The notes beneath the pieces are model-generated. The model worked only from the letters and a program-made list of their open reading frames with translations, was not told where the DNA came from and did not search any database. Shown one piece after another: positions 1 to 64,000 of a DNA stretch of 64,000 nt (the first letter of the stretch is position 1; every line of letters starts with the position of its first letter). This DNA is from Antrihabitans stalactiti (GTDB taxonomy: Bacteria > Actinomycetota > Actinomycetes > Mycobacteriales > Mycobacteriaceae): assembly GCF_012932915.1 (NCBI RefSeq), contig NZ_VCQU01000010.1:124001-188000 (forward strand), given 5' to 3'. Made by a program: the position numbers and the translations under genes.

Positions 1-636
1 GAACAGTGCGGACAGCTCATCATGAATCACGGGGTTGGCCGCACGGTCCGGGAGTCGCAGCGGATACGCGGCCGCGTCGGCAATCTCGATCTCCGGGTGT
101 TCGGCCAACGGATGGTGCTGCGCCAACTGCACCCCGATGCGCTCACTCCGCAGCAGGAACCGGCGCACGCCACGGCCCGGCTGTTCACCGCGGGTGATCC
201 CAGCATCGATGCGACCGTCGGCGACCGAGGGGGAGATGTCTGGCGTCGCCATCGGGACCGCGACGACCTCGAGTCCGCTGTTACCGCGAATCAGCCTGTC
301 CACCAAGGCCGGTACCGTCTCGGCACCCGTGCTGAGGCTGTATCCGATGCGCAGCGTGCCCAATTCACCGGCACCCGCATTCCGGGCGGTGTCCCATGCC
401 CGGTCCAGCGCGGCGAGCGCGGCTGGCGCGGATTCCGCCAAAGCCGCACCGGCCGTGGTCAATACGACGCTACGCGTGTTGCGAATCAGCAGGCTCGTAC
501 CGAGTTCCGCCTCCAATCGGCGCATCCGGGCGCTGAGTGCGGGCTGTGCGATACCGATCCGTGCGGCCGCGCGGGTGAAGTTCAACTCCTGCGCCAGCAC
601 CAGGAAGTACTGCAGGCTCACCGTATCCGGCGCCAC
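1..636 (-). CDS. LysR-family transcriptional regulator, 3' end cut by window edge
   Basis: 212 codons are visible and the C-terminus lies outside the window. Residues ~5-64 form the LysR winged helix-turn-helix (F-x-R-A-A-A-R-I-G-I-A-Q-P-A-L-S pattern), followed by the start of the periplasmic-binding-like effector domain. I chose the GTG at 634-636 because a GGGAGGG ribosome-binding sequence lies just upstream and the HTH begins immediately after it. It is divergent from the EthD-like gene at 861, which is the usual arrangement for a LysR regulator and its target. The effector is unknown. Function (DNA-binding regulator) is family knowledge; control of the neighbour is inference. Confidence 0.9.
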   Translation of the reverse strand, partial: MAPDTVSLQYFLVLAQELNFTRAAARIGIAQPALSARMRRLEAELGTSLLIRNTRSVVLTTAGAALAESAPAALAALDRAWDTARNAGAGELGTLRIGYSLSTGAETVPALVDRLIRGNSGLEVVAVPMATPDISPSVADGRIDAGITRGEQPGRGVRRFLLRSERIGVQLAQHHPLAEHPEIEIADAAAYPLRLPDRAANPVIHDELSALF

Positions 637-860
637 GTGCCCTCCCCGTCGATTGATAACGATCCGTTCTGAGTCTATGCCGGACAGGTCTTTTCCTCGA
701 CCGCAAATCGAGCCCTAACCTGCGGATATGACGAATCAACGCTTTCGCCGGCGACCTCCCGCTGTGGTTGTCGGACACCGACTTCCACGCGCTTCTCGAA
801 ACCTGCTCCGTCCTCAACCAGATCCTGATTCTGCGGTCTCGTCGCTGGACGGAGGTCGTC
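637..860. promoter_or_regulatory. Divergent promoter region LysR / EthD-like gene
   Basis: 224 bp between two divergent starts. It contains an A/T-rich stretch around 648-665 just upstream of the LysR start, the likely place for a LysR box. A 46-codon reading frame (728-868) runs through it and overlaps the downstream ATG, but it has no recognisable protein similarity and I do not call it a gene. Confidence 0.4.
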
Positions 861-1172
861 ATGCATAAGTTTGTGGTCCTTTATCGGAAGCCCGCCGACC
901 CCGACCACTTCCGCGACTACTACGTGACCAAGCACCTTCCACTGGTCATGAAGATGCCCGGCCTGCTTGCGTGGCGCTACAGCTTCGACGTGGCGACGCC
1001 CAAGGGGGAAGCGCCGTATTTCGCGGTTTTCGAAGCCGAATACGCTGACGCCGCCGCGATGGCCGCGGCGCGGGAGTCGCCGCAGGGCCAGCGGGTGGCC
1101 GCCGATGTCGCCAATTACGCCACCGGCGGTGCCGTCATCATCCACTACCCGGTTCAGGACGGCACCGACTGA
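861..1172 (+). CDS. EthD-domain (dimeric alpha/beta barrel) protein
   Basis: 103 aa. The sequence has the EthD/DabB-like ferredoxin-fold pattern: an N-terminal strand (KFVVLYRKP), a D-P-x-H-F-x-x-Y-Y segment, K-H-L-P-L, and a second half with F-x-A-E-Y-A-D. Such small proteins act as monooxygenase or decarboxylase subunits, or as accessory proteins in ether and aromatic degradation; the substrate cannot be told here. The start at ATG 861 is supported by GGAGG at 851-855. An upstream in-frame extension exists but lacks family similarity. Divergent from the truncated LysR gene, which may control it. Confidence 0.75.
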   Translation: MHKFVVLYRKPADPDHFRDYYVTKHLPLVMKMPGLLAWRYSFDVATPKGEAPYFAVFEAEYADAAAMAAARESPQGQRVAADVANYATGGAVIIHYPVQDGTD

Positions 1173-1446
1173 AGCACTGGTTGTGGTGGCAGATGGTCAG
1201 CTTGCCCGGTCCATGTCGTGGCAATCGACAGTGTGCCGCTGCTGAACGCCGCGGCAACGTGAGCAGAGCGCACGAAACCGCTATGACCACGGACACTTCT
1301 GCTAGCGCTCCGAAACTGGCGCGCGGAAATGGTGCTGGGTCAACTGGAACGGGCCAACACACTCCGTTCTCGGCGGGACAGTCGAATTAGTTCGACTTGG
1401 TGAGGACAGTTTCGGCAGCGCCATTCTGGACTCTTGACCGGAGTAC

Positions 1447-2388
1447 TTATGCGTCGTGGGTCGGCATGGCGTTCTCCGGTGTTGGTACTGCGGTGTGCAG
1501 AGCTCGGGCCACTGCGCGCATGGCGGGGGTGTAGGCGCGGCGGGTGAGAGTCGCAATGTAAATCGACCGAGTCGGGACGTCGTCGGCTTTGTTGAATGCG
1601 ACTGCGCGTACATCCGGGCGATGTTGAGCGATGGACAGCCGTGGCACCATGGCTACTCCGACGCCGGCAGCGACCATGGCCTGAATTTCCTGGTAGTCGT
1701 GGCCTTCATAGACCACGTCAGGATCGAAACCAGCAGCGCGGCAACTCCGATACAGCACTTCGGCCGCAGGGTGATCGGCGCTGCGGATGATCCACCGTTG
1801 CGATCGCAATGCGCTGAGCCATGCTCCGTCAGTGCCGATGTCCCGGTCGGCGGGGATGAGGAGCATGGTCGGGTCTTGCATCAGAGGTTCCAGAGTGAGT
1901 GAGCGCTCGGTCTCTTCGGTCCAGGAATAGCTCCACAGGATCGCCATCTCGATTTCGCTCGAGTGAAGCATTTCCAACAACTGTGGCCGCGTCGCAGAAC
2001 GGACGCGAACGTCGATGTCGGGCCACCGCAGGTGATACTCCTTCAGCGCGTCCGACAGGATCGACGCGCTGGCGGTCGGGAAGGAACCCAACCGCACAGT
2101 CCCTTGGTGAAGGCCTCGGAGGGCATCGAGATCGCCACGGGCAGCACGCATTTCCCGTCGGAACAATCGTGCTCGCGCAACGAGCACCTGGCCGGCTTCG
2201 GTGAGTTCCACACCACGGGGCAAGCGGACGAGCACGGGCTGCTTGATCGATTGCTCGAGTTTGGTGATCCGCTGGGAGGCCGCAGAGGCCGTCATGTTCG
2301 CTCGGTCGGCCCCGGCGGTCAGCGATCCGGCCTCAGCGATATCGAGCAGCACGAACAGTGTGACGACATCGAAGGTAGGTGTTGTCAT
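1447..2388 (-). CDS. LysR-family transcriptional regulator
   Basis: 313 aa from the chosen ATG at 2388; an in-frame ATG 11 codons upstream is less likely because the HTH normally starts within ~10 residues of the N-terminus. Residues ~5-65 are the winged HTH (S-L-T-A-G-A-D-R-A-N-M-T-A-S-A-A-S-Q-R), and ~90-300 the LysR substrate-binding domain. It is divergent from the MatC-like carrier and PrpF-like isomerase, so it probably controls uptake and isomerisation of a di- or tricarboxylate. A 14-bp palindrome lies 24-37 bp upstream of its start. The effector is unknown. Confidence 0.9.
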   Translation of the reverse strand: MTTPTFDVVTLFVLLDIAEAGSLTAGADRANMTASAASQRITKLEQSIKQPVLVRLPRGVELTEAGQVLVARARLFRREMRAARGDLDALRGLHQGTVRLGSFPTASASILSDALKEYHLRWPDIDVRVRSATRPQLLEMLHSSEIEMAILWSYSWTEETERSLTLEPLMQDPTMLLIPADRDIGTDGAWLSALRSQRWIIRSADHPAAEVLYRSCRAAGFDPDVVYEGHDYQEIQAMVAAGVGVAMVPRLSIAQHRPDVRAVAFNKADDVPTRSIYIATLTRRAYTPAMRAVARALHTAVPTPENAMPTHDA

Positions 2389-2411
2389 TCGTCGCGAGCC
2401 TCGATTCTGCG

Positions 2412-2425
2412 TTAAGTGCACCTAA
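2412..2425. promoter_or_regulatory. Candidate LysR box
   Basis: TTAAGTGCACCTAA is palindromic except for one pair and fits the T-N11-A rule of LysR-type operators. It sits in the divergent promoter region between the LysR start (2388) and the carrier gene start (2607). Assignment to this regulator is inference. Confidence 0.4.
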
Positions 2426-2606
2426 ACGTCAGGCTAGCAAATCGTGATTGTTCTGAAGTGATGCGGGCCATAGTGTGATCGGCATAACGTTGATCGGACG
2501 ACGTGGGCGTGATCCACAACGGCCCTTCCGGCCGACGTGACCCCGGAGATGAAGTCCACAAGCTGGGCGACATCTCGCATCACTTCGAAAGGCAAGGACT
2601 GCCACC

Positions 2607-3998
2607 ATGAGCATGGTAGAAATTCTCCCCTTGATAGCCCTGGTCGCGATGTTCGTCATCGCCAGCATCGTGCCGATCAACATCGGAATCCTCGGATTCA
2701 TCGGTGCGTTTGCGGTCGGTGCACTGGTGCTGGGATACGACGACAAAGAGATCTTGGCGTCGTTCCCGAGCTCGATCGTGCTGACGATCATCGGAGTCAC
2801 CTACTTCTTCGGCATGGCCAAGAAGAACGGGACGATCGACCTTCTGGTGAACGCGTGTATTCGCGCAGTTCACGGTCGCGTGACCGTCGTGCCGTGGGTG
2901 TTCTTCTTCTCCGCGTCGATCCTCACCGCACTGGGCACGTTCAGCCCGGCTGCAGTCGCGCTCATTTCCCCGGCGGCGATGTCGTTCGCGGCCAAGGCGC
3001 GGATGAGTCCGCTGGTGATGGGCATCATGACGATCAACGGCGCGCATGCCGGCGCGTTCTCGCCGATATCGGTGTCTGGGGTACTTGTCCATGACCTTGT
3101 AGAAAAGAATGGGCTCTCGATCAATCCGTGGATGCTGTTCTTCGCCAGCTACGGCATCAATTTGCTGCTTTCGATCCTGACCGTCCTCGGCTACTCACTG
3201 CTGGCCCGCATGCGCAACCTCGAGTACACCGCGACCGGATCGGCGCTGGCTGCGGCCACGGACGGCCAACCCTTCAGCAGGCCGCTGCACACGCCAAGCA
3301 GCTACCACGGCGGTGCGGGTGGTTCGGGCTCGTCGACGACGCTGCTCACCCGCCCGCGCACCGAGGTGGTTGAGGTCCAATCCCCGACAACGATCGTGAC
3401 AGCAGTGCAAAAACTGACATTGGTGCTGATAGGCGCTCTGCTGGTGCTGGTGTTGGTCTTCCACTTGCCCATCAGCTTCATCGCGATCGCCGCCGGTGCG
3501 CTCCTGGCCTTCACCGACCTCAAAGGTCAGAACGACGCCATCGCCGGTATCAGCTGGTCCACCGTCCTGCTTGTCGCCGGAATGGTCACCTACATCTCCG
3601 TTCTCGAAGAGATCGGCACCATCGATCACCTCGCTCACCTGGCAATCACCATCGGCGCGCCGCTCCTGGTGGCCTTGGTTCTCTGCTACGTCATCGGTGT
3701 CACCTCCGCCTTCGCTTCCTCCACAGCCCTTCTCGCTGCGATCATTCCGCTCGCACTTCCGCTGCTGGAAACCAGCGCTCTGCCGGTAGTCGGAGTCGTC
3801 GCCGCCCTGGCCATCTCAGCCACCGTGGTCGACGTCTCGCCGTTCTCGACCAACGGTGCTCTCGTTCTCGCCAACGCCCAAGGCATCGAGCGTCGCGCTT
3901 TCTACCGGCAACTGATCATCAACGCCGGCATCGTTGTGGCGCTCGCGCCGGCCCTGTGCTGGACCGTGATGGTCCTGGTGCCCTCACTCGCAGGTTGA
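2607..3998 (+). CDS. MatC-type dicarboxylate carrier / SLC13-like permease
   Basis: 463 aa integral membrane protein with about 11-12 hydrophobic helices and a hydrophilic central linker at ~205-260. The N-terminal half matches the MatC_N pattern (N-I-G-I-L-G-F near residue 25, then a loop with S-P-A-A-V-A-L-I-S-P-A-A and G-A-H-A-G-A-F-S-P-I-S). Family members take up malonate or other C3/C4 dicarboxylates with cations. The ATG at 2607 follows an AAGGA-like site. It is followed by the PrpF-like isomerase on the same strand and faced by the LysR gene; the three probably form one regulated unit. The substrate is not determined. Confidence 0.8.
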   Translation: MSMVEILPLIALVAMFVIASIVPINIGILGFIGAFAVGALVLGYDDKEILASFPSSIVLTIIGVTYFFGMAKKNGTIDLLVNACIRAVHGRVTVVPWVFFFSASILTALGTFSPAAVALISPAAMSFAAKARMSPLVMGIMTINGAHAGAFSPISVSGVLVHDLVEKNGLSINPWMLFFASYGINLLLSILTVLGYSLLARMRNLEYTATGSALAAATDGQPFSRPLHTPSSYHGGAGGSGSSTTLLTRPRTEVVEVQSPTTIVTAVQKLTLVLIGALLVLVLVFHLPISFIAIAAGALLAFTDLKGQNDAIAGISWSTVLLVAGMVTYISVLEEIGTIDHLAHLAITIGAPLLVALVLCYVIGVTSAFASSTALLAAIIPLALPLLETSALPVVGVVAALAISATVVDVSPFSTNGALVLANAQGIERRAFYRQLIINAGIVVALAPALCWTVMVLVPSLAG

Positions 3999-4140
3999 TC
4001 GCCGCGGAAGCGTTAAGCACAGCGACGGTCACTCGCAGCAATTCGTAATTGTCCTACAGCCGCTGCCGCGGCACCCTTGAATAAGCGACGAACCAAACGC
4101 CTCCCGGACGATCCCGGTCAGGCAAGAGAGGTGCACACAC

Positions 4141-5283
4141 ATGTTCACCATCCGAGGAACCTGGATGCGCGGCGGTACCAGCAAATGCTGGCTTTTCAAC
4201 GCCGTCGACATCGATCCGCTGATCGGCACCGTCGGCAGTCTGGACACTATCCTCGCTGCAGCCTTCGGCTCGGGCGATCCCAGGCAGCTCGACGGCATCG
4301 GTGGCGGCAGCTCGACCACCTCGAAGGCCGCGATCGTTCGTCGCTCGGTGCATGACGACGTCGACATCGACTACCTCTTCGCGCAGGTGGCAATTGCCGA
4401 TCGCTCAGTCGAATGGGGCAGCAACTGCGGCAACTGCGCCACCGCCATCGGCCTCTACGCCATCCAGGCCGGACTTGTCACCGCACACCCGGACTCGACC
4501 AGGGTGCGGATGCGCAACGAAAACACCGGGGCCGTCCTGACCGCCGAGATCGCAACCCCGGGCGGCCACGTCCCCTTCGACGGCGACGCCATCGTCCCCG
4601 GAGCCGCCGCGCCCGGTGTTCCGGTGGATCTGACCTTCAACGCCCCCGTGAGCCGAGACCGGACGCTGTTGCCCACCGGCAACCCGATCGACCACCTCAT
4701 CCTCGGAGCGTCCAGCTACCCGGCGACGCTGATCTCGGCCGGCGCCCCTGCCGTGCTGATCGATGCCCGCGACACCGATCTCGGTATCGTGCCGACCGAC
4801 TCGCTGGAGCAAATCTCCACGGTCTTGCCCGCGCTGGTATCGCTGCGCCGACTCGCCGCGCTCCGAATGGGCCTGTGCGGCCCCGGTGATCCGGTCTCGC
4901 ACGCGATACCCAAGATCGGAATCGTCGGTAGCCCAGAAGATTACGTCACCACCGCCGGCGCCGTGGTTTCCGCGGCTGACTACGACATCACGGTCCGAAT
5001 GATCTCCATGATGGCCCCTCACCCCGCCATCGGACTGACCGCCGCAGTCGCAGTAGCAGCCGCAGCAACGGTCGCCGACTCGGTGGTCTTCAACGCGGCC
5101 TCAGCTCGGAAAAAGAAGAACACGCTGCGTATCGGTACCGCGGCCGGCGTGGTCCCCGTCGACATCACCATGATGGCGGACGGGCAGATCGGTGGAATCA
5201 CCTTGCACCGCGCCGCGCGCCGCATCGCGTCTGCGGAACTCTTCATCGCTCCGCCTGTTCGAGAGCTGCTGGCGTCGGCGTAG
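4141..5283 (+). CDS. PrpF-family isomerase (4-oxalomesaconate tautomerase / methylaconitate isomerase type)
   Basis: 380 aa, a normal PrpF length. Two diaminopimelate-epimerase-like halves are visible. The first has M-R-G-G-T-S-K near residue 9 and S-N-C-G-N-C near residue 97; the second has L-C-G-P-G near residue 243. Family members isomerise unsaturated tricarboxylates such as 2-methylaconitate or 4-oxalomesaconate without a cofactor. An AGAGAGGTG site precedes the ATG. The neighbouring MatC-like carrier suggests uptake followed by isomerisation of a carboxylic acid. No methylcitrate or gallate genes are in view, so the exact substrate stays open. Confidence 0.85.
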   Translation: MFTIRGTWMRGGTSKCWLFNAVDIDPLIGTVGSLDTILAAAFGSGDPRQLDGIGGGSSTTSKAAIVRRSVHDDVDIDYLFAQVAIADRSVEWGSNCGNCATAIGLYAIQAGLVTAHPDSTRVRMRNENTGAVLTAEIATPGGHVPFDGDAIVPGAAAPGVPVDLTFNAPVSRDRTLLPTGNPIDHLILGASSYPATLISAGAPAVLIDARDTDLGIVPTDSLEQISTVLPALVSLRRLAALRMGLCGPGDPVSHAIPKIGIVGSPEDYVTTAGAVVSAADYDITVRMISMMAPHPAIGLTAAVAVAAAATVADSVVFNAASARKKKNTLRIGTAAGVVPVDITMMADGQIGGITLHRAARRIASAELFIAPPVRELLASA

Positions 5284-5708
5284 CCGCACGGCACTCTCGC
5301 GACACACGCGCCCGCGCAGATGAGGCAGCCGACGAGTCCGGATCCGGCTGCGCCGACTGTACGGCCGCGCGCATGCTCATGGCGATAGTTACGCCAGAGG
5401 GTGCCGGTTCGCCACCCTATGAGAGTGGAGTGTCGTGCTCGCCGCGCATGCCGGGCGATGACCGAGGAGCAGCCGGTGGTACGGGTCCATGATCGAGACC
5501 TGACCCCTACTCGCCGTGATATTCGACGGAATCGTCAAAAGCCCGCACCGGTAGCTACGAACCGCCGTGTGAAGACCGTGAAGCATCGCATCTGCGAATT
5601 TCGCCATCGCGACATTTCGTTGCGCCGGATACGCTTTCACTGCACCGCAATTACCGAGCTGTAAGTCATCCTTCATGATGATTTGTTTTAAGGATCGGAG
5701 GTATCGGC
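5284..5708. other. 425-bp intergenic region
   Basis: No convincing gene. Reading frames of 87 and 95 codons on the two strands have no recognisable similarity or ribosome-binding site. A 7-bp inverted repeat (GCAGCCG at 5325-5331, CGGCTGC at 5345-5351) follows the isomerase stop, without a T-tract, and could be a weak terminator. Confidence 0.4.
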
Positions 5709-5993
5709 GTGACTGAGTTGATCGCTCGCGTCGACGTTGATGACTTCGACACCTGGTTGGAGGTCCACCGAAGCAACGCCGAGCGCCGACGCGAGTATGG
5801 GATGATCGATGGGCCTATCTACCGTGATATCGACGACCCCCGCGCGGTCCTTGTTCAGACCCATGTGGAAGAACTTGATCGAGCTCTGCGGTGGTTCGGT
5901 AGCGAGGTCTTCAAGCAAGCGAGCGCGAAGTCGACGGCTGTCGGCCGAGAGTTCTACGTCGCACGGAAGTTCAAGCCTGGCGTGAGCTCCTAA
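5709..5993 (+). CDS. Small hypothetical protein
   Basis: 94 aa, soluble, no signal peptide or membrane segment. The GTG start at 5709 is preceded by GGAGG at a good distance. The pattern (short strand, F-D-T-W-L, then D-P-R-A-V-L-V near residue 41, then F-G-S-E-V-F) resembles small ferredoxin-like (ABM-type) proteins, but I cannot assign a family firmly. It stands alone between a hydrocarboxylate cluster and a secreted-protein gene. Function unknown. Confidence 0.6.
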   Translation: MTELIARVDVDDFDTWLEVHRSNAERRREYGMIDGPIYRDIDDPRAVLVQTHVEELDRALRWFGSEVFKQASAKSTAVGREFYVARKFKPGVSS

Positions 5994-6279
5994 CTGCGAG
6001 GCCGCCCGTTGTCGGATCGGCCGGAGACGCCTGCCGTTCAGCCGCATCGAGCGGGTCTGAATTCAGACTTTCTTATCTGCGCGGTCGACGATGTCCTCGG
6101 TTCTTGTCGGGAGAGGTGGGCGATTGACGTTGTTTCCCTGGCACAAGAAGCTGATCGATTCTTCGAAAATCCGCGATTCCAGAATTCGCTCGGCCACATG
6201 AAAGCACGAGGTTAACGCACCTCCGCGAGACCGAGATACCAGAGGCAGACACCCAGAACAACGCAGGAGAAGTACGAAC

Positions 6280-6678
6280 ATGCGACGACGGATCCTCCAC
6301 GCAGTTGCTGGCCGGCGCTCACGTCATGTCGGCACCCTGCGTACCAATCTCCGGGTGATCATCGGTGTAGCCGCGGTCGCAGCGCTGCCGCTCTTTTTGC
6401 CGGCCACGGCTGAAGCAGCGGGCTACGCTTCGTTCAGCACGGACGGAAGTTTGTTGCGGGCGGTGGTCACCGGCGTCAATCCCCCCTCGGGGGTCTGCTA
6501 CATGGTCGCTGAAGGACCGACGCACCTGTCGAGATCCTTGTCGTCGAACTTCGGGGCCAACTCCGTGACCATCGATTTCGCCGGTGCACCAGACGGGGAC
6601 TACAACGTACGCATCGATTGTCCCGACGTTTCGAACGCCACCTCCGTCAAATGGAATAACGGACTGCTCGAGCGGTAA
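6280..6678 (+). CDS. Small secreted protein of unknown function
   Basis: 132 aa. A basic N-terminus (residues 1-25) and hydrophobic core (~27-43) end in an A-x-A site around residues 43-47, a classical Sec signal. The mature part, ~85 aa, has two cysteines (around residues 71 and 112) that could form a disulphide in the extracellular protein. GCAGGAGAA lies just upstream of the ATG. It resembles small exported proteins of mycobacteria and nocardiae in style, but no function can be assigned. Confidence 0.75.
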   Translation: MRRRILHAVAGRRSRHVGTLRTNLRVIIGVAAVAALPLFLPATAEAAGYASFSTDGSLLRAVVTGVNPPSGVCYMVAEGPTHLSRSLSSNFGANSVTIDFAGAPDGDYNVRIDCPDVSNATSVKWNNGLLER

Positions 6679-6847
6679 ATCCAGGCACGAGCGGCCTATC
6701 CACCTCCTTCAGGAAGCGACTGACCAGAATCCACACACTGTTCGCTCTACCTTCGAGTTGGTCGAGCGATCGATCGATGCCCTCGACGAACGAATCCTGC
6801 CGCGGGTCCGCGAACCGCCGGGCGGGCCAGTGCTTTGCTGCCGCGGG

Positions 6848-7780
6848 TTATCGTGATGCCGGGCAGGCGATCACGAGCTCGAACGGGATGCCGGTGCGCC
6901 CGGTTCGCCCAGGCTCACGTCCGGCTCCCGAGATCGAGGTTCGCGTAGCGTCTTTCCGGACGTCGGCAATGCCATCGTCATTGGTTGTCGTTGCCGCCGG
7001 ATCGATGTGAATAACGGTGTATTCGCCTGCGGTAACGGTGATCGTGACGCCTCCGTCTTGGCGATAGACCGTGAGAACGTCAACGTTCCCGTGTGTGGTG
7101 CCGGTCAGTGTGACGGTCGACGTTGTTTGCGCGCATGTGGCGGCGCCGGTGCCGAATGATTGACCGTCGATGTACAACGATGAGTCGGCGGCGGGCGCCG
7201 TTGTCGTGGTGCCGGCGTTAGAAGGTGTTGTGGTCGCCGGCGATGGCGATGAGTTCGATTGGACATGGCCGACGACGGTGGTTGCCAGCTGAACCAGTGT
7301 CGCCTTCGTTTGGTCGTGTTTGCACGCGTGACAATTCATGTCGAACCAGTAATTGTCTTTCCGGACGAGAAGTTCTCCGGTGTCTGCTCGATAGTGAGCC
7401 TCCGACCCCAGCCCCGCGATCAATTCATACGCAGAAGACGCCTCGACGCCGAACGCGATTGTCGCGAGGCTGTAATCGCAGCCGGGATGACCGCCGATGT
7501 TCCAGGGTTTGCCGTCCGTGAGCCCGGTCAACCCGCCATCGAAACTGCTTGCTAGAGACTGGAAGTCGGCTTCCGTGAGGAATCGGCACAGATCTCCCGC
7601 AGGTACCGGATTGCCGAATTCGTCCGTCGTTTCCGTCGCAGCCGGTGCTGTAGTTTTTGTCGCTGTCGACTGCGTCGTCGAAGACGCGGCGGAGGAGCTG
7701 TCGGAGCCGGAGCAGGCAGCCATCAGCAATGTGACCAGGAATGCGAAGGCAGCGGCGAGGATGCGACGGTTCACAATCAA
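6848..7780 (-). CDS. DUF3558-type lipoprotein with LpqH-like C-terminal domain
   Basis: 310 aa. The lipobox L-M-A-A-C places the lipidated cysteine at residue 23. A Ser/Thr-rich linker follows, then a DUF3558-like domain (~50-165; D-L-C-R-F-L-T, the C-D-Y-S motif, and a C-x-x-C pair). A second Pro/Thr/Ser linker leads to a C-terminal domain (~200-310) that starts with a D-G-Q-S-F segment and ends in F-E-L-V-I-A-C, like the 19-kDa LpqH antigen family. Each domain is known separately from mycobacterial cell envelopes, with unclear function. The two-domain fusion is notable. Anchored on the outer face of the plasma membrane. Confidence 0.8.
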   Translation of the reverse strand: MIVNRRILAAAFAFLVTLLMAACSGSDSSSAASSTTQSTATKTTAPAATETTDEFGNPVPAGDLCRFLTEADFQSLASSFDGGLTGLTDGKPWNIGGHPGCDYSLATIAFGVEASSAYELIAGLGSEAHYRADTGELLVRKDNYWFDMNCHACKHDQTKATLVQLATTVVGHVQSNSSPSPATTTPSNAGTTTTAPAADSSLYIDGQSFGTGAATCAQTTSTVTLTGTTHGNVDVLTVYRQDGGVTITVTAGEYTVIHIDPAATTTNDDGIADVRKDATRTSISGAGREPGRTGRTGIPFELVIACPASR

Positions 7781-7982
7781 GTCCTACGGTTTGGGGCGGG
7801 GACACAGCCAACAGGTTCGATGAACTCGATGAAATCGCTACGAATTGTGGCATATTCTTCGCGCAAGGGGCCGAGATCTCGAAGATCACGGCCAGACGAA
7901 TGACATTCCATACGGGGCTCGATCGTGGTCGGCGATAGTCACCCGCATTCACAGTGCGAGCCCTGCAATAGCGATCGCGGAA

Positions 7983-9752
7983 CTAGCCGACGACTGGGAG
8001 GGTCAGTGGCTCCGACCCCTCCGCGAAAATAGTCACCGGCACCGGCGTGAGCCCGCCTCGGAAGCTGATATCGCCGCCGGTGAGGGCGAGCCGCAACGAG
8101 TGGCCCACATCGAAACTGTGCACGATGCCTGCCAGTGTGATCGGGACTGGCGCTGCCGGATCGGGAATCCGAACCGGAGTTATGAGCCCATTGATCAAGG
8201 TTGCTTTCCCGTCGGGTGCGACGTCGTATAGCTTGGCGAAAATAACTGGGGCGCCTGGTGATTGCACTCGTAATGTGACCTTGGGAATGCCGACTACGTC
8301 CATCGGCACCGTCATGGGTGCTGTGGTCCAGCTGGCCTCGGTGCCAGGAATCTGGGCGGTTGGAATGTTGCCGCTCGGTTCGATGTTCAGCGGTTCGATT
8401 CCGGTCGGCAAACCCAACGGCCCGGTGACAAACGTGCGTGCACCGGGCACAGCAGTCGCGGCGTCGTCGACCAGTCGTCCATCGCCGGATAACTCGAATG
8501 CGCGGTTGTTACCGACCGGAAAGCTGCTGCTCGACGCGTACGCGGGTGCAGCATTTCCTGTGTACGGCACCCAGTTTCGGAAATATGCGAACGGTGGGCC
8601 GGTGTCGACCCCGCTGTCTTTCAGGTAGTGGTCGAACCAGTCCAGCATGCGGCCTGACTCGTATTGCGTCGTAGGATCCAGCGGGCCCTTGACGCTGAAC
8701 TCGCCAGGTGCGGGGGCGAAGTGGCTATGCCCCCACGAGTGCCAGATCATTTTCACCTCGACGCCTCGCGCCTGCAGTGCTTCGTACGTCGCAGCCGCCT
8801 CGTTGAGGGTGAAGAGGGTGTCTTGCTGCCCCTGGGCCAGCAGGACAGGGATGTTGATTCGTTCGGAAAACGTCGCCGTCGACGCATGTCGCAAGCGGAC
8901 GGTGTTGTCAGGGTCGAGTTCACCCGTCATCAGGGCTTGGGCGATTGCTCCGCACATGAAGGCCACGTAATTCGGGCATTCCGCCCCTCGTGCGGGGTCG
9001 CCGAGGTATCCCGTAACGCCGGGGTTGTCGACACCGTCGACGAACAGCAGCGATGCGAACAGGAACTTGGCGGCCCCCGAGACTGCTGAGCTGACTCCGA
9101 CGGTGGTAGAGGTTCCGTTCGGGGCTAGTGAATAGCTGAGGTCGTTCCACGTGATCATCGGGATGATCGTGTCGATACGCGCGTCGATCGAGGCAGCGGA
9201 CAACTGTATTCCGCCGCCGTAGGATCCGCCGAACATCCCGACCCGCGGGTCATATTGAGCCGGCACCCCGTTATGGTCCACGGGGTCGATGCGAACCATG
9301 TCGAGAGCTGGTAGCGGACTTTTCAGAGCGGTGTCGGTGAACGCGATGCCACTTTGTCCCCCGAGAAAGCTCACCAGTTGTGCGGCTGCGGCGCCGTCGT
9401 ACAGCGGATCGTCGAGCGAGATCTTGCATTCGGATCCACCGAACCCGAGGCCGGAATATGCAAGCGTGACGTAGCCATTTCTGGCGAACATCTGCGCAGC
9501 GCCGACTTGGTCGTGGTACGAACCGCCGAATCCGTTGGTAGTCAACAGCGCAGGCGCTCGGTTGTCGGGGCCCACGCCGCTCGGTACGAACAGCTCACCC
9601 TCGACTGTGCACTGGGTAGCACCGCCGGGACCGACGTGAACCGACAGGGACAGGACCTGGCTCGTGAAACTGGGTGGATCGGCGGTGGCGGGTCCGGCAA
9701 CGGCGAATGCGGCAGACAGCACGCCGACGCAAACGATGGCGATCGTCCGCAT
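7983..9752 (-). CDS. Exported S15/CocE-type alpha/beta hydrolase (X-Pro dipeptidyl-peptidase-like)
   Basis: 589 aa. A Sec signal peptide (1-25, A-T-A-D site) precedes an alpha/beta-hydrolase domain with a nucleophile elbow G-G-S-Y-G-G, an acidic residue in G-Q-Q-D-T, and a histidine in W-G-H-S-H-F. The last ~170 residues form a jelly-roll like the X-Pro dipeptidyl-peptidase C-terminal domain. Family members cleave Xaa-Pro peptides, cocaine-type esters or beta-lactam precursors, so it may be a secreted peptidase or esterase. It lies downstream of a same-strand amidohydrolase (gap 42 bp), with which it may be co-transcribed. Confidence 0.85.
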   Translation of the reverse strand: MRTIAIVCVGVLSAAFAVAGPATADPPSFTSQVLSLSVHVGPGGATQCTVEGELFVPSGVGPDNRAPALLTTNGFGGSYHDQVGAAQMFARNGYVTLAYSGLGFGGSECKISLDDPLYDGAAAAQLVSFLGGQSGIAFTDTALKSPLPALDMVRIDPVDHNGVPAQYDPRVGMFGGSYGGGIQLSAASIDARIDTIIPMITWNDLSYSLAPNGTSTTVGVSSAVSGAAKFLFASLLFVDGVDNPGVTGYLGDPARGAECPNYVAFMCGAIAQALMTGELDPDNTVRLRHASTATFSERINIPVLLAQGQQDTLFTLNEAAATYEALQARGVEVKMIWHSWGHSHFAPAPGEFSVKGPLDPTTQYESGRMLDWFDHYLKDSGVDTGPPFAYFRNWVPYTGNAAPAYASSSSFPVGNNRAFELSGDGRLVDDAATAVPGARTFVTGPLGLPTGIEPLNIEPSGNIPTAQIPGTEASWTTAPMTVPMDVVGIPKVTLRVQSPGAPVIFAKLYDVAPDGKATLINGLITPVRIPDPAAPVPITLAGIVHSFDVGHSLRLALTGGDISFRGGLTPVPVTIFAEGSEPLTLPVVG

Positions 9753-9794
9753 TCACGCCTCCTCTGGGCTTGTTCGAGCGAAAACTACCGGGAA

Positions 9795-11474
9795 CTAGAC
9801 GAGCTTCTCCCCGTATGTCTGTCGTCCCATGAGGAAGGTTGCCTCGACCTGTAGGTCGCGCAGTTTCTCCGGGGGAGTGGTTCGCGGATTGGCCGAGAGC
9901 ACAACAAGATCGGCAGACTTGCCGGTTTCCAAGCTGCCGATATCCGAGTCGAGATGCAGTTGCCACGCAGCGTCGATCGTCGCCGCCTTGATGGCCGCGT
10001 CGATGCCAATGCGCTGCTCCGGGGCTAGCACGCGGCCGCTGCCTTTGGCGACTCGAGTCACTGCGGTGGCGATGTTTCCGATCGGGTTCGGCGGCGTGAC
10101 GGTGCCGTCATTGTGAAAGGAGATGCGCAGGCCAGCGTCCAAGGCCGACTGAGCCGACATCCATTGTGCGCCATGGTCAGGTCCGAACAGCTCGTCGATC
10201 AGCACGTCGCCCCAGTAATAGACGTGCTCCATGAAAAAGCTTGGCGTGACGCCTAGTTTCGCCGCTCGTTCGAACTGGTCCGGCCGCATCGCGCCGACGT
10301 GCTCGACCCGCGACCGCAGGGCTGGGGACGCATCTGCCTTTTCGTAGGCGTCGAGGACGACGTCGACTGCTGCGTCGCCGTGCACGTGACACGACAGCTG
10401 CCAGCCCTGCTCGACGAACGCCGACGCCAGTTCGCTGACCTGCTCCGGCGTGTAGTTCATGCCACCGTGATGGTGCGGGCCCAGGCCCATCCGGGCCGTC
10501 GTCGCGTCGGTGAGATACGGGAACGTCGTAAAGATATTGCCTTGCCAGGGTGAGCCGTCGGCCCACAGCTTCATCCCGATCTTGGCGAACAACTCGTCCG
10601 CTCCGGGCCGCTTGCTTGCCGCGTTTGCAGGATCATTCGCCAGCTCCGGCGTACCGATCTCATAGGCCCGGATTCGCAACGGGCAGTCCGGTTCCTGCGC
10701 GAGCTTTGTCAACAACGCGTGCTGCGGGCCAGCCTCGTATGCGTGCTCGCTGGCGGTGGCGATGCCGGCCTGAGCCAGCTGATCGTAGGCCCATCGAACA
10801 TTGGTGTGTGCGTGCGCGGCAACAACTTTCAGAAAGGGCACGGTCAACCTCATGATTGCAGCCTGCTCGAGCACCTCCCCGGTCAGCTCGCCGTCGGCAC
10901 CGTGCACAAACTGCGCTCCCGTCGGCTTCGGCGTGTCCTTGGTGATGCCTGCCAGCTCGAACGCCGCGGTATTGGCATACGCGGCATGCCCGCTGTTCGA
11001 AACGATGACGATGGGATTGTCGGGTACCAGTACATCCAACTGTGATCGGGTGGGTAGCTGCAGATCCGTCTGCAACAGAGGGTCGATGCCATTCGCCAGT
11101 ATCTCCGTGCCCTTCGGCGTCGCCTTTGCCGCATCGCTGATTTTCTGCCAGACTCGCGCGGCCGTCGGCACGATGAACGGGCGGACGTCGACAGCTGGCG
11201 GCGCAAGCGACAGGCCCATTTCGAACGGATGACCATGTGCCTCGACAAAGGCTGGCAATATTGCCCGCCCCTCCAGATCGACCACCTCCGTGCGGGCCTG
11301 CTTCAACTGCATCACGTCGGACGTCGATCCGACCGCGCTGATCCTTCCGCCTGTAACCGCTAGTGCTTCGGCCTCTGGCGCTCCCGGCGCTACCGTCACG
11401 ACCGGCCCGCCGATGAAGATGACGTCGGCGCACCTCTCGGTGCTCCTGTGGTCGTTCGACGAATCACGCGCCAT
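9795..11474 (-). CDS. YtcJ-like metal-dependent amidohydrolase (amidohydrolase family 3)
   Basis: 559 aa, the usual length for the family. The N-terminal beta-sandwich (~15-70) precedes the metal-binding motif E-A-H-G-H-P-F near residue 82. A further H-V-H-G-D-A-A lies near residue 360, and the sandwich closes at the C-terminus with K-S-A-D-L-V-V-L. Enzymes of this type hydrolyse amide or carbamate bonds in small cyclic or formylated molecules. A second homologue is at 34046. Divergent from the M20 hydrolase at 11681, so the two amide hydrolases could serve the same route. Substrate unknown. Confidence 0.85.
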   Translation of the reverse strand: MARDSSNDHRSTERCADVIFIGGPVVTVAPGAPEAEALAVTGGRISAVGSTSDVMQLKQARTEVVDLEGRAILPAFVEAHGHPFEMGLSLAPPAVDVRPFIVPTAARVWQKISDAAKATPKGTEILANGIDPLLQTDLQLPTRSQLDVLVPDNPIVIVSNSGHAAYANTAAFELAGITKDTPKPTGAQFVHGADGELTGEVLEQAAIMRLTVPFLKVVAAHAHTNVRWAYDQLAQAGIATASEHAYEAGPQHALLTKLAQEPDCPLRIRAYEIGTPELANDPANAASKRPGADELFAKIGMKLWADGSPWQGNIFTTFPYLTDATTARMGLGPHHHGGMNYTPEQVSELASAFVEQGWQLSCHVHGDAAVDVVLDAYEKADASPALRSRVEHVGAMRPDQFERAAKLGVTPSFFMEHVYYWGDVLIDELFGPDHGAQWMSAQSALDAGLRISFHNDGTVTPPNPIGNIATAVTRVAKGSGRVLAPEQRIGIDAAIKAATIDAAWQLHLDSDIGSLETGKSADLVVLSANPRTTPPEKLRDLQVEATFLMGRQTYGEKLV

Positions 11475-11680
11475 TCCCGGTCACCACCTTTCGTGAACTG
11501 CCGTTCGCTCAACGATGCGAACTCCCAATATCGTTTCAGCGCAACGTGAATCGCGACCTCATCGCTCCGCGGTCCGCCGCCATCAGGTGCGAATCGACAT
11601 GGCAGGAGGGTAGCTCACGCGGTGCAGAAAAGTGACATGAATCACGTATCGGCAACGTCCGACAGGTAAGGTGCGTTGCT

Positions 11681-12922
11681 ATGAAGCCAGAACTCGGGGC
11701 CGATTTGGCCCAGCGACTTGCTGAGTTGTACATGGAAGTGCACAGCGACCCCGAGCTATCGATGCAGGAGCATGCGACGGCGCGACTGGTAGTTGCCGCT
11801 TTGGCAGGTACGGGCTGTGAAATCACCGAAAACGTCGGCGGCACAGGGGTAGTCGCCGTTCTCGACAACGGCCCTGGCCCTGTCGTTATGTTACGCGCGG
11901 ACATGGATGCGCTGCCGGTCGCAGAGCAGACCGGCCTGCCCTATGCGAGTACGAAAACCGCAATCGACCCGTCCGGCAACACCGTGCCGGTGATGCATGC
12001 GTGCGGGCATGACATGCACGTCACCTGTCTGGTCGGTGCGTTGCATCTGCTTTCGGACGCACGCGAGCAGTGGTCGGGAACCGTGCTGGGGGTGTTTCAG
12101 CCTGGGGAGGAGACCTGCGAGGGCGCTAAGGCAATGCTCGCCGACGGCATCTTCGACCGTTTTCCGAAGCCGTCGATCATCCTCGGCCAACACGTTGCGC
12201 CCCTGCCCTCTGGAATGATCGGGCACGGCTCGGGGCCGGTGATGGCGGCTGCGGACTACGTCTGGGTGACCCTGCACGGCCGCGGCGCTCACGGCTCGAT
12301 GCCTGAGCGGTCGGTCGATCCGGTGCTGATGGCGGCGGCCACAGTGATGCGACTCGAGGCGATCATCTCGCGCGAGGTGGCGTCACGGGAGCAGGCTGTC
12401 GTTACCGTCGGCGTCGTCCAGGCCGGTAACGCGCCCAACGTCATCCCCGAGTCCGCCCGACTCGGCATCAGCTGCCGGACATACTCGCACGAGGTTCGCG
12501 ATACCGTCCGGGCGGCGGTCGAGCGGATCATTCGCGCCGAAGCGCTCGCGAGCAACGCGCCGAAGGACCCCGAGTTCGACTGGTACGTTCAGGCCCCGGT
12601 CACGGTGAACGATCCAGCCGCCACCGTCAAGACCATCGGCGCTTTCGAAGCACACTTCGGGGCGGATCGCGTCCGGCCTATTCCACCGGCGTCCGGCAGC
12701 GAAGATGTCGCTGAGTTCGGCAACGCCATCGAAGTGCCTTTGGTCTTCTGGTTCTGGGGTGGCACGGACCCAAAGGTCTTTGCCGACGACGTCAGCTTGG
12801 GCGTCTCACCGCCGAGCAATCATTCGGCTTATTTCGCCCCGGTCATCGAACCCACCATCACGACGGGAGTCGAAGCGCTGACTGTTGCCGCTTTGACCTG
12901 GCTGGGTTCACCGACCACCTGA
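11681..12922 (+). CDS. M20-family amidohydrolase (hippurate/N-acyl-amino-acid hydrolase type)
   Basis: 413 aa. It has the M20D signature: L-R-A-D-M-D-A-L-P near residue 72, H-A-C-G-H-D-M-H near 106-113 (Cys108 and His110 as metal ligands), and an E-E pair near residue 145. A dimerisation domain is inserted at ~190-300. The family removes acyl groups from amino acids. Divergent from the YtcJ-like amidohydrolase and convergent with the ThrE gene, with only 6 bp between the two stops. A transport/hydrolysis pairing with ThrE is possible but not shown. Confidence 0.87.
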   Translation: MKPELGADLAQRLAELYMEVHSDPELSMQEHATARLVVAALAGTGCEITENVGGTGVVAVLDNGPGPVVMLRADMDALPVAEQTGLPYASTKTAIDPSGNTVPVMHACGHDMHVTCLVGALHLLSDAREQWSGTVLGVFQPGEETCEGAKAMLADGIFDRFPKPSIILGQHVAPLPSGMIGHGSGPVMAAADYVWVTLHGRGAHGSMPERSVDPVLMAAATVMRLEAIISREVASREQAVVTVGVVQAGNAPNVIPESARLGISCRTYSHEVRDTVRAAVERIIRAEALASNAPKDPEFDWYVQAPVTVNDPAATVKTIGAFEAHFGADRVRPIPPASGSEDVAEFGNAIEVPLVFWFWGGTDPKVFADDVSLGVSPPSNHSAYFAPVIEPTITTGVEALTVAALTWLGSPTT

Positions 12923-12928
12923 TACTGG

Positions 12929-14167
12929 TCAGGAACTGCTGTCTTCGACCCAACTCTCACGGTGCGGAAATATGCTCCAGATCGCCATACCGATCTGAAA
13001 TCCGAGCGCGATCGACATAATCGACACGAGCATCACGGTGACGGCGTCCCCACCTGACCCGCCTGCGAGTTCGGCGATGCCGATCAAGCCTACCGAGCTC
13101 GGGACCAGCAGCCAGAATCCTGGCGCCAACACCACTTGGGTGGCCGGCGTCATTGGAAGGCGGCCCAACGCGAGCGCGCAGATCATCAGCACGAGGCCCC
13201 CGCCGAATCCACTGACATATCCGCCGACCGCCCCGGCCGTTGCGACCTGCGCCCCGTACGTCACGAACAGGACAAGTACCAGCCATGGTGCGAACCCCGG
13301 TGGCGGTCCTAGATACAGCACCATGCCTACCGCATAGACGGCGACGCCGAGCCACGGCGCCCACGGTCCGAAGGTATTGCGAGCAGCGTCGGTCAGCTCG
13401 AACGAGGACAAACCCAGCACTTGGATCGCGAGCACGATACCTAGCGCGAGTTGAGCCAGATTCAAGAGTCCCGTCATCAGTCGCGCGGCACCGGAAACCA
13501 TTTGCCCGGTGGAAGCTTCGATCACCGCCAAGGTGATCGCCACTCCCGGCAGGAACAGGATCAGCGGTGGAATTAAGACACGCAGGCTCTCGTGCCCCAT
13601 GTGCAGCAATCGGCCGAGGCTGAACGCCAAGTACGTAACGACAAACGCGCTCAACACAGGGAGCAGTTGCCGCACTCCGTCATTGTTGCCGGTGATCAAT
13701 TCGAGCACGCCCACGAGGAGCCCGAAGCCGGTCGCTGCGATCAATGCCGCAGGTGTGGGTTGCAGAATCAGCGCGTAGGCGGCGCTCTGCACGCCACACC
13801 CTGACACACCGACCCAGGCAGGGAAGCGCTTGGGCATCGCCCGGATGCGATCGAGTTCGGCGATACCGTCCGCGGCCGTGATCAGCCCCCGCTCGGCCTT
13901 ATGGACGAGCTCTCCCACAGGAAACGTTTGGTCATAACGCAATGGACGGTCGCGGTTCGCGACCTTGGTCTGAGCGCCATCGCCCACCTGGATGAAATTC
14001 GGCAGTACCAGCAGCGGGCACGTGGTGCCGTACTGGGCAGAGATTCGGATCAGCGCACGTCGCACGACGGTAACGGGATAGTCGGCACCAAGCATCGCGG
14101 ATCCCAGTCGGGCCAGAAACGCGACCTGGATCGCCCGATCGTCAGGCGGTTCGGCTACGTGCGCCAT
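12929..14167 (-). CDS. ThrE-type threonine/serine exporter
   Basis: 412 aa. The N-terminal half (~15-265) matches the ThrE domain: a cytosolic segment with G-x-x-x-x-V followed by five helices. The C-terminal half (~270-405) is the second five-helix ThrE_2 block, so both parts are fused as in Corynebacterium ThrE, where the protein exports threonine and serine with the proton gradient. It is divergent from the endoglycoceramidase gene (163 bp between starts), and its stop almost touches that of the M20 hydrolase. Confidence 0.85.
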   Translation of the reverse strand: MAHVAEPPDDRAIQVAFLARLGSAMLGADYPVTVVRRALIRISAQYGTTCPLLVLPNFIQVGDGAQTKVANRDRPLRYDQTFPVGELVHKAERGLITAADGIAELDRIRAMPKRFPAWVGVSGCGVQSAAYALILQPTPAALIAATGFGLLVGVLELITGNNDGVRQLLPVLSAFVVTYLAFSLGRLLHMGHESLRVLIPPLILFLPGVAITLAVIEASTGQMVSGAARLMTGLLNLAQLALGIVLAIQVLGLSSFELTDAARNTFGPWAPWLGVAVYAVGMVLYLGPPPGFAPWLVLVLFVTYGAQVATAGAVGGYVSGFGGGLVLMICALALGRLPMTPATQVVLAPGFWLLVPSSVGLIGIAELAGGSGGDAVTVMLVSIMSIALGFQIGMAIWSIFPHRESWVEDSSS

Positions 14168-14330
14168 GGCGACACTTTAAGTGTCGGGATGCACCGATCG
14201 TTGGCGCAATGGGGCGGGAAGGCCAGTTTGTCGAATTTCCCGCGCGAGTACGTGGCTCGTTGACAGGATCGTCCTGAATCGACACGCAAGCGCCGCAAAC
14301 CCAGTGGAGACAAGTGGAGACAGCGGACAC

Positions 14331-15791
14331 ATGATCTCGACGCGACAGGATTTGCGGGTGCTTGCCGCCACTTTTGCGGCGCTCCTGCTAATGCTCTTCG
14401 TAACGGCGTGTGGATCAGACTCCGCACAGCCTCAACCCTACGGGCACGCCGGCCGCTGGATCACCGACGATGTCGGTCGGGTCGTCACCTTTCACGGCGT
14501 GAACATGGTGAACAAGCTGCCGCCGTACGACCCGGCCGGGGTCGGCTTCGGCGACGACGATGTTGCGTTGCTGGTGCGAGAGGGTATCAACGCGGTTCGT
14601 GTCGGCGTGCTGTGGGCCGGTCTCGAGCCTTCCGCCGGCCAGTACAACGACGCCTACCTCGATAGCATCGCCGCCACGGTGAGCATGCTCCACGCCGCGG
14701 GCATCACCTCGCTGCTGGACATGCACCAGGACGGCTACGGGGTGGCGTTCAACGGCGACGGCGCACCAGCCTGGGCGACGCTGACCGACGATCTGCCAAT
14801 CGAGCCGCTCAAGGCTTTCCCGCTGGACTATGCAACCAACGCAGGCTTGCAGCGGGCCTACGACAACTTTTGGGCCAACAAGCCGGGGCCGGGCGGGGTG
14901 GGGTTGCAGGACCGCTACGCCGCGGCGTGGAGGCACATCGCCGAACGCTTCCGCGATACGCCTGGACTGCTCGGCTACGAGCTGATGAACGAACCCTTCC
15001 CGGGATCACCGTGGAAACAATGCGAGCAGGCCTGCCCTGAGTTGGATGCGAACGTCTTGACCCCGTTTTCGCGAAAGATGTTGCAAGCCATCCGCATGGC
15101 GGATCGTTCGCACTTCGTATGGTACGAGCCGTGGGTACTGTTCGACGCCGGAGCAGACACGCGCGTAGGCCCGCTCGACGATCCGCTCGTGGGGCTTTCG
15201 TTCCACGATTACGACACCAAGGATCTCGATAAGCCGCTGCATAACGCGGACGCGCACTCCGAGCGCACCACGGATGCTTTGCTGATGACCGAACTCGGTG
15301 CCACTACCGACGCATCCTTGGTCACCAACCTGATGGCTGCCGCGGACCGGGCGATGGCATCGCCGATCTACTGGGCCTACGCCAACAACGCGCCGTTCCC
15401 CATCCCGCCCGGAGTCGGCGTCGCCAGCCCGCGGGAGCAGGGGCTCGTGCTCGACCCCGGACAGCCGTTGACCGGCAACAACGTGCAGACCGCGATCTGG
15501 AATGCGCTGGTCCGCCCCTATCCGCAAGCCGTTGCCGGCACGCCGTTGCGATGGAGCTACGACCCCGACGCGAGGGTGTTCGACTTCGTGTACGCCAACT
15601 CTCGAGCAGGTGGCGGAGATTTCACCAAAGACCTCGAAACGGTGGTCTTCGTCCCTGCTCGGAACTACTCAGCCGGCTACGCAGCGACCGTCCAGGGCGG
15701 CCGCGTGGTCTCGGCAGCCAATGACTCACGATTGCGGGTGGTGGCCGACGGCGGAGCCCCGGAAGTCACAATTCATATAGCACCACAATGA
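14331..15791 (+). CDS. Lipid-anchored endoglycoceramidase-like glycoside hydrolase (GH5)
   Basis: 486 aa, very close to Rhodococcus endoglycoceramidase II (~490). The ATG at 14331 gives a lipoprotein signal with F-V-T-A-C (Cys27). A TIM-barrel follows with M-N-E-P-F (acid/base Glu221) and M-T-E-L-G (nucleophile Glu321), and a C-terminal beta-domain. The family splits the bond between the oligosaccharide and ceramide of glycosphingolipids. Longer in-frame starts upstream lack a signal sequence. The spacing of the two glutamates (100 residues) is near that of the characterised enzyme. Substrate range (ganglioside, globoside or fungal glycolipid) is undetermined. Confidence 0.88.
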   Translation: MISTRQDLRVLAATFAALLLMLFVTACGSDSAQPQPYGHAGRWITDDVGRVVTFHGVNMVNKLPPYDPAGVGFGDDDVALLVREGINAVRVGVLWAGLEPSAGQYNDAYLDSIAATVSMLHAAGITSLLDMHQDGYGVAFNGDGAPAWATLTDDLPIEPLKAFPLDYATNAGLQRAYDNFWANKPGPGGVGLQDRYAAAWRHIAERFRDTPGLLGYELMNEPFPGSPWKQCEQACPELDANVLTPFSRKMLQAIRMADRSHFVWYEPWVLFDAGADTRVGPLDDPLVGLSFHDYDTKDLDKPLHNADAHSERTTDALLMTELGATTDASLVTNLMAAADRAMASPIYWAYANNAPFPIPPGVGVASPREQGLVLDPGQPLTGNNVQTAIWNALVRPYPQAVAGTPLRWSYDPDARVFDFVYANSRAGGGDFTKDLETVVFVPARNYSAGYAATVQGGRVVSAANDSRLRVVADGGAPEVTIHIAPQ

Positions 15792-15820
15792 TGTTGGGCG
15801 TTTTGGGGTTTGTTTTGCCC

Positions 15821-16085
15821 ATGGACCCGTTCGATGAGGCGCGCCATTTCCTGCGCTTGCCGATCATGGGTTGGTGATCACGCCGGGACCGGAGATGACG
15901 GCGACCTGCGCAGTCGCCTTCGAATTCGACACGGCACGAAAGTAGCTCACGACACCTCGGTGGAGGTGCACCTTATTGCTAATCGACCGGGCCTATTCGG
16001 GGGCGAGTCGTCCGTTATCGAAGATGCACTCTTGTTGTCGATCGTGACCGGAAGTGCCGGTCGGCGTGCTTTCATTCTCGCGTGA
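15821..16085 (+). pseudogene. Possible frameshifted small gene
   Basis: Coding-like sequence appears in three successive frames. Frame one runs from ATG 15821 to TGA 15875-15877. A GTG at 15874 overlaps that stop and opens a second frame to TAG 15943-15945. The third frame continues from about 15936 to TGA 16083-16085. Together they would encode ~85 aa of ordinary actinobacterial composition. The last stop overlaps the GTG of the next gene. No family is recognised, and this could equally be non-coding. Confidence 0.3.
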
Positions 16086-16750
16086 GCGCTGTTGGGACTG
16101 TCATCATCGTCCTATTGCTGGTCCTGGCGATGGGCCCGCTGCGTGAACGCCCGAGGCCGCGGAAGAGTCGTCGGCGCCGCGTTCCCGCGCTTGTTGGCGC
16201 GATCGCGTTGCTCGGTATCGTCGCGGGCTGCTCTAGCAACGAGGAGGTGAACTCGAAGGATGTCGCAGCAGATGAAGAATGCGATTTGGTTGCGCAAGCG
16301 GCGACGTCTGCGACGACATCGACCAACGGAACCGTTGTGCCGGCCCCGATCCCGACACCAATGAATGCATCGCTCGCGCCACTGACGACAGTAGATGCAC
16401 CTCTAGCCCCCGGGAGCCCGCCACAAGTCCCCGTCGAGCCACCGCCAGCTTCTGTCGAGCCACCGCCAGCTTCCGTGGAGACGACAACGACGACGACCAC
16501 CACCACGACCACGACGGTGCCGATCACCGTGATCGAGCCGCCACCGACACCGACGACGACGTTCGACACATATATCGCGCCGCCGCCGATGCCACCACCG
16601 CCGACCAATCCGCCGCCGCCCAATCCGCCGCCGACTGTCCCGACGACTATCGCGCCGCCACCAGAACCACCGCCAACGGAGACGGCGATAGCGCCGCCAC
16701 CGAAGCCCCCGCCGGTGACCAACCAGACAGCATCGCGGCGTACCTGCTGA
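16082..16750 (+). CDS. Pro/Thr-rich putative lipoprotein
   Basis: 222 aa. A short N-terminal hydrophobic stretch (5-18), a strongly basic loop (20-36) and a second hydrophobic stretch end in G-I-V-A-G-C, a lipobox-like motif. The rest is disordered: a Pro/Ala/Val/Glu segment repeated twice (near residues 120-135), a run of 12 threonines, then ~75 residues very rich in Pro. Such regions often span the cell wall. The GTG start overlaps an upstream stop as GTGA. The opposite strand also has a long Gly-rich frame, which I regard as a by-product of the repeat. Function unknown. Confidence 0.5.
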   Translation: MSAVGTVIIVLLLVLAMGPLRERPRPRKSRRRRVPALVGAIALLGIVAGCSSNEEVNSKDVAADEECDLVAQAATSATTSTNGTVVPAPIPTPMNASLAPLTTVDAPLAPGSPPQVPVEPPPASVEPPPASVETTTTTTTTTTTTVPITVIEPPPTPTTTFDTYIAPPPMPPPPTNPPPPNPPPTVPTTIAPPPEPPPTETAIAPPPKPPPVTNQTASRRTC

Positions 16751-16934
16751 TTCGATGGCGTGTCCATCACAAAGCGAGCTCGCGCGCGCTCGAGCCGCGG
16801 CCATGTGCTCGGCGGCGGGATCGCCAACGGAGCAACCTCGCTGACTAGCTCGACGCTAAGGTTCGCTGGCTGGCACGCAGACGACGGCGACACCGCGTCC
16901 TAATACCGCATGCCCTACTGCAGGAGGCCACAGG

Positions 16935-17051
16935 ATGCGACGCGTTCATTTCCTCGGCCTCTTCGATGGTTGTCGACAGCACCGTGGCGTTGGTCTCAGT
17001 CTATTTCCGTTGTGGCGGAGCCGATATGTAATCGAAGGGACGACCTACTGA
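16935..17051 (+). CDS. Possible 38-residue peptide
   Basis: A short frame that starts with ATG seven bases after a perfect AGGAGG (16922-16927) and stops at 17049-17051, 15 bases before the next gene. The peptide is basic and has no known family. The good ribosome-binding site is the only support. The remaining part of this stretch, 16751-16921, shows nothing recognisable. Confidence 0.3.
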   Translation: MRRVHFLGLFDGCRQHRGVGLSLFPLWRSRYVIEGTTY

Positions 17052-17066
17052 TCAGGAGGCAGCGAC

Positions 17067-17279
17067 GTGGAGCTATTTGTGCTCGTTGCAGCCATCCCTG
17101 TCCTCGCTGTGCTCGGCGTGCTGATGATCGTCGTTCTTTTTTGGGTCGAGATGCGTCGAATGGCCACCGATTCCGACCCGTCAGGGCAAGTCATGGAGCA
17201 CTCCGTGGGGCGCCCGGAGTCGCAGACGCTGCGCGCGCTCGCCGTCGACGCCGGAGGCCACACGGATGGCCGAGACTGA
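17067..17279 (+). CDS. Small single-pass membrane protein
   Basis: 70 aa. One strong hydrophobic helix (~3-27) is followed by a short charged cytoplasmic tail. GTG 17067 is preceded by CAGGAGG. No family recognised; it may be part of a membrane complex or a stress-type small protein. A hairpin with T-tract follows directly. Confidence 0.55.
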   Translation: MELFVLVAAIPVLAVLGVLMIVVLFWVEMRRMATDSDPSGQVMEHSVGRPESQTLRALAVDAGGHTDGRD

Positions 17280-17288
17280 GTTTTGGTC

Positions 17289-17312
17289 CCGCCGCGCAGC
17301 GGGGCGGTTTTT
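17289..17312. terminator. Bidirectional intrinsic terminator
   Basis: A GC-rich hairpin (CCGCC at 17289-17293 with GGCGG at 17303-17307, plus inner pairs) is followed by five T. It separates two convergent small membrane-protein genes, so it can serve both. Confidence 0.6.
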
Positions 17313-17466
17313 AGAAGTAGTGGGCTCGCCCGCCTACTGGTCGACCGGTCCGGCCGAGTAGAACCAGTACCAAACCAACTACGATGAGAACGATTCCGAT
17401 CGTCCACAAGATCGATATTTTGGCCACGAAACCGACCAGCAGCAGAACGATACCGAGCACGATCAT
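17311..17466 (-). CDS. Small membrane protein, DUF6131-like
   Basis: 51 aa from ATG 17466; a 13-codon upstream extension is unlikely. Two hydrophobic helices are separated by a short I-L-W-T-I-G-I turn, ending in a basic Gly/Arg tail. This is the style of the widespread actinobacterial two-helix protein DUF6131. GAGGTCGTC precedes the ATG. Function unknown. Confidence 0.65.
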   Translation of the reverse strand: MIVLGIVLLLVGFVAKISILWTIGIVLIVVGLVLVLLGRTGRPVGGRAHYF

Positions 17467-17605
17467 GACGACCTCTTCCTTGTGTGCGAGCCAAGGTGGC
17501 TGCACTGCAGATAGGGTTCCCCCAGTTCAGATGCCCTAAACCGCATCCGTCGCCGCGTCGGGTAAGTCCTGCCCGGCCGGCGACAGTCAGGCTGACAACG
17601 AGCGG

Positions 17606-18754
17606 TTATACGGCATTCGAATGTCGTCCAGCATCGGCGAGAGCGACGAGTGTGCGAACACCGTAGGCCAGACAACGTTCGTCGAGTAGAAAGTTCGGTT
17701 GATGTAGGTCTTGAACCGGGCTCGTCCCGTCCCAGACTCCGAGGCGTGCCATGGCGCCGGGGATATGTTCGAGGTACCAGCCGAAATCCTCACCGCCACT
17801 GGATTGTTGGGCCTCCACTAAATTTCCGGCGCCGACGACCGACTCGATCGCGGTTCGCAGCTCGGCGGCGCATTCGGGGCTGTTCGTGACCGGTGGAACG
17901 CCTTGCTGATAGATGACCTCGTGCGGTACGTCGTATGGTGCGAGCAGTTGTTCGATGGTATTTCGAACAAGTGACTCCAGCGTCTTCCACGTCTCGTGTG
18001 ACGCACTGCGCAAGGTGCCGACGAGCTCACCGGATTCGGGCACTGAGTTCCCTACGTTGCCGGCGGCGACTTTGCCCCAGGTCAGCACCGTCGCCGTGCG
18101 GGCATCCAATCGACGATCCAACACCGACGCCAAGCCAGTAATCAGTACCGCTGTGGCATGGATGAGGTCGCCGGTCAGGTGGGGGCGCGCAGTGTGGCCG
18201 CCTGAGGAGGTCAGTCGCACCGTGACCGAGGCGTTCGACGAGGTGATCGGTCCGACGCGAGTCGCGAGCTTTCCGACTTCTAGATGTGGATCACAATGCA
18301 ACGCAAAGATTTTCGATACGCCTGTCAAGCCACCAGCTTCGATCACCTTCAGTGCGCCCCCTGGGATGGTCTCCTCTGCGGGCTGAAATATCAGCCGGAC
18401 CGGCGGCGGCCGTTCCGATCCGGCAATTACGGTCGCCGCTCCCAGCAACATAGCCGCGTGGGCGTCGTGGCCACACGCGTGTGTCACGCCGGGGTTCGTC
18501 GACGCGAATGGAAGCCCGGTCGTCTCCGTAAGGGGGAGTGCGTCCAGGTCGGCTCGAAGGCCAACGCGCGCACCATCGTCGGGTCCGATGTCGCACCAGA
18601 GGCCGGTGCCGTGCGGCAAGACGGTGGGAGTGAGGCCGAGCTGCTCGAGATGCGTGCGGACAGTTTTCGTCGTTCGGTGTTCGTCGAAGGCGAGCTCGGG
18701 GTGAGTGTGCAGGTCTCGCCGCCAGTCGATCACCTGGTCGTCGTCGATGTCCAT
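17606..18754 (-). CDS. M20-family peptidase/amidohydrolase, last gene of the amide-ligase operon
   Basis: 382 aa. M20 motifs are complete: G-L-R-A-D-L-D-A-L-P near 65-74, H-A-C-G-H-D-A-H at 92-99 (Cys94, His96), P-A-E-E near 125-128, and the G-G-E-D-F motif near residue 330. The family hydrolyses N-acyl or peptide bonds. It lies 62 bp after the S9 peptidase on the same strand and is the fourth gene of a cluster whose first two genes make peptide-like or amide bonds. It may recycle or trim the product; this is inference from position. Confidence 0.87.
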   Translation of the reverse strand: MDIDDDQVIDWRRDLHTHPELAFDEHRTTKTVRTHLEQLGLTPTVLPHGTGLWCDIGPDDGARVGLRADLDALPLTETTGLPFASTNPGVTHACGHDAHAAMLLGAATVIAGSERPPPVRLIFQPAEETIPGGALKVIEAGGLTGVSKIFALHCDPHLEVGKLATRVGPITSSNASVTVRLTSSGGHTARPHLTGDLIHATAVLITGLASVLDRRLDARTATVLTWGKVAAGNVGNSVPESGELVGTLRSASHETWKTLESLVRNTIEQLLAPYDVPHEVIYQQGVPPVTNSPECAAELRTAIESVVGAGNLVEAQQSSGGEDFGWYLEHIPGAMARLGVWDGTSPVQDLHQPNFLLDERCLAYGVRTLVALADAGRHSNAV

Positions 18755-18816
18755 CGTCGCCGCACCTCCCGAAGATCACGTTATCGGGCGACGTGTCAGT
18801 TCTGTGGCAATTCGAT

Positions 18817-20664
18817 TCACTCGAAGGCGGCCGAGAGCCAGTCGGTGACCGCTGCGCTCAGCTTCGCCCGATTGGAAGGTTTCACGATGTGGTGACCTTC
18901 GTCGGGGAACATGATGTAGTCGACGATTCCGCCGAGGTCGCGGACCGCTGCGACGAGTTGTTCGGATTCGTTGACGGGGACGTTGGTGTCGTGGGCACCG
19001 TGGACGACAAGCAACGGCGCAGACAGTGAGCTGATCCTGCGTAGGGGAGATAGCTGTTCGAGCAGAGCCCGATCGTGGATGGGATGGCCGTACTTGGGGT
19101 ATGCGGCGGCGGCGATCCACGGTTCGGTGTGGTGGTAGAAGTTTTCGAGATCACTCATTCCGCAAATACTGACGCCCGCGGCGAACAGATTTGGATGGAA
19201 TGTCAGGGCGGCGAGGGTGAGGTATCCGCCGTAAGACCAACCGGCGCAGCCGATTCGGTGGGCGTCGGCGTAGGAGTTGTCGATCAAGAATTGCACGCAA
19301 TCGGCTACGTCGTCGATGGCGGCAAATCGACGTTCTTTGTCGTCGGCGTGGACGAAGGTCTTGCCGAATCCGCCCGAACCGCGAACGTTCGGGGCGAGCA
19401 CCGTGATGCCAGCGGCGAGCAGCGGTGGGAAGAGTTCGCTGTATCCAGGTCGTTCCTGACCTTCGGGGCCGCCGTGCAGATACACCAGCGCCCCGGCACG
19501 GTCAGTTCGGTCGATGGGTTCGTACAACCACGAATGCAAGACGGTGCCGTCACGCGCCTCGATGGTGACCAGCGATGGATGCGACGATCCCGCGAAGCGG
19601 TTCGGGGCCCGTTCGATCGGCTCCCAGGTGCGCGATCGGGGATCGACCAATTCGACCGTTCGGGGCTGTCCGGGAGCCTGGACGGTCAGCGCGATCATGG
19701 AGCCGCCTGCGCTGATGCTGAGTTCGCTGGCTACCAGTCCCGGTAGCGGAATCGGATCTTCCAGGGTTTCGTCGATTAATTCGAGAATTTGTAATTCGCT
19801 GTAGCCGTGCCTATTCCACAGCAGTGCAACGGTGCTCAGGTCGTCGCTGACGGCGAACTCGTCCAGATCGCAGTCGGGGCGCTCGGCCACGACGTGGTAC
19901 GAGACCCCGTCCTGGCTCACGGTCACCTCCAGCAGTCGAGCATATTCGCAGCCGTTGTCGCTGCGAACCATCGCACGCACATATCCTTCGGCACTTCCGA
20001 ATCCGTATGAGCGTGAGGGGCGGTAGAAGCGCCAGGTATTGCCGCCGTCGGCGTGCTTTATCCTCCGGACGGCGTGGTCGTCGAGGATGACTCCAGCGTC
20101 GGTGGTGGATCCGGGATCCCATGGCAATAGACCTATTTCGGTCGAGCCCCGAAGGAGGTTGAGTTCGCGATAGCCGCGGGGTCCGATCCGGATCAACGCC
20201 GAGCCGGCCCAGGCATCGACGAGATGTCCGCCGGACCGACGGTCGAGCACTGTGGTGTCGCGGGTTGCTGGGTCGATGAGGCAGGAATGCCCGACTCCGT
20301 CTTCGCCGGTGACGGTGACGGCAACGAGAGTTCCGTCCCAGCCGATCAGCTCAGCCGTGCCGTTCTCGGCGGGGTCGATCCGGCGCGCAGCACGGTCGTC
20401 GGGATCGGTTGTGACGACCCAGATCTGCGACCGGTTCCCACCCCCTGGTGCGACTTGGCAAGCGAGCCAATGCCCGTCGGCCGAATGAATGATCCGCGTG
20501 ACCGGACCGTCGACGGGGAGTTCGACGTCTCGAGACGAACTTGCGCGCCACCCTCGCAGAAACCGTTGGACCGCACGGGGATACCCACCGTCGTCGACGA
20601 TGTGGGCAAATGCCGTCGCATCGGGTGACAGCGACGCGCCGTAGGTAGCGCGGTCCTCGACCAC
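18817..20664 (-). CDS. S9-family prolyl oligopeptidase-like peptidase
   Basis: 615 aa. Residues ~1-360 form a beta-propeller-like N-terminal domain, and ~370-615 the alpha/beta-hydrolase catalytic domain. The catalytic triad is visible: Ser477 in G-W-S-Y-G-G, Asp559 in H-G-A-H-D and His591 in D-E-G-H-H. No signal peptide, so probably cytoplasmic. The start lies 3 bp after the amidotransferase stop, showing tight coupling. In the NAGGN osmolyte system the third gene is also a peptidase, although of the M42 type. Confidence 0.87.
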   Translation of the reverse strand: MVEDRATYGASLSPDATAFAHIVDDGGYPRAVQRFLRGWRASSSRDVELPVDGPVTRIIHSADGHWLACQVAPGGGNRSQIWVVTTDPDDRAARRIDPAENGTAELIGWDGTLVAVTVTGEDGVGHSCLIDPATRDTTVLDRRSGGHLVDAWAGSALIRIGPRGYRELNLLRGSTEIGLLPWDPGSTTDAGVILDDHAVRRIKHADGGNTWRFYRPSRSYGFGSAEGYVRAMVRSDNGCEYARLLEVTVSQDGVSYHVVAERPDCDLDEFAVSDDLSTVALLWNRHGYSELQILELIDETLEDPIPLPGLVASELSISAGGSMIALTVQAPGQPRTVELVDPRSRTWEPIERAPNRFAGSSHPSLVTIEARDGTVLHSWLYEPIDRTDRAGALVYLHGGPEGQERPGYSELFPPLLAAGITVLAPNVRGSGGFGKTFVHADDKERRFAAIDDVADCVQFLIDNSYADAHRIGCAGWSYGGYLTLAALTFHPNLFAAGVSICGMSDLENFYHHTEPWIAAAAYPKYGHPIHDRALLEQLSPLRRISSLSAPLLVVHGAHDTNVPVNESEQLVAAVRDLGGIVDYIMFPDEGHHIVKPSNRAKLSAAVTDWLSAAFE

Positions 20665-20667
20665 CGC

Positions 20668-22452
20668 TCAGGTCACCTCCGTACTTTGGAGCCACATTTC
20701 CAATACCGCGAGTTGCCACAGTTCGTTAGCGCCAAGGGTTGTGCGTGTGTCGTTGGGAGCCGACAACAACGCCGTCACGGTGTCAGCTCGATAGAGTCCG
20801 CGGTTTCGCGCACTCTCGTTGGTGAGTGCGTCGTAGACCATGTCGAGTACTGGCCCGTGCAGGTGACGGATCCCGGGCACAGGAAAGTATCCCTTGGTCC
20901 GATCGATTACTTCGGAGGGCAGCAATCCACGCGACGCGTCCTTCAGGACGCCTTTACCTCCGGATGCCAGTTTCAGTTCCGGCGGACATGACGCAACAAG
21001 TTCGACGAATTCATGATCAAGAAACGGCACGCGTGCTTCCAAACCCCACGCCATGGTCATCGTGTCGACCCGTTTGACCGGGTCATCGACGAGCATGACC
21101 GTGGTGTCGAGTCGCAACGCGGCATCGACTGCAGTCTCGGCGCCGGCAGCGGCCTGATGCTGTGCGGCGAACGCCCAGCTCGCGTCGTAATCGAGCGCGT
21201 ATTCCGGCTGCAGTATGGCCAGCACGTCGGCATGTGTGCGGTCGAAGAAGACCTTCGCATAAGCCTCGGTCGTCTGTTCTCGGGCGACGTTGGCCAGTGG
21301 CGGGTACCAGTCGTAGCCGGCGAGGATTTCGTCTGCGCCTTGACCGGACTGCACGACTTTGACCGATTTGCTGACCTCTTCGGAAAGCAGGTAGAACGCC
21401 ACACAGTCATGGCTGACCATCGGTTCGCTCATTGCCGCAATCGTTTTCGGCACTGCCGGCAGCAGACGCTCGGACTCGATATGGATACGGTGGTGGTCGG
21501 TGTCGAAAGTCTTGGCAACCAGATCCGAATAGGGATACTCGTCGCCGGATTCGCCGCTGGCAGAATCGAACCCGATGCTGAAGGTCGCGAGGTCGCGCTG
21601 GCCCTGCTCGGCGAGCAGGGCAACGACAATGCTCGAGTCGATGCCACCGGACAGCAGCACACCGACCCCTACGTCGGCAACCATCCGCCTCGACACGGCC
21701 GTGCGAAGGGAGTCCATCATCGCTTCTTGCCAGTCCACCGCGGTCCAGGCGGCGTGCGCGGGGTTTCGGCTGAAGTCCGGCGTCCAATACACGGTGTCGG
21801 TGGCGGTGCCGTCGGCTTGGAACACTCGCACTGTTGCCGGCGGCAGCTTGCGGATACCGCGATACATCGTCAGCGGCGCGGGTACGACGGAGTGAAAGCT
21901 CAGGTAGTGATGCAGCGCTCGCCGATCGATTTCGGTGTCGACACCACCCGCGTCCAACAAAGCACGCAAGGTCGAGGCGAAGCGCAGTCGCCCCGCCGAT
22001 TCGGCGAGATATAGCGGTTTGATTCCGAGTCGGTCGCGAGCGAGCGTCACCACACCAGAATCGCGATCGGCTATGGCGAATGCGAACATTCCCTTGAAAC
22101 GCTCCACGCATCGGGATCCCCAGCGATGAAACGCCTTGATGACGACTTCGCTGTCTGCATTGGAAAAGAAGCGATACCCGAAGCCTTCCAGGGCCTTTCG
22201 AAGCTCCTTGTAGTTGTAGATGCAGCCGTTGAATACGAGAGTGAGGCCGAGGTCGCTGTCGACCATCGGCTGGCAGCCGCGACTGGACAGGTCGATGATC
22301 GCCAGTCGCCGATGCCCGAAAGCGACCCGGCCGTGGGCAACGATTCCTGCCGAATCCGGTCCGCGCGTTGACATTGCGCCGGTCATCCTGTCGACCGCCG
22401 CAACGTCGGCTGCCCCGCCGTCCCAGCGCAATTCGCCACAGATTCCGCACAT
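20668..22452 (-). CDS. Asparagine-synthetase-type amidotransferase (N-acetylglutaminylglutamine amidotransferase-like)
   Basis: 594 aa. After removal of Met the protein begins with the nucleophile Cys2 (M-C-G-I-C-G-E) of a class II glutamine amidotransferase domain (~2-210). An ATP-pyrophosphatase synthetase domain follows (~230-560) with S-G-G-I-D-S-S at 268-274. Glutamine is hydrolysed and ammonia is added to an activated carboxylate. The N-terminal signature and length are those of the NAGGN amidotransferase family rather than housekeeping AsnB. It starts 3 bp after the GCS2/ATP-grasp fusion and is followed 3 bp later by the S9 peptidase: a real operon. Confidence 0.87.
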   Translation of the reverse strand: MCGICGELRWDGGAADVAAVDRMTGAMSTRGPDSAGIVAHGRVAFGHRRLAIIDLSSRGCQPMVDSDLGLTLVFNGCIYNYKELRKALEGFGYRFFSNADSEVVIKAFHRWGSRCVERFKGMFAFAIADRDSGVVTLARDRLGIKPLYLAESAGRLRFASTLRALLDAGGVDTEIDRRALHHYLSFHSVVPAPLTMYRGIRKLPPATVRVFQADGTATDTVYWTPDFSRNPAHAAWTAVDWQEAMMDSLRTAVSRRMVADVGVGVLLSGGIDSSIVVALLAEQGQRDLATFSIGFDSASGESGDEYPYSDLVAKTFDTDHHRIHIESERLLPAVPKTIAAMSEPMVSHDCVAFYLLSEEVSKSVKVVQSGQGADEILAGYDWYPPLANVAREQTTEAYAKVFFDRTHADVLAILQPEYALDYDASWAFAAQHQAAAGAETAVDAALRLDTTVMLVDDPVKRVDTMTMAWGLEARVPFLDHEFVELVASCPPELKLASGGKGVLKDASRGLLPSEVIDRTKGYFPVPGIRHLHGPVLDMVYDALTNESARNRGLYRADTVTALLSAPNDTRTTLGANELWQLAVLEMWLQSTEVT

Positions 22453-22455
22453 GCG

Positions 22456-25056
22456 TTACTCCCTCATGATCCAGGTGTCTTTGCTCCCACCGCCCGATGC
22501 GGAGTTGACGATGCGCGTGCCTCGCGCCGCGACCCGGGTCAGAGCGGCAGGCACCACATGGGCAACAGGCCCGGTCGTACTGGGGCGCAGATGAACAAAG
22601 GCCCGTAAGTCGACGTGATGGGGATACAACCCGTCTCCTTCGAACGTCGGATGCGTGGACAGCGCGATCATTTCTTGTGCGACAAAGCGTTCCGGTTGAG
22701 TCAGCAGCTCACGTCGACGTTCTTCGATGGCCGCGTCACTCGCATCGGGTCCGATGACGACACCCCGTCCTCCCAGACCGTCGACCGGCTTGACGACCAG
22801 ATCGCCGAGATGGTCGAGGACGTAGTCGCGTTGGTCGCGTTCGGCACATATCCACGTGCGTACTTGCTCGAGCACCGACTCTTCACCCAGGTAGTACGCA
22901 ATCATGTCGGGCACATATGGATAGATTGCCTTGTCGTCGCCGATGCCGTTGCCAAGCGCGTTGACGATCGACAACTTCTTCGACACGAGTGCCTCACGAA
23001 TGCCCTGTCGCAGTGGCGCACCCGAGTGATCCGAGGTCGAGAGCAGCATGTCCTCGTCCATGCGGGCGTAGACGACGTCGACAGCGATGGCTTCGGAATT
23101 GCGGTGGCGGAACAACTTTCCGTCGCGGACCGATAGATCCGACGGTCGCACTACCTCGATCCCCATCTGATCGGCGAGAAAGGAATGTTCGTACCACGCC
23201 GAGTCTTCCCAGCCGGCGCTGAGCAGAATCACTTCAGGATTGTCCTGGCTATGCAACGGTGCCGCCGCGCGCAATGTCTCCCGCAGCATCTCCGCCACGT
23301 GGCCCAAGTCGGCAACGTCGGCAGGAGAAGCCAGTTCCGGGGCATGCTCGCAGAGCAGGCGACGATTGGCGATTGCATAGGCAACGCCCGATGGAACACG
23401 CAGATTGTCTTCCAGCACCAGCCAATTCCCGGCACGATCGCAGACCAGATCGACTCCCGCGACATGAGCGCGCAGGGCGTTTCCTACGAGTCGACCGGTA
23501 GAGCGAAACCCGGACGCCCGATCGAGTGCTTGGAGCGGGACGACGCCGTCGGACACGATTGCCTGCTCGGTGTAGACGTCGCGCAAAAATGCATCGAGCG
23601 CCCTGACCCGCTGCTCGACGCCGTGCGCGATATGGCTCCATTCGTTCGCGGAGATGATGCGCGGGACCAGATCGATCGGAAAGACTTGGGCGCGGTCCTG
23701 TCCGGAAACGCGAAACATGATGCCCTCGGCACGCTGCTCATGTTCGATGTTGTTCTCTCGCTCGCGCAGCGCGGGAACGTCGAGCCGGGCGATCGCGGCA
23801 AGAAGCTCCCGGTACGCGGGCCGAGGGTTGCCCGCATGATCGATCGCCTCGTCGAAGCCGGCGGAATCGCCGGACGATGTGGGGTGATACCCAACCAGCA
23901 GCGTGCGGTCCTTCTCGCTCGCGGAAGGAGGACTCGGCGCCCGTCCGGCTGTCTCGGCGATCAGCTGGTCGACGACGTCGGTCAATCGGCCGCGGCGACG
24001 CAGAGCCGTCCTTTGTCGTGCTGCCGATGTGCCAGCCTGAAGCGCCTGCCTTGTCAGTTCCGATACCACGTCCCAATCGCCGGCAGCCTCGAGCTGCGGT
24101 CGTACCGAGTGGACCAGCTGCCACACGACCTCGGACGCCGGTCGGCTGACCGGACCGGTCAGGTCGACGAGGTCACCCTCCAAGCCGGAGCGAGCCGCAC
24201 GCCAGAGAGCTGCGCGACCTAGCGGGGGAGTGAGGCCGCGCGGCGGGATTCCAGCGCGTAGCGCAGCGAGTTCACGGGTGACCAGCGCGCGAAATAGTCC
24301 TGCAACCAACACGATGGTGTCGACCAAAGGGCAACTGTCACATACCCGTAGTTCGACCGTCGGCGCAGAGTTGGACGGCCGAACATCGAAATACACCATT
24401 CCCGCATCGGCTATCACCCCACTGGAGACCAAGTCGTCAACCAACGCGTCGTATTCCGCGGCCGTCTGCGCAGGGGCAGCAAGACCGGTCGTCGGCCAGC
24501 GCTGCCAGATCAAGGTACGAGCGCTCGAATAGCCGGTGTCGGATCCGTCCGCCCAGAACGGTGAGCTGGTACTCAGTGCCAGCAGGATCGGCAAATCAGG
24601 TGCAACTCGACCGGCCACCGCGACGGCCTCGTCACGATCGGCGACACCGACGTGCACCTGAGTGCCGCATATCAGCTGTTCGCGCGCGAGCAGTTGGTAG
24701 TCGGCGAGCATGCGACGATACCGCGCGGTCGGCGTCACCAGCATCTCCGCAGGTACCGACAATGGAACGGCGCCCGCAGCGACAATGCTGAGTCCGAGCC
24801 TCGACGCAGCCTCTACCAGCACCGACCTGCGGTTCTGCAGATCTGCACGCAACGATTCGAGGCTGTCGGATACACCGGTGTTTATTTCGATGACACACCG
24901 TTGCAGCTCCGCGACGTAGCCCTCAGGAAGTCCGCTCAACAACTCCGGCGCACGCGGGGCTAATCGTCGAGTGGTGGCGTCGACGATGTGAAACTCTTCC
25001 TCGACCCCCATAGTCGGCGACCTGATGTCCAGGTCCACCTCGGGTTTGCCGGACAT
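22456..25056 (-). CDS. Fusion: GCS2 carboxylate-amine ligase + circularly permuted type-2 ATP-grasp
   Basis: 866 aa from ATG 25056; an ATG 20 codons upstream is possible but its extension looks unlike the family. Residues ~15-345 are a glutamate-cysteine ligase type 2 (YbdK-like) domain beginning G-V-E-E-E-F, with C-G-T-Q-V-H-V-G near 130. Residues ~410-866 are a circularly permuted type-2 ATP-grasp ligase with H-R-N-S-E-A and D-G-L-G-G-R-G motifs. Both halves form ATP-dependent carboxylate-amine bonds, so one chain may carry out two successive ligations. First gene of the operon; the amidotransferase probably finishes the product as an amide. Confidence 0.85.
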   Translation of the reverse strand: MSGKPEVDLDIRSPTMGVEEEFHIVDATTRRLAPRAPELLSGLPEGYVAELQRCVIEINTGVSDSLESLRADLQNRRSVLVEAASRLGLSIVAAGAVPLSVPAEMLVTPTARYRRMLADYQLLAREQLICGTQVHVGVADRDEAVAVAGRVAPDLPILLALSTSSPFWADGSDTGYSSARTLIWQRWPTTGLAAPAQTAAEYDALVDDLVSSGVIADAGMVYFDVRPSNSAPTVELRVCDSCPLVDTIVLVAGLFRALVTRELAALRAGIPPRGLTPPLGRAALWRAARSGLEGDLVDLTGPVSRPASEVVWQLVHSVRPQLEAAGDWDVVSELTRQALQAGTSAARQRTALRRRGRLTDVVDQLIAETAGRAPSPPSASEKDRTLLVGYHPTSSGDSAGFDEAIDHAGNPRPAYRELLAAIARLDVPALRERENNIEHEQRAEGIMFRVSGQDRAQVFPIDLVPRIISANEWSHIAHGVEQRVRALDAFLRDVYTEQAIVSDGVVPLQALDRASGFRSTGRLVGNALRAHVAGVDLVCDRAGNWLVLEDNLRVPSGVAYAIANRRLLCEHAPELASPADVADLGHVAEMLRETLRAAAPLHSQDNPEVILLSAGWEDSAWYEHSFLADQMGIEVVRPSDLSVRDGKLFRHRNSEAIAVDVVYARMDEDMLLSTSDHSGAPLRQGIREALVSKKLSIVNALGNGIGDDKAIYPYVPDMIAYYLGEESVLEQVRTWICAERDQRDYVLDHLGDLVVKPVDGLGGRGVVIGPDASDAAIEERRRELLTQPERFVAQEMIALSTHPTFEGDGLYPHHVDLRAFVHLRPSTTGPVAHVVPAALTRVAARGTRIVNSASGGGSKDTWIMRE

Positions 25057-25429
25057 TACGTCGCCACGATGATCGAACTCTGCAGCTTCCAATAACCAAA
25101 TGCGACAGCGCGGCACTCGGATCGTCGGTCACCGCGAGGCTGTTTCCTCAACCGCGCTCTTCTGTAACAGCCGCTTCGGGCAGGCCGCGGGACTGGGCGA
25201 TCCGGCCGATCCCGCGAAGGAACGACGACCGAGTGCGAGCTTGGAAACATAGGCGGGAGTATTCGGAGGGGCCCGGTGCGAGTCACATGGTTCGAATACC
25301 CAGTTGGGCCGCGATTTATTACGCGACGCGCCTTCAGAACAAGCCACATCGCGCGCCGGGGCACGTTCGACTATGCAGCGATGCAGTCCGCCTACGAATC
25401 AGGTGCTGGCACAGGCTCGCACCCGCCCG
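25057..25429. promoter_or_regulatory. 373-bp region holding the ligase-operon promoter
   Basis: No gene recognised. It must contain the promoter of the four-gene minus-strand operon that starts at 25056. I see no clear palindrome or riboswitch-like structure. Confidence 0.35.
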
Positions 25430-25795
25430 CTAGGACGGACGCGCATACGTGCTAGCTGCGGTCGTATCGAACTCATAGGCGACGAACGGCTCATCGCCAA
25501 CCACCCACGCGTCGTGACCAGGTTCGATGGCATAAGCGTCGCCAGAACCGACCTCAGCCTCGGTTCCGTCCTCATGCGCTACGTGGATGCGCCCGGAGAC
25601 GACCACTCCGAGGTGCCGCGTCTGGCAGCTGTCTCCGCCGACAACGGGTTTGATGCATTCCGACCACCGCCAACCCGGTTGTGCGGTCAAGCGCGCCGCC
25701 TTCGGGCCGCCGAGATCGACAACGTCGATCCTGGTTTTGTCCGGTGTGCGGGTTTCGTCGGGGGAGTCGAAGTTGCGTGACGTCAGGGTGGACAT
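25430..25795 (-). CDS. Cupin-domain protein
   Basis: 121 aa. A single cupin barrel: C-Q-T-R-H-L-G-V-V-V-S-G-R near residue 57 (motif 1), G-D-A-Y-A-I-E-P-G-H-D-A near 85 (motif 2). The metal-binding histidines are only partly conserved. AGGAGA lies upstream of the ATG. Such stand-alone cupins bind small ligands or act as isomerases; the role is unknown. Divergent from the HD-GYP/LuxR gene (85 bp between starts). Confidence 0.8.
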   Translation of the reverse strand: MSTLTSRNFDSPDETRTPDKTRIDVVDLGGPKAARLTAQPGWRWSECIKPVVGGDSCQTRHLGVVVSGRIHVAHEDGTEAEVGSGDAYAIEPGHDAWVVGDEPFVAYEFDTTAASTYARPS

Positions 25796-25880
25796 GGTGT
25801 CTCCTCGGTACCGTCCCCGACCTGCTCAATCGTCCGCCTAATGCCGCCTCGGTGCAATGCGTCGCCGATAGGCTTGGCAC

Positions 25881-27431
25881 GTGACTGTGAAGCATGGCGG
25901 CGTTCGTCTTGCCGAATTGGTTGCCGCGTTGTCCCTCGGAATCGATCTCGGATTCGGGCAGCCGATGGAGCATGTCTTGCGTCAAACGCTGATCGCGCTC
26001 GCGTTGGCCGAGCGGATGGGACTGGACGAGACCGATCGTGCGGCGGTCTATTATTCGTCGTTGCTGGTCAACGTGGGCTGTCACACGGATGCTCATGAGC
26101 AGGCGAAATGGTTCGGGGACGATATCGCGCTCAAATCGGGCAAGTACGACCACGAGATCGGCACCCTGCGCGAGGTCGCGGCCGGGTTGCGACTAATAGG
26201 GGCTGGGAATCCTCCGCTGCAACGGATCCGCGTCGGCCTGGAATTCGCAGTATCGGGTGCACGTGAAATCAGTGCCATGATCAGCCATCATGCCCAGTTG
26301 GCCCAGGTCTTTGCTCAGCGATTGTCGTTGCCTGCCAGCGTAATCAACGCGCTCGGTGCGTGCTACGAGCAGTGGGACGGCCGCGGAACACCCGGCGACC
26401 TTGCGGGCGAGCAGATTCCGATCGAAGCGCGAATTGTGCAGATCGCGGAATTCATCGAGGTCGCCTTGCGCACCGGTGGCCTCGCAGCGGCGACCGAAAT
26501 GGCAAACAGGCGCGGTGGGAAGCAGTTCGACCCAGCGCTGTCGAGGTTGATTTGCACAGCGGGAGAACATATCTCGTCTGGACTGGACACGGTCCACACA
26601 TGGGATTCGGTCATCGAATCCGAGCCGGCACTTGCCGTCGTGCTGTCACCGGAGCAGTTCGACAGCACGCTTGTCGCGATCGCTGACTTCGTCGATTTGA
26701 AATCGCCTTACACACTTGGCCATTCGCGGGCGGTTGCCGAACTCGCATCGAATGCGGGCGAACGACTCGGGGTGCCTTCCGATGATGTTCGGTCGCTATT
26801 CCGGGCAGGGCTCATCAGCGGGTTCGGCCGTCTCGGCATTTCCAACGCGATCTGGGACAAGGCCGGTCCACTCGGGATGGGTGAGTGGGAGCGGGTCCGC
26901 ATGCATCCGTATCTGACCGAGCGAATGCTCGCGCGTTCGGACGTTCTCGCGCCGCTGGGCAGAGTTGCGGCACAATTCCGAGAGCGCATGGACGGCTCTG
27001 GTTACCCGCGCGGACTTGCGGGATCGGCGATCTCGACCCACGCGCGCATTCTCGCGGCTGCCGATTCCTATCAGGCGATGTGTGAACCTCGCCCGCATCG
27101 ATCGGCAATGACCCCGGAATTGGCCGCACAGAACCTGCGAGCTGAGACTGCGGCAGGTCGATTCGACCCGGATGCAGTCGAGGCCGTGCTCGGGGCCGCG
27201 GGACATCGCACACGACGCCGAATCGAGGGTCCTGCTGGGCTTACGGCCCGTGAAATCGAAGTGCTCAGGCTCGTCGCCCGCGGATTGTCGAACAAGCAGA
27301 TCGCCGACGAGCTTGTGATTTCGAAGAAGACCGTTGGTAACCATGTCGAGCACGTCTACACAAAGATCGATGCGAACAGTCGCGCCGCCGCGGGGCTCTT
27401 CGCAATGCAGAACGGACTACTGCCCGAGTAG
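25881..27431 (+). CDS. HD/HD-GYP-like regulator with C-terminal LuxR DNA-binding domain
   Basis: 516 aa, GTG start. An N-terminal HD-like domain (~15-180) is followed by an HD-GYP-like domain (~260-425) that keeps G-H-S-R-A and D-G-S-G-Y-P. The catalytic HD pair is replaced (S-G-F-G-R-L-G-I in place of H-D-I-G-K-I-G), and the H-H-E triad is reduced to F-R-E. Residues 454-516 are a LuxR-type HTH (T-A-R-E-I-E-V-L). A cyclic-di-GMP-phosphodiesterase fold that has lost catalysis and become a ligand sensor is the likely reading. Probably regulates nearby genes such as the methyltransferase/hydrolase pair downstream; inference. Confidence 0.85.
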   Translation: MTVKHGGVRLAELVAALSLGIDLGFGQPMEHVLRQTLIALALAERMGLDETDRAAVYYSSLLVNVGCHTDAHEQAKWFGDDIALKSGKYDHEIGTLREVAAGLRLIGAGNPPLQRIRVGLEFAVSGAREISAMISHHAQLAQVFAQRLSLPASVINALGACYEQWDGRGTPGDLAGEQIPIEARIVQIAEFIEVALRTGGLAAATEMANRRGGKQFDPALSRLICTAGEHISSGLDTVHTWDSVIESEPALAVVLSPEQFDSTLVAIADFVDLKSPYTLGHSRAVAELASNAGERLGVPSDDVRSLFRAGLISGFGRLGISNAIWDKAGPLGMGEWERVRMHPYLTERMLARSDVLAPLGRVAAQFRERMDGSGYPRGLAGSAISTHARILAAADSYQAMCEPRPHRSAMTPELAAQNLRAETAAGRFDPDAVEAVLGAAGHRTRRRIEGPAGLTAREIEVLRLVARGLSNKQIADELVISKKTVGNHVEHVYTKIDANSRAAAGLFAMQNGLLPE

Positions 27432-27530
27432 TCGGGCGAATAAATGGGGTTAACGCCTCATGTGGCGACAACGAAGCACTCGTAATGTCGATTCCGAACC
27501 AAACCGGCATGCGGCGCAAGGAGTCTCGCG

Positions 27531-28148
27531 ATGGGTATCTACAGTTCGCAACTATTACCTCGACTGATCGATGTTGCCTGTGGGACAAAGGACACTCGTC
27601 CTATTCGAGACAAAGCGTGCAGAGGCTTGCGCGGGCGTGTCGTCGAAATCGGATTCGGGTCGGGCCACAACATCGTGTTCTACGGATCGGAGGTCGAACA
27701 GGTGAGTGCCGTCGAACCCTCCGATGTCGCGTGGAATCTCGCGTCGAAGCGAATTGCCGATTCGCCTGTTCCCATCGAGCGGGCCGGACTCGACGGACAG
27801 AAACTGCCCTTCGCTGACGCGTCCTTCGATTGCGCACTGTCGACCTGGACAATGTGCACCATTCCGGACGTCGCGTCGGCCTTGCTCGAACTCCGTCGCG
27901 TGCTGAAACCCGATGGTGCACTGCACTTCGCCGAGCACGGCCACGCTCCGGACGAAGGCGTGCAACGGTGGCAACGTCGGCTCGATCCAATGGAGAAAGC
28001 GATCTTCGGCGGTTGCCATCTCACGCGCAACATTCCTCAACTACTCACAGACGCGGGATTTGTGATCAAGGAACTCGACCAGTTCTATCAGGCGGCGACG
28101 CCGAAACCCATGGGCGCGCTTTCAGTCGGCTACGCGGTGGCGTCATGA
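27531..28148 (+). CDS. Class I SAM-dependent methyltransferase
   Basis: 205 aa. SAM-binding motif I is V-V-E-I-G-F-G-S-G near 37-45, an acidic residue follows strand 2 (V-E-P-S), and motif IV lies at F-D-C-A-L-S-T-W-T. The length and the C-G-T-K-D N-terminus fit UbiE/Methyltransf_11-type enzymes. AAGGAG lies before ATG 27531. Its TGA overlaps the ATG of the hydrolase (ATGA), so both are translated together. The acceptor molecule is unknown. Confidence 0.88.
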   Translation: MGIYSSQLLPRLIDVACGTKDTRPIRDKACRGLRGRVVEIGFGSGHNIVFYGSEVEQVSAVEPSDVAWNLASKRIADSPVPIERAGLDGQKLPFADASFDCALSTWTMCTIPDVASALLELRRVLKPDGALHFAEHGHAPDEGVQRWQRRLDPMEKAIFGGCHLTRNIPQLLTDAGFVIKELDQFYQAATPKPMGALSVGYAVAS

Positions 28149-28981
28149 CTACGACGGACGTTGCAGCGCACTATGTTCGCGCGAACGGGATCGACATTCA
28201 CTACACCGAAATAGGTGCGGGCGAACCAGTCGTCCTTCTTCACGGTGGTTTGGTCTCCACAAATCCTTTATGGGATCGGACACCCATATCGTTCGGGTCG
28301 TTCCTGCCGTCGCTGGCCGAGCGTTTCCGCGTCATCGCCCCTGACACTCGCGGTAGTGGGCGGACAATTCATCGGGGTGGATCGGTCTCGTTCTCGACCC
28401 TGGCCGACGACGTCGCCGCCTTGATCGGCGAGCTCGATCTGGACCGGCCGACGGTGTGTGGGTTCAGCGAAGGCGGAACGACGGCGACGGTTGTCGGGAT
28501 TCGCCACCCAGGTTCGGTGCGAGCGATCGTCAACGATGCAGGCCACGATCTGCTCAACCCGGACTCGCACTCGTTCCCCATAATGCGGCAGATGCTTGGC
28601 GGCGCTCCGGATGCAACGTCCGGCGATCCCGATGCGGCCGCACTGTTCTTCGAAACGTCGGGGATGGGTTCGTTCTTCGACATGATGGTCGCGGACCAAG
28701 ACGGCGCACAAGGGACAGGGCACTGGCGCGAGTACTTGAGGCAGGCCTTCGAACGAACTGCCCATTGGCCCGGCTACGCCTATGACGACCTTCGGTCGAT
28801 CACTGTCCCGACGTTGGTCGTGTTTGGTGACCGCGACGACTTCTGCACGGCCGAGGACGGGGTAGCCACGTTTCGCGCCTTGCCGAATGGCGAGCTGTCG
28901 GTTGTTCCGAATACCGGTCACGCCATCACGGCCGACGTCATGGCGGTCATCGATCGATTCCTCGATCGCCACGCTGGATGA
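28145..28981 (+). CDS. Alpha/beta hydrolase
   Basis: 278 aa. Standard fold: H-G-G oxyanion motif near residue 33, nucleophile Ser108 in G-F-S-E-G-G, acidic residue in F-G-D-R-D-D, and histidine in N-T-G-H-A. The start ATG overlaps the methyltransferase stop by four bases. Likely an esterase or lactonase; a methyltransferase-hydrolase pair can modify and then open a small molecule, but the substrate is unknown. Confidence 0.88.
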   Translation: MTTTDVAAHYVRANGIDIHYTEIGAGEPVVLLHGGLVSTNPLWDRTPISFGSFLPSLAERFRVIAPDTRGSGRTIHRGGSVSFSTLADDVAALIGELDLDRPTVCGFSEGGTTATVVGIRHPGSVRAIVNDAGHDLLNPDSHSFPIMRQMLGGAPDATSGDPDAAALFFETSGMGSFFDMMVADQDGAQGTGHWREYLRQAFERTAHWPGYAYDDLRSITVPTLVVFGDRDDFCTAEDGVATFRALPNGELSVVPNTGHAITADVMAVIDRFLDRHAG

Positions 28982-29301
28982 GTTTTTGGGCAGATTGGTA
29001 GCGGACGCACGATCAGCGGGAGGGCGGCAACAGAAGAGTGGCGACGCTCGGCAAGACGATCTGCTGGAGCGGGACCACCCGGGCTGTGACGGTGAGCGGT
29101 GTCGATGTGGCCAAATGCTCACGTGCAGCAGCGGATGCGCATCCGACGAGTGCGAACGTGAAGACGGTCACCACTACGTCGACGGGAGCTGCAGGTGGTG
29201 TAATCAATCGTTCGGACAGCTGCGTGTCGTAGGCGGCCGGTAACCGGTACCGCCGTGCTCGCCCCGGTAGTCATTGACCCATGCGAGGTGACTCGAGACC
29301 G
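28982..29301. other. 320-bp intergenic region
   Basis: No convincing gene. A 64-codon minus-strand frame (29013-29207) with a hydrophobic stretch and a V-G-C-A-S motif would need a TTG start and lacks a ribosome-binding site. The promoter of the two-component operon should lie near 29200-29290. Confidence 0.35.
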
Positions 29302-29961
29302 ATGCGCATAGCGGTGGTGGAAGACGACGACGGCGTCGGGGACGCGCTAGTGGATGCGTTGACCGAGGTGGGGCATGAGCCTGTCCGTATGCGCCGCGGC
29401 ACCGATGTTCTGCTCGGGCACCACGAGATGGACGTCGTACTACTGGATCTCGGATTGCCGGACATGGACGGCCTCGAGGTCCTGCGCAAACTACGGACCT
29501 TGAGTTCGGTTCCGGTGGTGGTGCTGACCGCCCGGGACGACGAGCGCTCGGTGGTCCGGGCATTACGCGGCGGCGCGGACGACTACGTCGTCAAACCAGC
29601 TCGACTTGGGGAGTTACACGCGCGACTCCAGGTTGCCGCCCGGCGTCGCCATACGACGAGCGATTCCGCTGCCGACAAGCTCGTGCTCGGCGATATCGTC
29701 GTCGATCTCGTCGGCCGCAGCGTAGAAGTGAACGGGCGGCGTGCGGCGCTGACAACCAAGGAATTCGAGCTGCTGGCTAATCTGGTCACCCGGCGTGGTG
29801 AAGCAGTCAGTCGGGAGCAGTTGATGGACGCAATTTGGGGTGACGCATACGTCGCAATTTCGCGGACCCTGGACGTGCACATGACGGCGCTGCGCTCGAA
29901 ACTCGACCGACCGGGCACCATCGTGACCATCCGCGGCTTCGGCTACCGCTGGGTTACCTGA
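29302..29961 (+). CDS. OmpR-family response regulator
   Basis: 219 aa from the ATG at 29302; a seven-codon longer form is possible. Receiver domain ~1-115 has D7/D8/D9, phospho-acceptor Asp49 in L-L-D-L-G-L-P, T-A-R-D in strand 4 and a K-P in strand 5. The winged-helix DNA-binding domain (~130-217) has L-T-T-K-E-F-E-L-L and G-F-G-Y-R-W. Its stop is followed after one base by the histidine kinase GTG, so the pair is coupled. Likely controls the transporter genes downstream. Confidence 0.93.
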   Translation: MRIAVVEDDDGVGDALVDALTEVGHEPVRMRRGTDVLLGHHEMDVVLLDLGLPDMDGLEVLRKLRTLSSVPVVVLTARDDERSVVRALRGGADDYVVKPARLGELHARLQVAARRRHTTSDSAADKLVLGDIVVDLVGRSVEVNGRRAALTTKEFELLANLVTRRGEAVSREQLMDAIWGDAYVAISRTLDVHMTALRSKLDRPGTIVTIRGFGYRWVT

Positions 29962-29962
29962 C

Positions 29963-31363
29963 GTGCGACGCCGTGTGCTGGTGGTGCTCATGATCTACTC
30001 CACCATTGTCGTGCTCGCGCTGTCGGTGCCCTTGGCAGTTCTCGTCGGACGGGAAAGAGTGCAGCGTTTCAGCGAAACCCGTGCCGCGGCAGCAACGTTC
30101 TTCGCCGAGTTGAGTTCGCGTGAGGACGAATCCGGCATACCTCGGATCCAAGAGTCCGTGCAGCGCTACAACAGCCTGTACGACGAGGGGATAGCGATCG
30201 TCGACCGAACCGGGGCTGTCCGTGCTTCGGCGGGCCTGAACGTCGAGCGAGCTGACGTGCAGCAGGCCATCGCGGGGGCTTTGCGTAACCAACGTGGTTT
30301 CGTCCCTTCGGGTTTGACGCCGTGGTCGCAGCCTTCGGTGTTGTTTGCAGCACCGGTCGGTGGCGGAACGCAAGTCGACGGCGCCGTGGTGATTGCGGCT
30401 TCGACCGGTCCTGCACGCAGGGACGTCGCGCTGGCCTGGATGGTTATTGCTGGCAGTGCCCTGCTGATTTTGGTCACCGTTGCGGTGATCGCCGCGGCGT
30501 TGTCGCGCTGGGTGGTTCGTCCGCTGACTGCACTGTCGTCGCGTGTCCATACGTTCGGGGACAAATTCCACGACCAGGTGTCGATCGAAGAGTCTCGAAG
30601 TCCCGAGCCGCCCGCATATGACGGGCCGCCCGAGGTTCGAGAACTGTCCGGCGCATTCGACGCGATGGCAGAAGACGTCGAGTCGGCAACGACCGCGCAG
30701 CGACGGCTGGTGGCCGACACGGCCCACGCTCTCCGTAACCCGCTGGCAGCGTTGCGGATTCGGCTTGACATCCTAGGGATGAGGGTGCCGGACTCGGCAG
30801 CTTCGGCACATTTGAAGACGACTCTGGAGGTCGATCGGCTGACTACCATCGTCGAAGATCTGCTTGTCCTGGCCGCTGCCGAGACACCCGCCCACACCCA
30901 GTCCGCCGGATGCGATGTGGGCGCGGCGGTAGCAGAGCGAGTCGAATTCTGGTCGAGTGCAATGACGGTGGCCGGGATAACCCCGAGGATCGCAGGGTCC
31001 GATGAAACCCACCTCGCTGCACTCCCGCAAGACGACCTGATCCGAATTCTCGACGCGCTACTGAGCAACGCGACCAAGTACGCCGGTGCCGGTGCGGAGG
31101 TCGAGATCGGCTACCGATCGCTCGAACATGAGGTCGCGATCTTCGTTTCCGATACCGGACCCGGCGTGCCCGCCGAGGAGCTGCCGAACATCGTCGACCG
31201 GTTCTACCGGGCCGCGAGCGCCCCGGGCACAGGCACCGGTCTCGGTCTGTCGATTGTCCACGCGCTGACTGAGCGGGCAGGCGGAAGTCTCCAGGTCAGT
31301 GGGCGTCGACCATCAGGACTACGGATCGAACTCCAGCTGCCGAGGACCGACGCGCTTTCCTAA
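29963..31363 (+). CDS. Sensor histidine kinase
   Basis: 466 aa. TM helices at ~5-27 and ~152-175 bracket an extracytoplasmic sensor of ~120 residues. A HAMP follows, then HisKA with His255 in the box D-T-A-H-A-L-R-N-P-L (an Ala-His-Ala variant of the more usual S-H-E-L), and HATPase_c with N-A-T-K-Y-A, D-T-G-P-G-V and G-T-G-L-G-L. Partner of the response regulator just upstream. The downstream MHS carrier and TAXI binding protein suggest a dicarboxylate-type signal; inference. Confidence 0.92.
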   Translation: MRRRVLVVLMIYSTIVVLALSVPLAVLVGRERVQRFSETRAAAATFFAELSSREDESGIPRIQESVQRYNSLYDEGIAIVDRTGAVRASAGLNVERADVQQAIAGALRNQRGFVPSGLTPWSQPSVLFAAPVGGGTQVDGAVVIAASTGPARRDVALAWMVIAGSALLILVTVAVIAAALSRWVVRPLTALSSRVHTFGDKFHDQVSIEESRSPEPPAYDGPPEVRELSGAFDAMAEDVESATTAQRRLVADTAHALRNPLAALRIRLDILGMRVPDSAASAHLKTTLEVDRLTTIVEDLLVLAAAETPAHTQSAGCDVGAAVAERVEFWSSAMTVAGITPRIAGSDETHLAALPQDDLIRILDALLSNATKYAGAGAEVEIGYRSLEHEVAIFVSDTGPGVPAEELPNIVDRFYRAASAPGTGTGLGLSIVHALTERAGGSLQVSGRRPSGLRIELQLPRTDALS

Positions 31364-31484
31364 GGGAGTGTTAGGAAATCCGAAACAGCTTGGTTATGGG
31401 GTGTGCCGGCGGTCACAGTAGGAGGGCTTCGGTTGCTGCGCACCGTCCGGCAACCCGCATCAGCCCCTTTTGGAAGGACTACCC

Positions 31485-32849
31485 ATGGCCAACGAGGCCA
31501 CCTCGACAGCCGAATCGCCGCCAACCCCTCCGACTATCTCCTCGCCGGCTGCGACTCGTCGCGCAGTGCTCAACACGCTGCGAGGGTCGTCGGGCAATCT
31601 TGTCGAGTGGTACGACGTCTACGTCTACACCGTCTTCGCAACGTACTTCGAGAACCAGTTCTTCGACTCGGCGGAAAAGAATTCGACGCTCTACGTCTAC
31701 GCCATCTTCGCCGTCACCTTCTTGATGCGGCCGGTCGGATCGTGGTTCTTCGGCCGCTACGCCGATCGCAACGGGCGCCGTGCAGCGCTGACGTTCAGTG
31801 TCTCCCTGATGGCCGCGTGTTCGCTGGTCATCGCCCTCACCCCCGGACGGGAGAGCATCGGCGTATGGGCGGCGGTGATCCTCGTCCTGAGCCGTCTGGT
31901 CCAGGGCTTCGCGACCGGTGGAGAATACGGCGCATCGGCGACTTACATGTCCGAGGCCGCCACTCGCGAGCGTCGTGGTTTCTTCTCGTCGTTCCAGTAC
32001 GTCACCCTGATCGGCGGGCATGTTCTCGCACAGGTGACCCTGCTGCTGATGCAGGTATTCCTCGACCGTGGGCAGCTCGAGGAATTCGGTTGGCGCATAG
32101 CCTTCTTCATCGGTGGCGTCGCGGCGGTAGTTGTGTTCTGGCTGCGCCGCAGCATGGACGAATCGCTGACGAAGGATCAGCTCGACGCCGTACGCAGCGG
32201 AGCCGACCAAGCCTCCGGTTCGATAAAAGAACTCATCGGCAAATATTGGCGAGCGCTGCTGATCTGCTTCCTGGTGACGGCCGGTGGCACCATCGCTTTC
32301 TACACCTACAGTGTCAACGCGCCCTCGATGATCAAGACCGCATACGACGACCGGGGAATGACCGGCACATGGATCAACCTCTTCGGTTTGATCTTCCTTA
32401 TGCTGCTGCAGCCCATCGGAGGACTGATCAGCGACAAGGTGGGTCGCAAGCCGCTCCTCGTCTTCTTCGGAATCGGCGGCGTGCTGTACACGTACGTGCT
32501 CATCACATACCTGCCGACGGCAACCTCGGTGGTCCAGTCGCTCGCCCTGGTATGCGTCGGTTACGTCATCCTGACCGGTTACACCTCGATCAATGCGATC
32601 GTGAAGGCTGAGTTGTTCCCCTCGCACGTCCGTGCACTCGGTGTCGGTCTCGGTTACGCGCTCGCCAACTCTGCGTTCGGTGGTACCGCACCGCTGATCT
32701 ACCAGGCGGCGAAGAGCGGTGGCCATGTTTCGTGGTTCATCTTCTACGTGACGGTCGTGATCGGGATATCTCTGTTGGTCTACATCTTCGTTCTACGGAA
32801 CAAGGCAGAGACCGTCCTCGACCGCGAGCAGGGCCGAGCATTTCAGTAG
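31485..32849 (+). CDS. MHS-type MFS transporter (metabolite:H+ symporter)
   Basis: 454 aa, 12 hydrophobic helices. The MHS signature is present: M-R-P-V-G-S-W-F-F-G-R-Y-A-D-R-N-G-R-R in loop 2-3, then G-F-A-T-G-G-E-Y-G. Relatives include ketoglutarate, proline/betaine and shikimate symporters. An AAGGA site lies upstream of the ATG at 31485; a start at TTG 31470 would bury it. Located 122 bp after the two-component genes, so it is a natural target of them. A strong terminator-like hairpin follows at 32880-32922. Confidence 0.87.
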   Translation: MANEATSTAESPPTPPTISSPAATRRAVLNTLRGSSGNLVEWYDVYVYTVFATYFENQFFDSAEKNSTLYVYAIFAVTFLMRPVGSWFFGRYADRNGRRAALTFSVSLMAACSLVIALTPGRESIGVWAAVILVLSRLVQGFATGGEYGASATYMSEAATRERRGFFSSFQYVTLIGGHVLAQVTLLLMQVFLDRGQLEEFGWRIAFFIGGVAAVVVFWLRRSMDESLTKDQLDAVRSGADQASGSIKELIGKYWRALLICFLVTAGGTIAFYTYSVNAPSMIKTAYDDRGMTGTWINLFGLIFLMLLQPIGGLISDKVGRKPLLVFFGIGGVLYTYVLITYLPTATSVVQSLALVCVGYVILTGYTSINAIVKAELFPSHVRALGVGLGYALANSAFGGTAPLIYQAAKSGGHVSWFIFYVTVVIGISLLVYIFVLRNKAETVLDREQGRAFQ

Positions 32850-32864
32850 GACGCCACGCTTACA

Positions 32865-33812
32865 GTGACTGACATGGCCAAGCCCGCAGCGTTGCTCTCC
32901 AGGAGAGCGACGCTGCGGGCTTGTTTGTTGACACTCGGGGCTACTGCGGTGGGTTCCTGTGCATCGGCCCCGGCGCCGCAACTACGTTTCGCAGCAGGCG
33001 AAGTGGGCGGGTTCTTTTGGGAGTTTGCAGGCCTGCTCTCCGCCGCTGCCGCGAAAACCGATGCAGCGGAGATTATTCCGCTCACGACCGCTGGTTCCAT
33101 CGACAATCTCCAAGCATTGGATTCCGGGCGAGCTGACCTGGCGATGACGCTCATCGACGCCGCCTACAGCCACCGGAGTTCGAATCTGGCGGCGGTCGGG
33201 TGCGTCTACGAGAATTACTTCCAGGTCGCAGTGCGTGCGGACTCGGCCATCGAGGCAGTCGCGGATCTGCGGGGCTTGCGCGTCAGTATCGGTGCCCCGG
33301 GGTCCGGTGCGGCCGTGGTTTCGCAACGAATCTTCGACGCAGCGGGTTTGGGGGATCCCGGTGCAGTGCAGCAGGTCCAGTTGTCGATGCGCTCTGCGGC
33401 AGAAGCCCTGTCCAACAACGAGGTCGACGCCGTGATGTGGGCGGGCGGGCTACCGACTCCAGCGTTTGCCGATGCTCGTACCGCCATCCGCTTGCTCGAT
33501 CTGGGTGAAGTCGTGGCGAACCTGCGGAGTTCTTTCGGCACCGCCTACGAGTCGGTGCCGATTCCCGCCGACGTGTACGGCAAACACGCGAAGGTGACGA
33601 CAGTAGGAATTCCGAATCTGATGTTGGCACACCCCGCGGTGCCGGACGGCGTTGTCGCGGCACTGGTGGGCCTGCTTCTCGACCAGTCGGCTGCTCTCGT
33701 TCCCGGGCAGGCGATCGGGAGCCAATTTCTCGACGCCCGATCACTCGTCATGACCGGCAGCGTCCCCCTGCACCCGGGGGCCGAACGGGAATATCGCAAA
33801 CGACACGGCTGA
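32865..33812 (+). CDS. TAXI-family TRAP-type solute-binding lipoprotein without a permease
   Basis: 315 aa from GTG 32865 (ATG 32874 also possible; neither has a clear ribosome-binding site). A twin-arginine-like stretch (S-R-R-A-T) and hydrophobic core lead to the lipobox A-V-G-S-C. The mature part has the TAXI fold: L-T-T-A-G-S near residue 68, then the conserved L-R-G-L-R-V-S-I-G-A-P-G-S-G. TAXI proteins bind C4-dicarboxylates or glutamate for TRAP transporters, yet no TRAP permease is nearby. It may hand ligand to the MHS carrier or be sensed by the kinase upstream. Its signal peptide is encoded inside an inverted repeat. Confidence 0.8.
   Translation: MTDMAKPAALLSRRATLRACLLTLGATAVGSCASAPAPQLRFAAGEVGGFFWEFAGLLSAAAAKTDAAEIIPLTTAGSIDNLQALDSGRADLAMTLIDAAYSHRSSNLAAVGCVYENYFQVAVRADSAIEAVADLRGLRVSIGAPGSGAAVVSQRIFDAAGLGDPGAVQQVQLSMRSAAEALSNNEVDAVMWAGGLPTPAFADARTAIRLLDLGEVVANLRSSFGTAYESVPIPADVYGKHAKVTTVGIPNLMLAHPAVPDGVVAALVGLLLDQSAALVPGQAIGSQFLDARSLVMTGSVPLHPGAEREYRKRHG
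32880..32930 (+). terminator. 21-bp inverted repeat plus T-rich tail
   Basis: Left arm 32880-32900 and right arm 32902-32922 pair with a single G.T mismatch, followed by TTGTTTGTTG. It lies 30 bp after the MHS carrier stop, so it looks like that gene's intrinsic terminator. It also overlaps codons ~6-20 of the TAXI gene, so it could attenuate that gene or block its start when transcribed from upstream. Confidence 0.65.
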
Positions 33813-34045
33813 TCGGAAATGCTGTAACAGACAGCATGCTGCGCGGCCTATTTCGGCTTAGCGATGCGAGTGAATGACAACGACGGCTGAGGTGACTACC
33901 GCGACTTTCGAAATTGTTGATGCGAAAGCTCGCAGTAAAGACGATCTTGCTGGAGCACGAGGCGCATACTCGATTTGCTCTTTCTGCCCGGGGCGGGATC
34001 TGAGCGCGTTGCGACGATTGTGGTGAGCCCATTTCTGGAGGTGCG

Positions 34046-35674
34046 ATGTCTTCTGCTGATCTCGTAATAATCGGCACGGTTCTGACCGTCGATGATTCGC
34101 AACCCACTGCTGAAGCCCTTGCAGTCGCGGACGGCCGGATCGTCGCAGTAGGGAAGCGCTCCGACGTGGAGAGTTGGATCGGTCCGAACACACAAGTGCA
34201 TGAGCTCGGCGACGCGTGCGTCATGCCGGGTTTGATTGAGGCACATGGACATCCGCTCATGGAGGCCCTCGTCCTTTCGGACAGTATGGCTGACATTAGG
34301 CCGGTCACCATGCGAAGTCCCGACGATGTGGTCGCAGCGGTCGCAAACGAGGTCGCCAAGCGAGGCGCTTCTGGTGCCTACTTGCAGGGCTGGGATCCAC
34401 TGTTGCAGGTTGGATTGCCGGAGGTCACGCTGGCGTGGCTCGATTCGATGGCTCCGGAAACACCGCTCGTCATCCTGCATAACTCTGGGCACTTGGCATA
34501 CTTCAACTCCGCGAGCGCCCGGGGTGCCGGCGTGACCCGAGACACGGTCAATCCCAAGGGCGCACTCTACGGTCGAGATGCCAATGGTGAACTCAACGGC
34601 AAGGCCGAAGAGTCAGGTGCGATCTTCCCACTCCTTGCGCCGGTGCTCGGCGATGGGAAGGAATACCCGGCGATGTTTCTCGCCGAGTGCGCCCGCTTGA
34701 ACAAGGCGGGGCTCACGACGTGTTCGGAAATGGCGTTCACTCCGACGTTCAACCCGGTGCTCAACGGACTGAACGACGCGGGTTTGCTGACCGTTAGGTT
34801 CCGCACCTACGAGATCTGCAATGACGAGATGAAGACCGACATGGCTCCGGTCAACGGGGACGACATGCTAGCTCAGGTGGGAATCAAAATCTGGTTCGAC
34901 GGATCGCCGTGGATCGGCAATATCGATCTGTCTTTTCCTTACCTCGACACCCCCGAAGTGCGGAGTATGGGGATCACGCCTGGCTCATGCGGGCACGCCA
35001 ACTACACCGCAGAGGAACTCCGAGAGATCGTATTTGCATATTTTCCGCTCGGATGGCCCATGGCGTGCCATGTCATGGGCGATGCCGGAGTGGACACGGT
35101 GCTCGATATATACGAAGAAGTGCTCGCGAGCCATCCGCGCGACGATCACCGACTGCGGCTCGAACACTGTTCGACCATGCGACCGGACCAACTCGAACGC
35201 GCCGTCAAGCTTGGGGTTACCTGCAGCTTCTTCGTCGATCAGATCCACTATTGGGGCGACGTTCTCGTCGACGGGCTTTTCGGTGAAGAGCGTGGCTCAC
35301 AGTGGATGGCGACGGGCTCGGCAGTGGCTGCAGGAATGAAAATATCGCTGCACAATGACCCGCCGGTGACTCCGGAGGAGCCGCTGCGGAATATCAGCGT
35401 CGCGACGACTCGCACCGCTCCGAGCGGTCGGGTGCTCGCGCCCGAACAGCGGTTGACCGTCGATCAAGCGATCCGCGCCCAGACCATCGACGCGGCCTGG
35501 CAACTATTCGCCGACGACATCATCGGATCGATCGAAGTCGGCAAGTACGCCGACCTGGTCGTCCTGGCGACGGATCCGCGAACCATCCCACCGGAGGACA
35601 TTCAGAACCTGGAGGTCCGCGCGACTTTCCTTGCCGGGCAACAGGTGTACGGTCAAGCGCTCGTCGCCAACTGA
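34046..35674 (+). CDS. YtcJ-like amidohydrolase (amidohydrolase family 3), second copy
   Basis: 542 aa. Same architecture as the enzyme at 9795-11474: an N-terminal sandwich with V-A-D-G-R-I-V-A-V-G, metal ligands in E-A-H-G-H-P near residue 70, and C-H-V-M-G-D-A-G near 347. The C-terminal sandwich ends in K-Y-A-D-L-V-V-L and a Y-G-Q-A-L tail, which corresponds to Y-G-E-K-L in the other copy. TGGAGGTGCG precedes the ATG. The two proteins are distant paralogues. Hydrolyses an unknown amide or carbamate. Confidence 0.87.
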   Translation: MSSADLVIIGTVLTVDDSQPTAEALAVADGRIVAVGKRSDVESWIGPNTQVHELGDACVMPGLIEAHGHPLMEALVLSDSMADIRPVTMRSPDDVVAAVANEVAKRGASGAYLQGWDPLLQVGLPEVTLAWLDSMAPETPLVILHNSGHLAYFNSASARGAGVTRDTVNPKGALYGRDANGELNGKAEESGAIFPLLAPVLGDGKEYPAMFLAECARLNKAGLTTCSEMAFTPTFNPVLNGLNDAGLLTVRFRTYEICNDEMKTDMAPVNGDDMLAQVGIKIWFDGSPWIGNIDLSFPYLDTPEVRSMGITPGSCGHANYTAEELREIVFAYFPLGWPMACHVMGDAGVDTVLDIYEEVLASHPRDDHRLRLEHCSTMRPDQLERAVKLGVTCSFFVDQIHYWGDVLVDGLFGEERGSQWMATGSAVAAGMKISLHNDPPVTPEEPLRNISVATTRTAPSGRVLAPEQRLTVDQAIRAQTIDAAWQLFADDIIGSIEVGKYADLVVLATDPRTIPPEDIQNLEVRATFLAGQQVYGQALVAN

Positions 35675-35773
35675 GAATCATCACCTTTGACCAAGCCGGG
35701 TGCTCCCGCGTCGGTGGCACCCGCGCCAACACCGCCTTGCCGATGGATGGCAGCACGGTGGTCCGCGCGATCC

Positions 35774-36646
35774 TTAGCGAACGGCAGGCATCCAGAGTCG
35801 CGCGACGGTCGCGACCCACTCGACCGCTGCACTGGGATCCTCCGGTGGTGCTTCGACGAGCACCAGTTCGTCGACGCCCAATGCCGCTAGGGCGGCGACG
35901 TCGCTAGGTTCGACTTCGCGCAGCGCGACGGCCAGCCGCAACTCGTTGAGGTGGCGAGCCTTTTCGCGGCACAGATCGCGCAGGACCCCGATCCGCTCAC
36001 CGACCTCGTCGACGCCGGCGAGATTGAACCCGTACCACCCGTCTCCCCAGCCCGCGACGCGTCGCAGCGCGGCATCGCTGTTGCCGCCGACGACGATCGG
36101 CACGCGTCGGTCACGGACGGGCTTGGGATTGACACGCACCGAGTCGAACCTGACGAACTCGCCATCGAACGACGCGACATCGTCAGACCACAGCGCTCGA
36201 ATAGCGGCGACGTACTCGTCGGTGCGGGCACCGCGGCGTGCGAACGGAACACCGAGCGCGTCGAACTCTTCCTTGGACCAGCCGACGCCAACGCCGAGCG
36301 TCAGACGGCCGCCGCTCATCCGATCGAGCGTCGCGGCCTGCTTGGCGACGAGCACCGGGTTGTGCTCGGGTAGCAGGAGCACGCCGGTCGCAATGCCGAT
36401 TGTGCTCGTGGCCGCCGCCGCGAAACTCAGACCGATCATCGGGTCGAGCCAGTCCGCAACAGCAGGCACGGCGATCTGACCGTCGTCTGCATACGGGTAT
36501 CGCGACGCTGACTTGTCCACCATCACCACGTGCTCGCCCGACCACAACGTCGCGAATCCGTTGCTTTCGGCGGCAGCCGCGACCGCGTCGATCACACCTC
36601 GCTGAGCGCCGGTACCGATACCTAGGGCATGCAATCCCAATCGCAT
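35774..36646 (-). CDS. LLM-class (luciferase-like) F420-type oxidoreductase
   Basis: 290 aa from ATG 36646; six extra N-terminal codons are possible. TIM-barrel of the luciferase-like family: M-R-L-G-L-H start, L-W-S-G-E-H near residue 40, G-V-G-W-S-K-E-E-F near 126, and V-G-G-N-S-D-A near 195. This subgroup in actinobacteria normally uses F420 rather than FMN. Convergent with the amidohydrolase upstream. Substrate unknown. Confidence 0.85.
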   Translation of the reverse strand: MRLGLHALGIGTGAQRGVIDAVAAAAESNGFATLWSGEHVVMVDKSASRYPYADDGQIAVPAVADWLDPMIGLSFAAAATSTIGIATGVLLLPEHNPVLVAKQAATLDRMSGGRLTLGVGVGWSKEEFDALGVPFARRGARTDEYVAAIRALWSDDVASFDGEFVRFDSVRVNPKPVRDRRVPIVVGGNSDAALRRVAGWGDGWYGFNLAGVDEVGERIGVLRDLCREKARHLNELRLAVALREVEPSDVAALAALGVDELVLVEAPPEDPSAAVEWVATVARLWMPAVR

Positions 36647-36863
36647 TCCATAATCGTCACACACACGGCCAGCTCAATGGATGGCATGCACCGCGATCTT
36701 CGTGGCGTCGGCGACCGGTGCGCTGTCCGCCTTCGCGTCCTCGTCGGGCTTGGCACTCAGGATCGCACTCGCGATCGGCACGCCGTGCTAAGGGTCGGTG
36801 GACACCGGCGGGTAGCTCTCGTCGGATTCCTCGGCGATAGACCATGACTCACGCCTACCACCA

Positions 36864-37367
36864 TCATGCAGGCGGCGAAGGCGCCATTGGCAGCAGCATG
36901 CAGGTTGCGACCGCGTGGGCGATGAGCTTGTCGTTGCTGTCGGTGATTGTTGCCTCGGCGGTGGCGGTGCGTCGGCCGATCGTCACAACGCGCCCTTCGC
37001 AGGTAAGCAGCCCGCTGTCGGTAGTGGCTGCTCGGGTGAACTTGATGGTCAGGTCCAGCGACGTATAGCCGGTCCCGGCTGGGAGCTTCGTATGGACGGC
37101 GCATCCCAAAGCGCTGTCGGCGAGGGTGGAGAGGATGCCGCCGTGAACCGAGCCGATCGGGTTGTAGTGCCACTCGCCGGGCTCGAGTTGGAAGATGGCC
37201 CAGCCGTCTCCCACCTCGATCGGCATGATGCCGGTGGTCGCGCTGACCGGCGGTATCGGCAACTCTCCGTTGCCGATTCGGGTGAGGAAGTCGAGTCCGG
37301 TGCTGACCCTAGCGGCGGCGGCGAGCGCGATCGGGTCCTCCCATGCGTACGCGCGTTCCCGGTTCAT
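36864..37367 (-). CDS. PaaI-family hotdog thioesterase
   Basis: 167 aa from ATG 37367. A single hotdog domain carries the catalytic motif (G-S-V-H-G-G-I-L-S-T-L-A-D), followed by the second strand pattern (T-I-K-F-T-R-A). Family members hydrolyse aryl- or acyl-CoA thioesters. The ATG overlaps the TGA of the HxlR gene by four bases, so regulator and enzyme form one operon. The longer in-frame extension into the HxlR gene is rejected. Confidence 0.86.
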   Translation of the reverse strand: MNRERAYAWEDPIALAAAARVSTGLDFLTRIGNGELPIPPVSATTGIMPIEVGDGWAIFQLEPGEWHYNPIGSVHGGILSTLADSALGCAVHTKLPAGTGYTSLDLTIKFTRAATTDSGLLTCEGRVVTIGRRTATAEATITDSNDKLIAHAVATCMLLPMAPSPPA

Positions 37368-37873
37368 CGGAGTCCGCCCGCTGGTCCCGCCGAAGGGTAG
37401 GTGGTGTCGGGGGCTGGGCCGAGGGCCAGGGCAGTCTCCGATCTGGGGACGAGATGTCCTTTGGTGCAACGCAGTTCGGCGTGCACGGGTGCGTCACACC
37501 CGCGATGAACGGTGTGAAGGGGTGGACCTGGTTCGCCCGATTCCCATCGGTCACCCCAGTCCCGCAGGGCCGACAGCACGACTCGGAGTTCGGCACCTTT
37601 TTGGGTCAACCGGTATTCGTGCCGTTCGCGTTGTCCCTCTTCGCGATAGGGCCGGCGCTCGAAAATGTTGGCCGCGGTCAGTTCGGCGAGCCGTTTGGCT
37701 GCGGCCGATTCCGAGACCCCGACGCGCTCGGCGAAGTCGTCGAAACGGCGGGTCCCCAGGAACGCTTCACGCAGCAGCAACAAGCAGATCCGGTTGCCGA
37801 TCACGTCGAGTGCGTTGGCGATCGAGCAGTTGGTGAGAGTCAACTCGGCACGGTCGAGAAGGAGGTCGGGCAT
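37364..37873 (-). CDS. HxlR-family transcriptional regulator
   Basis: 169 aa. Winged HTH at ~15-110: C-S-I-A-N-A-L-D-V-I-G-N-R (the HxlR start motif), then R-F-D-D-F and E-S-A-A-A-K-R-L-A-E-L. The ~60-residue C-terminal tail contains a C-x10-C pair that could sense thiol or oxidant state. Divergent from the DHA2 efflux pump. Two 22-bp mirrored repeats lie between the starts; this regulator probably represses both its own operon and the pump. Confidence 0.88.
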   Translation of the reverse strand: MPDLLLDRAELTLTNCSIANALDVIGNRICLLLLREAFLGTRRFDDFAERVGVSESAAAKRLAELTAANIFERRPYREEGQRERHEYRLTQKGAELRVVLSALRDWGDRWESGEPGPPLHTVHRGCDAPVHAELRCTKGHLVPRSETALALGPAPDTTYPSAGPAGGLR

Positions 37874-37890
37874 AGGAGAACTGTAGCAGC

Positions 37891-37912
37891 TGACTTGTTA
37901 AACGACTAGTCA
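37891..37912. promoter_or_regulatory. Operator copy 1 (HxlR side)
   Basis: TGACT-N12-AGTCA inverted repeat that contains GACTAGTC. It lies 18 bp upstream of the HxlR start. Read on the other strand it matches copy 2 at 18 of 22 positions. Confidence 0.65.
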
Positions 37913-37927
37913 GCCGATACGTTCATC

Positions 37928-37949
37928 TGACTAGTCAAATAAGAAGTCA
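37928..37949. promoter_or_regulatory. Operator copy 2 (MFS side)
   Basis: TGACT-N12-AGTCA, again with GACTAGTC, in mirror orientation to copy 1 and 37 bp from it. It touches the ribosome-binding site of the MFS gene at 37960, so a bound regulator would block expression. Confidence 0.65.
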
Positions 37950-37959
37950 GGAGAGTGAA

Positions 37960-39540
37960 GTGGAATCTACGCGAGCGAATCGAGACGGTGGCGAGCGAGG
38001 GCTGATCGTCACGGTGATCGCGATGTGTATCGGCTCGATGGTGACGTTTCTGCAGATCACGGCGTCGGTGTCTTCGCTCGGGGCAGTTGGTCGTGCGTTG
38101 CACGTCGCACCTGCGACTCTGGTCTGGGTGCCGAGTGCCTACACACTGGCGGTGGCAGCGTTGGTGCTGTCCGCCGGAACGCTGGGCAACCTGTTCGGGC
38201 GCCGGCGGCTGTTCCGCTTGGGCGCGGTCGTGCTCGCGCTGGGGGCCATGGTGATCGTCGTTGCCGATTCCCTTTCCATGGTCATCACCGGACAGCTCGT
38301 CGCCGGTGTCGGTGGCGCTCTGATTTTGCCCAACAGCCTGGCTATCGTTGCGGCGTCTTCGCCTGACCCGCATCGGCGCACCGAGCTGATCACGCTCTGG
38401 GCGGCGTCGTCGGGGATCGGCTTGGCGGTGGGGCCGATAGTGTCGGGCATTCTGCTCGATCACCTCGCCTGGAATTACGCGTTCATTCCGGCCGTCGTAC
38501 TCGGCGCTGTAGCGTTCGGATTCACTTTCGGCGGGGTTCCAGAGTCGAAACAGCCAGCGACGCAACTCGATCCGGCGGGTTTGCTGTTGGGGACCGCCGC
38601 AATCGCTGCCCTGGTTTACGGGCTGATCGAGGGCGGCGGCGCGGGCTATAGCAACGAGCGTGTCGTCGTCGCCTGGGCTGTATCGCTTGCCGCGCTGGTC
38701 GCTTTCGTCGTCGTCGAACTGCGGGTGGACACGCCGATGCTCGACGTGCGACTTTTCCGTTCTGCGTCGTTCGCCACCATCAGTGTCGTCGCGGCCGTCG
38801 CCTTGTTCGGCTTCACCGGCTTGGCAGTAGTGCAGGTGTTGTTCTACGAGCGGGCACAGCAGCTCGATGCGCTCGGTGCCGGTGTGCGGGTGGTCGTGAT
38901 GTTCGGCGCCTACGTCGTGGTGGGGGCGGTCGCTGGCCGGTTGGTGCGGTTCACCGGCTTCGTCCTGCCGCTTGCGGGTGGACTTCTCATGGGAGCGGCC
39001 GCGGCCCTCGGTCTGCTGACTCAGAGTGCAACGACGGACTTCGGCGCAGTCTGGTTCTGGTTCGTGCTCTTCGGTGCGGGCGTCGGGCTGGTTGCCGCGC
39101 CCAGTACGGCCGCCGCGATGGTCAGCGTCGATGTCGCGCGCACCGGCATGGCGTCGGGCGCCGTGAACGCCGCTCGTCAGATCGGGTCGGTCCTCGGCTC
39201 GTCGACGCTGGGTGCGGTGCTCACCAGCACTCTGATCGGACACTTGCCGAGCGAATTGACCGCCCGCGGGGTCGCGATGCCGGTGCGTGAGGATGTTGTC
39301 AGCGCGGTGACATCTGGGCGGTCACTCGACGGAAATCTCAGTGAGAACGTCAGCGCGGCAATCGGTTCGGCGTTCACCTCGGGTGTGCACGCTTCGCTCT
39401 GGATCATTGCTGCGGCATTCGGTGTGGGGGCGGTGGCGACGGTGGCGTTCGTACGCAACCGGCCACACACGGCCACAGGACAAACTTCCCCAGCGCCGCG
39501 ATCTGAGCCGCTCGACGAAAAGTCCGGCGTTCCGCGCTGA
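37960..39540 (+). CDS. DHA2-family MFS efflux transporter (14 helices)
   Basis: 526 aa, GTG start with AGGAG upstream. Fourteen hydrophobic helices. Motif A appears as G-N-L-F-G-R-R-R in loop 2-3, and motif C-like G-P-I-V-S-G in helix 5. Such pumps export drugs or hydrophobic compounds using the proton gradient. Expression is probably controlled by the divergent HxlR regulator through the two operators directly upstream. Substrate unknown. Confidence 0.87.
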   Translation: MESTRANRDGGERGLIVTVIAMCIGSMVTFLQITASVSSLGAVGRALHVAPATLVWVPSAYTLAVAALVLSAGTLGNLFGRRRLFRLGAVVLALGAMVIVVADSLSMVITGQLVAGVGGALILPNSLAIVAASSPDPHRRTELITLWAASSGIGLAVGPIVSGILLDHLAWNYAFIPAVVLGAVAFGFTFGGVPESKQPATQLDPAGLLLGTAAIAALVYGLIEGGGAGYSNERVVVAWAVSLAALVAFVVVELRVDTPMLDVRLFRSASFATISVVAAVALFGFTGLAVVQVLFYERAQQLDALGAGVRVVVMFGAYVVVGAVAGRLVRFTGFVLPLAGGLLMGAAAALGLLTQSATTDFGAVWFWFVLFGAGVGLVAAPSTAAAMVSVDVARTGMASGAVNAARQIGSVLGSSTLGAVLTSTLIGHLPSELTARGVAMPVREDVVSAVTSGRSLDGNLSENVSAAIGSAFTSGVHASLWIIAAAFGVGAVATVAFVRNRPHTATGQTSPAPRSEPLDEKSGVPR

Positions 39541-40912
<1,372 letters not shown>

Positions 40913-40925
40913 CGGGGAGCCGGGC

Positions 40926-41723
40926 GTGAAGCTATCGGGCAAAGTCGCGATCGTGACCGGCGGGGGCGGAGGTATCGGGGCAGCCCTTGCTGCCGGACTC
41001 GCGCAGCAGGGCGCTCACGTCGTGGTCGCGGATCTCGATCCCGTGCGCACTGGCCAGGTCGCTGCCGCGGTGGGCGGAATCGCGGTAGCCGGGGATGCGT
41101 CCCGGGTCGAGGTGTTGAAGGAGATGATCACTGCCGCCGAGGCCAACTTCGGTCCGGTAGACCTGTTCTTCGCCAACGCCGGGATCGGCGGGGAGGCTGG
41201 CATCGGGGAGAGCGATGAGGAGTGGCAGCGCATCCTCGACATCAATCTGCTTGCCCACATACGGGCGGCTCGCCTACTGGTGCCGGGCTGGATCGAACGA
41301 GGCTCGGGATACTTCGTATCGACGGCCTCGGCCGCCGGGCTGCTCACCCAGATTGCCGCCGGGCCGTACTCGGTTACCAAGCATGCTGCGGTCGGCTTCA
41401 GCGAGTGGCTGTCGGTCACCTACGGAGACCGGGGGGTCCGGGTGAGCTGCATCTGCCCGATGGGGGTCAACACCGCCATCCACCACAACGCGCTCGCCGC
41501 AGACGACGCGGCGTCGCAGCTCGGGGCGAACGTCGTGGCGAAGGCTGGCAGGGTGCTGGAGCCCGAGGATGTCGCCGCCATCACTCTGGCTGCGATCGAA
41601 GAGGAGACCTTCTTGGTCCTCCCGCATCCCGAGGTGCTCGAGTACTACCGGCGCAAGGGATCTGACTACGACCGTTGGCTTGCCGGGATGCGCCGCTTAC
41701 AGCATGACGCAGCCCGGACTTGA
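40926..41723 (+). CDS. SDR-family oxidoreductase
   Basis: 265 aa, GTG start. Rossmann motif G-G-G-G-G-I-G near residues 12-18, N-A-G near 88, and catalytic Tyr and Lys in Y-S-V-T-K near 152-156. NAD(P)-dependent alcohol/ketone interconversion. Parts of a second, decayed copy of this gene are found at 46302-46419 (3' region) and 55092-55280 (middle region). Probably co-transcribed with the nitronate-monooxygenase-like gene and the dehydrogenase. Confidence 0.88.
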   Translation: MKLSGKVAIVTGGGGGIGAALAAGLAQQGAHVVVADLDPVRTGQVAAAVGGIAVAGDASRVEVLKEMITAAEANFGPVDLFFANAGIGGEAGIGESDEEWQRILDINLLAHIRAARLLVPGWIERGSGYFVSTASAAGLLTQIAAGPYSVTKHAAVGFSEWLSVTYGDRGVRVSCICPMGVNTAIHHNALAADDAASQLGANVVAKAGRVLEPEDVAAITLAAIEEETFLVLPHPEVLEYYRRKGSDYDRWLAGMRRLQHDAART

Positions 41724-41806
41724 TCCCGCGAGACGGGCACCCGCTGGAACGAACGACGTCGAGCAGGACACCACGAATTTGCCCAACGATGAGATGAGGA
41801 ACTGAC

Positions 41807-43039
41807 ATGGAGTTCGAGTTTTCGGACCGCTGCAAGGAATACCGGGAGGAGCTGCTCACCTTCATGGACGAGCACATCTACCCGGCGGAAGGGGTGTACG
41901 CCGCACAGATGGCTGAGTCCGGCAACCCCAACTTCCATCCTCCAATCCTCGAGGAGCTCAAAACCGAGGCGCGCAAGCGTGGTCTGTGGAACCTCTTCCA
42001 CCCGCACCAGGACGAGGCGTGGGGGTCCCCGGGTCTCAGCAACCTCGACTACGCGCCGCTCGCCGAGATCATGGGCCGCAGCCCAGTGCTTGCCCCGGAG
42101 GCGTGCAACTGCAATGCGCCGGATACAGGAAACATGGAAGTGCTGCAGCTCTTCGGCACTGAGGAGCACAAGGAGAAGTGGCTGAAGCCGCTTCTCGCCG
42201 GGGAGATCGCTTCGGCCTTCTGCATGACTGAACCAGCGGTGGCCAGCTCGGATGCCACAAACGTCCAGCTTGCGATGGTGCGTGACGGAGACGAGTACGT
42301 CCTCAACGGCCGCAAATGGTTCGCCTCGAACGCTCTGCACGCCAATTGCAAGGTGCTCATCGTCATGGGCAAGACCGACTTCGAGGCGCCGACGCACCGG
42401 CAGCAGTCGATGATGGTTGTCCCGATCGACACTCCCGGGGTCACGATCCTCCGAGGCGTGCCGGTTTTCGGTTACATGGATCGCGAGGGACATGCGGAGA
42501 TCGACTTTCAGGACGTCCGTGTCCCCGCCACTGCTCTGCTGTCAGGTGAGGGCGATGGCTTCGCGATCGCCCAGGCGCGCCTTGGTCCCGGACGGATCCA
42601 CCACTGCATGCGCTCCATCGGCATGGCCGAGCGCGCCCTCGACTTGATGATCCAGCGGGCCCAGAGTCGCGTCACCTTCGGTGAGCCGATTGCCAATCGC
42701 TCGAACATCCAGGACTGGATTGCGGAGGCGCGTATCGAAATCGAGATGGTCCGCCTTCTCACTCTCAAGACGGCCTGGCTCATGGACACCGTGGGCAATC
42801 GGAAGGCACGCATCGAGATTGCCGCAATCAAAGTCGCCGGTCCCCAGATGGCTCTGAAAATCATCGACCGCGCGATCCAGGTTCACGGCGGCGGGGGAGT
42901 GACGGACGACTTCCCACTGGCGAGTTTCTATGCGCACCAGCGGACCCTCCGGCTCGCGGATGGACCTGACGAGGTTCACAAGCGAACCATTGCGCGAGTC
43001 GAGCTCGCGCGGATGCGAGAGGCCGTCGCCGTCGGCTGA
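41807..43039 (+). CDS. Acyl-CoA dehydrogenase, ACAD10/11-like
   Basis: 410 aa. Complete ACAD architecture: N-terminal helical domain, middle beta-domain with [10 protein letters not shown] near residue 140, and C-terminal helical domain with Q-V-H-G-G-G-G and [10 protein letters not shown]. The segment A-P-D-T-G-N-M-E near 104 is typical of the ACAD10/11 group, members of which act on 4-hydroxyacyl-CoA-derived substrates. FAD-dependent. A strong terminator hairpin follows. Confidence 0.88.
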
Positions 43040-43065
43040 GCACCGTGCTGGCACAGCACCCCATC

Positions 43066-43093
43066 GCGCCTCGGACTACCAGATCCGAGGCGC
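43066..43093 (+). terminator. Intrinsic terminator-like hairpin
   Basis: A perfect 10-bp stem (43066-43075 with 43084-43093) with an 8-nt loop, 27 bp after the dehydrogenase stop. There is no T-tract, only GAAAAG. It separates the first operon from the element-controlled MBL gene. Confidence 0.55.
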
Positions 43094-43344
43094 GAAAAGT
43101 GCATGAGCTGGCCGCCTTCTCCTGAAGGCGCGCTCGTCAATGGACCAGCGATCTGCGACGTACGCCAGCGGACCCGACTGGGTAAAGAACTAGGTCCCAG
43201 TCGCAACCTCGCTCAGTGTGCCGCGCGAAGACCAGCGCATTCTCGACGTCATTTTCAACCCGGTCAGCGCTAGTGTGCGCCGCATTCGACCAAGAGTTGT
43301 ACACCCAGGGGTGTCCCAGGACCTCAGTGAAGCTCGCTGGCTCC

Positions 43345-43462
43345 GTGTCTTTTCTTTACCGGGGTTGGGCGGGTTCGACCTACGTGACGGACGCTGCATC
43401 TTCGTACGTTTGGTGTGACCGGCAGCACGTTTCAGTCGTGCAGCTTACAAGTCGAAACCAGG
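43345..43462 (+). promoter_or_regulatory. Repeated leader element, copy A
   Basis: First of five related leaders. Order of blocks: GTGTC-TTTACCGG-like, then GGTTCGACCTACGT (43372-43385), a CG-rich spacer, TCGTACGTTTGGTGTGACC, a CACG/CGTG stretch, and AAGTCGAAAC just before the GGAGG of the MBL gene. The rest of the 43094-43344 stretch shows nothing recognisable. Likely promoter plus operator. Confidence 0.6.
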
Positions 43463-43475
43463 AGGTACGTACATC

Positions 43476-44393
43476 ATGAATCTTGACAATCGATCGCCCG
43501 TAGCCGCGCCGCCGATCCGCGCCACGGTCCATGTCGGCCGGTGGCCGGACGTCCCAGTGGGTGATTGGCCTGAGATGCCGACCGGTACCTTTTCGCCCAC
43601 CAGTGCGACGCTGATCAGCGGTCCGACCGAGGCGATTCTGATCGATGCGCTGTACCTGAAGGACGACGTGCGAGAGCTTGGGGATCTCATCGAGCGCACC
43701 GGGAAGTCTTTGACGACGATCTTCATCACCCACGCCCATCCCGATCACTTCCTGGGGTTCGGTCCGCTTCTCGAGCGATTCCCGGGCGCAAAGTGTGTGG
43801 CGATGCCCAACGTGATCGAAGCCATGAAGGAATCGATGGAGCTGATGGAGCGGCAGTGGGAGCTGCTCTTCGGCGATAGCTGCGTGAAGTCAGCGCGGCT
43901 CCCCGAACCGATCGAGGGACACACCCTCTTCGTCGATGGGTCGCCGGTGAACATCATCGAGGTCAAGCAAGCCGACATCCATCCGACCTCGGTGGTGCAC
44001 GTGCCCGAGATCGATGTCGTGGTTGCCGGTGACGCCATCTACAACGAAATCCATCCGATGCTCGGCCTTTCCACGCCCGAGGAATGGTCGGACTGGCTCG
44101 AGACCGTGGCCCTGGTGGAGAGCCTGAATCCGCGGATGATCGTGGCGGGACATCGTAGGCCCGATGGCGATGACTACGCGGTCGAAACCATGATCGCCCA
44201 GACGCGTTCCTACATTCAGGACTTTGCCGCGGCCTATGAGGTCGCCAAGGACGTCGAGGATCTGGTGACGACCATGGTCGCGAAGTACCCCTATCACGGC
44301 AATCTCTGGAGCTTGCAGTTCTCCGCCGGGGGTGCACTCCTGTACCGCGAGACCGGCAAGACAGCGGCGGACGTCGAGCCGGCCGAAGTATGA
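43476..44393 (+). CDS. Metallo-beta-lactamase-fold hydrolase, copy 1
   Basis: 305 aa. The metal site T-H-A-H-P-D-H at 85-91 supplies His86, His88, Asp90 and His91. A further aspartate lies in A-G-D-A-I-Y and a histidine in A-G-H-R-R. No signal peptide. The family hydrolyses thioesters, lactones, sulfate or phosphate esters. CAGGAGG precedes the ATG. A closely similar paralogue is at 55989, and both follow the repeated leader. Confidence 0.88.
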   Translation: MNLDNRSPVAAPPIRATVHVGRWPDVPVGDWPEMPTGTFSPTSATLISGPTEAILIDALYLKDDVRELGDLIERTGKSLTTIFITHAHPDHFLGFGPLLERFPGAKCVAMPNVIEAMKESMELMERQWELLFGDSCVKSARLPEPIEGHTLFVDGSPVNIIEVKQADIHPTSVVHVPEIDVVVAGDAIYNEIHPMLGLSTPEEWSDWLETVALVESLNPRMIVAGHRRPDGDDYAVETMIAQTRSYIQDFAAAYEVAKDVEDLVTTMVAKYPYHGNLWSLQFSAGGALLYRETGKTAADVEPAEV

Positions 44394-44499
44394 GATCCAG
44401 CGTCATCATCATCAGTTAGCCATGTGCGAAACCGCACGCACGAATCGAAAGGGGATGGGATTCGGGTCCGCCAGGCGGGCACCGCGCCCCGTAACACCA

Positions 44500-45192
44500 A
44501 TGACACCAACACGTTTGCCCCGCATCCGACAGGCCGTCCTCGTGGCGCGCGACCGCGATAGCGTCGTGGGCGCGCTGCGGGCGACGCTTCCGCTCGGTGA
44601 TCCATTTAACGACCCGGAGGTCGCCCAGTTCGGCCTGCAAAACGCCGTCATGCCACTCGGTGACACGTTCGTCGAAGTCATTTCGCCGGTCGAAGAAGGT
44701 ACGGCGGCCGGCCGCCACCTCGACCGGCTGGGCGGGGACGGCGGTTACATGACGATGTTTCAGGTCGACGACATCGCCGCCGCCCGCGCTCGAATCCAAC
44801 GGCTCGGTTTGCGCGTCATCTACGAGCTAGACCGCGACGGCGATACGGACATCCATCTTCACCCGGCCGACGTGCCTGGCGCGATCGTCGCGGTCGACCG
44901 CATGGAGCAGCCGGAGTCGTGGCGCTGGGCCGGCCCGGATTGGATTGCGAAGGCGCCGAACAAGATTGGTCCGCTCCGAGTTACTGGAGCAACCCTGACT
45001 GCCCACGAGCCGAGGATGCTGGCGAGCACATGGGCAGCCGCCCTCGGCGTCGAAGCCGACGGTGACCGGATCGCCCTGGACGGCGGCGAGCTGCACTTCG
45101 TCGCGGGAGAGCGCGACGGCATCGCGGCCTTTCACGTCGAGGGGCTCGAGGCCGACGCCACCATCGCCGGCGTCGATTTCGTGCGCGCCTGA
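44500..45192 (+). CDS. VOC (glyoxalase-like) protein
   Basis: 230 aa from ATG 44500; an in-frame ATG at 44455 is an alternative. Two beta-alpha-beta-beta-beta modules: the first (~1-125) has D-T-F-V-E-V and D-I-H-L-H-P metal-ligand candidates, the second (~140-230) is shorter. VOC proteins act as epimerases, isomerases, lyases or dioxygenases; an acyl-CoA epimerase-type role would fit the neighbourhood. Lies between the MBL gene and the crotonase. Confidence 0.72.
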   Translation: MTPTRLPRIRQAVLVARDRDSVVGALRATLPLGDPFNDPEVAQFGLQNAVMPLGDTFVEVISPVEEGTAAGRHLDRLGGDGGYMTMFQVDDIAAARARIQRLGLRVIYELDRDGDTDIHLHPADVPGAIVAVDRMEQPESWRWAGPDWIAKAPNKIGPLRVTGATLTAHEPRMLASTWAAALGVEADGDRIALDGGELHFVAGERDGIAAFHVEGLEADATIAGVDFVRA

Positions 45193-45271
45193 ACCCGCAG
45201 AGGCGCGGCCAGGCCGTCCTCGTCGAGTCCGCGCCTTTTCGGCAGCATGCGACACCCGCATCCCAGGAGAA

Positions 45272-46180
45272 ATGAAAATGGAGTTCCAGACGATCCGGCA
45301 CGATCTCAACGATGGAATCTTGACGATCACATTGAACCGACCAGAGCAACTGAACGCGTTCACAGTCACGATGGCCGAGGAGCTCGAGCACTCGTTTCGC
45401 GCAGTCAATGACAAGGACTCCGTCCGCGCCGTGATCGTGACCGGAGCGGACCGTGCGTTCTGCGCTGGCATGGACCTCAGCCGTAAGGGGAACGTGTTCG
45501 GGCTCGACGAGGAGCTCACCCCGGGCCTCGGCGACATGGCCGACCTCGACGATCCGGCCATCGCCGCGGTGCGCGACACAGGTGGGCGTTGCACGTTAGC
45601 CATTCACGACTGCCGCAAGCCAATTATCGCGGCCATCAACGGCGCGGCCGTAGGAATCGGCGCCACGATGACGCTGGCGATGGACCGTCGCCTGATGTCC
45701 GCCTCCGCGCGAATCGGGTTGGTCTTCGGCCGGATCGGCATTGTGCCGGAGGCCTGTTCGACGTGGTACCTGCCCAGGCTCGTCGGCCCGTCTGCGGCGC
45801 TGGACCTGGTCCTGCGCGCCGACATCCTCGACGCCGAGGCGGCTCTCGCGGTGGGGCTGGTCGACGAGGTCCACCCCGGCGAGGACCTGATGACTCAGGC
45901 CGTAGCGGTCGCCGACTCTTGGACTCGGGGGCGCTCGCCCGTTGCGGTTGCCCTGAGTCGCCAGATGGTTCGGCGCAACGGCACCTTGGCGCACCCGAGC
46001 GAGGCGCACCGGATCGACTCGCTCGCCATGTTCTGGACCAGCGTCGGCGATGGCAAGGAAGGCGTGGCGGCCTTTTTGGAGAAGCGGAAGCCCGACTTTC
46101 AAGGACGGGCGTCCACGATGCCCGACTTCTACAACGACTGGGTGACGGGCCCGGGTTCCCATTCGGCGCCTGTGAGGTAG
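45272..46180 (+). CDS. Enoyl-CoA hydratase/isomerase (crotonase family)
   Basis: 302 aa; AGGAGA lies four bases before ATG 45272. Crotonase motifs: L-N-R-P-E-Q-L-N-A near residue 20, A-F-C-A-G-M-D near 63 (first oxyanion-hole block), and G-A-A-V-G-I-G near 125 (second block). A glutamate in I-V-P-E-A near residue 158 matches a catalytic glutamate position. Acts on an enoyl-CoA of the pathway. Confidence 0.88.
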   Translation: MKMEFQTIRHDLNDGILTITLNRPEQLNAFTVTMAEELEHSFRAVNDKDSVRAVIVTGADRAFCAGMDLSRKGNVFGLDEELTPGLGDMADLDDPAIAAVRDTGGRCTLAIHDCRKPIIAAINGAAVGIGATMTLAMDRRLMSASARIGLVFGRIGIVPEACSTWYLPRLVGPSAALDLVLRADILDAEAALAVGLVDEVHPGEDLMTQAVAVADSWTRGRSPVAVALSRQMVRRNGTLAHPSEAHRIDSLAMFWTSVGDGKEGVAAFLEKRKPDFQGRASTMPDFYNDWVTGPGSHSAPVR

Positions 46181-46301
46181 CAGCGCCACCCGATCTTCGA
46201 CGCGGTTCCGACTCGGTCTGAAGCGCTCCGACGCTGCACCGGACCTACTGACCAACTCCGGTCGCGGCGAATCTTTTTTCGCCAACTAGCTAGCTTGCAG
46301 C

Positions 46302-46419
46302 AGGTCGCCGCCATCATCTGTCGGCGATCGAGGAAGAGGCCTGCTTGGTCCTCCCGCATCCCTAGCTGCGCGAGAGCCGTACCGGCGCAAGGGATCTGAC
46401 TATGACCGTAGGCTCGCCG
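46302..46419 (+). pseudogene. Remnant of SDR gene 3' end
   Basis: About 118 bp closely match 41570-41687 of the SDR gene, including a long shared run around TTGGTCCTCCCGCATCCC and CCGGCGCAAGGGATCTGAC. The frame is interrupted by stops. Nothing upstream of it (46181-46301) is recognisable. It is a decayed duplicate. Confidence 0.75.
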
Positions 46420-46475
46420 GTCCCACGCCGCGCCGAGCGTGGGACTTGCTGACGCCTTCCCTTGAGCCGGGCTTC

Positions 46476-46587
46476 GTGTCTTTTTTACCGGTTTCAGGCG
46501 AGTTCGACCTACGTGACGGACATCTCACCTTCGTACTTTGAGTGTGACCGGGAGCACGTTCACTCGTGCAACTACCAAGTCGAACTC
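46476..46587 (+). promoter_or_regulatory. Repeated leader element, copy B
   Basis: Same order of blocks as copy A: GTGTC, TTTACCGG, AGTTCGACCTACGT (46501-46514), TTGAGTGTGACCG, GAGCACG, CTCGTGCAACTACCAAGTCGAAC. Upstream of the importer binding-protein gene (ATG 46626). Confidence 0.6.
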
Positions 46588-46625
46588 ACAGCCAGATCAC
46601 GTCCAGGAGCACGAGGAGAACCAGC

Positions 46626-47870
46626 ATGAGTATGCGAACACATTTCGTCCAGTCCAGAGCGGCGGCTAACCCCCGGTCTTCGCCGGCTGAGCGGGGACGG
46701 CACGCGGTCGTGTTACTGGCGATAGGGACGATGTTGTTTCTCGCGTCCGCCTGCGGAGAATCCGCGGGCACCAATGCCGGGACCTCTGCTCCTGAGGTGG
46801 TCGCGGAGGCGAAGGCAGCCGTAGCCGCGAACCGGCAGGGCACTGACCGTGCGTTGCCAACGAGCGCGCCGAAGCCGCAAGCGGGCAAGAACGTCTGGGT
46901 CATCTCCTGTTCCCAAGCGGCGGAGGGGTGTTCGAGGCCCGCAGCCGGAGCGCAGGAGGCCGGTCAGGTCATCGGTTGGCAGATGACCGTGTTCGATGGC
47001 AAGGGCAGCCCGGACGTCTTCGCGAGTGGAATCCGCTCGGCGATCGCCGCCAAGGCGGACGCGATCATTCTCGACGCCGTGGACTGCGTCGCCGTCAAGA
47101 GCGCACTGCAAGAGGCCCATCAGGCAGGCGTAAAGATCTACGGAATCTTCTCCATGGATTGCGACGATGCGCTGGCGGGTGGCGGCGAGTCCTTGTTCGA
47201 CGCCGAACTCACTTACGAGGGGGGAATGAGCTTCGGGGAGTACGCCGAGGGCCCGTTCATCCGCAGCCTCGCGGACTACGTCATCGCCAAGACCGATGGT
47301 GAAGCCCAGATCATCGAGTTCACCCAGGACGACGCTCTCATCGCCAAGCACCTCGGCAAGGGTTTCGAAGCCCGAATCAAGGACTGCTCCGGCTGCACGA
47401 TCGTTGCCGAGGTGCCCATCACGTTCAACGATCTGATCAGCGGCAACCTGCAGGCCAAGGCCGCGGCGGCGCTGACCCGGTACCCCCAGGCGAACGTCTT
47501 GTACGGCCTTTACGACAGTGCGCTGATCCTGGGCATCTCGCAGGCCGTTATCGCTTCGGGCCGGAACGACGACCTGCTGGTGCCCGGCGGAGAGGGTCTG
47601 AGCCCGAACATCGGCTTCGTGCGAGACAACAAGGGCCAGGACTCCATCATCGGCTCTCCGGCGAACTGGTTGGGTTGGGCTGCGGTCGACGGCGTGAACC
47701 GGTTGCTCCAGGGGCAACCGCAGGTCGACGCAGGCATTGGTTTGCAGACGCTCGATCGCGACGGACCCTTGCTCGCGAAGACGACGTACTACGACGGCAA
47801 CATCGACGCCAAGGGCAACCCCAAGGTGGACTACCAAGCCCACTATAAGAACATCTGGAGTGGCTCTTGA
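46626..47870 (+). CDS. RbsB-type ABC importer substrate-binding lipoprotein
   Basis: 414 aa from ATG 46626, which has GAGGAGAA upstream. Basic N-terminus, hydrophobic stretch and lipobox L-A-S-A-C (Cys43). The mature part is a periplasmic-binding-protein type I fold with repeated A-D-A-I-I-L-D and G-V-K-I-Y-G patterns, as in ribose-binding proteins. The bound ligand is not known; relatives also take up cyclitols, AI-2-like molecules and aromatic glycosides. First gene of a three-gene importer; its stop overlaps the ATPase start. Confidence 0.85.
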   Translation: MSMRTHFVQSRAAANPRSSPAERGRHAVVLLAIGTMLFLASACGESAGTNAGTSAPEVVAEAKAAVAANRQGTDRALPTSAPKPQAGKNVWVISCSQAAEGCSRPAAGAQEAGQVIGWQMTVFDGKGSPDVFASGIRSAIAAKADAIILDAVDCVAVKSALQEAHQAGVKIYGIFSMDCDDALAGGGESLFDAELTYEGGMSFGEYAEGPFIRSLADYVIAKTDGEAQIIEFTQDDALIAKHLGKGFEARIKDCSGCTIVAEVPITFNDLISGNLQAKAAAALTRYPQANVLYGLYDSALILGISQAVIASGRNDDLLVPGGEGLSPNIGFVRDNKGQDSIIGSPANWLGWAAVDGVNRLLQGQPQVDAGIGLQTLDRDGPLLAKTTYYDGNIDAKGNPKVDYQAHYKNIWSGS

Positions 47871-49408
47871 CCGAGGTCCGCGGTGGTGCACAGGACGTCG
47901 TCCTGCGCACCACCGCACTGAGCAAGACGTTCGCGGGAACCACGGTCCTGCGAGCGGCCCACCTCGAGGTGCGACGAGGCGAGGTCCACGCCCTCCTCGG
48001 CGGTAACGGTTCGGGGAAGTCGACCCTGATCAAACTCCTCGCCGGCGTCTACCACGCGGACCCCGGCGGGCGGATCCAGGTACAGGGCGTCTCCTCGTCG
48101 GCCGACGAATGGTCGCCGACGGTGGCGCGCTCCGCCGGGCTGCACTTCGTCCACCAGGATCCCGCGGTGTTCCCCACGCTCACCGTTGCGGAGAACCTGG
48201 CCATCGGTCGCGGTTTCGTCCGCGGCGTCGGAGGCCGGATCGACTGGTCCGCAACCCTGCGCCGTACCGCCGAGGTCCTCGAGCGATTCTCCTTGGAAGT
48301 GTCGCCGGACACCCCGGTCGCTGCTTTGCGTCCGGCCGACCGCACGATGCTGGCCATCGCACGCGCTCTGCAAGACCAAGAAGGGGCGCACGACGGAGTT
48401 CTGGTCCTCGACGAGCCCACCGCGTCACTGCCCGCCGGGGAGGTCGCAATCCTGCTTGCGGCGCTTCGCAAGTATGCGGCCGCCGGTCAAACCATCGTGT
48501 ACGTGAGTCACCGACTTTCCGAGGTACTCGAGCTCGCGGACCGTGTCACCGTGCTGCGCGACGGTGCCCAAGTGACGACCCGGGACACGTGCGACCTGAC
48601 TGAGGAAGGGCTTGTCGAACTCATTGCCGGGCGCAAGCTGGACGGGGTTTTTCCCGAGCGGCACGGAGCAGTGGGTCAGGACGTGGTGATGTCGGTGCGC
48701 GGACTCGCCGCCGGCCCGTTGCGGGGAGTCGACCTGGATCTGCACCGCGGTGAGATTCTCGGCGTCGCGGGTCTGCTCGGTTCTGGCCGTACTGCCCTGC
48801 TGCGGGCCATCTTCGGGGATCTGCCCGTGACCGCCGGCGGGATTCGCTTGGCGGGCAAGCCTTACCGGCCCTCCCGCCCGGCGCGGGCCATGAAGGCTGG
48901 GATCGCTCTGGTGCCGGAAGACCGCGGCACGGAAGGCCTTTTCGCCTCGCTATCGGTGCGTGAGAATTTCTCTGCCTCGGTCGTGTCCCGCTATTGGTCA
49001 CGTGCACGGCTCCAGCACCGGCGTGAGCGCGCCGACGCCCGCCAATTGGTCAGTGCCTACGGGGTTCGGCCGGCAAGTGATCTGCCGATCGCTGGGACTC
49101 TGTCGGGCGGCAACCAGCAGAAGGTCGTCATTGCCCGGTGGTTGCGACGCGACCCTGTCGTGCTCCTGCTGGACGAGCCGACTCAGGGCGTCGACGTCCA
49201 GGCTCGTGCCGATATCTACGAGCACGTCCGGCAAGCGGCCGCCGCAGGGACCGCCGTCCTACTGGTTACGTCGGACTTCGACGAGTTGGCCCACATGGCC
49301 GATCGAGCGGTGGTCCTCCGAGAAGGCCGCGTCGCTGTTGAGGTCCACGGCGCAGACCTCGACCCGCACCGGTTGACCGAACTGTCGTACCTAATCAAGG
49401 AGACCTAG
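47867..49408 (+). CDS. RbsA-type tandem ATPase of sugar-class ABC importer
   Basis: 513 aa with a TTG start that overlaps the previous TGA. Two ABC domains: ~10-250 with G-G-N-G-S-G-K-S Walker A near 45, and ~260-500 with the shortened L-L-G-S-G-R form of Walker A and L-S-G-G-N-Q-Q-K signature. This asymmetry is normal for RbsA/MglA. It energises the permease at 49411. Confidence 0.9.
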   Translation: MTEVRGGAQDVVLRTTALSKTFAGTTVLRAAHLEVRRGEVHALLGGNGSGKSTLIKLLAGVYHADPGGRIQVQGVSSSADEWSPTVARSAGLHFVHQDPAVFPTLTVAENLAIGRGFVRGVGGRIDWSATLRRTAEVLERFSLEVSPDTPVAALRPADRTMLAIARALQDQEGAHDGVLVLDEPTASLPAGEVAILLAALRKYAAAGQTIVYVSHRLSEVLELADRVTVLRDGAQVTTRDTCDLTEEGLVELIAGRKLDGVFPERHGAVGQDVVMSVRGLAAGPLRGVDLDLHRGEILGVAGLLGSGRTALLRAIFGDLPVTAGGIRLAGKPYRPSRPARAMKAGIALVPEDRGTEGLFASLSVRENFSASVVSRYWSRARLQHRRERADARQLVSAYGVRPASDLPIAGTLSGGNQQKVVIARWLRRDPVVLLLDEPTQGVDVQARADIYEHVRQAAAAGTAVLLVTSDFDELAHMADRAVVLREGRVAVEVHGADLDPHRLTELSYLIKET

Positions 49409-49410
49409 AC

Positions 49411-50433
49411 ATGACCACAACGACCAATCGCACGCTCGGGAGCGAGGCGGGTACGGCGCCGCCGCGCCGGCGTCCGGAACTGCTGGCATTCGTCGAGAGG
49501 TACGCGCTGGCCGCGATGCTGGCACTCCTGTGCTTGTTCTTCTCGATGTATGGATCGACCGCCGAGACGTTCACCTCGCTGGCAAACATCCGCAATATTC
49601 TCGGCAGCGAGTCGGTCGTCGCTGTCGCGGCACTTGCCTCGATCGTGCCGCTCACCTGTGGCCAGTTCGACCTGTCCGTCGGAGCCGTGCTCGGGCTCTC
49701 CTCCGTCGTAGCGGGTACAGCGGCCGCCACGCACGGGCTCCCAGTACCCGTTGCGGTGGCCGTCGGCGTTCTGGTTGGCGCCGTGGTCGGTACGTTCAAC
49801 GGCTGGCTCGTGGCCTACCGCGGCGTCAATGCACTGATAGCAACGCTCGGCACGTCAACCTTGGTCGCCGGACTGGTGAGCCTGTACACCGAGAACCAGG
49901 TGGTCAGTGTGGGCATCCCCGAGAGCTTGACCAACTTCGGCACGGTACGGCTACTGGGCGTGCCCCAAACGCTCTACGCGGTGGCTCTGATCGCAGCTAT
50001 CGTCTACTACCTGCTGCGCCATACGCCGTATGGCCGCTACCTCGCCTCCGTGGGCGCCAGCCCGACGTCGGCGCGCCTGGTGGGTTTGAACGTGCCCCGG
50101 ATGATCCTGTCCAGCTTCGTGCTCTCCGGAGCGCTTTCCGGCATTGCGGGCGTCCTGCTGCTGGCCCGTGCTGGCACGGCGAACCCGCAGGTCGGGCCAG
50201 GATTCACCCTCGCAGCTTTGTCTGCGGCGTTCCTCGGCGCGACAGCAATCCGTCCGGGAACTTTCAACGTGTTCGGCACACTGCTCGGCGTCCTTTTCGT
50301 TGCCGTAAGCGTCAACGGCCTGGTCCTGTCTGGAGCTGCTGACTGGGTTGAGCCCACCTTCAATGGTGCGGCGCTGCTCGTTGCGGTCACCCTCTCCACC
50401 GCCTTTGCCCGGCGGCGTGCCGGTCGTACCTGA
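49411..50433 (+). CDS. RbsC-type permease of sugar-class ABC importer
   Basis: 340 aa with about ten hydrophobic helices. The family pattern L-T-C-G-Q-F-D-L-S-V-G-A lies near residue 85, and G-R-Y-L-A-S-V-G near 206. Starts 2 bp after the ATPase stop. Together the three genes form a complete importer, placed within a CoA-type catabolic region. Confidence 0.9.
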   Translation: MTTTTNRTLGSEAGTAPPRRRPELLAFVERYALAAMLALLCLFFSMYGSTAETFTSLANIRNILGSESVVAVAALASIVPLTCGQFDLSVGAVLGLSSVVAGTAAATHGLPVPVAVAVGVLVGAVVGTFNGWLVAYRGVNALIATLGTSTLVAGLVSLYTENQVVSVGIPESLTNFGTVRLLGVPQTLYAVALIAAIVYYLLRHTPYGRYLASVGASPTSARLVGLNVPRMILSSFVLSGALSGIAGVLLLARAGTANPQVGPGFTLAALSAAFLGATAIRPGTFNVFGTLLGVLFVAVSVNGLVLSGAADWVEPTFNGAALLVAVTLSTAFARRRAGRT

Positions 50434-50576
50434 CCCGATTGGGTTACAGGTCCATGAGACCGAGACGACTTCTTGATCGATTGTGAACCCGATCCGGAGC
50501 GCCCCACGTGGCAGCGCACTGCCGTCGACCGGGGTACAGCTCTGGGATTTGCGTGCCTGGCCGTCGCGCTGGGTTC

Positions 50577-50700
50577 GTGTCAATTCTTTCCCGGTGTACG
50601 GCAGGTTCTACCTACGTCGCCGACGCCCTGCGCTCGTACGTTGAATGTGACCGACAACACGTCTACTCGTGCGACTGACCAAGTCGAAACCTGGAGGTTC
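50577..50700 (+). promoter_or_regulatory. Repeated leader element, copy C
   Basis: Blocks: GTGTCAATTCTTTCCCGGTG, GGTTCTACCTACGTCGCCGACG, TCGTACGTTGAATGTGACCG, ACTCGTGCGACTGACC, AAGTCGAAACCTGGAGG. About 100 bp downstream the tautomerase gene begins with its own AAAGGAG. The rest of 50434-50802 shows no gene. Confidence 0.6.
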
Positions 50701-50802
50701 GGCGCGATCCGTGAGGCGAATTCATACAGCCGAGCGTTCGGGCCGGTGCTGGCGACCTAGCCGTTCTGCACTAATTCACCCATCAAATAAAAGGAGTACC
50801 CG

Positions 50803-51318
50803 ATGCCACTGTGGCAGCTGTTCACCCCAGAGAATGCGTTCACATCCGAAGAGAAGGCTGATCTGGCGAGCAAAATCACCAACATCTACTCGTCTGACTG
50901 GGCGCGGGAGAATTTCGGCTTCGAGCTGCCGCGGTTCTACACCTCAGTGGTCTTCCACGAGATCAAGGCGGACTCGTTCTACGTCGGCGGTGAGGCGCGT
51001 GACAAGTTCGTCCAAATCGAGGTCGTCCACATCGCCCGTACGAACGAGGGGGCCGCCGCCCTCGCGGGCATCACTGTCGAGGAGATCCTCCGGCGGTACT
51101 TCGAGAAGGTCAACGGTTTACTCAAGCCGTACATCGCCGACCGCGGCTACGAGGTGGAGTTCCACGTCGAAACCGCGCCGTTCGAAACCTGGCAGATCGA
51201 CGGCATGGTGCCGCCGGCTCCCCATTCCGTGGCAGAGCGGCGCTGGTTCGAGGAGAACCGGAGCTCGCCGTACAACGCCGAAGAACTGAGCAACGACCCG
51301 CGGGTCGCGACTGTCTGA
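50803..51318 (+). CDS. Tautomerase-superfamily protein (Pro1), copy 1
   Basis: 171 aa. Met is followed by Pro, the amino-terminal catalytic proline of the tautomerase superfamily (M-P-L-W-Q-L). Two beta-alpha-beta repeats are visible (~1-75 and ~85-135), fitting the putative oxalocrotonate tautomerase group similar to cis-3-chloroacrylic acid dehalogenase. Enol/keto tautomerisation or hydration are the known activities. AAAAGGAG precedes the ATG. A second copy is at 52412, on the other side of the hydrolase gene. Confidence 0.8.
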   Translation: MPLWQLFTPENAFTSEEKADLASKITNIYSSDWARENFGFELPRFYTSVVFHEIKADSFYVGGEARDKFVQIEVVHIARTNEGAAALAGITVEEILRRYFEKVNGLLKPYIADRGYEVEFHVETAPFETWQIDGMVPPAPHSVAERRWFEENRSSPYNAEELSNDPRVATV

Positions 51319-51385
51319 AACAGGCACCGCCTCACCTACCAACCTGACCAAGCAATCCACACGAAAGTCATTGAGGGAGAAGCCG

Positions 51386-52303
51386 ATGCGCGAAGATATC
51401 GAGTTCGACGCTGAGGGAGTGACGCTACGCGGCTGGTTCTACAAACCTGACGACGCGTCCGGCGAAGTGCCGTGCATCATCCTGACGCACGGGTTCTCGT
51501 GTACCAAGGAGATGGGTCTCGAACCCTTCGCCGAGGCGTTCACCGCCGCGGGGTTCGCTTGCGTGGTCTATGACCACCGGGGGTTCGGTGCCTCGGACAC
51601 GGCTCCGGGTAAGCCGCGGCTGGAGCTCGACCCGTGGGACCAGATCCACGACTGCCAGCACGCGATCACCTACGCGCAGGGCCGGCCCGATGTCGACGCG
51701 TCGCGCATCGGGGTGTGGGGTTCGAGCTACTCGGGCGGCAACGCGTTTGTGGTCGCGGCGATCGACCGCCGCGTCAAGGCCGTGTGCGGGCAGGTGCCTG
51801 GAGTTTCTATGCGGCGCACCTTCGAGGCTGGCGTTCCGAAGGAGTTCTGGCAGGAAATCTGGGACGGGCAGGCAGCCGATCGGCTTGCAAGAGCCCGAGG
51901 AGAGGCACCCGCGATGATTCCTGTAGTCACCGCGGACCCCACCCAGCCGGCAGCCCTGCCGACACCCGATGCCTACGCGTTCTTCTCTCCCTACGAGGGG
52001 ACCGCGTGGCGCAACGAGGTGACGATGCGCTCGTTGGAGCAGGGCTACGAGCCAGGCGAGTTTCTCAAGTTCGTTGCTCCAACCCCGCTTCTGATGGTGG
52101 TTGCCGAGGGCGACACCATCGTGACGCCGGCCGAGTGGGCCAAGGAGGCGTACGAGACCGCGGTCGAGCCCAAGCGTCTCGTCACGATCCCCGGCGGCCA
52201 TTTCGACGCATACACCGGTCACCCGTTCGAGCTCTCGTCGGGCGCGGCACGCGAATGGTTCCTCGAGCACCTGGCGCAGAAGGTCGCCCCAGCACCGGTC
52301 TGA
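51386..52303 (+). CDS. Alpha/beta hydrolase (dienelactone-hydrolase/CocE-like), copy 1
   Basis: 305 aa from ATG 51386 (GAGGGAGA upstream). H-G-F-S oxyanion region near residue 35, nucleophile Ser114 in G-S-S-Y-S-G-G, aspartate in A-E-G-D-T, histidine in G-G-H-F-D. Cytoplasmic. It may open a lactone or cleave a C-C or ester bond of a tautomerised intermediate. Near-identical copy at 59093 and a broken copy at 55506. The gene sits between two tautomerase genes. Confidence 0.87.
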   Translation: MREDIEFDAEGVTLRGWFYKPDDASGEVPCIILTHGFSCTKEMGLEPFAEAFTAAGFACVVYDHRGFGASDTAPGKPRLELDPWDQIHDCQHAITYAQGRPDVDASRIGVWGSSYSGGNAFVVAAIDRRVKAVCGQVPGVSMRRTFEAGVPKEFWQEIWDGQAADRLARARGEAPAMIPVVTADPTQPAALPTPDAYAFFSPYEGTAWRNEVTMRSLEQGYEPGEFLKFVAPTPLLMVVAEGDTIVTPAEWAKEAYETAVEPKRLVTIPGGHFDAYTGHPFELSSGAAREWFLEHLAQKVAPAPV

Positions 52304-52306
52304 GCT

Positions 52307-52330
52307 CTGGGTCCACCACGGCGGACCCAG
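52307..52330 (+). terminator. Hairpin between hydrolase and second tautomerase
   Basis: 8-bp stem CTGGGTCC/GGACCCAG with an 8-nt loop directly after the hydrolase stop, no T-tract. Could reduce read-through or stabilise the upstream message. Confidence 0.4.
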
Positions 52331-52411
52331 TCGAACTAACAAGTCTCGTCCGATCCGGGCGTGCCATCAAAAGTGTGAGCACTCGTTTCACAATCAAAAG
52401 GAGAAATAGTC

Positions 52412-52897
52412 ATGCCGTTTTGGAGAATCCACCACCCTGTTGGGGCCTACACCGATCAGGACAAGGAGGACTTCGCGAAGGCCATCACAGCTCGCTACGC
52501 GGCAGAAATGCCGGCCTTCTACTGCGACGTGTTCTTCTACGAGGTGGAGAAAAGGAACGCGTTCAGGGGTGGCGAGGCCGTCGACAACTTTGTTCGCCTC
52601 CAGGTGGAACACATCGCACGAGCGATAGACGGCCAGGTGATGCAGCAGTTCATCATGGACTTGCTGACCGAGACCATCAGACCGTGGCTCGACGGTCGCG
52701 GGCACGATTGGGAAATAAGCATCGGGGAGATGCCGGCCGAGCTGTGGAGGGTCGACGGGTTCACTCCGCCGCCGTTCCGCTCACCGGCGGAGAAGCGGTG
52801 GATGAGCGACAACAAATCATCCCCGTACGACTGGACCGAAACGGTCGGTCTTAACGCGGATGGCCAGATCGTGGGGTTGGTCGATCCCAGGGGCTGA
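52412..52897 (+). CDS. Tautomerase-superfamily protein (Pro1), copy 2
   Basis: 161 aa. Starts M-P-F-W-R-I, so the catalytic Pro1 is present. It shares with copy 1 the F-x-x-E-V, F-R-G-G-E-A/Y-V-G-G-E-A block, V-E-H-I-A-R and the ending with W-x-x-D-G-F/M-x-P-P followed by A-E-x-R-W. The two are diverged paralogues and could form a heteromeric enzyme, as several tautomerases do. AAAGGAG precedes the ATG. Confidence 0.8.
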   Translation: MPFWRIHHPVGAYTDQDKEDFAKAITARYAAEMPAFYCDVFFYEVEKRNAFRGGEAVDNFVRLQVEHIARAIDGQVMQQFIMDLLTETIRPWLDGRGHDWEISIGEMPAELWRVDGFTPPPFRSPAEKRWMSDNKSSPYDWTETVGLNADGQIVGLVDPRG

Positions 52898-52938
52898 ATA
52901 CCTAGCGACCCACAGTCTGACTAACGCTCTGTCATCCC

Positions 52939-52973
52939 GGCCCGGGTCTCTGTGCCACCCAGAGACCCGGGCC
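52939..52973 (+). terminator. Strong terminator-like hairpin
   Basis: Perfect 14-bp stem (52939-52952 with 52960-52973) and a 7-nt loop, 41 bp after the tautomerase stop, followed by CTCGGTTCTT. Ends the tautomerase/hydrolase transcript. Confidence 0.65.
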
Positions 52974-53154
52974 CTCGGTTCTTCGGTCGAAATGCGGACA
53001 CGCTCAGCACGGCCGTCGAGGAACTCGGCGGATCTCGCGAGGCCCGTCTTCTCAGCAGTAGCCGGCGTCGCAGACGAAAGACATTGTGGCAGTGAAATGG
53101 CAGGGATCGCTCGCTACTGAAGCGAGCGACAACACGGAGAGACAGAAATCACTC

Positions 53155-54939
53155 ATGCACGTACTCGAAGTCGCCAACAATCCCGGCGAGGCGTTTACTC
53201 GCGCATTACAGGCCACGACCCTGTGCGAGGCGTTCCAGATCACGGCCGCCGCGAGAGCCGACCAAGTCGCTCTGCGCACTGTCGACGGAGACATCTCACT
53301 GACGTTCGCCGCGCTCTCGGAGCGAGTCCGACGCCTGACGGCCGGCTTGGCAGCGCTGGGCGTTCGGCCTGGCGACACCGTCGGCATCATGCTCACGAAT
53401 CGGCCAGAATTTCACATCGTCGACCTGGCGGCCATGCACCTCGGTGCCTTGCCGTTCTCGATTTACAACACCTCCGCACACAATCAGATCGAATACTTGT
53501 TCAGCGATGCCGGAAACCGGATCGTGATCACCGAGCGAGCGTTCGTCGACCGCGTCGTGGCCGTGCGCGATGGCGGCACTCCGCTCGACATGATCGTCGT
53601 GGTCGACGGCGCACCGGAGGGGACGCTCAGCCTCGAGGAAATTGAAGCCCACGGCGACCCGGACTTCGATTTCGACGCAGCGTGGTCGGCGGTCAGTCCT
53701 GATGACGTCCTGACACTCATCTACACCTCTGGAACCACAGGCCCACCCAAGGGTGTCGAACTCACTCACCACAACCTGATGAGCCAAGTTCGCGCGCTCC
53801 AACAGGCAATGCCCACCACACCGGGCGGTCGCTTCGTCTCGTTCCTTCCCTCCGCGCACATCGGTGATCGGTGGGGTGCGCACTATTGCGCTCTGATGAT
53901 CTGGGGATTCACAGTCACGCCACATCCGGTCGGCGGCGAGGTTCTGGATGTCGTGGAACAGGTGCGCCCGACGGTGTTCCAGCCAGTGCCCCGTATCTGG
54001 GAGAAAGCCAAGGCCAAACTGGAGGCTCAGCTTGAGGCCGACCCCAACTCTGCACGGCGCGCGCTGCTGCGCTGGGCCATCGACACCGGGATCAAGAAGA
54101 CACAGGCCGCACGCGACAACCGTTCTCTCGGCATGATCTTCGACCTTCAGGCATCGGTCGCGGCCGCGCTCATCGGTGACCGGTTCCGTCGAATGCTGGG
54201 CTTGGAGAAAATCGACTGGGTCCTGTCTGGATCGGCCCCGACTCCACGCGAAGTGTTCGAGTTCTTCTCGGCAATCGGTATCCCCATCTGCGAAGTGTGG
54301 GGCATGAGCGAAACGTCCCTTGCCATAACCATCAATCCGCGCGACGCCATCCGGGAGGGCACGGTGGGGCTACCCCTGCCCGGAATCGAGGTGAAAGTCG
54401 CCGAGGACGGGGAGATGCTCGTCCGTGGAGCGACAGTCATGCGTGGCTACCGGAATAAGCCCGGCCAGACCGCTGAGGCGATCGATTCGGACGGGTGGCT
54501 CCATACCGGTGACATCGGGACGGTCGACGAGGACGGTTACGTGCGGATTGTCGATCGCAAGAAGGAGATCATCATCAATGCAGCCGGTAAGAACATGTCC
54601 CCAGCGAATATCGAGTCACGGTTGCGGTCGAGCAGCCCGCTGATCGGTCAGGTCGCCTGTATCGGGGACGGCCGGCTGTACAACGTCGCGTTGATCACCC
54701 TCGACCCCGACGCAGCTGCTGGGAGATCGGCAAGTGATCCGGCCGTTATCGCCGAGGTGGCAGCCGGGGTCGATCTTGCGAACTCTCAACTTTCGAGGGT
54801 CGAGCAGATCAAGAAATTCACGGTGCTCGACGATTATTGGCTGCCCGGAAGTGACGAGCTCACACCCACGATGAAGGTCAAACGCAGGAATGTCACGACA
54901 AAGTACGCCACTCAGATCGACGACCTCTATTCGACATAA
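53155..54939 (+). CDS. Long-chain-type acyl-CoA synthetase (AMP-forming)
   Basis: 594 aa from ATG 53155 (GGAGAG upstream); a 23-codon extension is possible. AMP-binding core motif Y-T-S-G-T-T-G-P-P-K-G near residue 206, G-M-S-E-T near 383, and the Y-R-N-K-P/D-G-W-L-H-T-G-D block near 440-455. The lysine-containing C-terminal domain ends in T-P-T-M-K-V-K-R-R. Activates the carboxylic acid of the pathway as its CoA ester. The synthetase type matches long-chain enzymes, although steroid- or terpene-side-chain acids are also used by this group. Confidence 0.88.
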   Translation: MHVLEVANNPGEAFTRALQATTLCEAFQITAAARADQVALRTVDGDISLTFAALSERVRRLTAGLAALGVRPGDTVGIMLTNRPEFHIVDLAAMHLGALPFSIYNTSAHNQIEYLFSDAGNRIVITERAFVDRVVAVRDGGTPLDMIVVVDGAPEGTLSLEEIEAHGDPDFDFDAAWSAVSPDDVLTLIYTSGTTGPPKGVELTHHNLMSQVRALQQAMPTTPGGRFVSFLPSAHIGDRWGAHYCALMIWGFTVTPHPVGGEVLDVVEQVRPTVFQPVPRIWEKAKAKLEAQLEADPNSARRALLRWAIDTGIKKTQAARDNRSLGMIFDLQASVAAALIGDRFRRMLGLEKIDWVLSGSAPTPREVFEFFSAIGIPICEVWGMSETSLAITINPRDAIREGTVGLPLPGIEVKVAEDGEMLVRGATVMRGYRNKPGQTAEAIDSDGWLHTGDIGTVDEDGYVRIVDRKKEIIINAAGKNMSPANIESRLRSSSPLIGQVACIGDGRLYNVALITLDPDAAAGRSASDPAVIAEVAAGVDLANSQLSRVEQIKKFTVLDDYWLPGSDELTPTMKVKRRNVTTKYATQIDDLYST

Positions 54940-55091
54940 ACGTGCCCGGACGCTGATAGCACGAACACCCGTCGACGAACGAGTCGTGCCATTGGTGACT
55001 CCGAACTCGAGAAGCGCAGTTTCGTTCTGCCGCTTGGTCTTCGGTGGCTCTGTCCCATTCTGTCCGACAGGCGGACGCAAAATCACGAATA
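54940..55091. other. Intergenic stretch before the decayed gene mosaic
   Basis: No recognisable gene; fragments in several frames without family similarity. It joins directly to the SDR remnant. Confidence 0.35.
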
Positions 55092-55280
55092 GGCTTTCGG
55101 GATACTTCATATCGACGGCCTCGGCCGCCCGACTGCTCGCCCAAATTGACAAAGCGCCGTTCTCGCTCACCGAGCACGCTCCCGTCGGCTTCACGAGTGG
55201 CTGTCGGTCGCCTACGGAGACCGGAGCGAACGGGTGAGCTGCATTGGCCCGAGGGGTCAACACCGACACCCACAGCAGGG
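55092..55280 (+). pseudogene. Remnant of SDR gene middle part
   Basis: Matches SDR gene sequence 41300-41485 (block with the S-T-A-S-A-A-G-L-L-T-Q region and the active-site tyrosine). The copy has a deletion of codons after the tyrosine region and several frame changes. Decayed duplicate of the gene at 40926. Confidence 0.75.
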
Positions 55281-55425
55281 CCGGCCGGACGTCGACGCCT
55301 CGGCGCTCGCAGGGCGCCGTACGTTTCGAGACGAACGTTCCGAAAGAGTTCTGGCAGGTGGCGTGGGACGGGCAGGCAGCCGACTCGAGGAATTGATCAG
55401 CGACGTGCTGGTGGCCACTGGCTGA
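55281..55425 (+). pseudogene. Remnants of hydrolase middle part and tautomerase 3' end
   Basis: The first part matches the hydrolase codons for P-D-V-D-A-S and, after an internal deletion, R-R-T-F-E-T-N-V-P-K-E-F-W-Q (compare 59396-59590). It runs into E-E-L-I-S-D-V-L-V-A-T-G and a stop, which resembles the C-terminus of tautomerase copy 1. The following bases match the region after that gene's stop. Confidence 0.65.
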
Positions 55426-55505
55426 AACAGGCACCGCCACACCGCCAACCTGCACTAAGGCCTGAGGATGGCCGAGCATTCCCCAGGCTGTTCACTGAAA
55501 AGCCG

Positions 55506-55802
55506 ATGCGCGAAGATATCGAGTTCGATGCTGAGGGTGGACGCTGCGCGGCTGGTTCGCCCAGCCTGAGGACGTGTCCGGTGAAGTGCCGTGCGTGGTC
55601 ATGGCGCATGGCTTTTCGTGCACCAAGGAGATCGGTCTGAAGCCCTTCGCTGAGGTGTGCAGCGCCGCGGGGTTCGCTTGCGTGGTCTGTGACCACCGGG
55701 GGATTGGGTGCCTCGGATGCGGCGGGGTGTAGGGCTTCGAGCTACGCGGCCGGCAACGCCTTCGCGGTCGCGGCGATCGACCGGCGCGCGAAGGCCGTGC
55801 GT
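55506..55802 (+). pseudogene. Frameshifted alpha/beta hydrolase, third copy
   Basis: Begins with the same M-R-E-D-I-E-F-D-A-E-G codons as the two intact hydrolases. A one-base loss near 55539 shifts the frame, and further changes and a deletion follow. Recognisable as far as codons for A-I-D-R-R-A-K-A-V. Both the metal-independent nucleophile region and the C-terminal half are missing or broken. Confidence 0.8.
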
Positions 55803-55880
55803 AGTGAGTGGGTATTCAGGACCTCCGGTTGGCCGTAGCCAACTCTGCGACCGGCGTGCCCAGTGCGTGTCTGCGGTTTC

Positions 55881-55987
55881 GTGTCATTTCTTTACCGGTG
55901 TTGGGCGAATTCGACCTACGTCGTCGACGTCCCCTGCTCATACGTTGGGAATAGATCGCAGCCCGCCCCGAAACCTGGAGGAATCTC
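55881..55987 (+). promoter_or_regulatory. Repeated leader element, copy D
   Basis: Blocks: GTGTCATTTCTTTACCGGTG, GAATTCGACCTACGTCGTCGACG, CTCATACGTTGGGAATAGATCG, then CGAAACCTGGAGGAA as ribosome-binding region. The TGTGACC block is less well kept. Directly precedes the second MBL gene. Confidence 0.6.
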
Positions 55988-55988
55988 A

Positions 55989-56891
55989 GTGGATACTGAC
56001 GCCAAATCGTTGGACGCAAGCTCGGAGTCGACGCCGGCCAAACCGAAGATCCGCGCAACGGTGTTCAACGGCCGGTGGCCGGAGATCCGGGCTCCGTATC
56101 CCGGGATAGAGACCGGGACTTTTCCGCCCTCCTCTTCCACGATCGTGAGCGGCCCGACCGAGGCAGTTCTCATCGACGCCCAGTACCTCAAGGACGACGT
56201 TCGAGAACTCGGTGACCTGATCGAACGCACAGGAAAGGCCCTCACCACTATCTACATCACGCATGCGCACCCTGATCACTACCTGGGCATTGGTCCGTTG
56301 AAGGAGCGGTTCCCCGAAGCGAAGTGCATCGCGCTGCCACATGTCGTCGAGGCGATCCCAGGAGCCATGGCCGAATATGCCGACCTGTGGGAGATGATGT
56401 TCGGCGACACCAGCGTTCCCTACGGCGCGCTTCCCGACCCGTTCGAGGGCGACACGTTCTACGTCGACGGCTCCCCGCTGAAGATCATCGAGGTCAAGCA
56501 GGCCGACGTCCATCCCACCACGATCGTGCACGTTCCCGAGATCGACCTCGTGATCGCCGGTGACGCCATTTATAACGAGATCCACCCGATGCTCGGGCTC
56601 TCCACACCGGAGGAATGGTCGGACTGGCTCGAGACCGTGGACCTCGTGGAGAGTTTGAACCCCCGCATGCTCGTGGCCGGGCATCGCAGGCCTGATGGCG
56701 ACGATTACGCGGTCGACACCATGATCGCGGAGACCCGCGCCTATATCCAGCAGTTCGCAGCCGCGTACCGGGTTGCGAAGGACGCCAAGGAACTGACTGC
56801 CATCATGACGGAGAAGTTCCCATACCACGGTCAAATTTGGACGCTGGAGTTCTCCGCCTTCGCTGCGTTCGCGGCGCGCGACGCGGAGTAG
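55989..56891 (+). CDS. Metallo-beta-lactamase-fold hydrolase, copy 2
   Basis: 300 aa from GTG 55989, where CTGGAGGAA provides the ribosome-binding site. Same metal motif T-H-A-H-P-D-H near 92-98 and the same downstream blocks (A-G-D-A-I-Y-N-E-I-H-P-M, A-G-H-R-R-P-D-G-D-D-Y) as copy 1. By eye the two proteins are around two thirds identical. Probably parallel enzymes for related substrates. Confidence 0.88.
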   Translation: MDTDAKSLDASSESTPAKPKIRATVFNGRWPEIRAPYPGIETGTFPPSSSTIVSGPTEAVLIDAQYLKDDVRELGDLIERTGKALTTIYITHAHPDHYLGIGPLKERFPEAKCIALPHVVEAIPGAMAEYADLWEMMFGDTSVPYGALPDPFEGDTFYVDGSPLKIIEVKQADVHPTTIVHVPEIDLVIAGDAIYNEIHPMLGLSTPEEWSDWLETVDLVESLNPRMLVAGHRRPDGDDYAVDTMIAETRAYIQQFAAAYRVAKDAKELTAIMTEKFPYHGQIWTLEFSAFAAFAARDAE

Positions 56892-57022
56892 CTCAGAGGC
56901 AGATCCCGTTCGGTGACGACGGCGCCGGTCGCTGCGGACCGGCCCGGCTACCGCGTCATGGAGCATCCACGATGTGCACTGCGCACGCAGAGCGGTCCCT
57001 CGATGCTGGCGACGGCGCAATC

Positions 57023-57391
57023 ATGAAGAAGGACGGGGGCGTCCTACTCATCCGCATCGACCGGCCGGCTAAACGGAATGCGCTGACACCGGGTCTGTTG
57101 GGCCGCCTGGGAGAGGTGTACTCGTCTTACGAGTCGAGCGACGCGCTGCGATGTGCTGTCTTGTTCGGGCACGGAAAGGCGTTCTGCGCAGGCGCTGACC
57201 TCAAAACTGGCGCGCGCCGGCGGACATCATCGTGGCGGAACAAGCTACGAAGTCGGGCCAACCCGAAGCGCAACGCGGAATCTTCGCCCTTCGGTGGCGG
57301 CTCGGTACGGTGGCCGCTTCGCGTGGGGTGGGGCAACTCCCAGCGGTACGTGCTCACCGGCGATCTTCTCGACGCGCGCGAAGCAGACTAA
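57023..57391 (+). pseudogene. Broken crotonase (enoyl-CoA hydratase) gene
   Basis: ATG 57023 opens a frame with crotonase codons up to A-F-C-A-G-A-D-L-K (~residue 60). After that, frames change: one frame carries A-D-I-I-V-A-E-Q-A-T and G-Q-P-E-A-Q-R-G-I-F, and the first frame resumes with P-F-G-G-G-S-V-R-W-P and R-Y-V-L-T-G-D before an early stop. About 45 codons between the two blocks and ~70 C-terminal codons are missing compared with whole crotonases. Confidence 0.75.
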
Positions 57392-57422
57392 CAGGATCAA
57401 CAGCAGAAAAGGCTTTCGACTC

Positions 57423-58847
57423 ATGACGCAAAACCTGACGAACGACGCCCCGACCTCGGCGAAGTTGCCGACAGAGCTGTCCACCATCGCGGTGATCACG
57501 CTCATCGGCGGAGCCTTCGTGCCGATTCTTTCGTTTTTCGTCATCAACGTCGCGCTGCCGTCCATAGGCACGGATCTCGAGGCTTCCAAAGCCGGTTTGC
57601 AACTCGTAGTCGGCACCTACGGAATTGCGAACGCGACGCTGGTCGTGGTCGGCGGTCGGCTGGGTGACGCGTTCGGTCGGCGGCGCCTGTTCCTCGTTGG
57701 CATGGCAGGGTTCACTATCTTTTCGCTGCTGTGCGGCCTCGCTCCGAATGTGTTGATGCTGTTGGCTTTCCGCGTCGGCCAAGGCGCGCTTGCCGCATTG
57801 ATGACGCCCCAGGTACTCGCGACTATTGCCGCCGTGCTGACCGGCGCGAGCCGAATCCGCGCGGTGGGCATGTTCGGGGCGGCGGGCGGCGTCGGTGCAG
57901 CGGTCGGTCAGATCTTGGGCGGCGTATTGGTGTCGGCAGATATCGCTGGACTCGGTTGGCGCACAGTCTTTTTCGTCAACATTCCGGTGTGCGTCGTCGT
58001 ATTCATCGCTGCCTATCGAGTGATTCCCGAAACGAAAGCATCGGTCCGCCTTCCGGTCGACGGCATCGGAGCGCTCTTGCTCGGCACCACCCTAGTGATG
58101 CTGCTGTTGCCACTGACGGAAGGCCGCGCACTCGGCTGGCCGATCTGGACCTGGGCAATGCTGCTCGCAGTGATTCCGCTCCTCGTCGTTCTTGGAATGC
58201 ACCAACGCCGGACCGAGCACTCGGGCAGGGCCGCATTGGTTCCACCTTCGGTACTTCGATTGCGCGGCATGCGGATCGGTTTGATCATCGGCGTCGCGTT
58301 CTTCACAACATTCGGCGGCTTCATGTTCGTCTTCGCAATTGCCACGCAGGGCGAAGCTGGTATGACTGCACTGGAGGGCGGGATGACTTACCTTCCGCTC
58401 GCGATCAGCTGCATGGCCGTGTCGATCTACAACGCCAAACTGCAGGAGCGGTTCGGTCCGAGCATCATCGCTCGTGGCTGGGCGATCCAGGCCGTCGGCT
58501 ATCTGGCATGTGCTGCCGTCGTCGCTGCGCGGTGGCCCGACGTAGGTCCGCTCACTACGGCGATTCCGATGTTCGTGATCGGGCTCGGCGCGGGGCTGGT
58601 GATGATGCCGTTGTTCGGGATCGTGATGGCGCAGGTGCCGCAAGAGCAGGCCGGCCTCGGTAGCGGGATTCTGATCACCACACAGCAAACGTGCTTCTCG
58701 CTTGGCGCCGCGACCGTCGGCACGCTCTTCCTGATTCTCGCCGGCACCAGTTGGGGGCAAGGCGGAGCGCTCACCGCTGTCGAAGTGATGATTGCAGTGG
58801 TGTCGGTCGCCGCCGTTCCAGTGAGCCTTGGGCTGACGCGGAAATAA
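57423..58847 (+). CDS. DHA2-family MFS transporter
   Basis: 474 aa with about 14 hydrophobic helices. G-G-R-L-G-D-A-F-G-R-R-R (motif A) after helix 2, and G-A-A-G-G-V-G-A-A-V-G-Q in helix 5. Probably a proton-driven exporter, possibly for a toxic substrate or intermediate of the surrounding pathway. It lies between the broken crotonase and leader copy E. Confidence 0.85.
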   Translation: MTQNLTNDAPTSAKLPTELSTIAVITLIGGAFVPILSFFVINVALPSIGTDLEASKAGLQLVVGTYGIANATLVVVGGRLGDAFGRRRLFLVGMAGFTIFSLLCGLAPNVLMLLAFRVGQGALAALMTPQVLATIAAVLTGASRIRAVGMFGAAGGVGAAVGQILGGVLVSADIAGLGWRTVFFVNIPVCVVVFIAAYRVIPETKASVRLPVDGIGALLLGTTLVMLLLPLTEGRALGWPIWTWAMLLAVIPLLVVLGMHQRRTEHSGRAALVPPSVLRLRGMRIGLIIGVAFFTTFGGFMFVFAIATQGEAGMTALEGGMTYLPLAISCMAVSIYNAKLQERFGPSIIARGWAIQAVGYLACAAVVAARWPDVGPLTTAIPMFVIGLGAGLVMMPLFGIVMAQVPQEQAGLGSGILITTQQTCFSLGAATVGTLFLILAGTSWGQGGALTAVEVMIAVVSVAAVPVSLGLTRK

Positions 58848-58903
58848 GACGAATGGTTCGAGATCTCGAACCGAACTTCAGTCAACTTGTTGCGGGCCGG
58901 TGG

Positions 58904-58985
58904 TTGTCAATTCTTTACCGATGTTCGGCGGGTTCGACCTACGTCGCTGACGGCGCCCGCTCATAGGTTGAGTGTGACGAACAGG
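58904..58985 (+). promoter_or_regulatory. Repeated leader element, copy E
   Basis: Blocks: TTGTCAATTCTTTACCGATG, GGGTTCGACCTACGTCGCTGACG, CTCATAGGTTGAGTGTGACG. The 3' part is shortened. Upstream of the hydrolase/NTF2/MDR operon that starts at 59093. Confidence 0.6.
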
Positions 58986-59092
58986 GAATCAACGACCCAC
59001 GGGCGGCGACAGCCCCGTCATACGCAACAACGTGATTGAGACCTCGAGGTCCGGCGAAGCATTTGCATGACATTTACTGAATGGAGAAACCG

Positions 59093-60007
59093 ATGCGCGA
59101 AGACATCGAGTTCGACGCTGAGGGTGTGACGCTGCGCGGCTGGTTCTACAAGCCTGACAATGCATCCGGCGAAGTGCCTTGTGTCGTTATGACGCACGGC
59201 TTTTCGTGCACCAAGGAGATGGGCCTCGAGCCCTACGCCGACGCGTTCAGCGCCGCGGGTCTTGCCTGCGTGGTCTACGACAACCGGGGATTCGGCGCCT
59301 CGGATGCGGCACTGGGCAAGCCGCGGCTGGAGATCGATCCGTGGGACCAGATCCACGACTACCAGCACGCCATCACCTACGCGCAGAGCCGGCCCGACGT
59401 CGACGCCTCCCGGATCGGAGTATGGGGCTCGAGTTACGCGGGCGGCAACAGCTTCGTGGTAGCGGCGATCGACCGACGCGTCAAAGCCGTGTGCGGCCAG
59501 GTCCCGGCGGTCGCCGGGCGCCGCACCTTCGAAACGAACGTTCCGAAAGAGTTCTGGCAGATGGCGTGGGACGGGCAGGCAGCCGACCGCCTGGCACGAG
59601 CCCGCGGAGAGGCGCCCGCGATGATCCCCGTGGTCACCGCCGACCCGACGCAGCCGGCAGTCATGCCGACGCCCGATGCCTACGCGTTCTTCTCGGCCTA
59701 CGAGGGGACAGCGTGGCGCAACGAGGTCACGCTGCGCTCGACGGAGCTGGGCTACGAGGCAGGCGAGTTCCTCAAGTTCGTCGCTCCCACACCGCTGCTG
59801 ATGGTGATCGCCGAGGACGACAACATCGTGACGCCGGCCGATTGGGCCAAGGAAGCCTACGACACCGCGGCAGAACCCAAACGTCACGTCTCGATCCCCG
59901 GCGGCCACTTCGACGCATACACAGGTCACTCGTTCGAGCTCTCGTCGGGCGCGGCACGCGAGTTCTTCCTCGAGCATTTGTCAAACAAGGTCCCGGCACC
60001 GGCCTGA
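59093..60007 (+). CDS. Alpha/beta hydrolase (dienelactone-hydrolase/CocE-like), copy 2
   Basis: 304 aa from ATG 59093; a longer form from ATG 59081 would include the ribosome-binding site. Nearly identical to copy 1 along its length, with nucleophile Ser114 in G-S-S-Y-A-G-G, aspartate in A-E-D-D-N and histidine in G-G-H-F-D. First gene of the last element-controlled unit and followed by the NTF2-like and MDR genes. Confidence 0.87.
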   Translation: MREDIEFDAEGVTLRGWFYKPDNASGEVPCVVMTHGFSCTKEMGLEPYADAFSAAGLACVVYDNRGFGASDAALGKPRLEIDPWDQIHDYQHAITYAQSRPDVDASRIGVWGSSYAGGNSFVVAAIDRRVKAVCGQVPAVAGRRTFETNVPKEFWQMAWDGQAADRLARARGEAPAMIPVVTADPTQPAVMPTPDAYAFFSAYEGTAWRNEVTLRSTELGYEAGEFLKFVAPTPLLMVIAEDDNIVTPADWAKEAYDTAAEPKRHVSIPGGHFDAYTGHSFELSSGAAREFFLEHLSNKVPAPA

Positions 60008-60067
60008 GAAGGGTCCGGAAGCGCGGACCAGACGAATCCAACACATCTATAAGGAGAAATAACGCAC

Positions 60068-60493
60068 ATGAGCACGCTTGCAGGAGATTTGGCGCGCGCG
60101 TTGGGCGATGTCGCCGCGATGCAGCAACTGTACGCCGACGACATCAGCTGGACGCTGCCCGTAACCCTGGGCCGCATCGGCGGAACCCACGACGGCAAGG
60201 ACGCCGTGGTCGGGTTCAACAAGGTGTCCCTCGGGCCCTACAGCAAGTCGGCGGGGATGAAGGTCGACATCCACGACGAGTCCGGCGCGGGTGATTTCAG
60301 CGTCGCCCGCTTCACTACTCGCGCAACCGTCACTGCGACCGACGAGACCTACGAGAACGAGTACGTGCTCCTAGTGCGGGGACGCGACGGCAAAATCGTC
60401 GAGGTCTTCGAGTACCTCGACACCCTCAAGGTCATGCACTACGAGGGCCTTCGGAAGTTTCTACCGGCAATCGATGGCGTGGTTGTCTCGTGA
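60068..60493 (+). CDS. NTF2-like (SnoaL/ketosteroid-isomerase-type) protein
   Basis: 141 aa, a complete cone-shaped NTF2 domain: L-Y-A-D-D-I-S-W near residue 22, G-K-D-A-V near 44, and E-Y-V-L-L-V-R-G-R-D-G-K near 102. Members isomerise, hydrate or cyclise small polyketide- or steroid-like molecules, and some are non-enzymatic. AAGGAGAAA lies upstream. Its TGA overlaps the GTG of the MDR gene. Confidence 0.82.
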   Translation: MSTLAGDLARALGDVAAMQQLYADDISWTLPVTLGRIGGTHDGKDAVVGFNKVSLGPYSKSAGMKVDIHDESGAGDFSVARFTTRATVTATDETYENEYVLLVRGRDGKIVEVFEYLDTLKVMHYEGLRKFLPAIDGVVVS

Positions 60494-61500
60494 CTACATC
60501 CAACCGGAGGTGGCGAGTCGCGGCGATGCCCACCGAGCATCTCGAGACCTCGCACTTTGACCTGGAAACCGTCGATCTGCCGGAAGTGCTTGATGGACAG
60601 GTCAAGTGCCGGGTGCTGTGGATCTCTATCGACGCCGCACAACGAGCGTGGTTCCAGGGCGCAACGTATCGCAGTGCCATCCAGGTCGGCGACACGATGC
60701 CGGCGTTCGCTATCGGTCAAGTGGTCGAGAGCCACAGCGACGACTTCGCGGTCGGTGACATCGTCACTGGACATCTCGGCTGGCAGGACTACGCGGTGGT
60801 CGAACCGGACGACCTGCAACGGCTCGTTCCCACCGAGAAGCTTTCCTACTACCTCAGCGTGTTGGGCATCACCGGCCTGACTGCGTATTTCGGCCTACTC
60901 GACGTCGGTCAGGCAAAGCCCGGGGAGACCGTCGTCGTCTCGGGGGCCGCCGGCGCTACAGGCGCACTCGTGGGGCAGATTGCCAAGCTGCAGGGATGTC
61001 GCGTCGTCGGCATCTGCGGCAGCCCAGAGAAACAGAAGTGGCTCACCGACGAGCTCGGGTTCGACGCGGCGGTCAGCTATCGCGATGACCATTTCCGCAA
61101 GTCGCTGAAAGACGCCTGTCCCGATGGCATCGATGTCTTTTTCGACAACGTGGGCGGCGTGACGCTGGACACCGCACTCAGTGTGATGGCCCACCGCGGC
61201 CGCGTCGTGTGCTGCGGCGTCGTCTCCCAGTACGACACGACCAACCCCTCGCGGGGCGTTCGTGGCACCCCCGGTGTCCTGATCGTGAAGAGCATCACGA
61301 TGCGGGGCTTCTTGTACACCGACTATTCCGATCGCTCCGACGAGGGACTCCACGCTTTGCAGGGCTGGCTAGCGGACGGCTCCCTGACGGTGACGGAGGA
61401 CATCCTCGAAGGTCTCGAGAACGCGCCAGAGGGCCTTATTGGCGTCCTCAACGGGACCAACGTCGGCAAACGCATGATTCACGTCGCCGACCCGTCCTGA
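60490..61500 (+). CDS. Zinc-free MDR NADP-dependent oxidoreductase (prostaglandin-reductase-like)
   Basis: 336 aa, GTG start. Missing zinc ligands and the Y-x-x-x-S-x-x-G-x-T-G-L-T-A-Y-F motif are typical of the leukotriene B4/prostaglandin reductase group. Nucleotide-binding G-A-A-G-A-T-G near residue 155. Such enzymes reduce the double bond of alpha,beta-unsaturated ketones. Coupled to the NTF2-like gene by GTGA overlap. Confidence 0.88.
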   Translation: MTTSNRRWRVAAMPTEHLETSHFDLETVDLPEVLDGQVKCRVLWISIDAAQRAWFQGATYRSAIQVGDTMPAFAIGQVVESHSDDFAVGDIVTGHLGWQDYAVVEPDDLQRLVPTEKLSYYLSVLGITGLTAYFGLLDVGQAKPGETVVVSGAAGATGALVGQIAKLQGCRVVGICGSPEKQKWLTDELGFDAAVSYRDDHFRKSLKDACPDGIDVFFDNVGGVTLDTALSVMAHRGRVVCCGVVSQYDTTNPSRGVRGTPGVLIVKSITMRGFLYTDYSDRSDEGLHALQGWLADGSLTVTEDILEGLENAPEGLIGVLNGTNVGKRMIHVADPS

Positions 61501-61542
61501 GATTGCAGCGAATGCGAGGGCTCACCTCGCCGTGCCCAAAAT

Positions 61543-61556
61543 TAAGCAAGCGCTTA
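61543..61556. promoter_or_regulatory. Palindromic operator candidate before thiolase
   Basis: TAAGC-AAGC-GCTTA, a perfect inverted repeat of half-sites TAAGC with a 4-bp spacer, 22 bp upstream of the thiolase ATG. Similar AAGC/GCTT palindromes are bound by TetR-type regulators of acyl-CoA pathways in actinobacteria. No such regulator is in this window. Confidence 0.5.
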
Positions 61557-61578
61557 GTCACAAAGAGAGGCTTCACCA

Positions 61579-62796
61579 ATGCCCCAAGCCGTCATCGTCT
61601 CCACCGCCCGCTCCCCGATCGGCCGGGCCGGCAAGGGCTCGTTGAAAGACATGCGTCCCGACGAGCTGGCTGTTCAAATGGTCCGGGCGGCCCTTCGCCA
61701 GGTGCCCGAGCTCGACCCGGCCGAAGTGGTCGACCTGATTCTGGGCGTGGGCCAGCCGGCGGGGGAGTCGGGCAACAATCTGGGCCGTGCGGTCGCCGTT
61801 CTGAGCGGGATGGATCACTTGCCGGGCGTCACCGTCAATCGGTATTGCTCGAGCAGTCTGCAGACCACGCGGATGGCTTTCCATGCGATCAAGGCCGGCG
61901 AGGGTGACGCCTACATCTCGGTAGGCGTCGAGACGGTGAGCCGGTTCGGCAACGGCTGGGCAGACGATCCCGCGGGGCAGAACCCGGTCTTCGCAGATTC
62001 TCAGGCGCTGACCGACAAGCGCGCGGGCGGCGGCGCGCAGACCTGGGTCGACCCTCGAAGCACGGGGGAACTCCCAGACCTGTACATCGCGATGGGCCAG
62101 ACGGCGGAGAACGTCGCACAGGTCCTCGGCATGTCACGTCAGGAGCAGGACGAATTCGCTGTGCGAAGTCAGAACCTGGCGTGCCAACGCGTCGAGGAAG
62201 GCTTCTGGGCCCGCGAGATCGTGCCGGTCACGCTGCCTGATGGAAGCGTCGTGTCCGCCGACGACGGCCCGCGGCCCGGCACCACCCTGGAGGGAGTCGG
62301 CAAGCTGAAGCCGGCTTTCCGACCCGACGGCACGGTGACGGCGGCCAACGCGTGCCCGCTCAACGACGGTGCCGCCGCGCTGGTCGTCATGAGCGACACG
62401 AAAGCCAAGGAGCTCGGGCTCACGCCGCTGGCGCGGATCGTCTCCACCGCGGTCACCGGCCTCTCGCCCGAGATCATGGGCCTCGGCCCGGTCGAGGCGA
62501 TCCCCGCCGCACTGCGCAACGCAGGGATGGGCCTGGCCGACATCGACCTGTTCGAGATCAACGAGGCGTTCGCGGTCCAGGCGCTCGGATCCGCGCAGCA
62601 GCTCGGTATCCCGCTGGACAAGCTCAACGTCAACGGCGGTGCGATCGCCGTCGGTCACCCGTTCGGGATGACCGGGGCCCGGATCGCGGCCACGCTCATC
62701 AACTCGCTGCGATGGCACGACAAGCAGTTCGGCGTCGAGTCCATGTGTGTCGGCGGCGGTATGGGCATGGCCATGGTCATCGAGCGACTGAGCTGA
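61579..62796 (+). CDS. Acetyl-CoA acetyltransferase (thiolase)
   Basis: 405 aa. Nucleophilic Cys90 in R-Y-C-S-S-S-L-Q, the second motif N-E-A-F-A near residue 331, G-G-A-I-A-V-G-H-P-F-G near 355 (catalytic His), and the second cysteine in C-V-G-G-G-M-G near 392. Degradative thiolases cleave 3-ketoacyl-CoA with free CoA. Transcribed with the SDR and HAD genes, probably from the promoter at the TAAGC palindrome. Confidence 0.92.
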   Translation: MPQAVIVSTARSPIGRAGKGSLKDMRPDELAVQMVRAALRQVPELDPAEVVDLILGVGQPAGESGNNLGRAVAVLSGMDHLPGVTVNRYCSSSLQTTRMAFHAIKAGEGDAYISVGVETVSRFGNGWADDPAGQNPVFADSQALTDKRAGGGAQTWVDPRSTGELPDLYIAMGQTAENVAQVLGMSRQEQDEFAVRSQNLACQRVEEGFWAREIVPVTLPDGSVVSADDGPRPGTTLEGVGKLKPAFRPDGTVTAANACPLNDGAAALVVMSDTKAKELGLTPLARIVSTAVTGLSPEIMGLGPVEAIPAALRNAGMGLADIDLFEINEAFAVQALGSAQQLGIPLDKLNVNGGAIAVGHPFGMTGARIAATLINSLRWHDKQFGVESMCVGGGMGMAMVIERLS

Positions 62797-62806
62797 GAGG
62801 ACAGAC

Positions 62807-63565
62807 ATGAGCAAGCGTTTCGAGGGCAAGACCGCGATCGTCACCGGAGCGAGCCGGGGTATCGGGCTCGCTATCGCCGAGCGGCTGGTTGCCGACGGTG
62901 CCCGCGTCGTTATCACTGCGCGCAAGAAGGAGGCGTTGGACGACGCGGTCGCCCACCTCGGCGGTCCGGACGTGGCGCTCGCCGTCGCGGGCCGCGCCGA
63001 CGACGCCGATCACCAGGCCGACGTAGTTCGGCAGGCGATCGAGTCCTTCGGCAGCATCGACTTCCTGGTCAACAACACTGGGATCAACCCGGTGTACGGG
63101 CCGCTCGTCGACCTCGACTTGTCGGCTGCTCGCAAGATCGTCGAAGTGAACTGCATTGCCGCGGTTTCGTGGGTCCAGCAGGTGCACAAGGCCTGGATGA
63201 AGGAGCATGGCGGCGTAATCGTCAACGTCTCCTCGCTTTCCAGCATCCGTACGGCGCCGGGCATCGGGTTCTACGGCGCCAGCAAGGCGATGCTGAATTC
63301 GCTCACCGAGTTGATGGCGGTCGAGCTCGGCCCCGACATCCGGATCAACGGGGTCGCTCCGGCGGTGGTGAAGACACGGTTCGCCACCAAGCTGTACGAG
63401 GGCCGCGAGGACGAGGTCACCGCCGCATACCCTCTCGGGCGGCTCGGCGTGCCGGAGGACATCGGCGGCGTCGTCGCCTTCCTGCTTTCCGACGATGCTG
63501 CGTGGCTCACCGGGCAGACCGTCATCGTCGATGGCGGCGTCAGCCTCTCCGCCGCGGGGGAGTGA
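62807..63565 (+). CDS. SDR-family oxidoreductase (3-hydroxyacyl-CoA-dehydrogenase-like)
   Basis: 252 aa; GAGAGGACAG precedes the ATG. Rossmann G-A-S-R-G-I-G near 14-20, N-N-T-G-I near 88, active-site serine/tyrosine/lysine in N-V-S-S-L and F-Y-G-A-S-K. The final strand ends with T-V-I-V-D-G-G, as in FabG-type enzymes. Likely oxidises a hydroxyacyl intermediate to the ketone used by the thiolase 10 bp upstream. TGA overlaps the HAD start. Confidence 0.9.
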   Translation: MSKRFEGKTAIVTGASRGIGLAIAERLVADGARVVITARKKEALDDAVAHLGGPDVALAVAGRADDADHQADVVRQAIESFGSIDFLVNNTGINPVYGPLVDLDLSAARKIVEVNCIAAVSWVQQVHKAWMKEHGGVIVNVSSLSSIRTAPGIGFYGASKAMLNSLTELMAVELGPDIRINGVAPAVVKTRFATKLYEGREDEVTAAYPLGRLGVPEDIGGVVAFLLSDDAAWLTGQTVIVDGGVSLSAAGE

Positions 63566-64000
63566 ACCAAGTGCAAACGATCGATGCGGTGCTCTTCGAC
63601 TACGGCGGCGTACTTACTAGTCCGGTGAAGCACTCGATCGCCGCCTGGCTGGCCGCCGATGCGATCGAGCCCGAGTCGTTTTCGCGCACGTTGCGGGCGT
63701 GGCTGTCGCGCGACGTCGCGGACGGTACGCCGGTCCATCGGCTGGAGACCGGTGAGCTGACCATCCCTGACTTCGAAGCACTGCTTGCCGCCGAGCTGCG
63801 GACGGTCGACGGCCGCGCAGTGACGCCGGACGGGATGCTCCGCCGGCTGTTCGCCGGCATGCGCGCCGATTCGGCGATGTTCGAACTGGCCGAGGACCTG
63901 CGCGAAGCCGGTCTCGCGGTCGGCCTGCTCTCCAACAGCTGGGGTAATACCTACCCGCGCGCACAGATCGACGAACTGTTCGATCCGGTCGTGATCTCCG
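63562..64000 (+). CDS. HAD-family phosphatase-like protein, 3' end cut by window edge
   Basis: 146 codons are visible. GTG 63562 overlaps the SDR stop (GTGA). Motif I is F-D-Y-G-G-V-L-T near residue 12, motif II L-L-S-N-S-W-G near 123. This is the form found in HAD-IA proteins and in the N-terminus of ACAD10. Together with the ACAD10/11-like dehydrogenase at 41807 it hints at a phosphorylated hydroxyacyl-CoA step. A kinase gene might follow outside the window. Confidence 0.82.
   Translation, partial: MNQVQTIDAVLFDYGGVLTSPVKHSIAAWLAADAIEPESFSRTLRAWLSRDVADGTPVHRLETGELTIPDFEALLAAELRTVDGRAVTPDGMLRRLFAGMRADSAMFELAEDLREAGLAVGLLSNSWGNTYPRAQIDELFDPVVIS

Follow-up and report, generated by a model that had tools for sequence, protein, structure and literature searches.

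Six copies of a putative promoter-and-leader module precede duplicated catabolic genes and an unrelated importer in Antrihabitans stalactiti

Within the DNA analysed here (the window: 64,000 nucleotides of contig NZ_VCQU01000010.1 of Antrihabitans stalactiti), related sequences recur upstream of several genes of a catabolic region, which raises the question of whether they carry a common promoter and operator that define one regulon, as the preliminary description proposed, or derive from the duplication of whole promoter-gene units, which it had also considered. The five elements listed there (E1–E5) were all found in place, within a few bases, and their conservation was above chance: a 31-nt core pattern (three mismatches at most) matched the window five times vs. 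zero times in 100 dinucleotide shuffles, and in an ungapped 85-nt family the copies were 69–80% identical to E1. The count of five was, however, incomplete. A PWM of E1–E5 detected a sixth, diverged copy (E6; 39546–39627) with a score of 18.8, the maximum in 20 shuffles of an 80-kb region of a relative being 13.5. The same scan returned unexplained sites in genomes G237 (20.0) and G144 (20.4) and a site of 17.0 in G051, and the leader of the NMO gene in G051 is 78% identical to that of E6 over 213 positions.

The anchors of the element read GTGKC-N7-TACC-N7-GGC-N7-[A/T][C/T]CTA and are followed, at a near-fixed distance, by a TANNNT -10 box; judged by its sequence, the element looks like a promoter. 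All copies, and all genes and remnants described below for the window, lie on the forward strand. Gene products were assigned to families only, and no substrate is claimed. E1 (43340–43422; distal half-site 43345–43360, proximal half-site 43368–43382, -10 box TACGTT at 43405–43410) is the putative promoter of MBL-fold hydrolase copy 1 (43476–44393; PF00753), and E4 (55875–55954; half-sites 55881–55896 and 55904–55918, -10 box 55941–55946) that of MBL-fold hydrolase copy 2 (55989–56891). E2 (46470–46552; proximal half-site 46497–46511, -10 box TACTTT at 46534–46539), whose distal half-site carries a 2-bp deletion, would drive a sugar-type ABC importer operon (46626–50433; PF13407, PF00005 and PF02653) encoding a binding protein (46626–47870), an ATPase (47867–49408) and a permease (49411–50433). 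E3 (50571–50654; half-sites 50577–50592 and 50600–50614, -10 box 50637–50642) is the predicted promoter of a tautomerase-hydrolase 1-tautomerase 2 unit, with the tautomerase at 50803–51318 (PF14832) and alpha/beta hydrolase copy 1 at 51386–52303 (a match below cut-off to an NCBIfam UilS-like model). E5 (58899–58980; half-sites 58904–58919 and 58927–58941, -10 box 58964–58969) adjoins a tautomerase remnant and alpha/beta hydrolase copy 2 (59093–60007). Finally, E6 (half-sites 39551–39566 and 39574–39588, -10 box 39611–39616) is followed by a ribosome-binding site and a decayed MBL 5' end (39640–39760), after which the first intact gene encodes an NMO/FabK-like oxidoreductase (39938–40912; FabK model below its cut-off).

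Some features first attributed to the copies held only in part. The tail AAGTCGAAAC of the order they were said to share is missing in E5, partly lost in E4 and stops early in E2. Likewise, a conservation exceeding that of the flanking DNA was evident between copies but not clear for the sole orthologous pair compared, E4 and the MBL2 leader of Nocardioides gansuensis, which are 87% identical in the element and 84% identical over 212 aligned positions including flanks.

The specificity of the element was analyzed with R1, a sequence model built from the own elements and their relatives. In the 6.76-Mb genome R1 gave six strong matches, all on one strand and within 20 kb, with E values of 5.9e-20 (E1), 7.4e-19 (E2), 4.5e-21 (E3), 4.7e-20 (E4), 2.3e-19 (E5) and 1.3e-16 (E6), all six sites being among its training sequences; the next match had an E value of 0.135. 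All six strong matches were located upstream of cluster genes, on the strand of the gene. Further, the 31-nt core pattern had five matches in the whole genome and none in three other genomes of the genus; the element is therefore not a dispersed repeat, a possibility that the genome-wide searches rule out. The bare half-site pattern was far less specific: its strict form matched, among 394 genomes of the class, three own sites and one each in G582 and G715 vs. five control matches, and with two mismatches it gave 10 matches in the own genome (five elements, without E2, and five scattered sites) vs. 13 in the control. Since such matches are no commoner than in controls, this pattern cannot by itself define the regulon. 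R1 matches of 9e-5 to 0.01 in other genomes of the family were taken as chance, except for that in G144, which was kept as alignment row G144_x and whose placement before a cluster gene is not established. No element was found at the further MBL copies on the own contig (C2:209558 and 257406), at a fragment at 215359 or at further hydrolase and tautomerase copies.

In line with the proposal of a common promoter and operator, the anchors and the -10 box recur with kept spacing before orthologous genes, in clusters that mostly hold an AraC gene. Sites of this kind precede orthologous genes in Rhodococcus, Nocardioides and Paenarthrobacter and, more weakly, in Streptomyces, and an AraC-family gene adjoins most of these clusters. 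In an alignment of 18 sites on TACC, from which four Streptomyces rows with C-C-A in place of C-T-A were dropped, GGC and the terminal C-T-A of the proximal block were present in 18 of 18 rows and the T, A and T of the -10 box in 16 of 18 each, the box being shifted by one base in two rows. When a PWM built on all six own sites was used to scan 23 loci of relatives, the stretch upstream of the MBL gene ranked first in 11 (five of them near-identical Streptomyces) and second or third in three more. The element thus lies upstream of several operons and is conserved at orthologous promoters, with nine of the 23 loci, where the MBL-upstream region was unremarkable, missed.

Taken together, we consider it fairly likely that the elements define one regulon of AraC/XylS class II promoters, whose leaders were duplicated along with gene units and captured by other genes. 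Each element would be a complete activator-dependent promoter plus leader, in which a dimer of an AraC/XylS-family protein would bind two direct half-sites 21 bp apart, the distal one being GTGKC-N7-TACC and the proximal one GGC-N7-[A/T][C/T]CTA. The proximal half-site would abut the -35 region, with the TANNNT box at a near-fixed distance as in class II activation, and the first gene would follow after a short 5' UTR. If transcription is assumed to begin 7 nt downstream of the -10 box, the proximal half-site occupies roughly positions -49 to -35, where it would abut or overlap the -35 region, and the -10 box follows at a near-fixed spacing. The anchors of the two half-sites align at a lag of 21 (G-G, C-C, C-C). 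Over 17 sites this lag was the best of lags 14–29, although marginally so (column permutation p = 0.053), and in the five own sites alone lag 17 scored higher.

The proposed arrangement is of a known kind. In the XylS/Pm system, a single well-studied promoter responding to benzoate-type inducers, an AraC/XylS activator acts from tandem sites that abut the -35 region of a catabolic promoter. A closer parallel comes from an actinobacterium, Rhodococcus sp. YH-5B, where half-sites of the AraC/XylS-family regulator CphR are reported at -35 to -49 and -55 to -69 of the cphA2A1 promoter (PMC6205950). The module as predicted here would share with that promoter a tandem pair of direct half-sites, each about 15 bp long, of which the proximal one lies beside the -35 region (roughly -35 to -49), in front of catabolic genes, with the AraC/XylS-type regulator being a candidate in our case; the two systems differ in the half-sites (TGCA-N6-GGNTA for CphR vs. 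GKC-N7-TACC and GGC-N7-[A/T][C/T]CTA here), in their spacing (20 vs. 21) and in that here one module precedes six units encoding other enzymes and an importer (PMC6205950).

Candidate regulators are encoded with the target genes. Two AraC paralogs, AraC201 (C2:201869–202927) and AraC206 (C2:206485–207465), are located on the own contig 14–19 kb beyond the window, and matches to HTH_18/HTH_AraC (PF12833, PF00165) were obtained with AraC206 and, for AraC201, with its C-terminal part. AraC homologs were present in 11 of 14 MBL loci on genome contigs. In the AraC tree, AraC201 grouped with proteins from Paenarthrobacter and two from N. gansuensis (99/98), and AraC206 with those of Rhodococcus and N. 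immobilis (100/100). Elements of the GTGTC type were found in the three genomes with AraC201-type proteins, whereas AraC206-type proteins had elements of the GTGGC..TACCGTTGA type beside them. AraC201, perhaps acting at E1–E5, and AraC206, perhaps acting at E6, are the regulators we consider most likely. This subtype split depends on a few positions, and element identity alone does not separate the subtypes cleanly, as overall identities overlap (75% between the Paenarthrobacter TAUT and G051 NMO elements; 60% between own E5 and the Paenarthrobacter MBL element). A 100% identity between the G229 and Paenarthrobacter MBL elements turned out to be an alignment artefact. The match of subtypes to AraC clades also has exceptions: the MBL site of G144 is of the GTGTC type, but the AraC protein there is from another clade, and in G051 an E6-like element precedes NMO, yet the only AraC match of this genome at E ≤ 1e-30 (41%) falls in another clade. 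At loci L099 and L101, AraC adjoins MBL genes where no site was found.

The same promoters might instead be read by LuxR/LAL-type regulators (C2:199275–201701 and 204091–206418), or by LuxR and AraC together, which we regard as improbable. LuxR regulators are conserved beside AraC in the own, Rhodococcus and Nocardioides clusters: each own AraC gene has a LuxR neighbour, and LuxR204 is 87–89% identical in Rhodococcus, where, as in N. immobilis, it adjoins AraC. However, a LuxR homolog (E ≤ 1e-15) was present in only two of the 14 loci (L092 and L103), while L093–L098, with element-like sites, have AraC alone, and no LuxR homolog is present on the contig, only 7.3 kb long, that carries the AraC201 ortholog of Paenarthrobacter.

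Duplication, the second explanation considered at the outset, is itself evident, with E1/E4 (MBL), E3/E5 (tautomerase-hydrolase) and E6 (MBL remnant-NMO) heading paralogous units. The decayed MBL stretch after E6 shares 76% identity with the 5' portion of another MBL copy, at C2:209558. Just upstream of E2 lies a remnant of an SDR 3' end (46304–46420) that is 86% identical to window positions 41571–41686 and 77% identical to the stretch before MBL2 in R. koreensis (L186), where MBL2 is likewise preceded by an SDR 3' end. As for hydrolase copy 2, which had been listed as the gene behind E5, the element is indeed upstream of it, but an apparent 3' tautomerase remnant (58990–59010) sits between them. 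It matches the tautomerase 3' end in 18 of 21 bases (score 27 vs. a maximum of 26 in 500 base shuffles, 0/500), and against the second, decayed tautomerase copy it did no better than shuffles (16/500 reached the score). Paenarthrobacter (L091) retains the full order element-TAUT-HYD2-SnoaL-ADH-thiolase, and the E5 unit likely lost its tautomerase by deletion.

These data could be taken to mean that there is no dedicated regulon and that the elements are relics of promoter-gene unit duplication, with constitutive or unrelated control: most copies precede paralogous genes, the SDR, tautomerase and hydrolase fragments show heavy duplication and decay, and several homologous units on the own contig have no element. 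We think this doubtful, given that the E2 importer is not homologous to the other element-led genes, with only one other match to its binding protein at E ≤ 1e-60 (36% identical) and no element-bearing importer homolog seen in 301 family genomes, and that the anchor spacing is retained in other genera while the remaining leader diverges.

Duplication alone likewise fails to explain E3, where homology changes within the leader. The alignment to E1 stops at 50701, and there an alignment to the R. koreensis tautomerase leader, which has a different promoter, starts; this junction (about 50701/50702) is defined by the ends of local alignments and is good to a few bases. Together with the unrelated importer behind E2, this suggests that the leader was captured. 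We infer the direction of copying to be from MBL-type leaders to E3, at the tautomerase unit, and to E2, at the importer, giving, along with the duplicated units, a putative regulon of MBL hydrolases, importer, tautomerases, hydrolases and an NMO branch. Four Rhodococcus megaplasmids (NZ_CP082159.1, NZ_CP070610.1, NZ_CP130956.1 and NZ_CP076047.1; stretches of 25–49 kb) carry MBL-hydrolase-tautomerase clusters whose proteins are up to 97% identical to the own ones. An E6-like element precedes the MBL gene beside AraC in three of the four records (L185, L188 and L189), whereas several other units, including tautomerase-hydrolase and MBL copies, have a different shared module, a palindrome of the kind GAGAGATTRCTCWCTC, and searches detected no element in front of them; on the own contig this palindrome (≤3 mismatches allowed) has two matches, both at three mismatches. 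The same kinds of catabolic unit occur with the AraC-type module here and in Paenarthrobacter and Nocardioides and, several of them, with the palindromic module in Rhodococcus megaplasmids. More tentatively, leader modules comprising operator, promoter and 5' UTR may be exchangeable cassettes, the importer may have been recruited by the same route, and operator subtypes may have split alongside the duplicated AraC.

It is very unlikely that the conserved function is that of an RNA leader, riboswitch-like or a 5' stabilising hairpin. Hairpins immediately downstream of the expected start are common but not present in every leader (over 23 leaders, near-identical ones included, z averaged -1.2, with a best value of -4.0); z was positive in five of the 23, including N. 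gansuensis MBL2 (+2.0), E4 (+1.6) and E5 (+0.6), and the conserved block precedes the -10 box. No Rfam match at E ≤ 1 was obtained in 39000–60500, and a known RNA element was thus discarded. Lastly, although several similar copies lie close together, spread of a mobile, MITE-like repeat is scarcely credible for elements that have no copies elsewhere in the genome, all stand upstream of a gene in its orientation, occupy orthologous positions in other genera and show no inverted repeats of at least 25 nt.

The module probably lets one or two AraC-type proteins, presumably with an inducer, switch the whole gene set on together. Its parts are of a known kind, as is the regulon itself, and its copying onto new genes is traceable in the sequence. 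No description of this gene set was found in the literature searched for it. For this actinobacterial gene set there are now two candidate regulators and an operator that can be tested, so that screening inducers on a single promoter could show which compounds the pathway breaks down. The region also illustrates, in a form legible from the sequence, how regulons of bacteria may expand: units duplicate, unrelated genes capture a promoter leader, and in related bacteria a different operator stands before homologous units.

The preliminary description had reported five copies of a leader element in one catabolic region, and all were found when the window sequence was checked: E1 (43345) and E4 (55881) before copies 1 and 2 of an MBL-fold hydrolase gene (MBL), E2 (46476) before an importer gene, E3 (50577) before a tautomerase gene and E5 (58904) before hydrolase 2. 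The conservation claimed for them was also above chance, with five matches to a 31-nt core pattern in the window and none in 100 shuffles. By local alignment, the leaders of E1 (43335-43469) and E3 (50567-50701) were 77% identical over 138 positions, and those of E1 and E2 83% over 120 positions. Searched over the whole genome, the core pattern gave five matches, and none in three other genomes of the genus.

A sixth copy, E6 (39546-39627), was detected with a position weight matrix (PWM) of E1-E5, which scored 18.8 at 39561 (maximum of 13.5 in 20 shuffles of an 80-kb region from a relative); the same scan gave unexplained sites scoring 20.0 and 20.4 in two relatives, G237 and G144. E6 was accepted on more than this score, because its leader and the one before the oxidoreductase gene NMO in the genome G051 share 78% identity over 213 positions. 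Downstream of E6 lie an MBL-like ribosome-binding site, a decayed MBL 5' end and then NMO; the decayed end is 76% identical to the MBL copy at C2:209558 on the same contig, where the order MBL-NMO-SDR is still intact. A model of the element's sequence alone, built from E1-E6 and the G237 and G229 sites (R1; E-values are rough), gave six strong matches in the own genome, with E from 4.5e-21 to 1.3e-16, and the two following ones stood at 0.135 and 0.487; since all six are training sequences, the notable outcome is the empty gap below them.

Among other genomes, R1 located sites ahead of MBL in two that were part of its training, G237 and G229, and ahead of NMO in G051 (E 1.2e-17), which was not. 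Paenarthrobacter sp. CM16 has one in front of tautomerase-hydrolase 2 and another in front of MBL (L091), plus one before hydrolase 1 on a further contig (L104); Nocardioides gansuensis has them before both MBL2 and hydrolase 1 (L103), and N. immobilis has one before MBL (L092). In three Rhodococcus megaplasmid loci (L185, L188 and L189), R1 also picked out the MBL gene adjoining AraC. Weak sites precede MBL in five Streptomyces (L094-L098; E 4.5e-5 to 0.011). With a PWM of the six own sites only, 11 of 23 relative loci had the MBL-upstream window in first place, three had it second or third and nine had it in none of these places. As the set includes five near-identical Streptomyces loci and three of G229, the loci are not independent. 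Two more strong sites lie in N. gansuensis (L205:2785-2855 and 6777-6856), approximately 7 and 11 kb from its second AraC gene, one of them about 120 bp ahead of a 216-aa ORF with an apparently secreted product.

Of the 14 MBL loci in the genome_contigs set, 11 have an AraC-family homolog: all seven whose MBL window ranks first, two with weaker sites (L093 and L100), and L099 and L101, where no element site was found; L091, L102 and L104 are without one. LuxR control was weighed too. Part of the locus set has conserved LuxR neighbours, but L093-L098 have none, nor does the Paenarthrobacter AraC contig, which is 7.3 kb long. Two LuxR-AraC regulator pairs, one divergent, adjoin each other outside the window at G000:C2:199275-207465.

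The own genome holds two close AraC relatives, AraC201 (C2:201869-202927) and AraC206 (C2:206485-207465). A tree built from 22 AraC proteins places AraC201 in one group with Paenarthrobacter and the two N. gansuensis proteins (99/98), whereas AraC206 falls with Rhodococcus and N. immobilis (100/100), the latter on a long branch and less certainly placed. The element subtypes tend to follow these clades. E1-E5 (TTGTC in E5), Paenarthrobacter and N. gansuensis have GTGTC-type elements with ACGTTG-like -10 regions. In E6, in G237 and G229, before G051 NMO and on Rhodococcus plasmids the element has GTGGC with TACCGTTGA, and N. immobilis comes close to this second type. Paenarthrobacter encodes a 74% AraC201 ortholog, and AraC206 has no closer match there. 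There are exceptions: the ranges of overall element identity within and between subtypes overlap, G144 has a GTGTC-type site at MBL but AraC proteins of another clade, and G051 carries an element like E6 before NMO although no AraC206-like protein was found there at E<=1e-30. As its NMO and ACAD are 95-96% identical to those of the window, the G051 element-NMO piece may have been transferred.

Passive duplication, in which elements are copied with their genes and define no dedicated regulon, was weighed as a further alternative. Duplicated promoter-gene units, proposed earlier, are supported by the paralogous genes behind E1/E4 and E3/E5. The Paenarthrobacter order element-tautomerase-hydrolase 2-SnoaL-ADH-thiolase equals that after E5 minus the tautomerase, and 58990-59010 matches the tautomerase 3' end at 18 of 21 positions (score just above 500 shuffles). 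The E3 leader aligns with E1 as far as 50701, MBL-type ribosome-binding site included, and from there is 75% identical over 104 positions to the R. koreensis tautomerase leader, which has a different, palindromic promoter. We read ~50701 as a probable promoter-exchange junction, located within a few bases; the exchange may have run in either direction. E2 lies directly downstream of an SDR 3' remnant (86% to 41571-41686), and R. koreensis MBL2 is also preceded by an SDR 3' end; given this shared neighbour, the importer most likely captured the leader of an MBL unit. The importer binding protein has one other match (36%) in 301 family genomes (E<=1e-60). The stretch directly before E4 (55097-55800) is a patchwork of decayed pieces of SDR, tautomerase and hydrolase genes.

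The anatomy was derived from 18 sites in nine genomes, anchored on TACC with four near-identical Streptomyces rows left out; since rows were found by R1 or by eye, conservation is partly selected, and one row, G144_x, may not lie ahead of a cluster gene. Spacing is constant among GTGKC, TACC, GGC and a C-T-A block, followed by the -10 box TANNNT. Conservation was 18/18, 16/18, 18/18 and 18/18 along TACC, 18/18 for GGC, 18/18 each for C, T and A at the proximal block end (C-C-A in the omitted rows), and 16/18 each for T, A and T of the -10 box, two rows being one base out of register. An assumed start 7 nt past this box puts the proximal block near -49 to -35 and the distal block near -72 to -57. 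The blocks align at a 21-bp lag, which as a whole-half-site statistic is the best among 14-29 but marginal (p=0.053), the five own sites alone favouring 17. The two sites bound by CphR of Rhodococcus sp. YH-5B are 15-bp direct repeats, located at -35 to -49 and -55 to -69 (PMC6205950); the putative architecture of the element agrees with this, whereas the half-site sequence differs. The element likely works like an AraC/XylS class II promoter, with regulator binding predicted; as a member of that class in a strict sense it is a candidate, the tandem half-site signal being marginal. Hairpins of differing sequence lie shortly past the expected start in many leaders (43420-43460, 46552-46575, 50655-50680 and relatives), and are absent in E4 and N. 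gansuensis MBL2.

An RNA leader was considered as well: when 23 leaders were folded, z averaged -1.2, but five, including E4, E5 and N. gansuensis MBL2, had positive z, and an Rfam search of 39000-60500 returned no match at E<=1. A mobile repeat was also weighed and is very unlikely.

A different promoter module, with a palindrome like GAGAGATTRCTCWCTC, is common to several of the homologous MBL and tautomerase-hydrolase units on Rhodococcus megaplasmids (L185:38281, 46567; L186:27768 (-), 34143; L187:11444, 17029; L188:29958). In three tautomerase/hydrolase leaders the palindrome lies between TTGACA and TAC[CT]GT, and it looks like a repressor operator; the L185 NMO and SDR-ACAD leaders carry related-looking GATAG/CTATC palindromes. 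Elsewhere on the contig, beyond the window, an in-frame fusion joins an acyl-CoA ligase ORF to an MBL copy (G000:C2:207488-210484), the element found at this junction in Rhodococcus being absent, and a different tandem motif, AACAACGTTATAACAACATTATA, lies upstream of another MBL copy (G000:C2:257200-257420, L016).

On the own contig, no element accompanies either of the MBL copies at 209558 and 257406, the fragment of MBL at 215359, or the additional tautomerase and hydrolase copies between 212 and 226 kb. It is likewise missing from the hydrolase 1-tautomerase 2 units of Rhodococcus plasmids, which reach 97% protein identity. Because such homologous units are without it, the regulon does not track gene families as such. 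We regard the elements as genuine and as functional in appearance, and the best reading of them is a single AraC-type regulon within a catabolic region that has undergone duplication.
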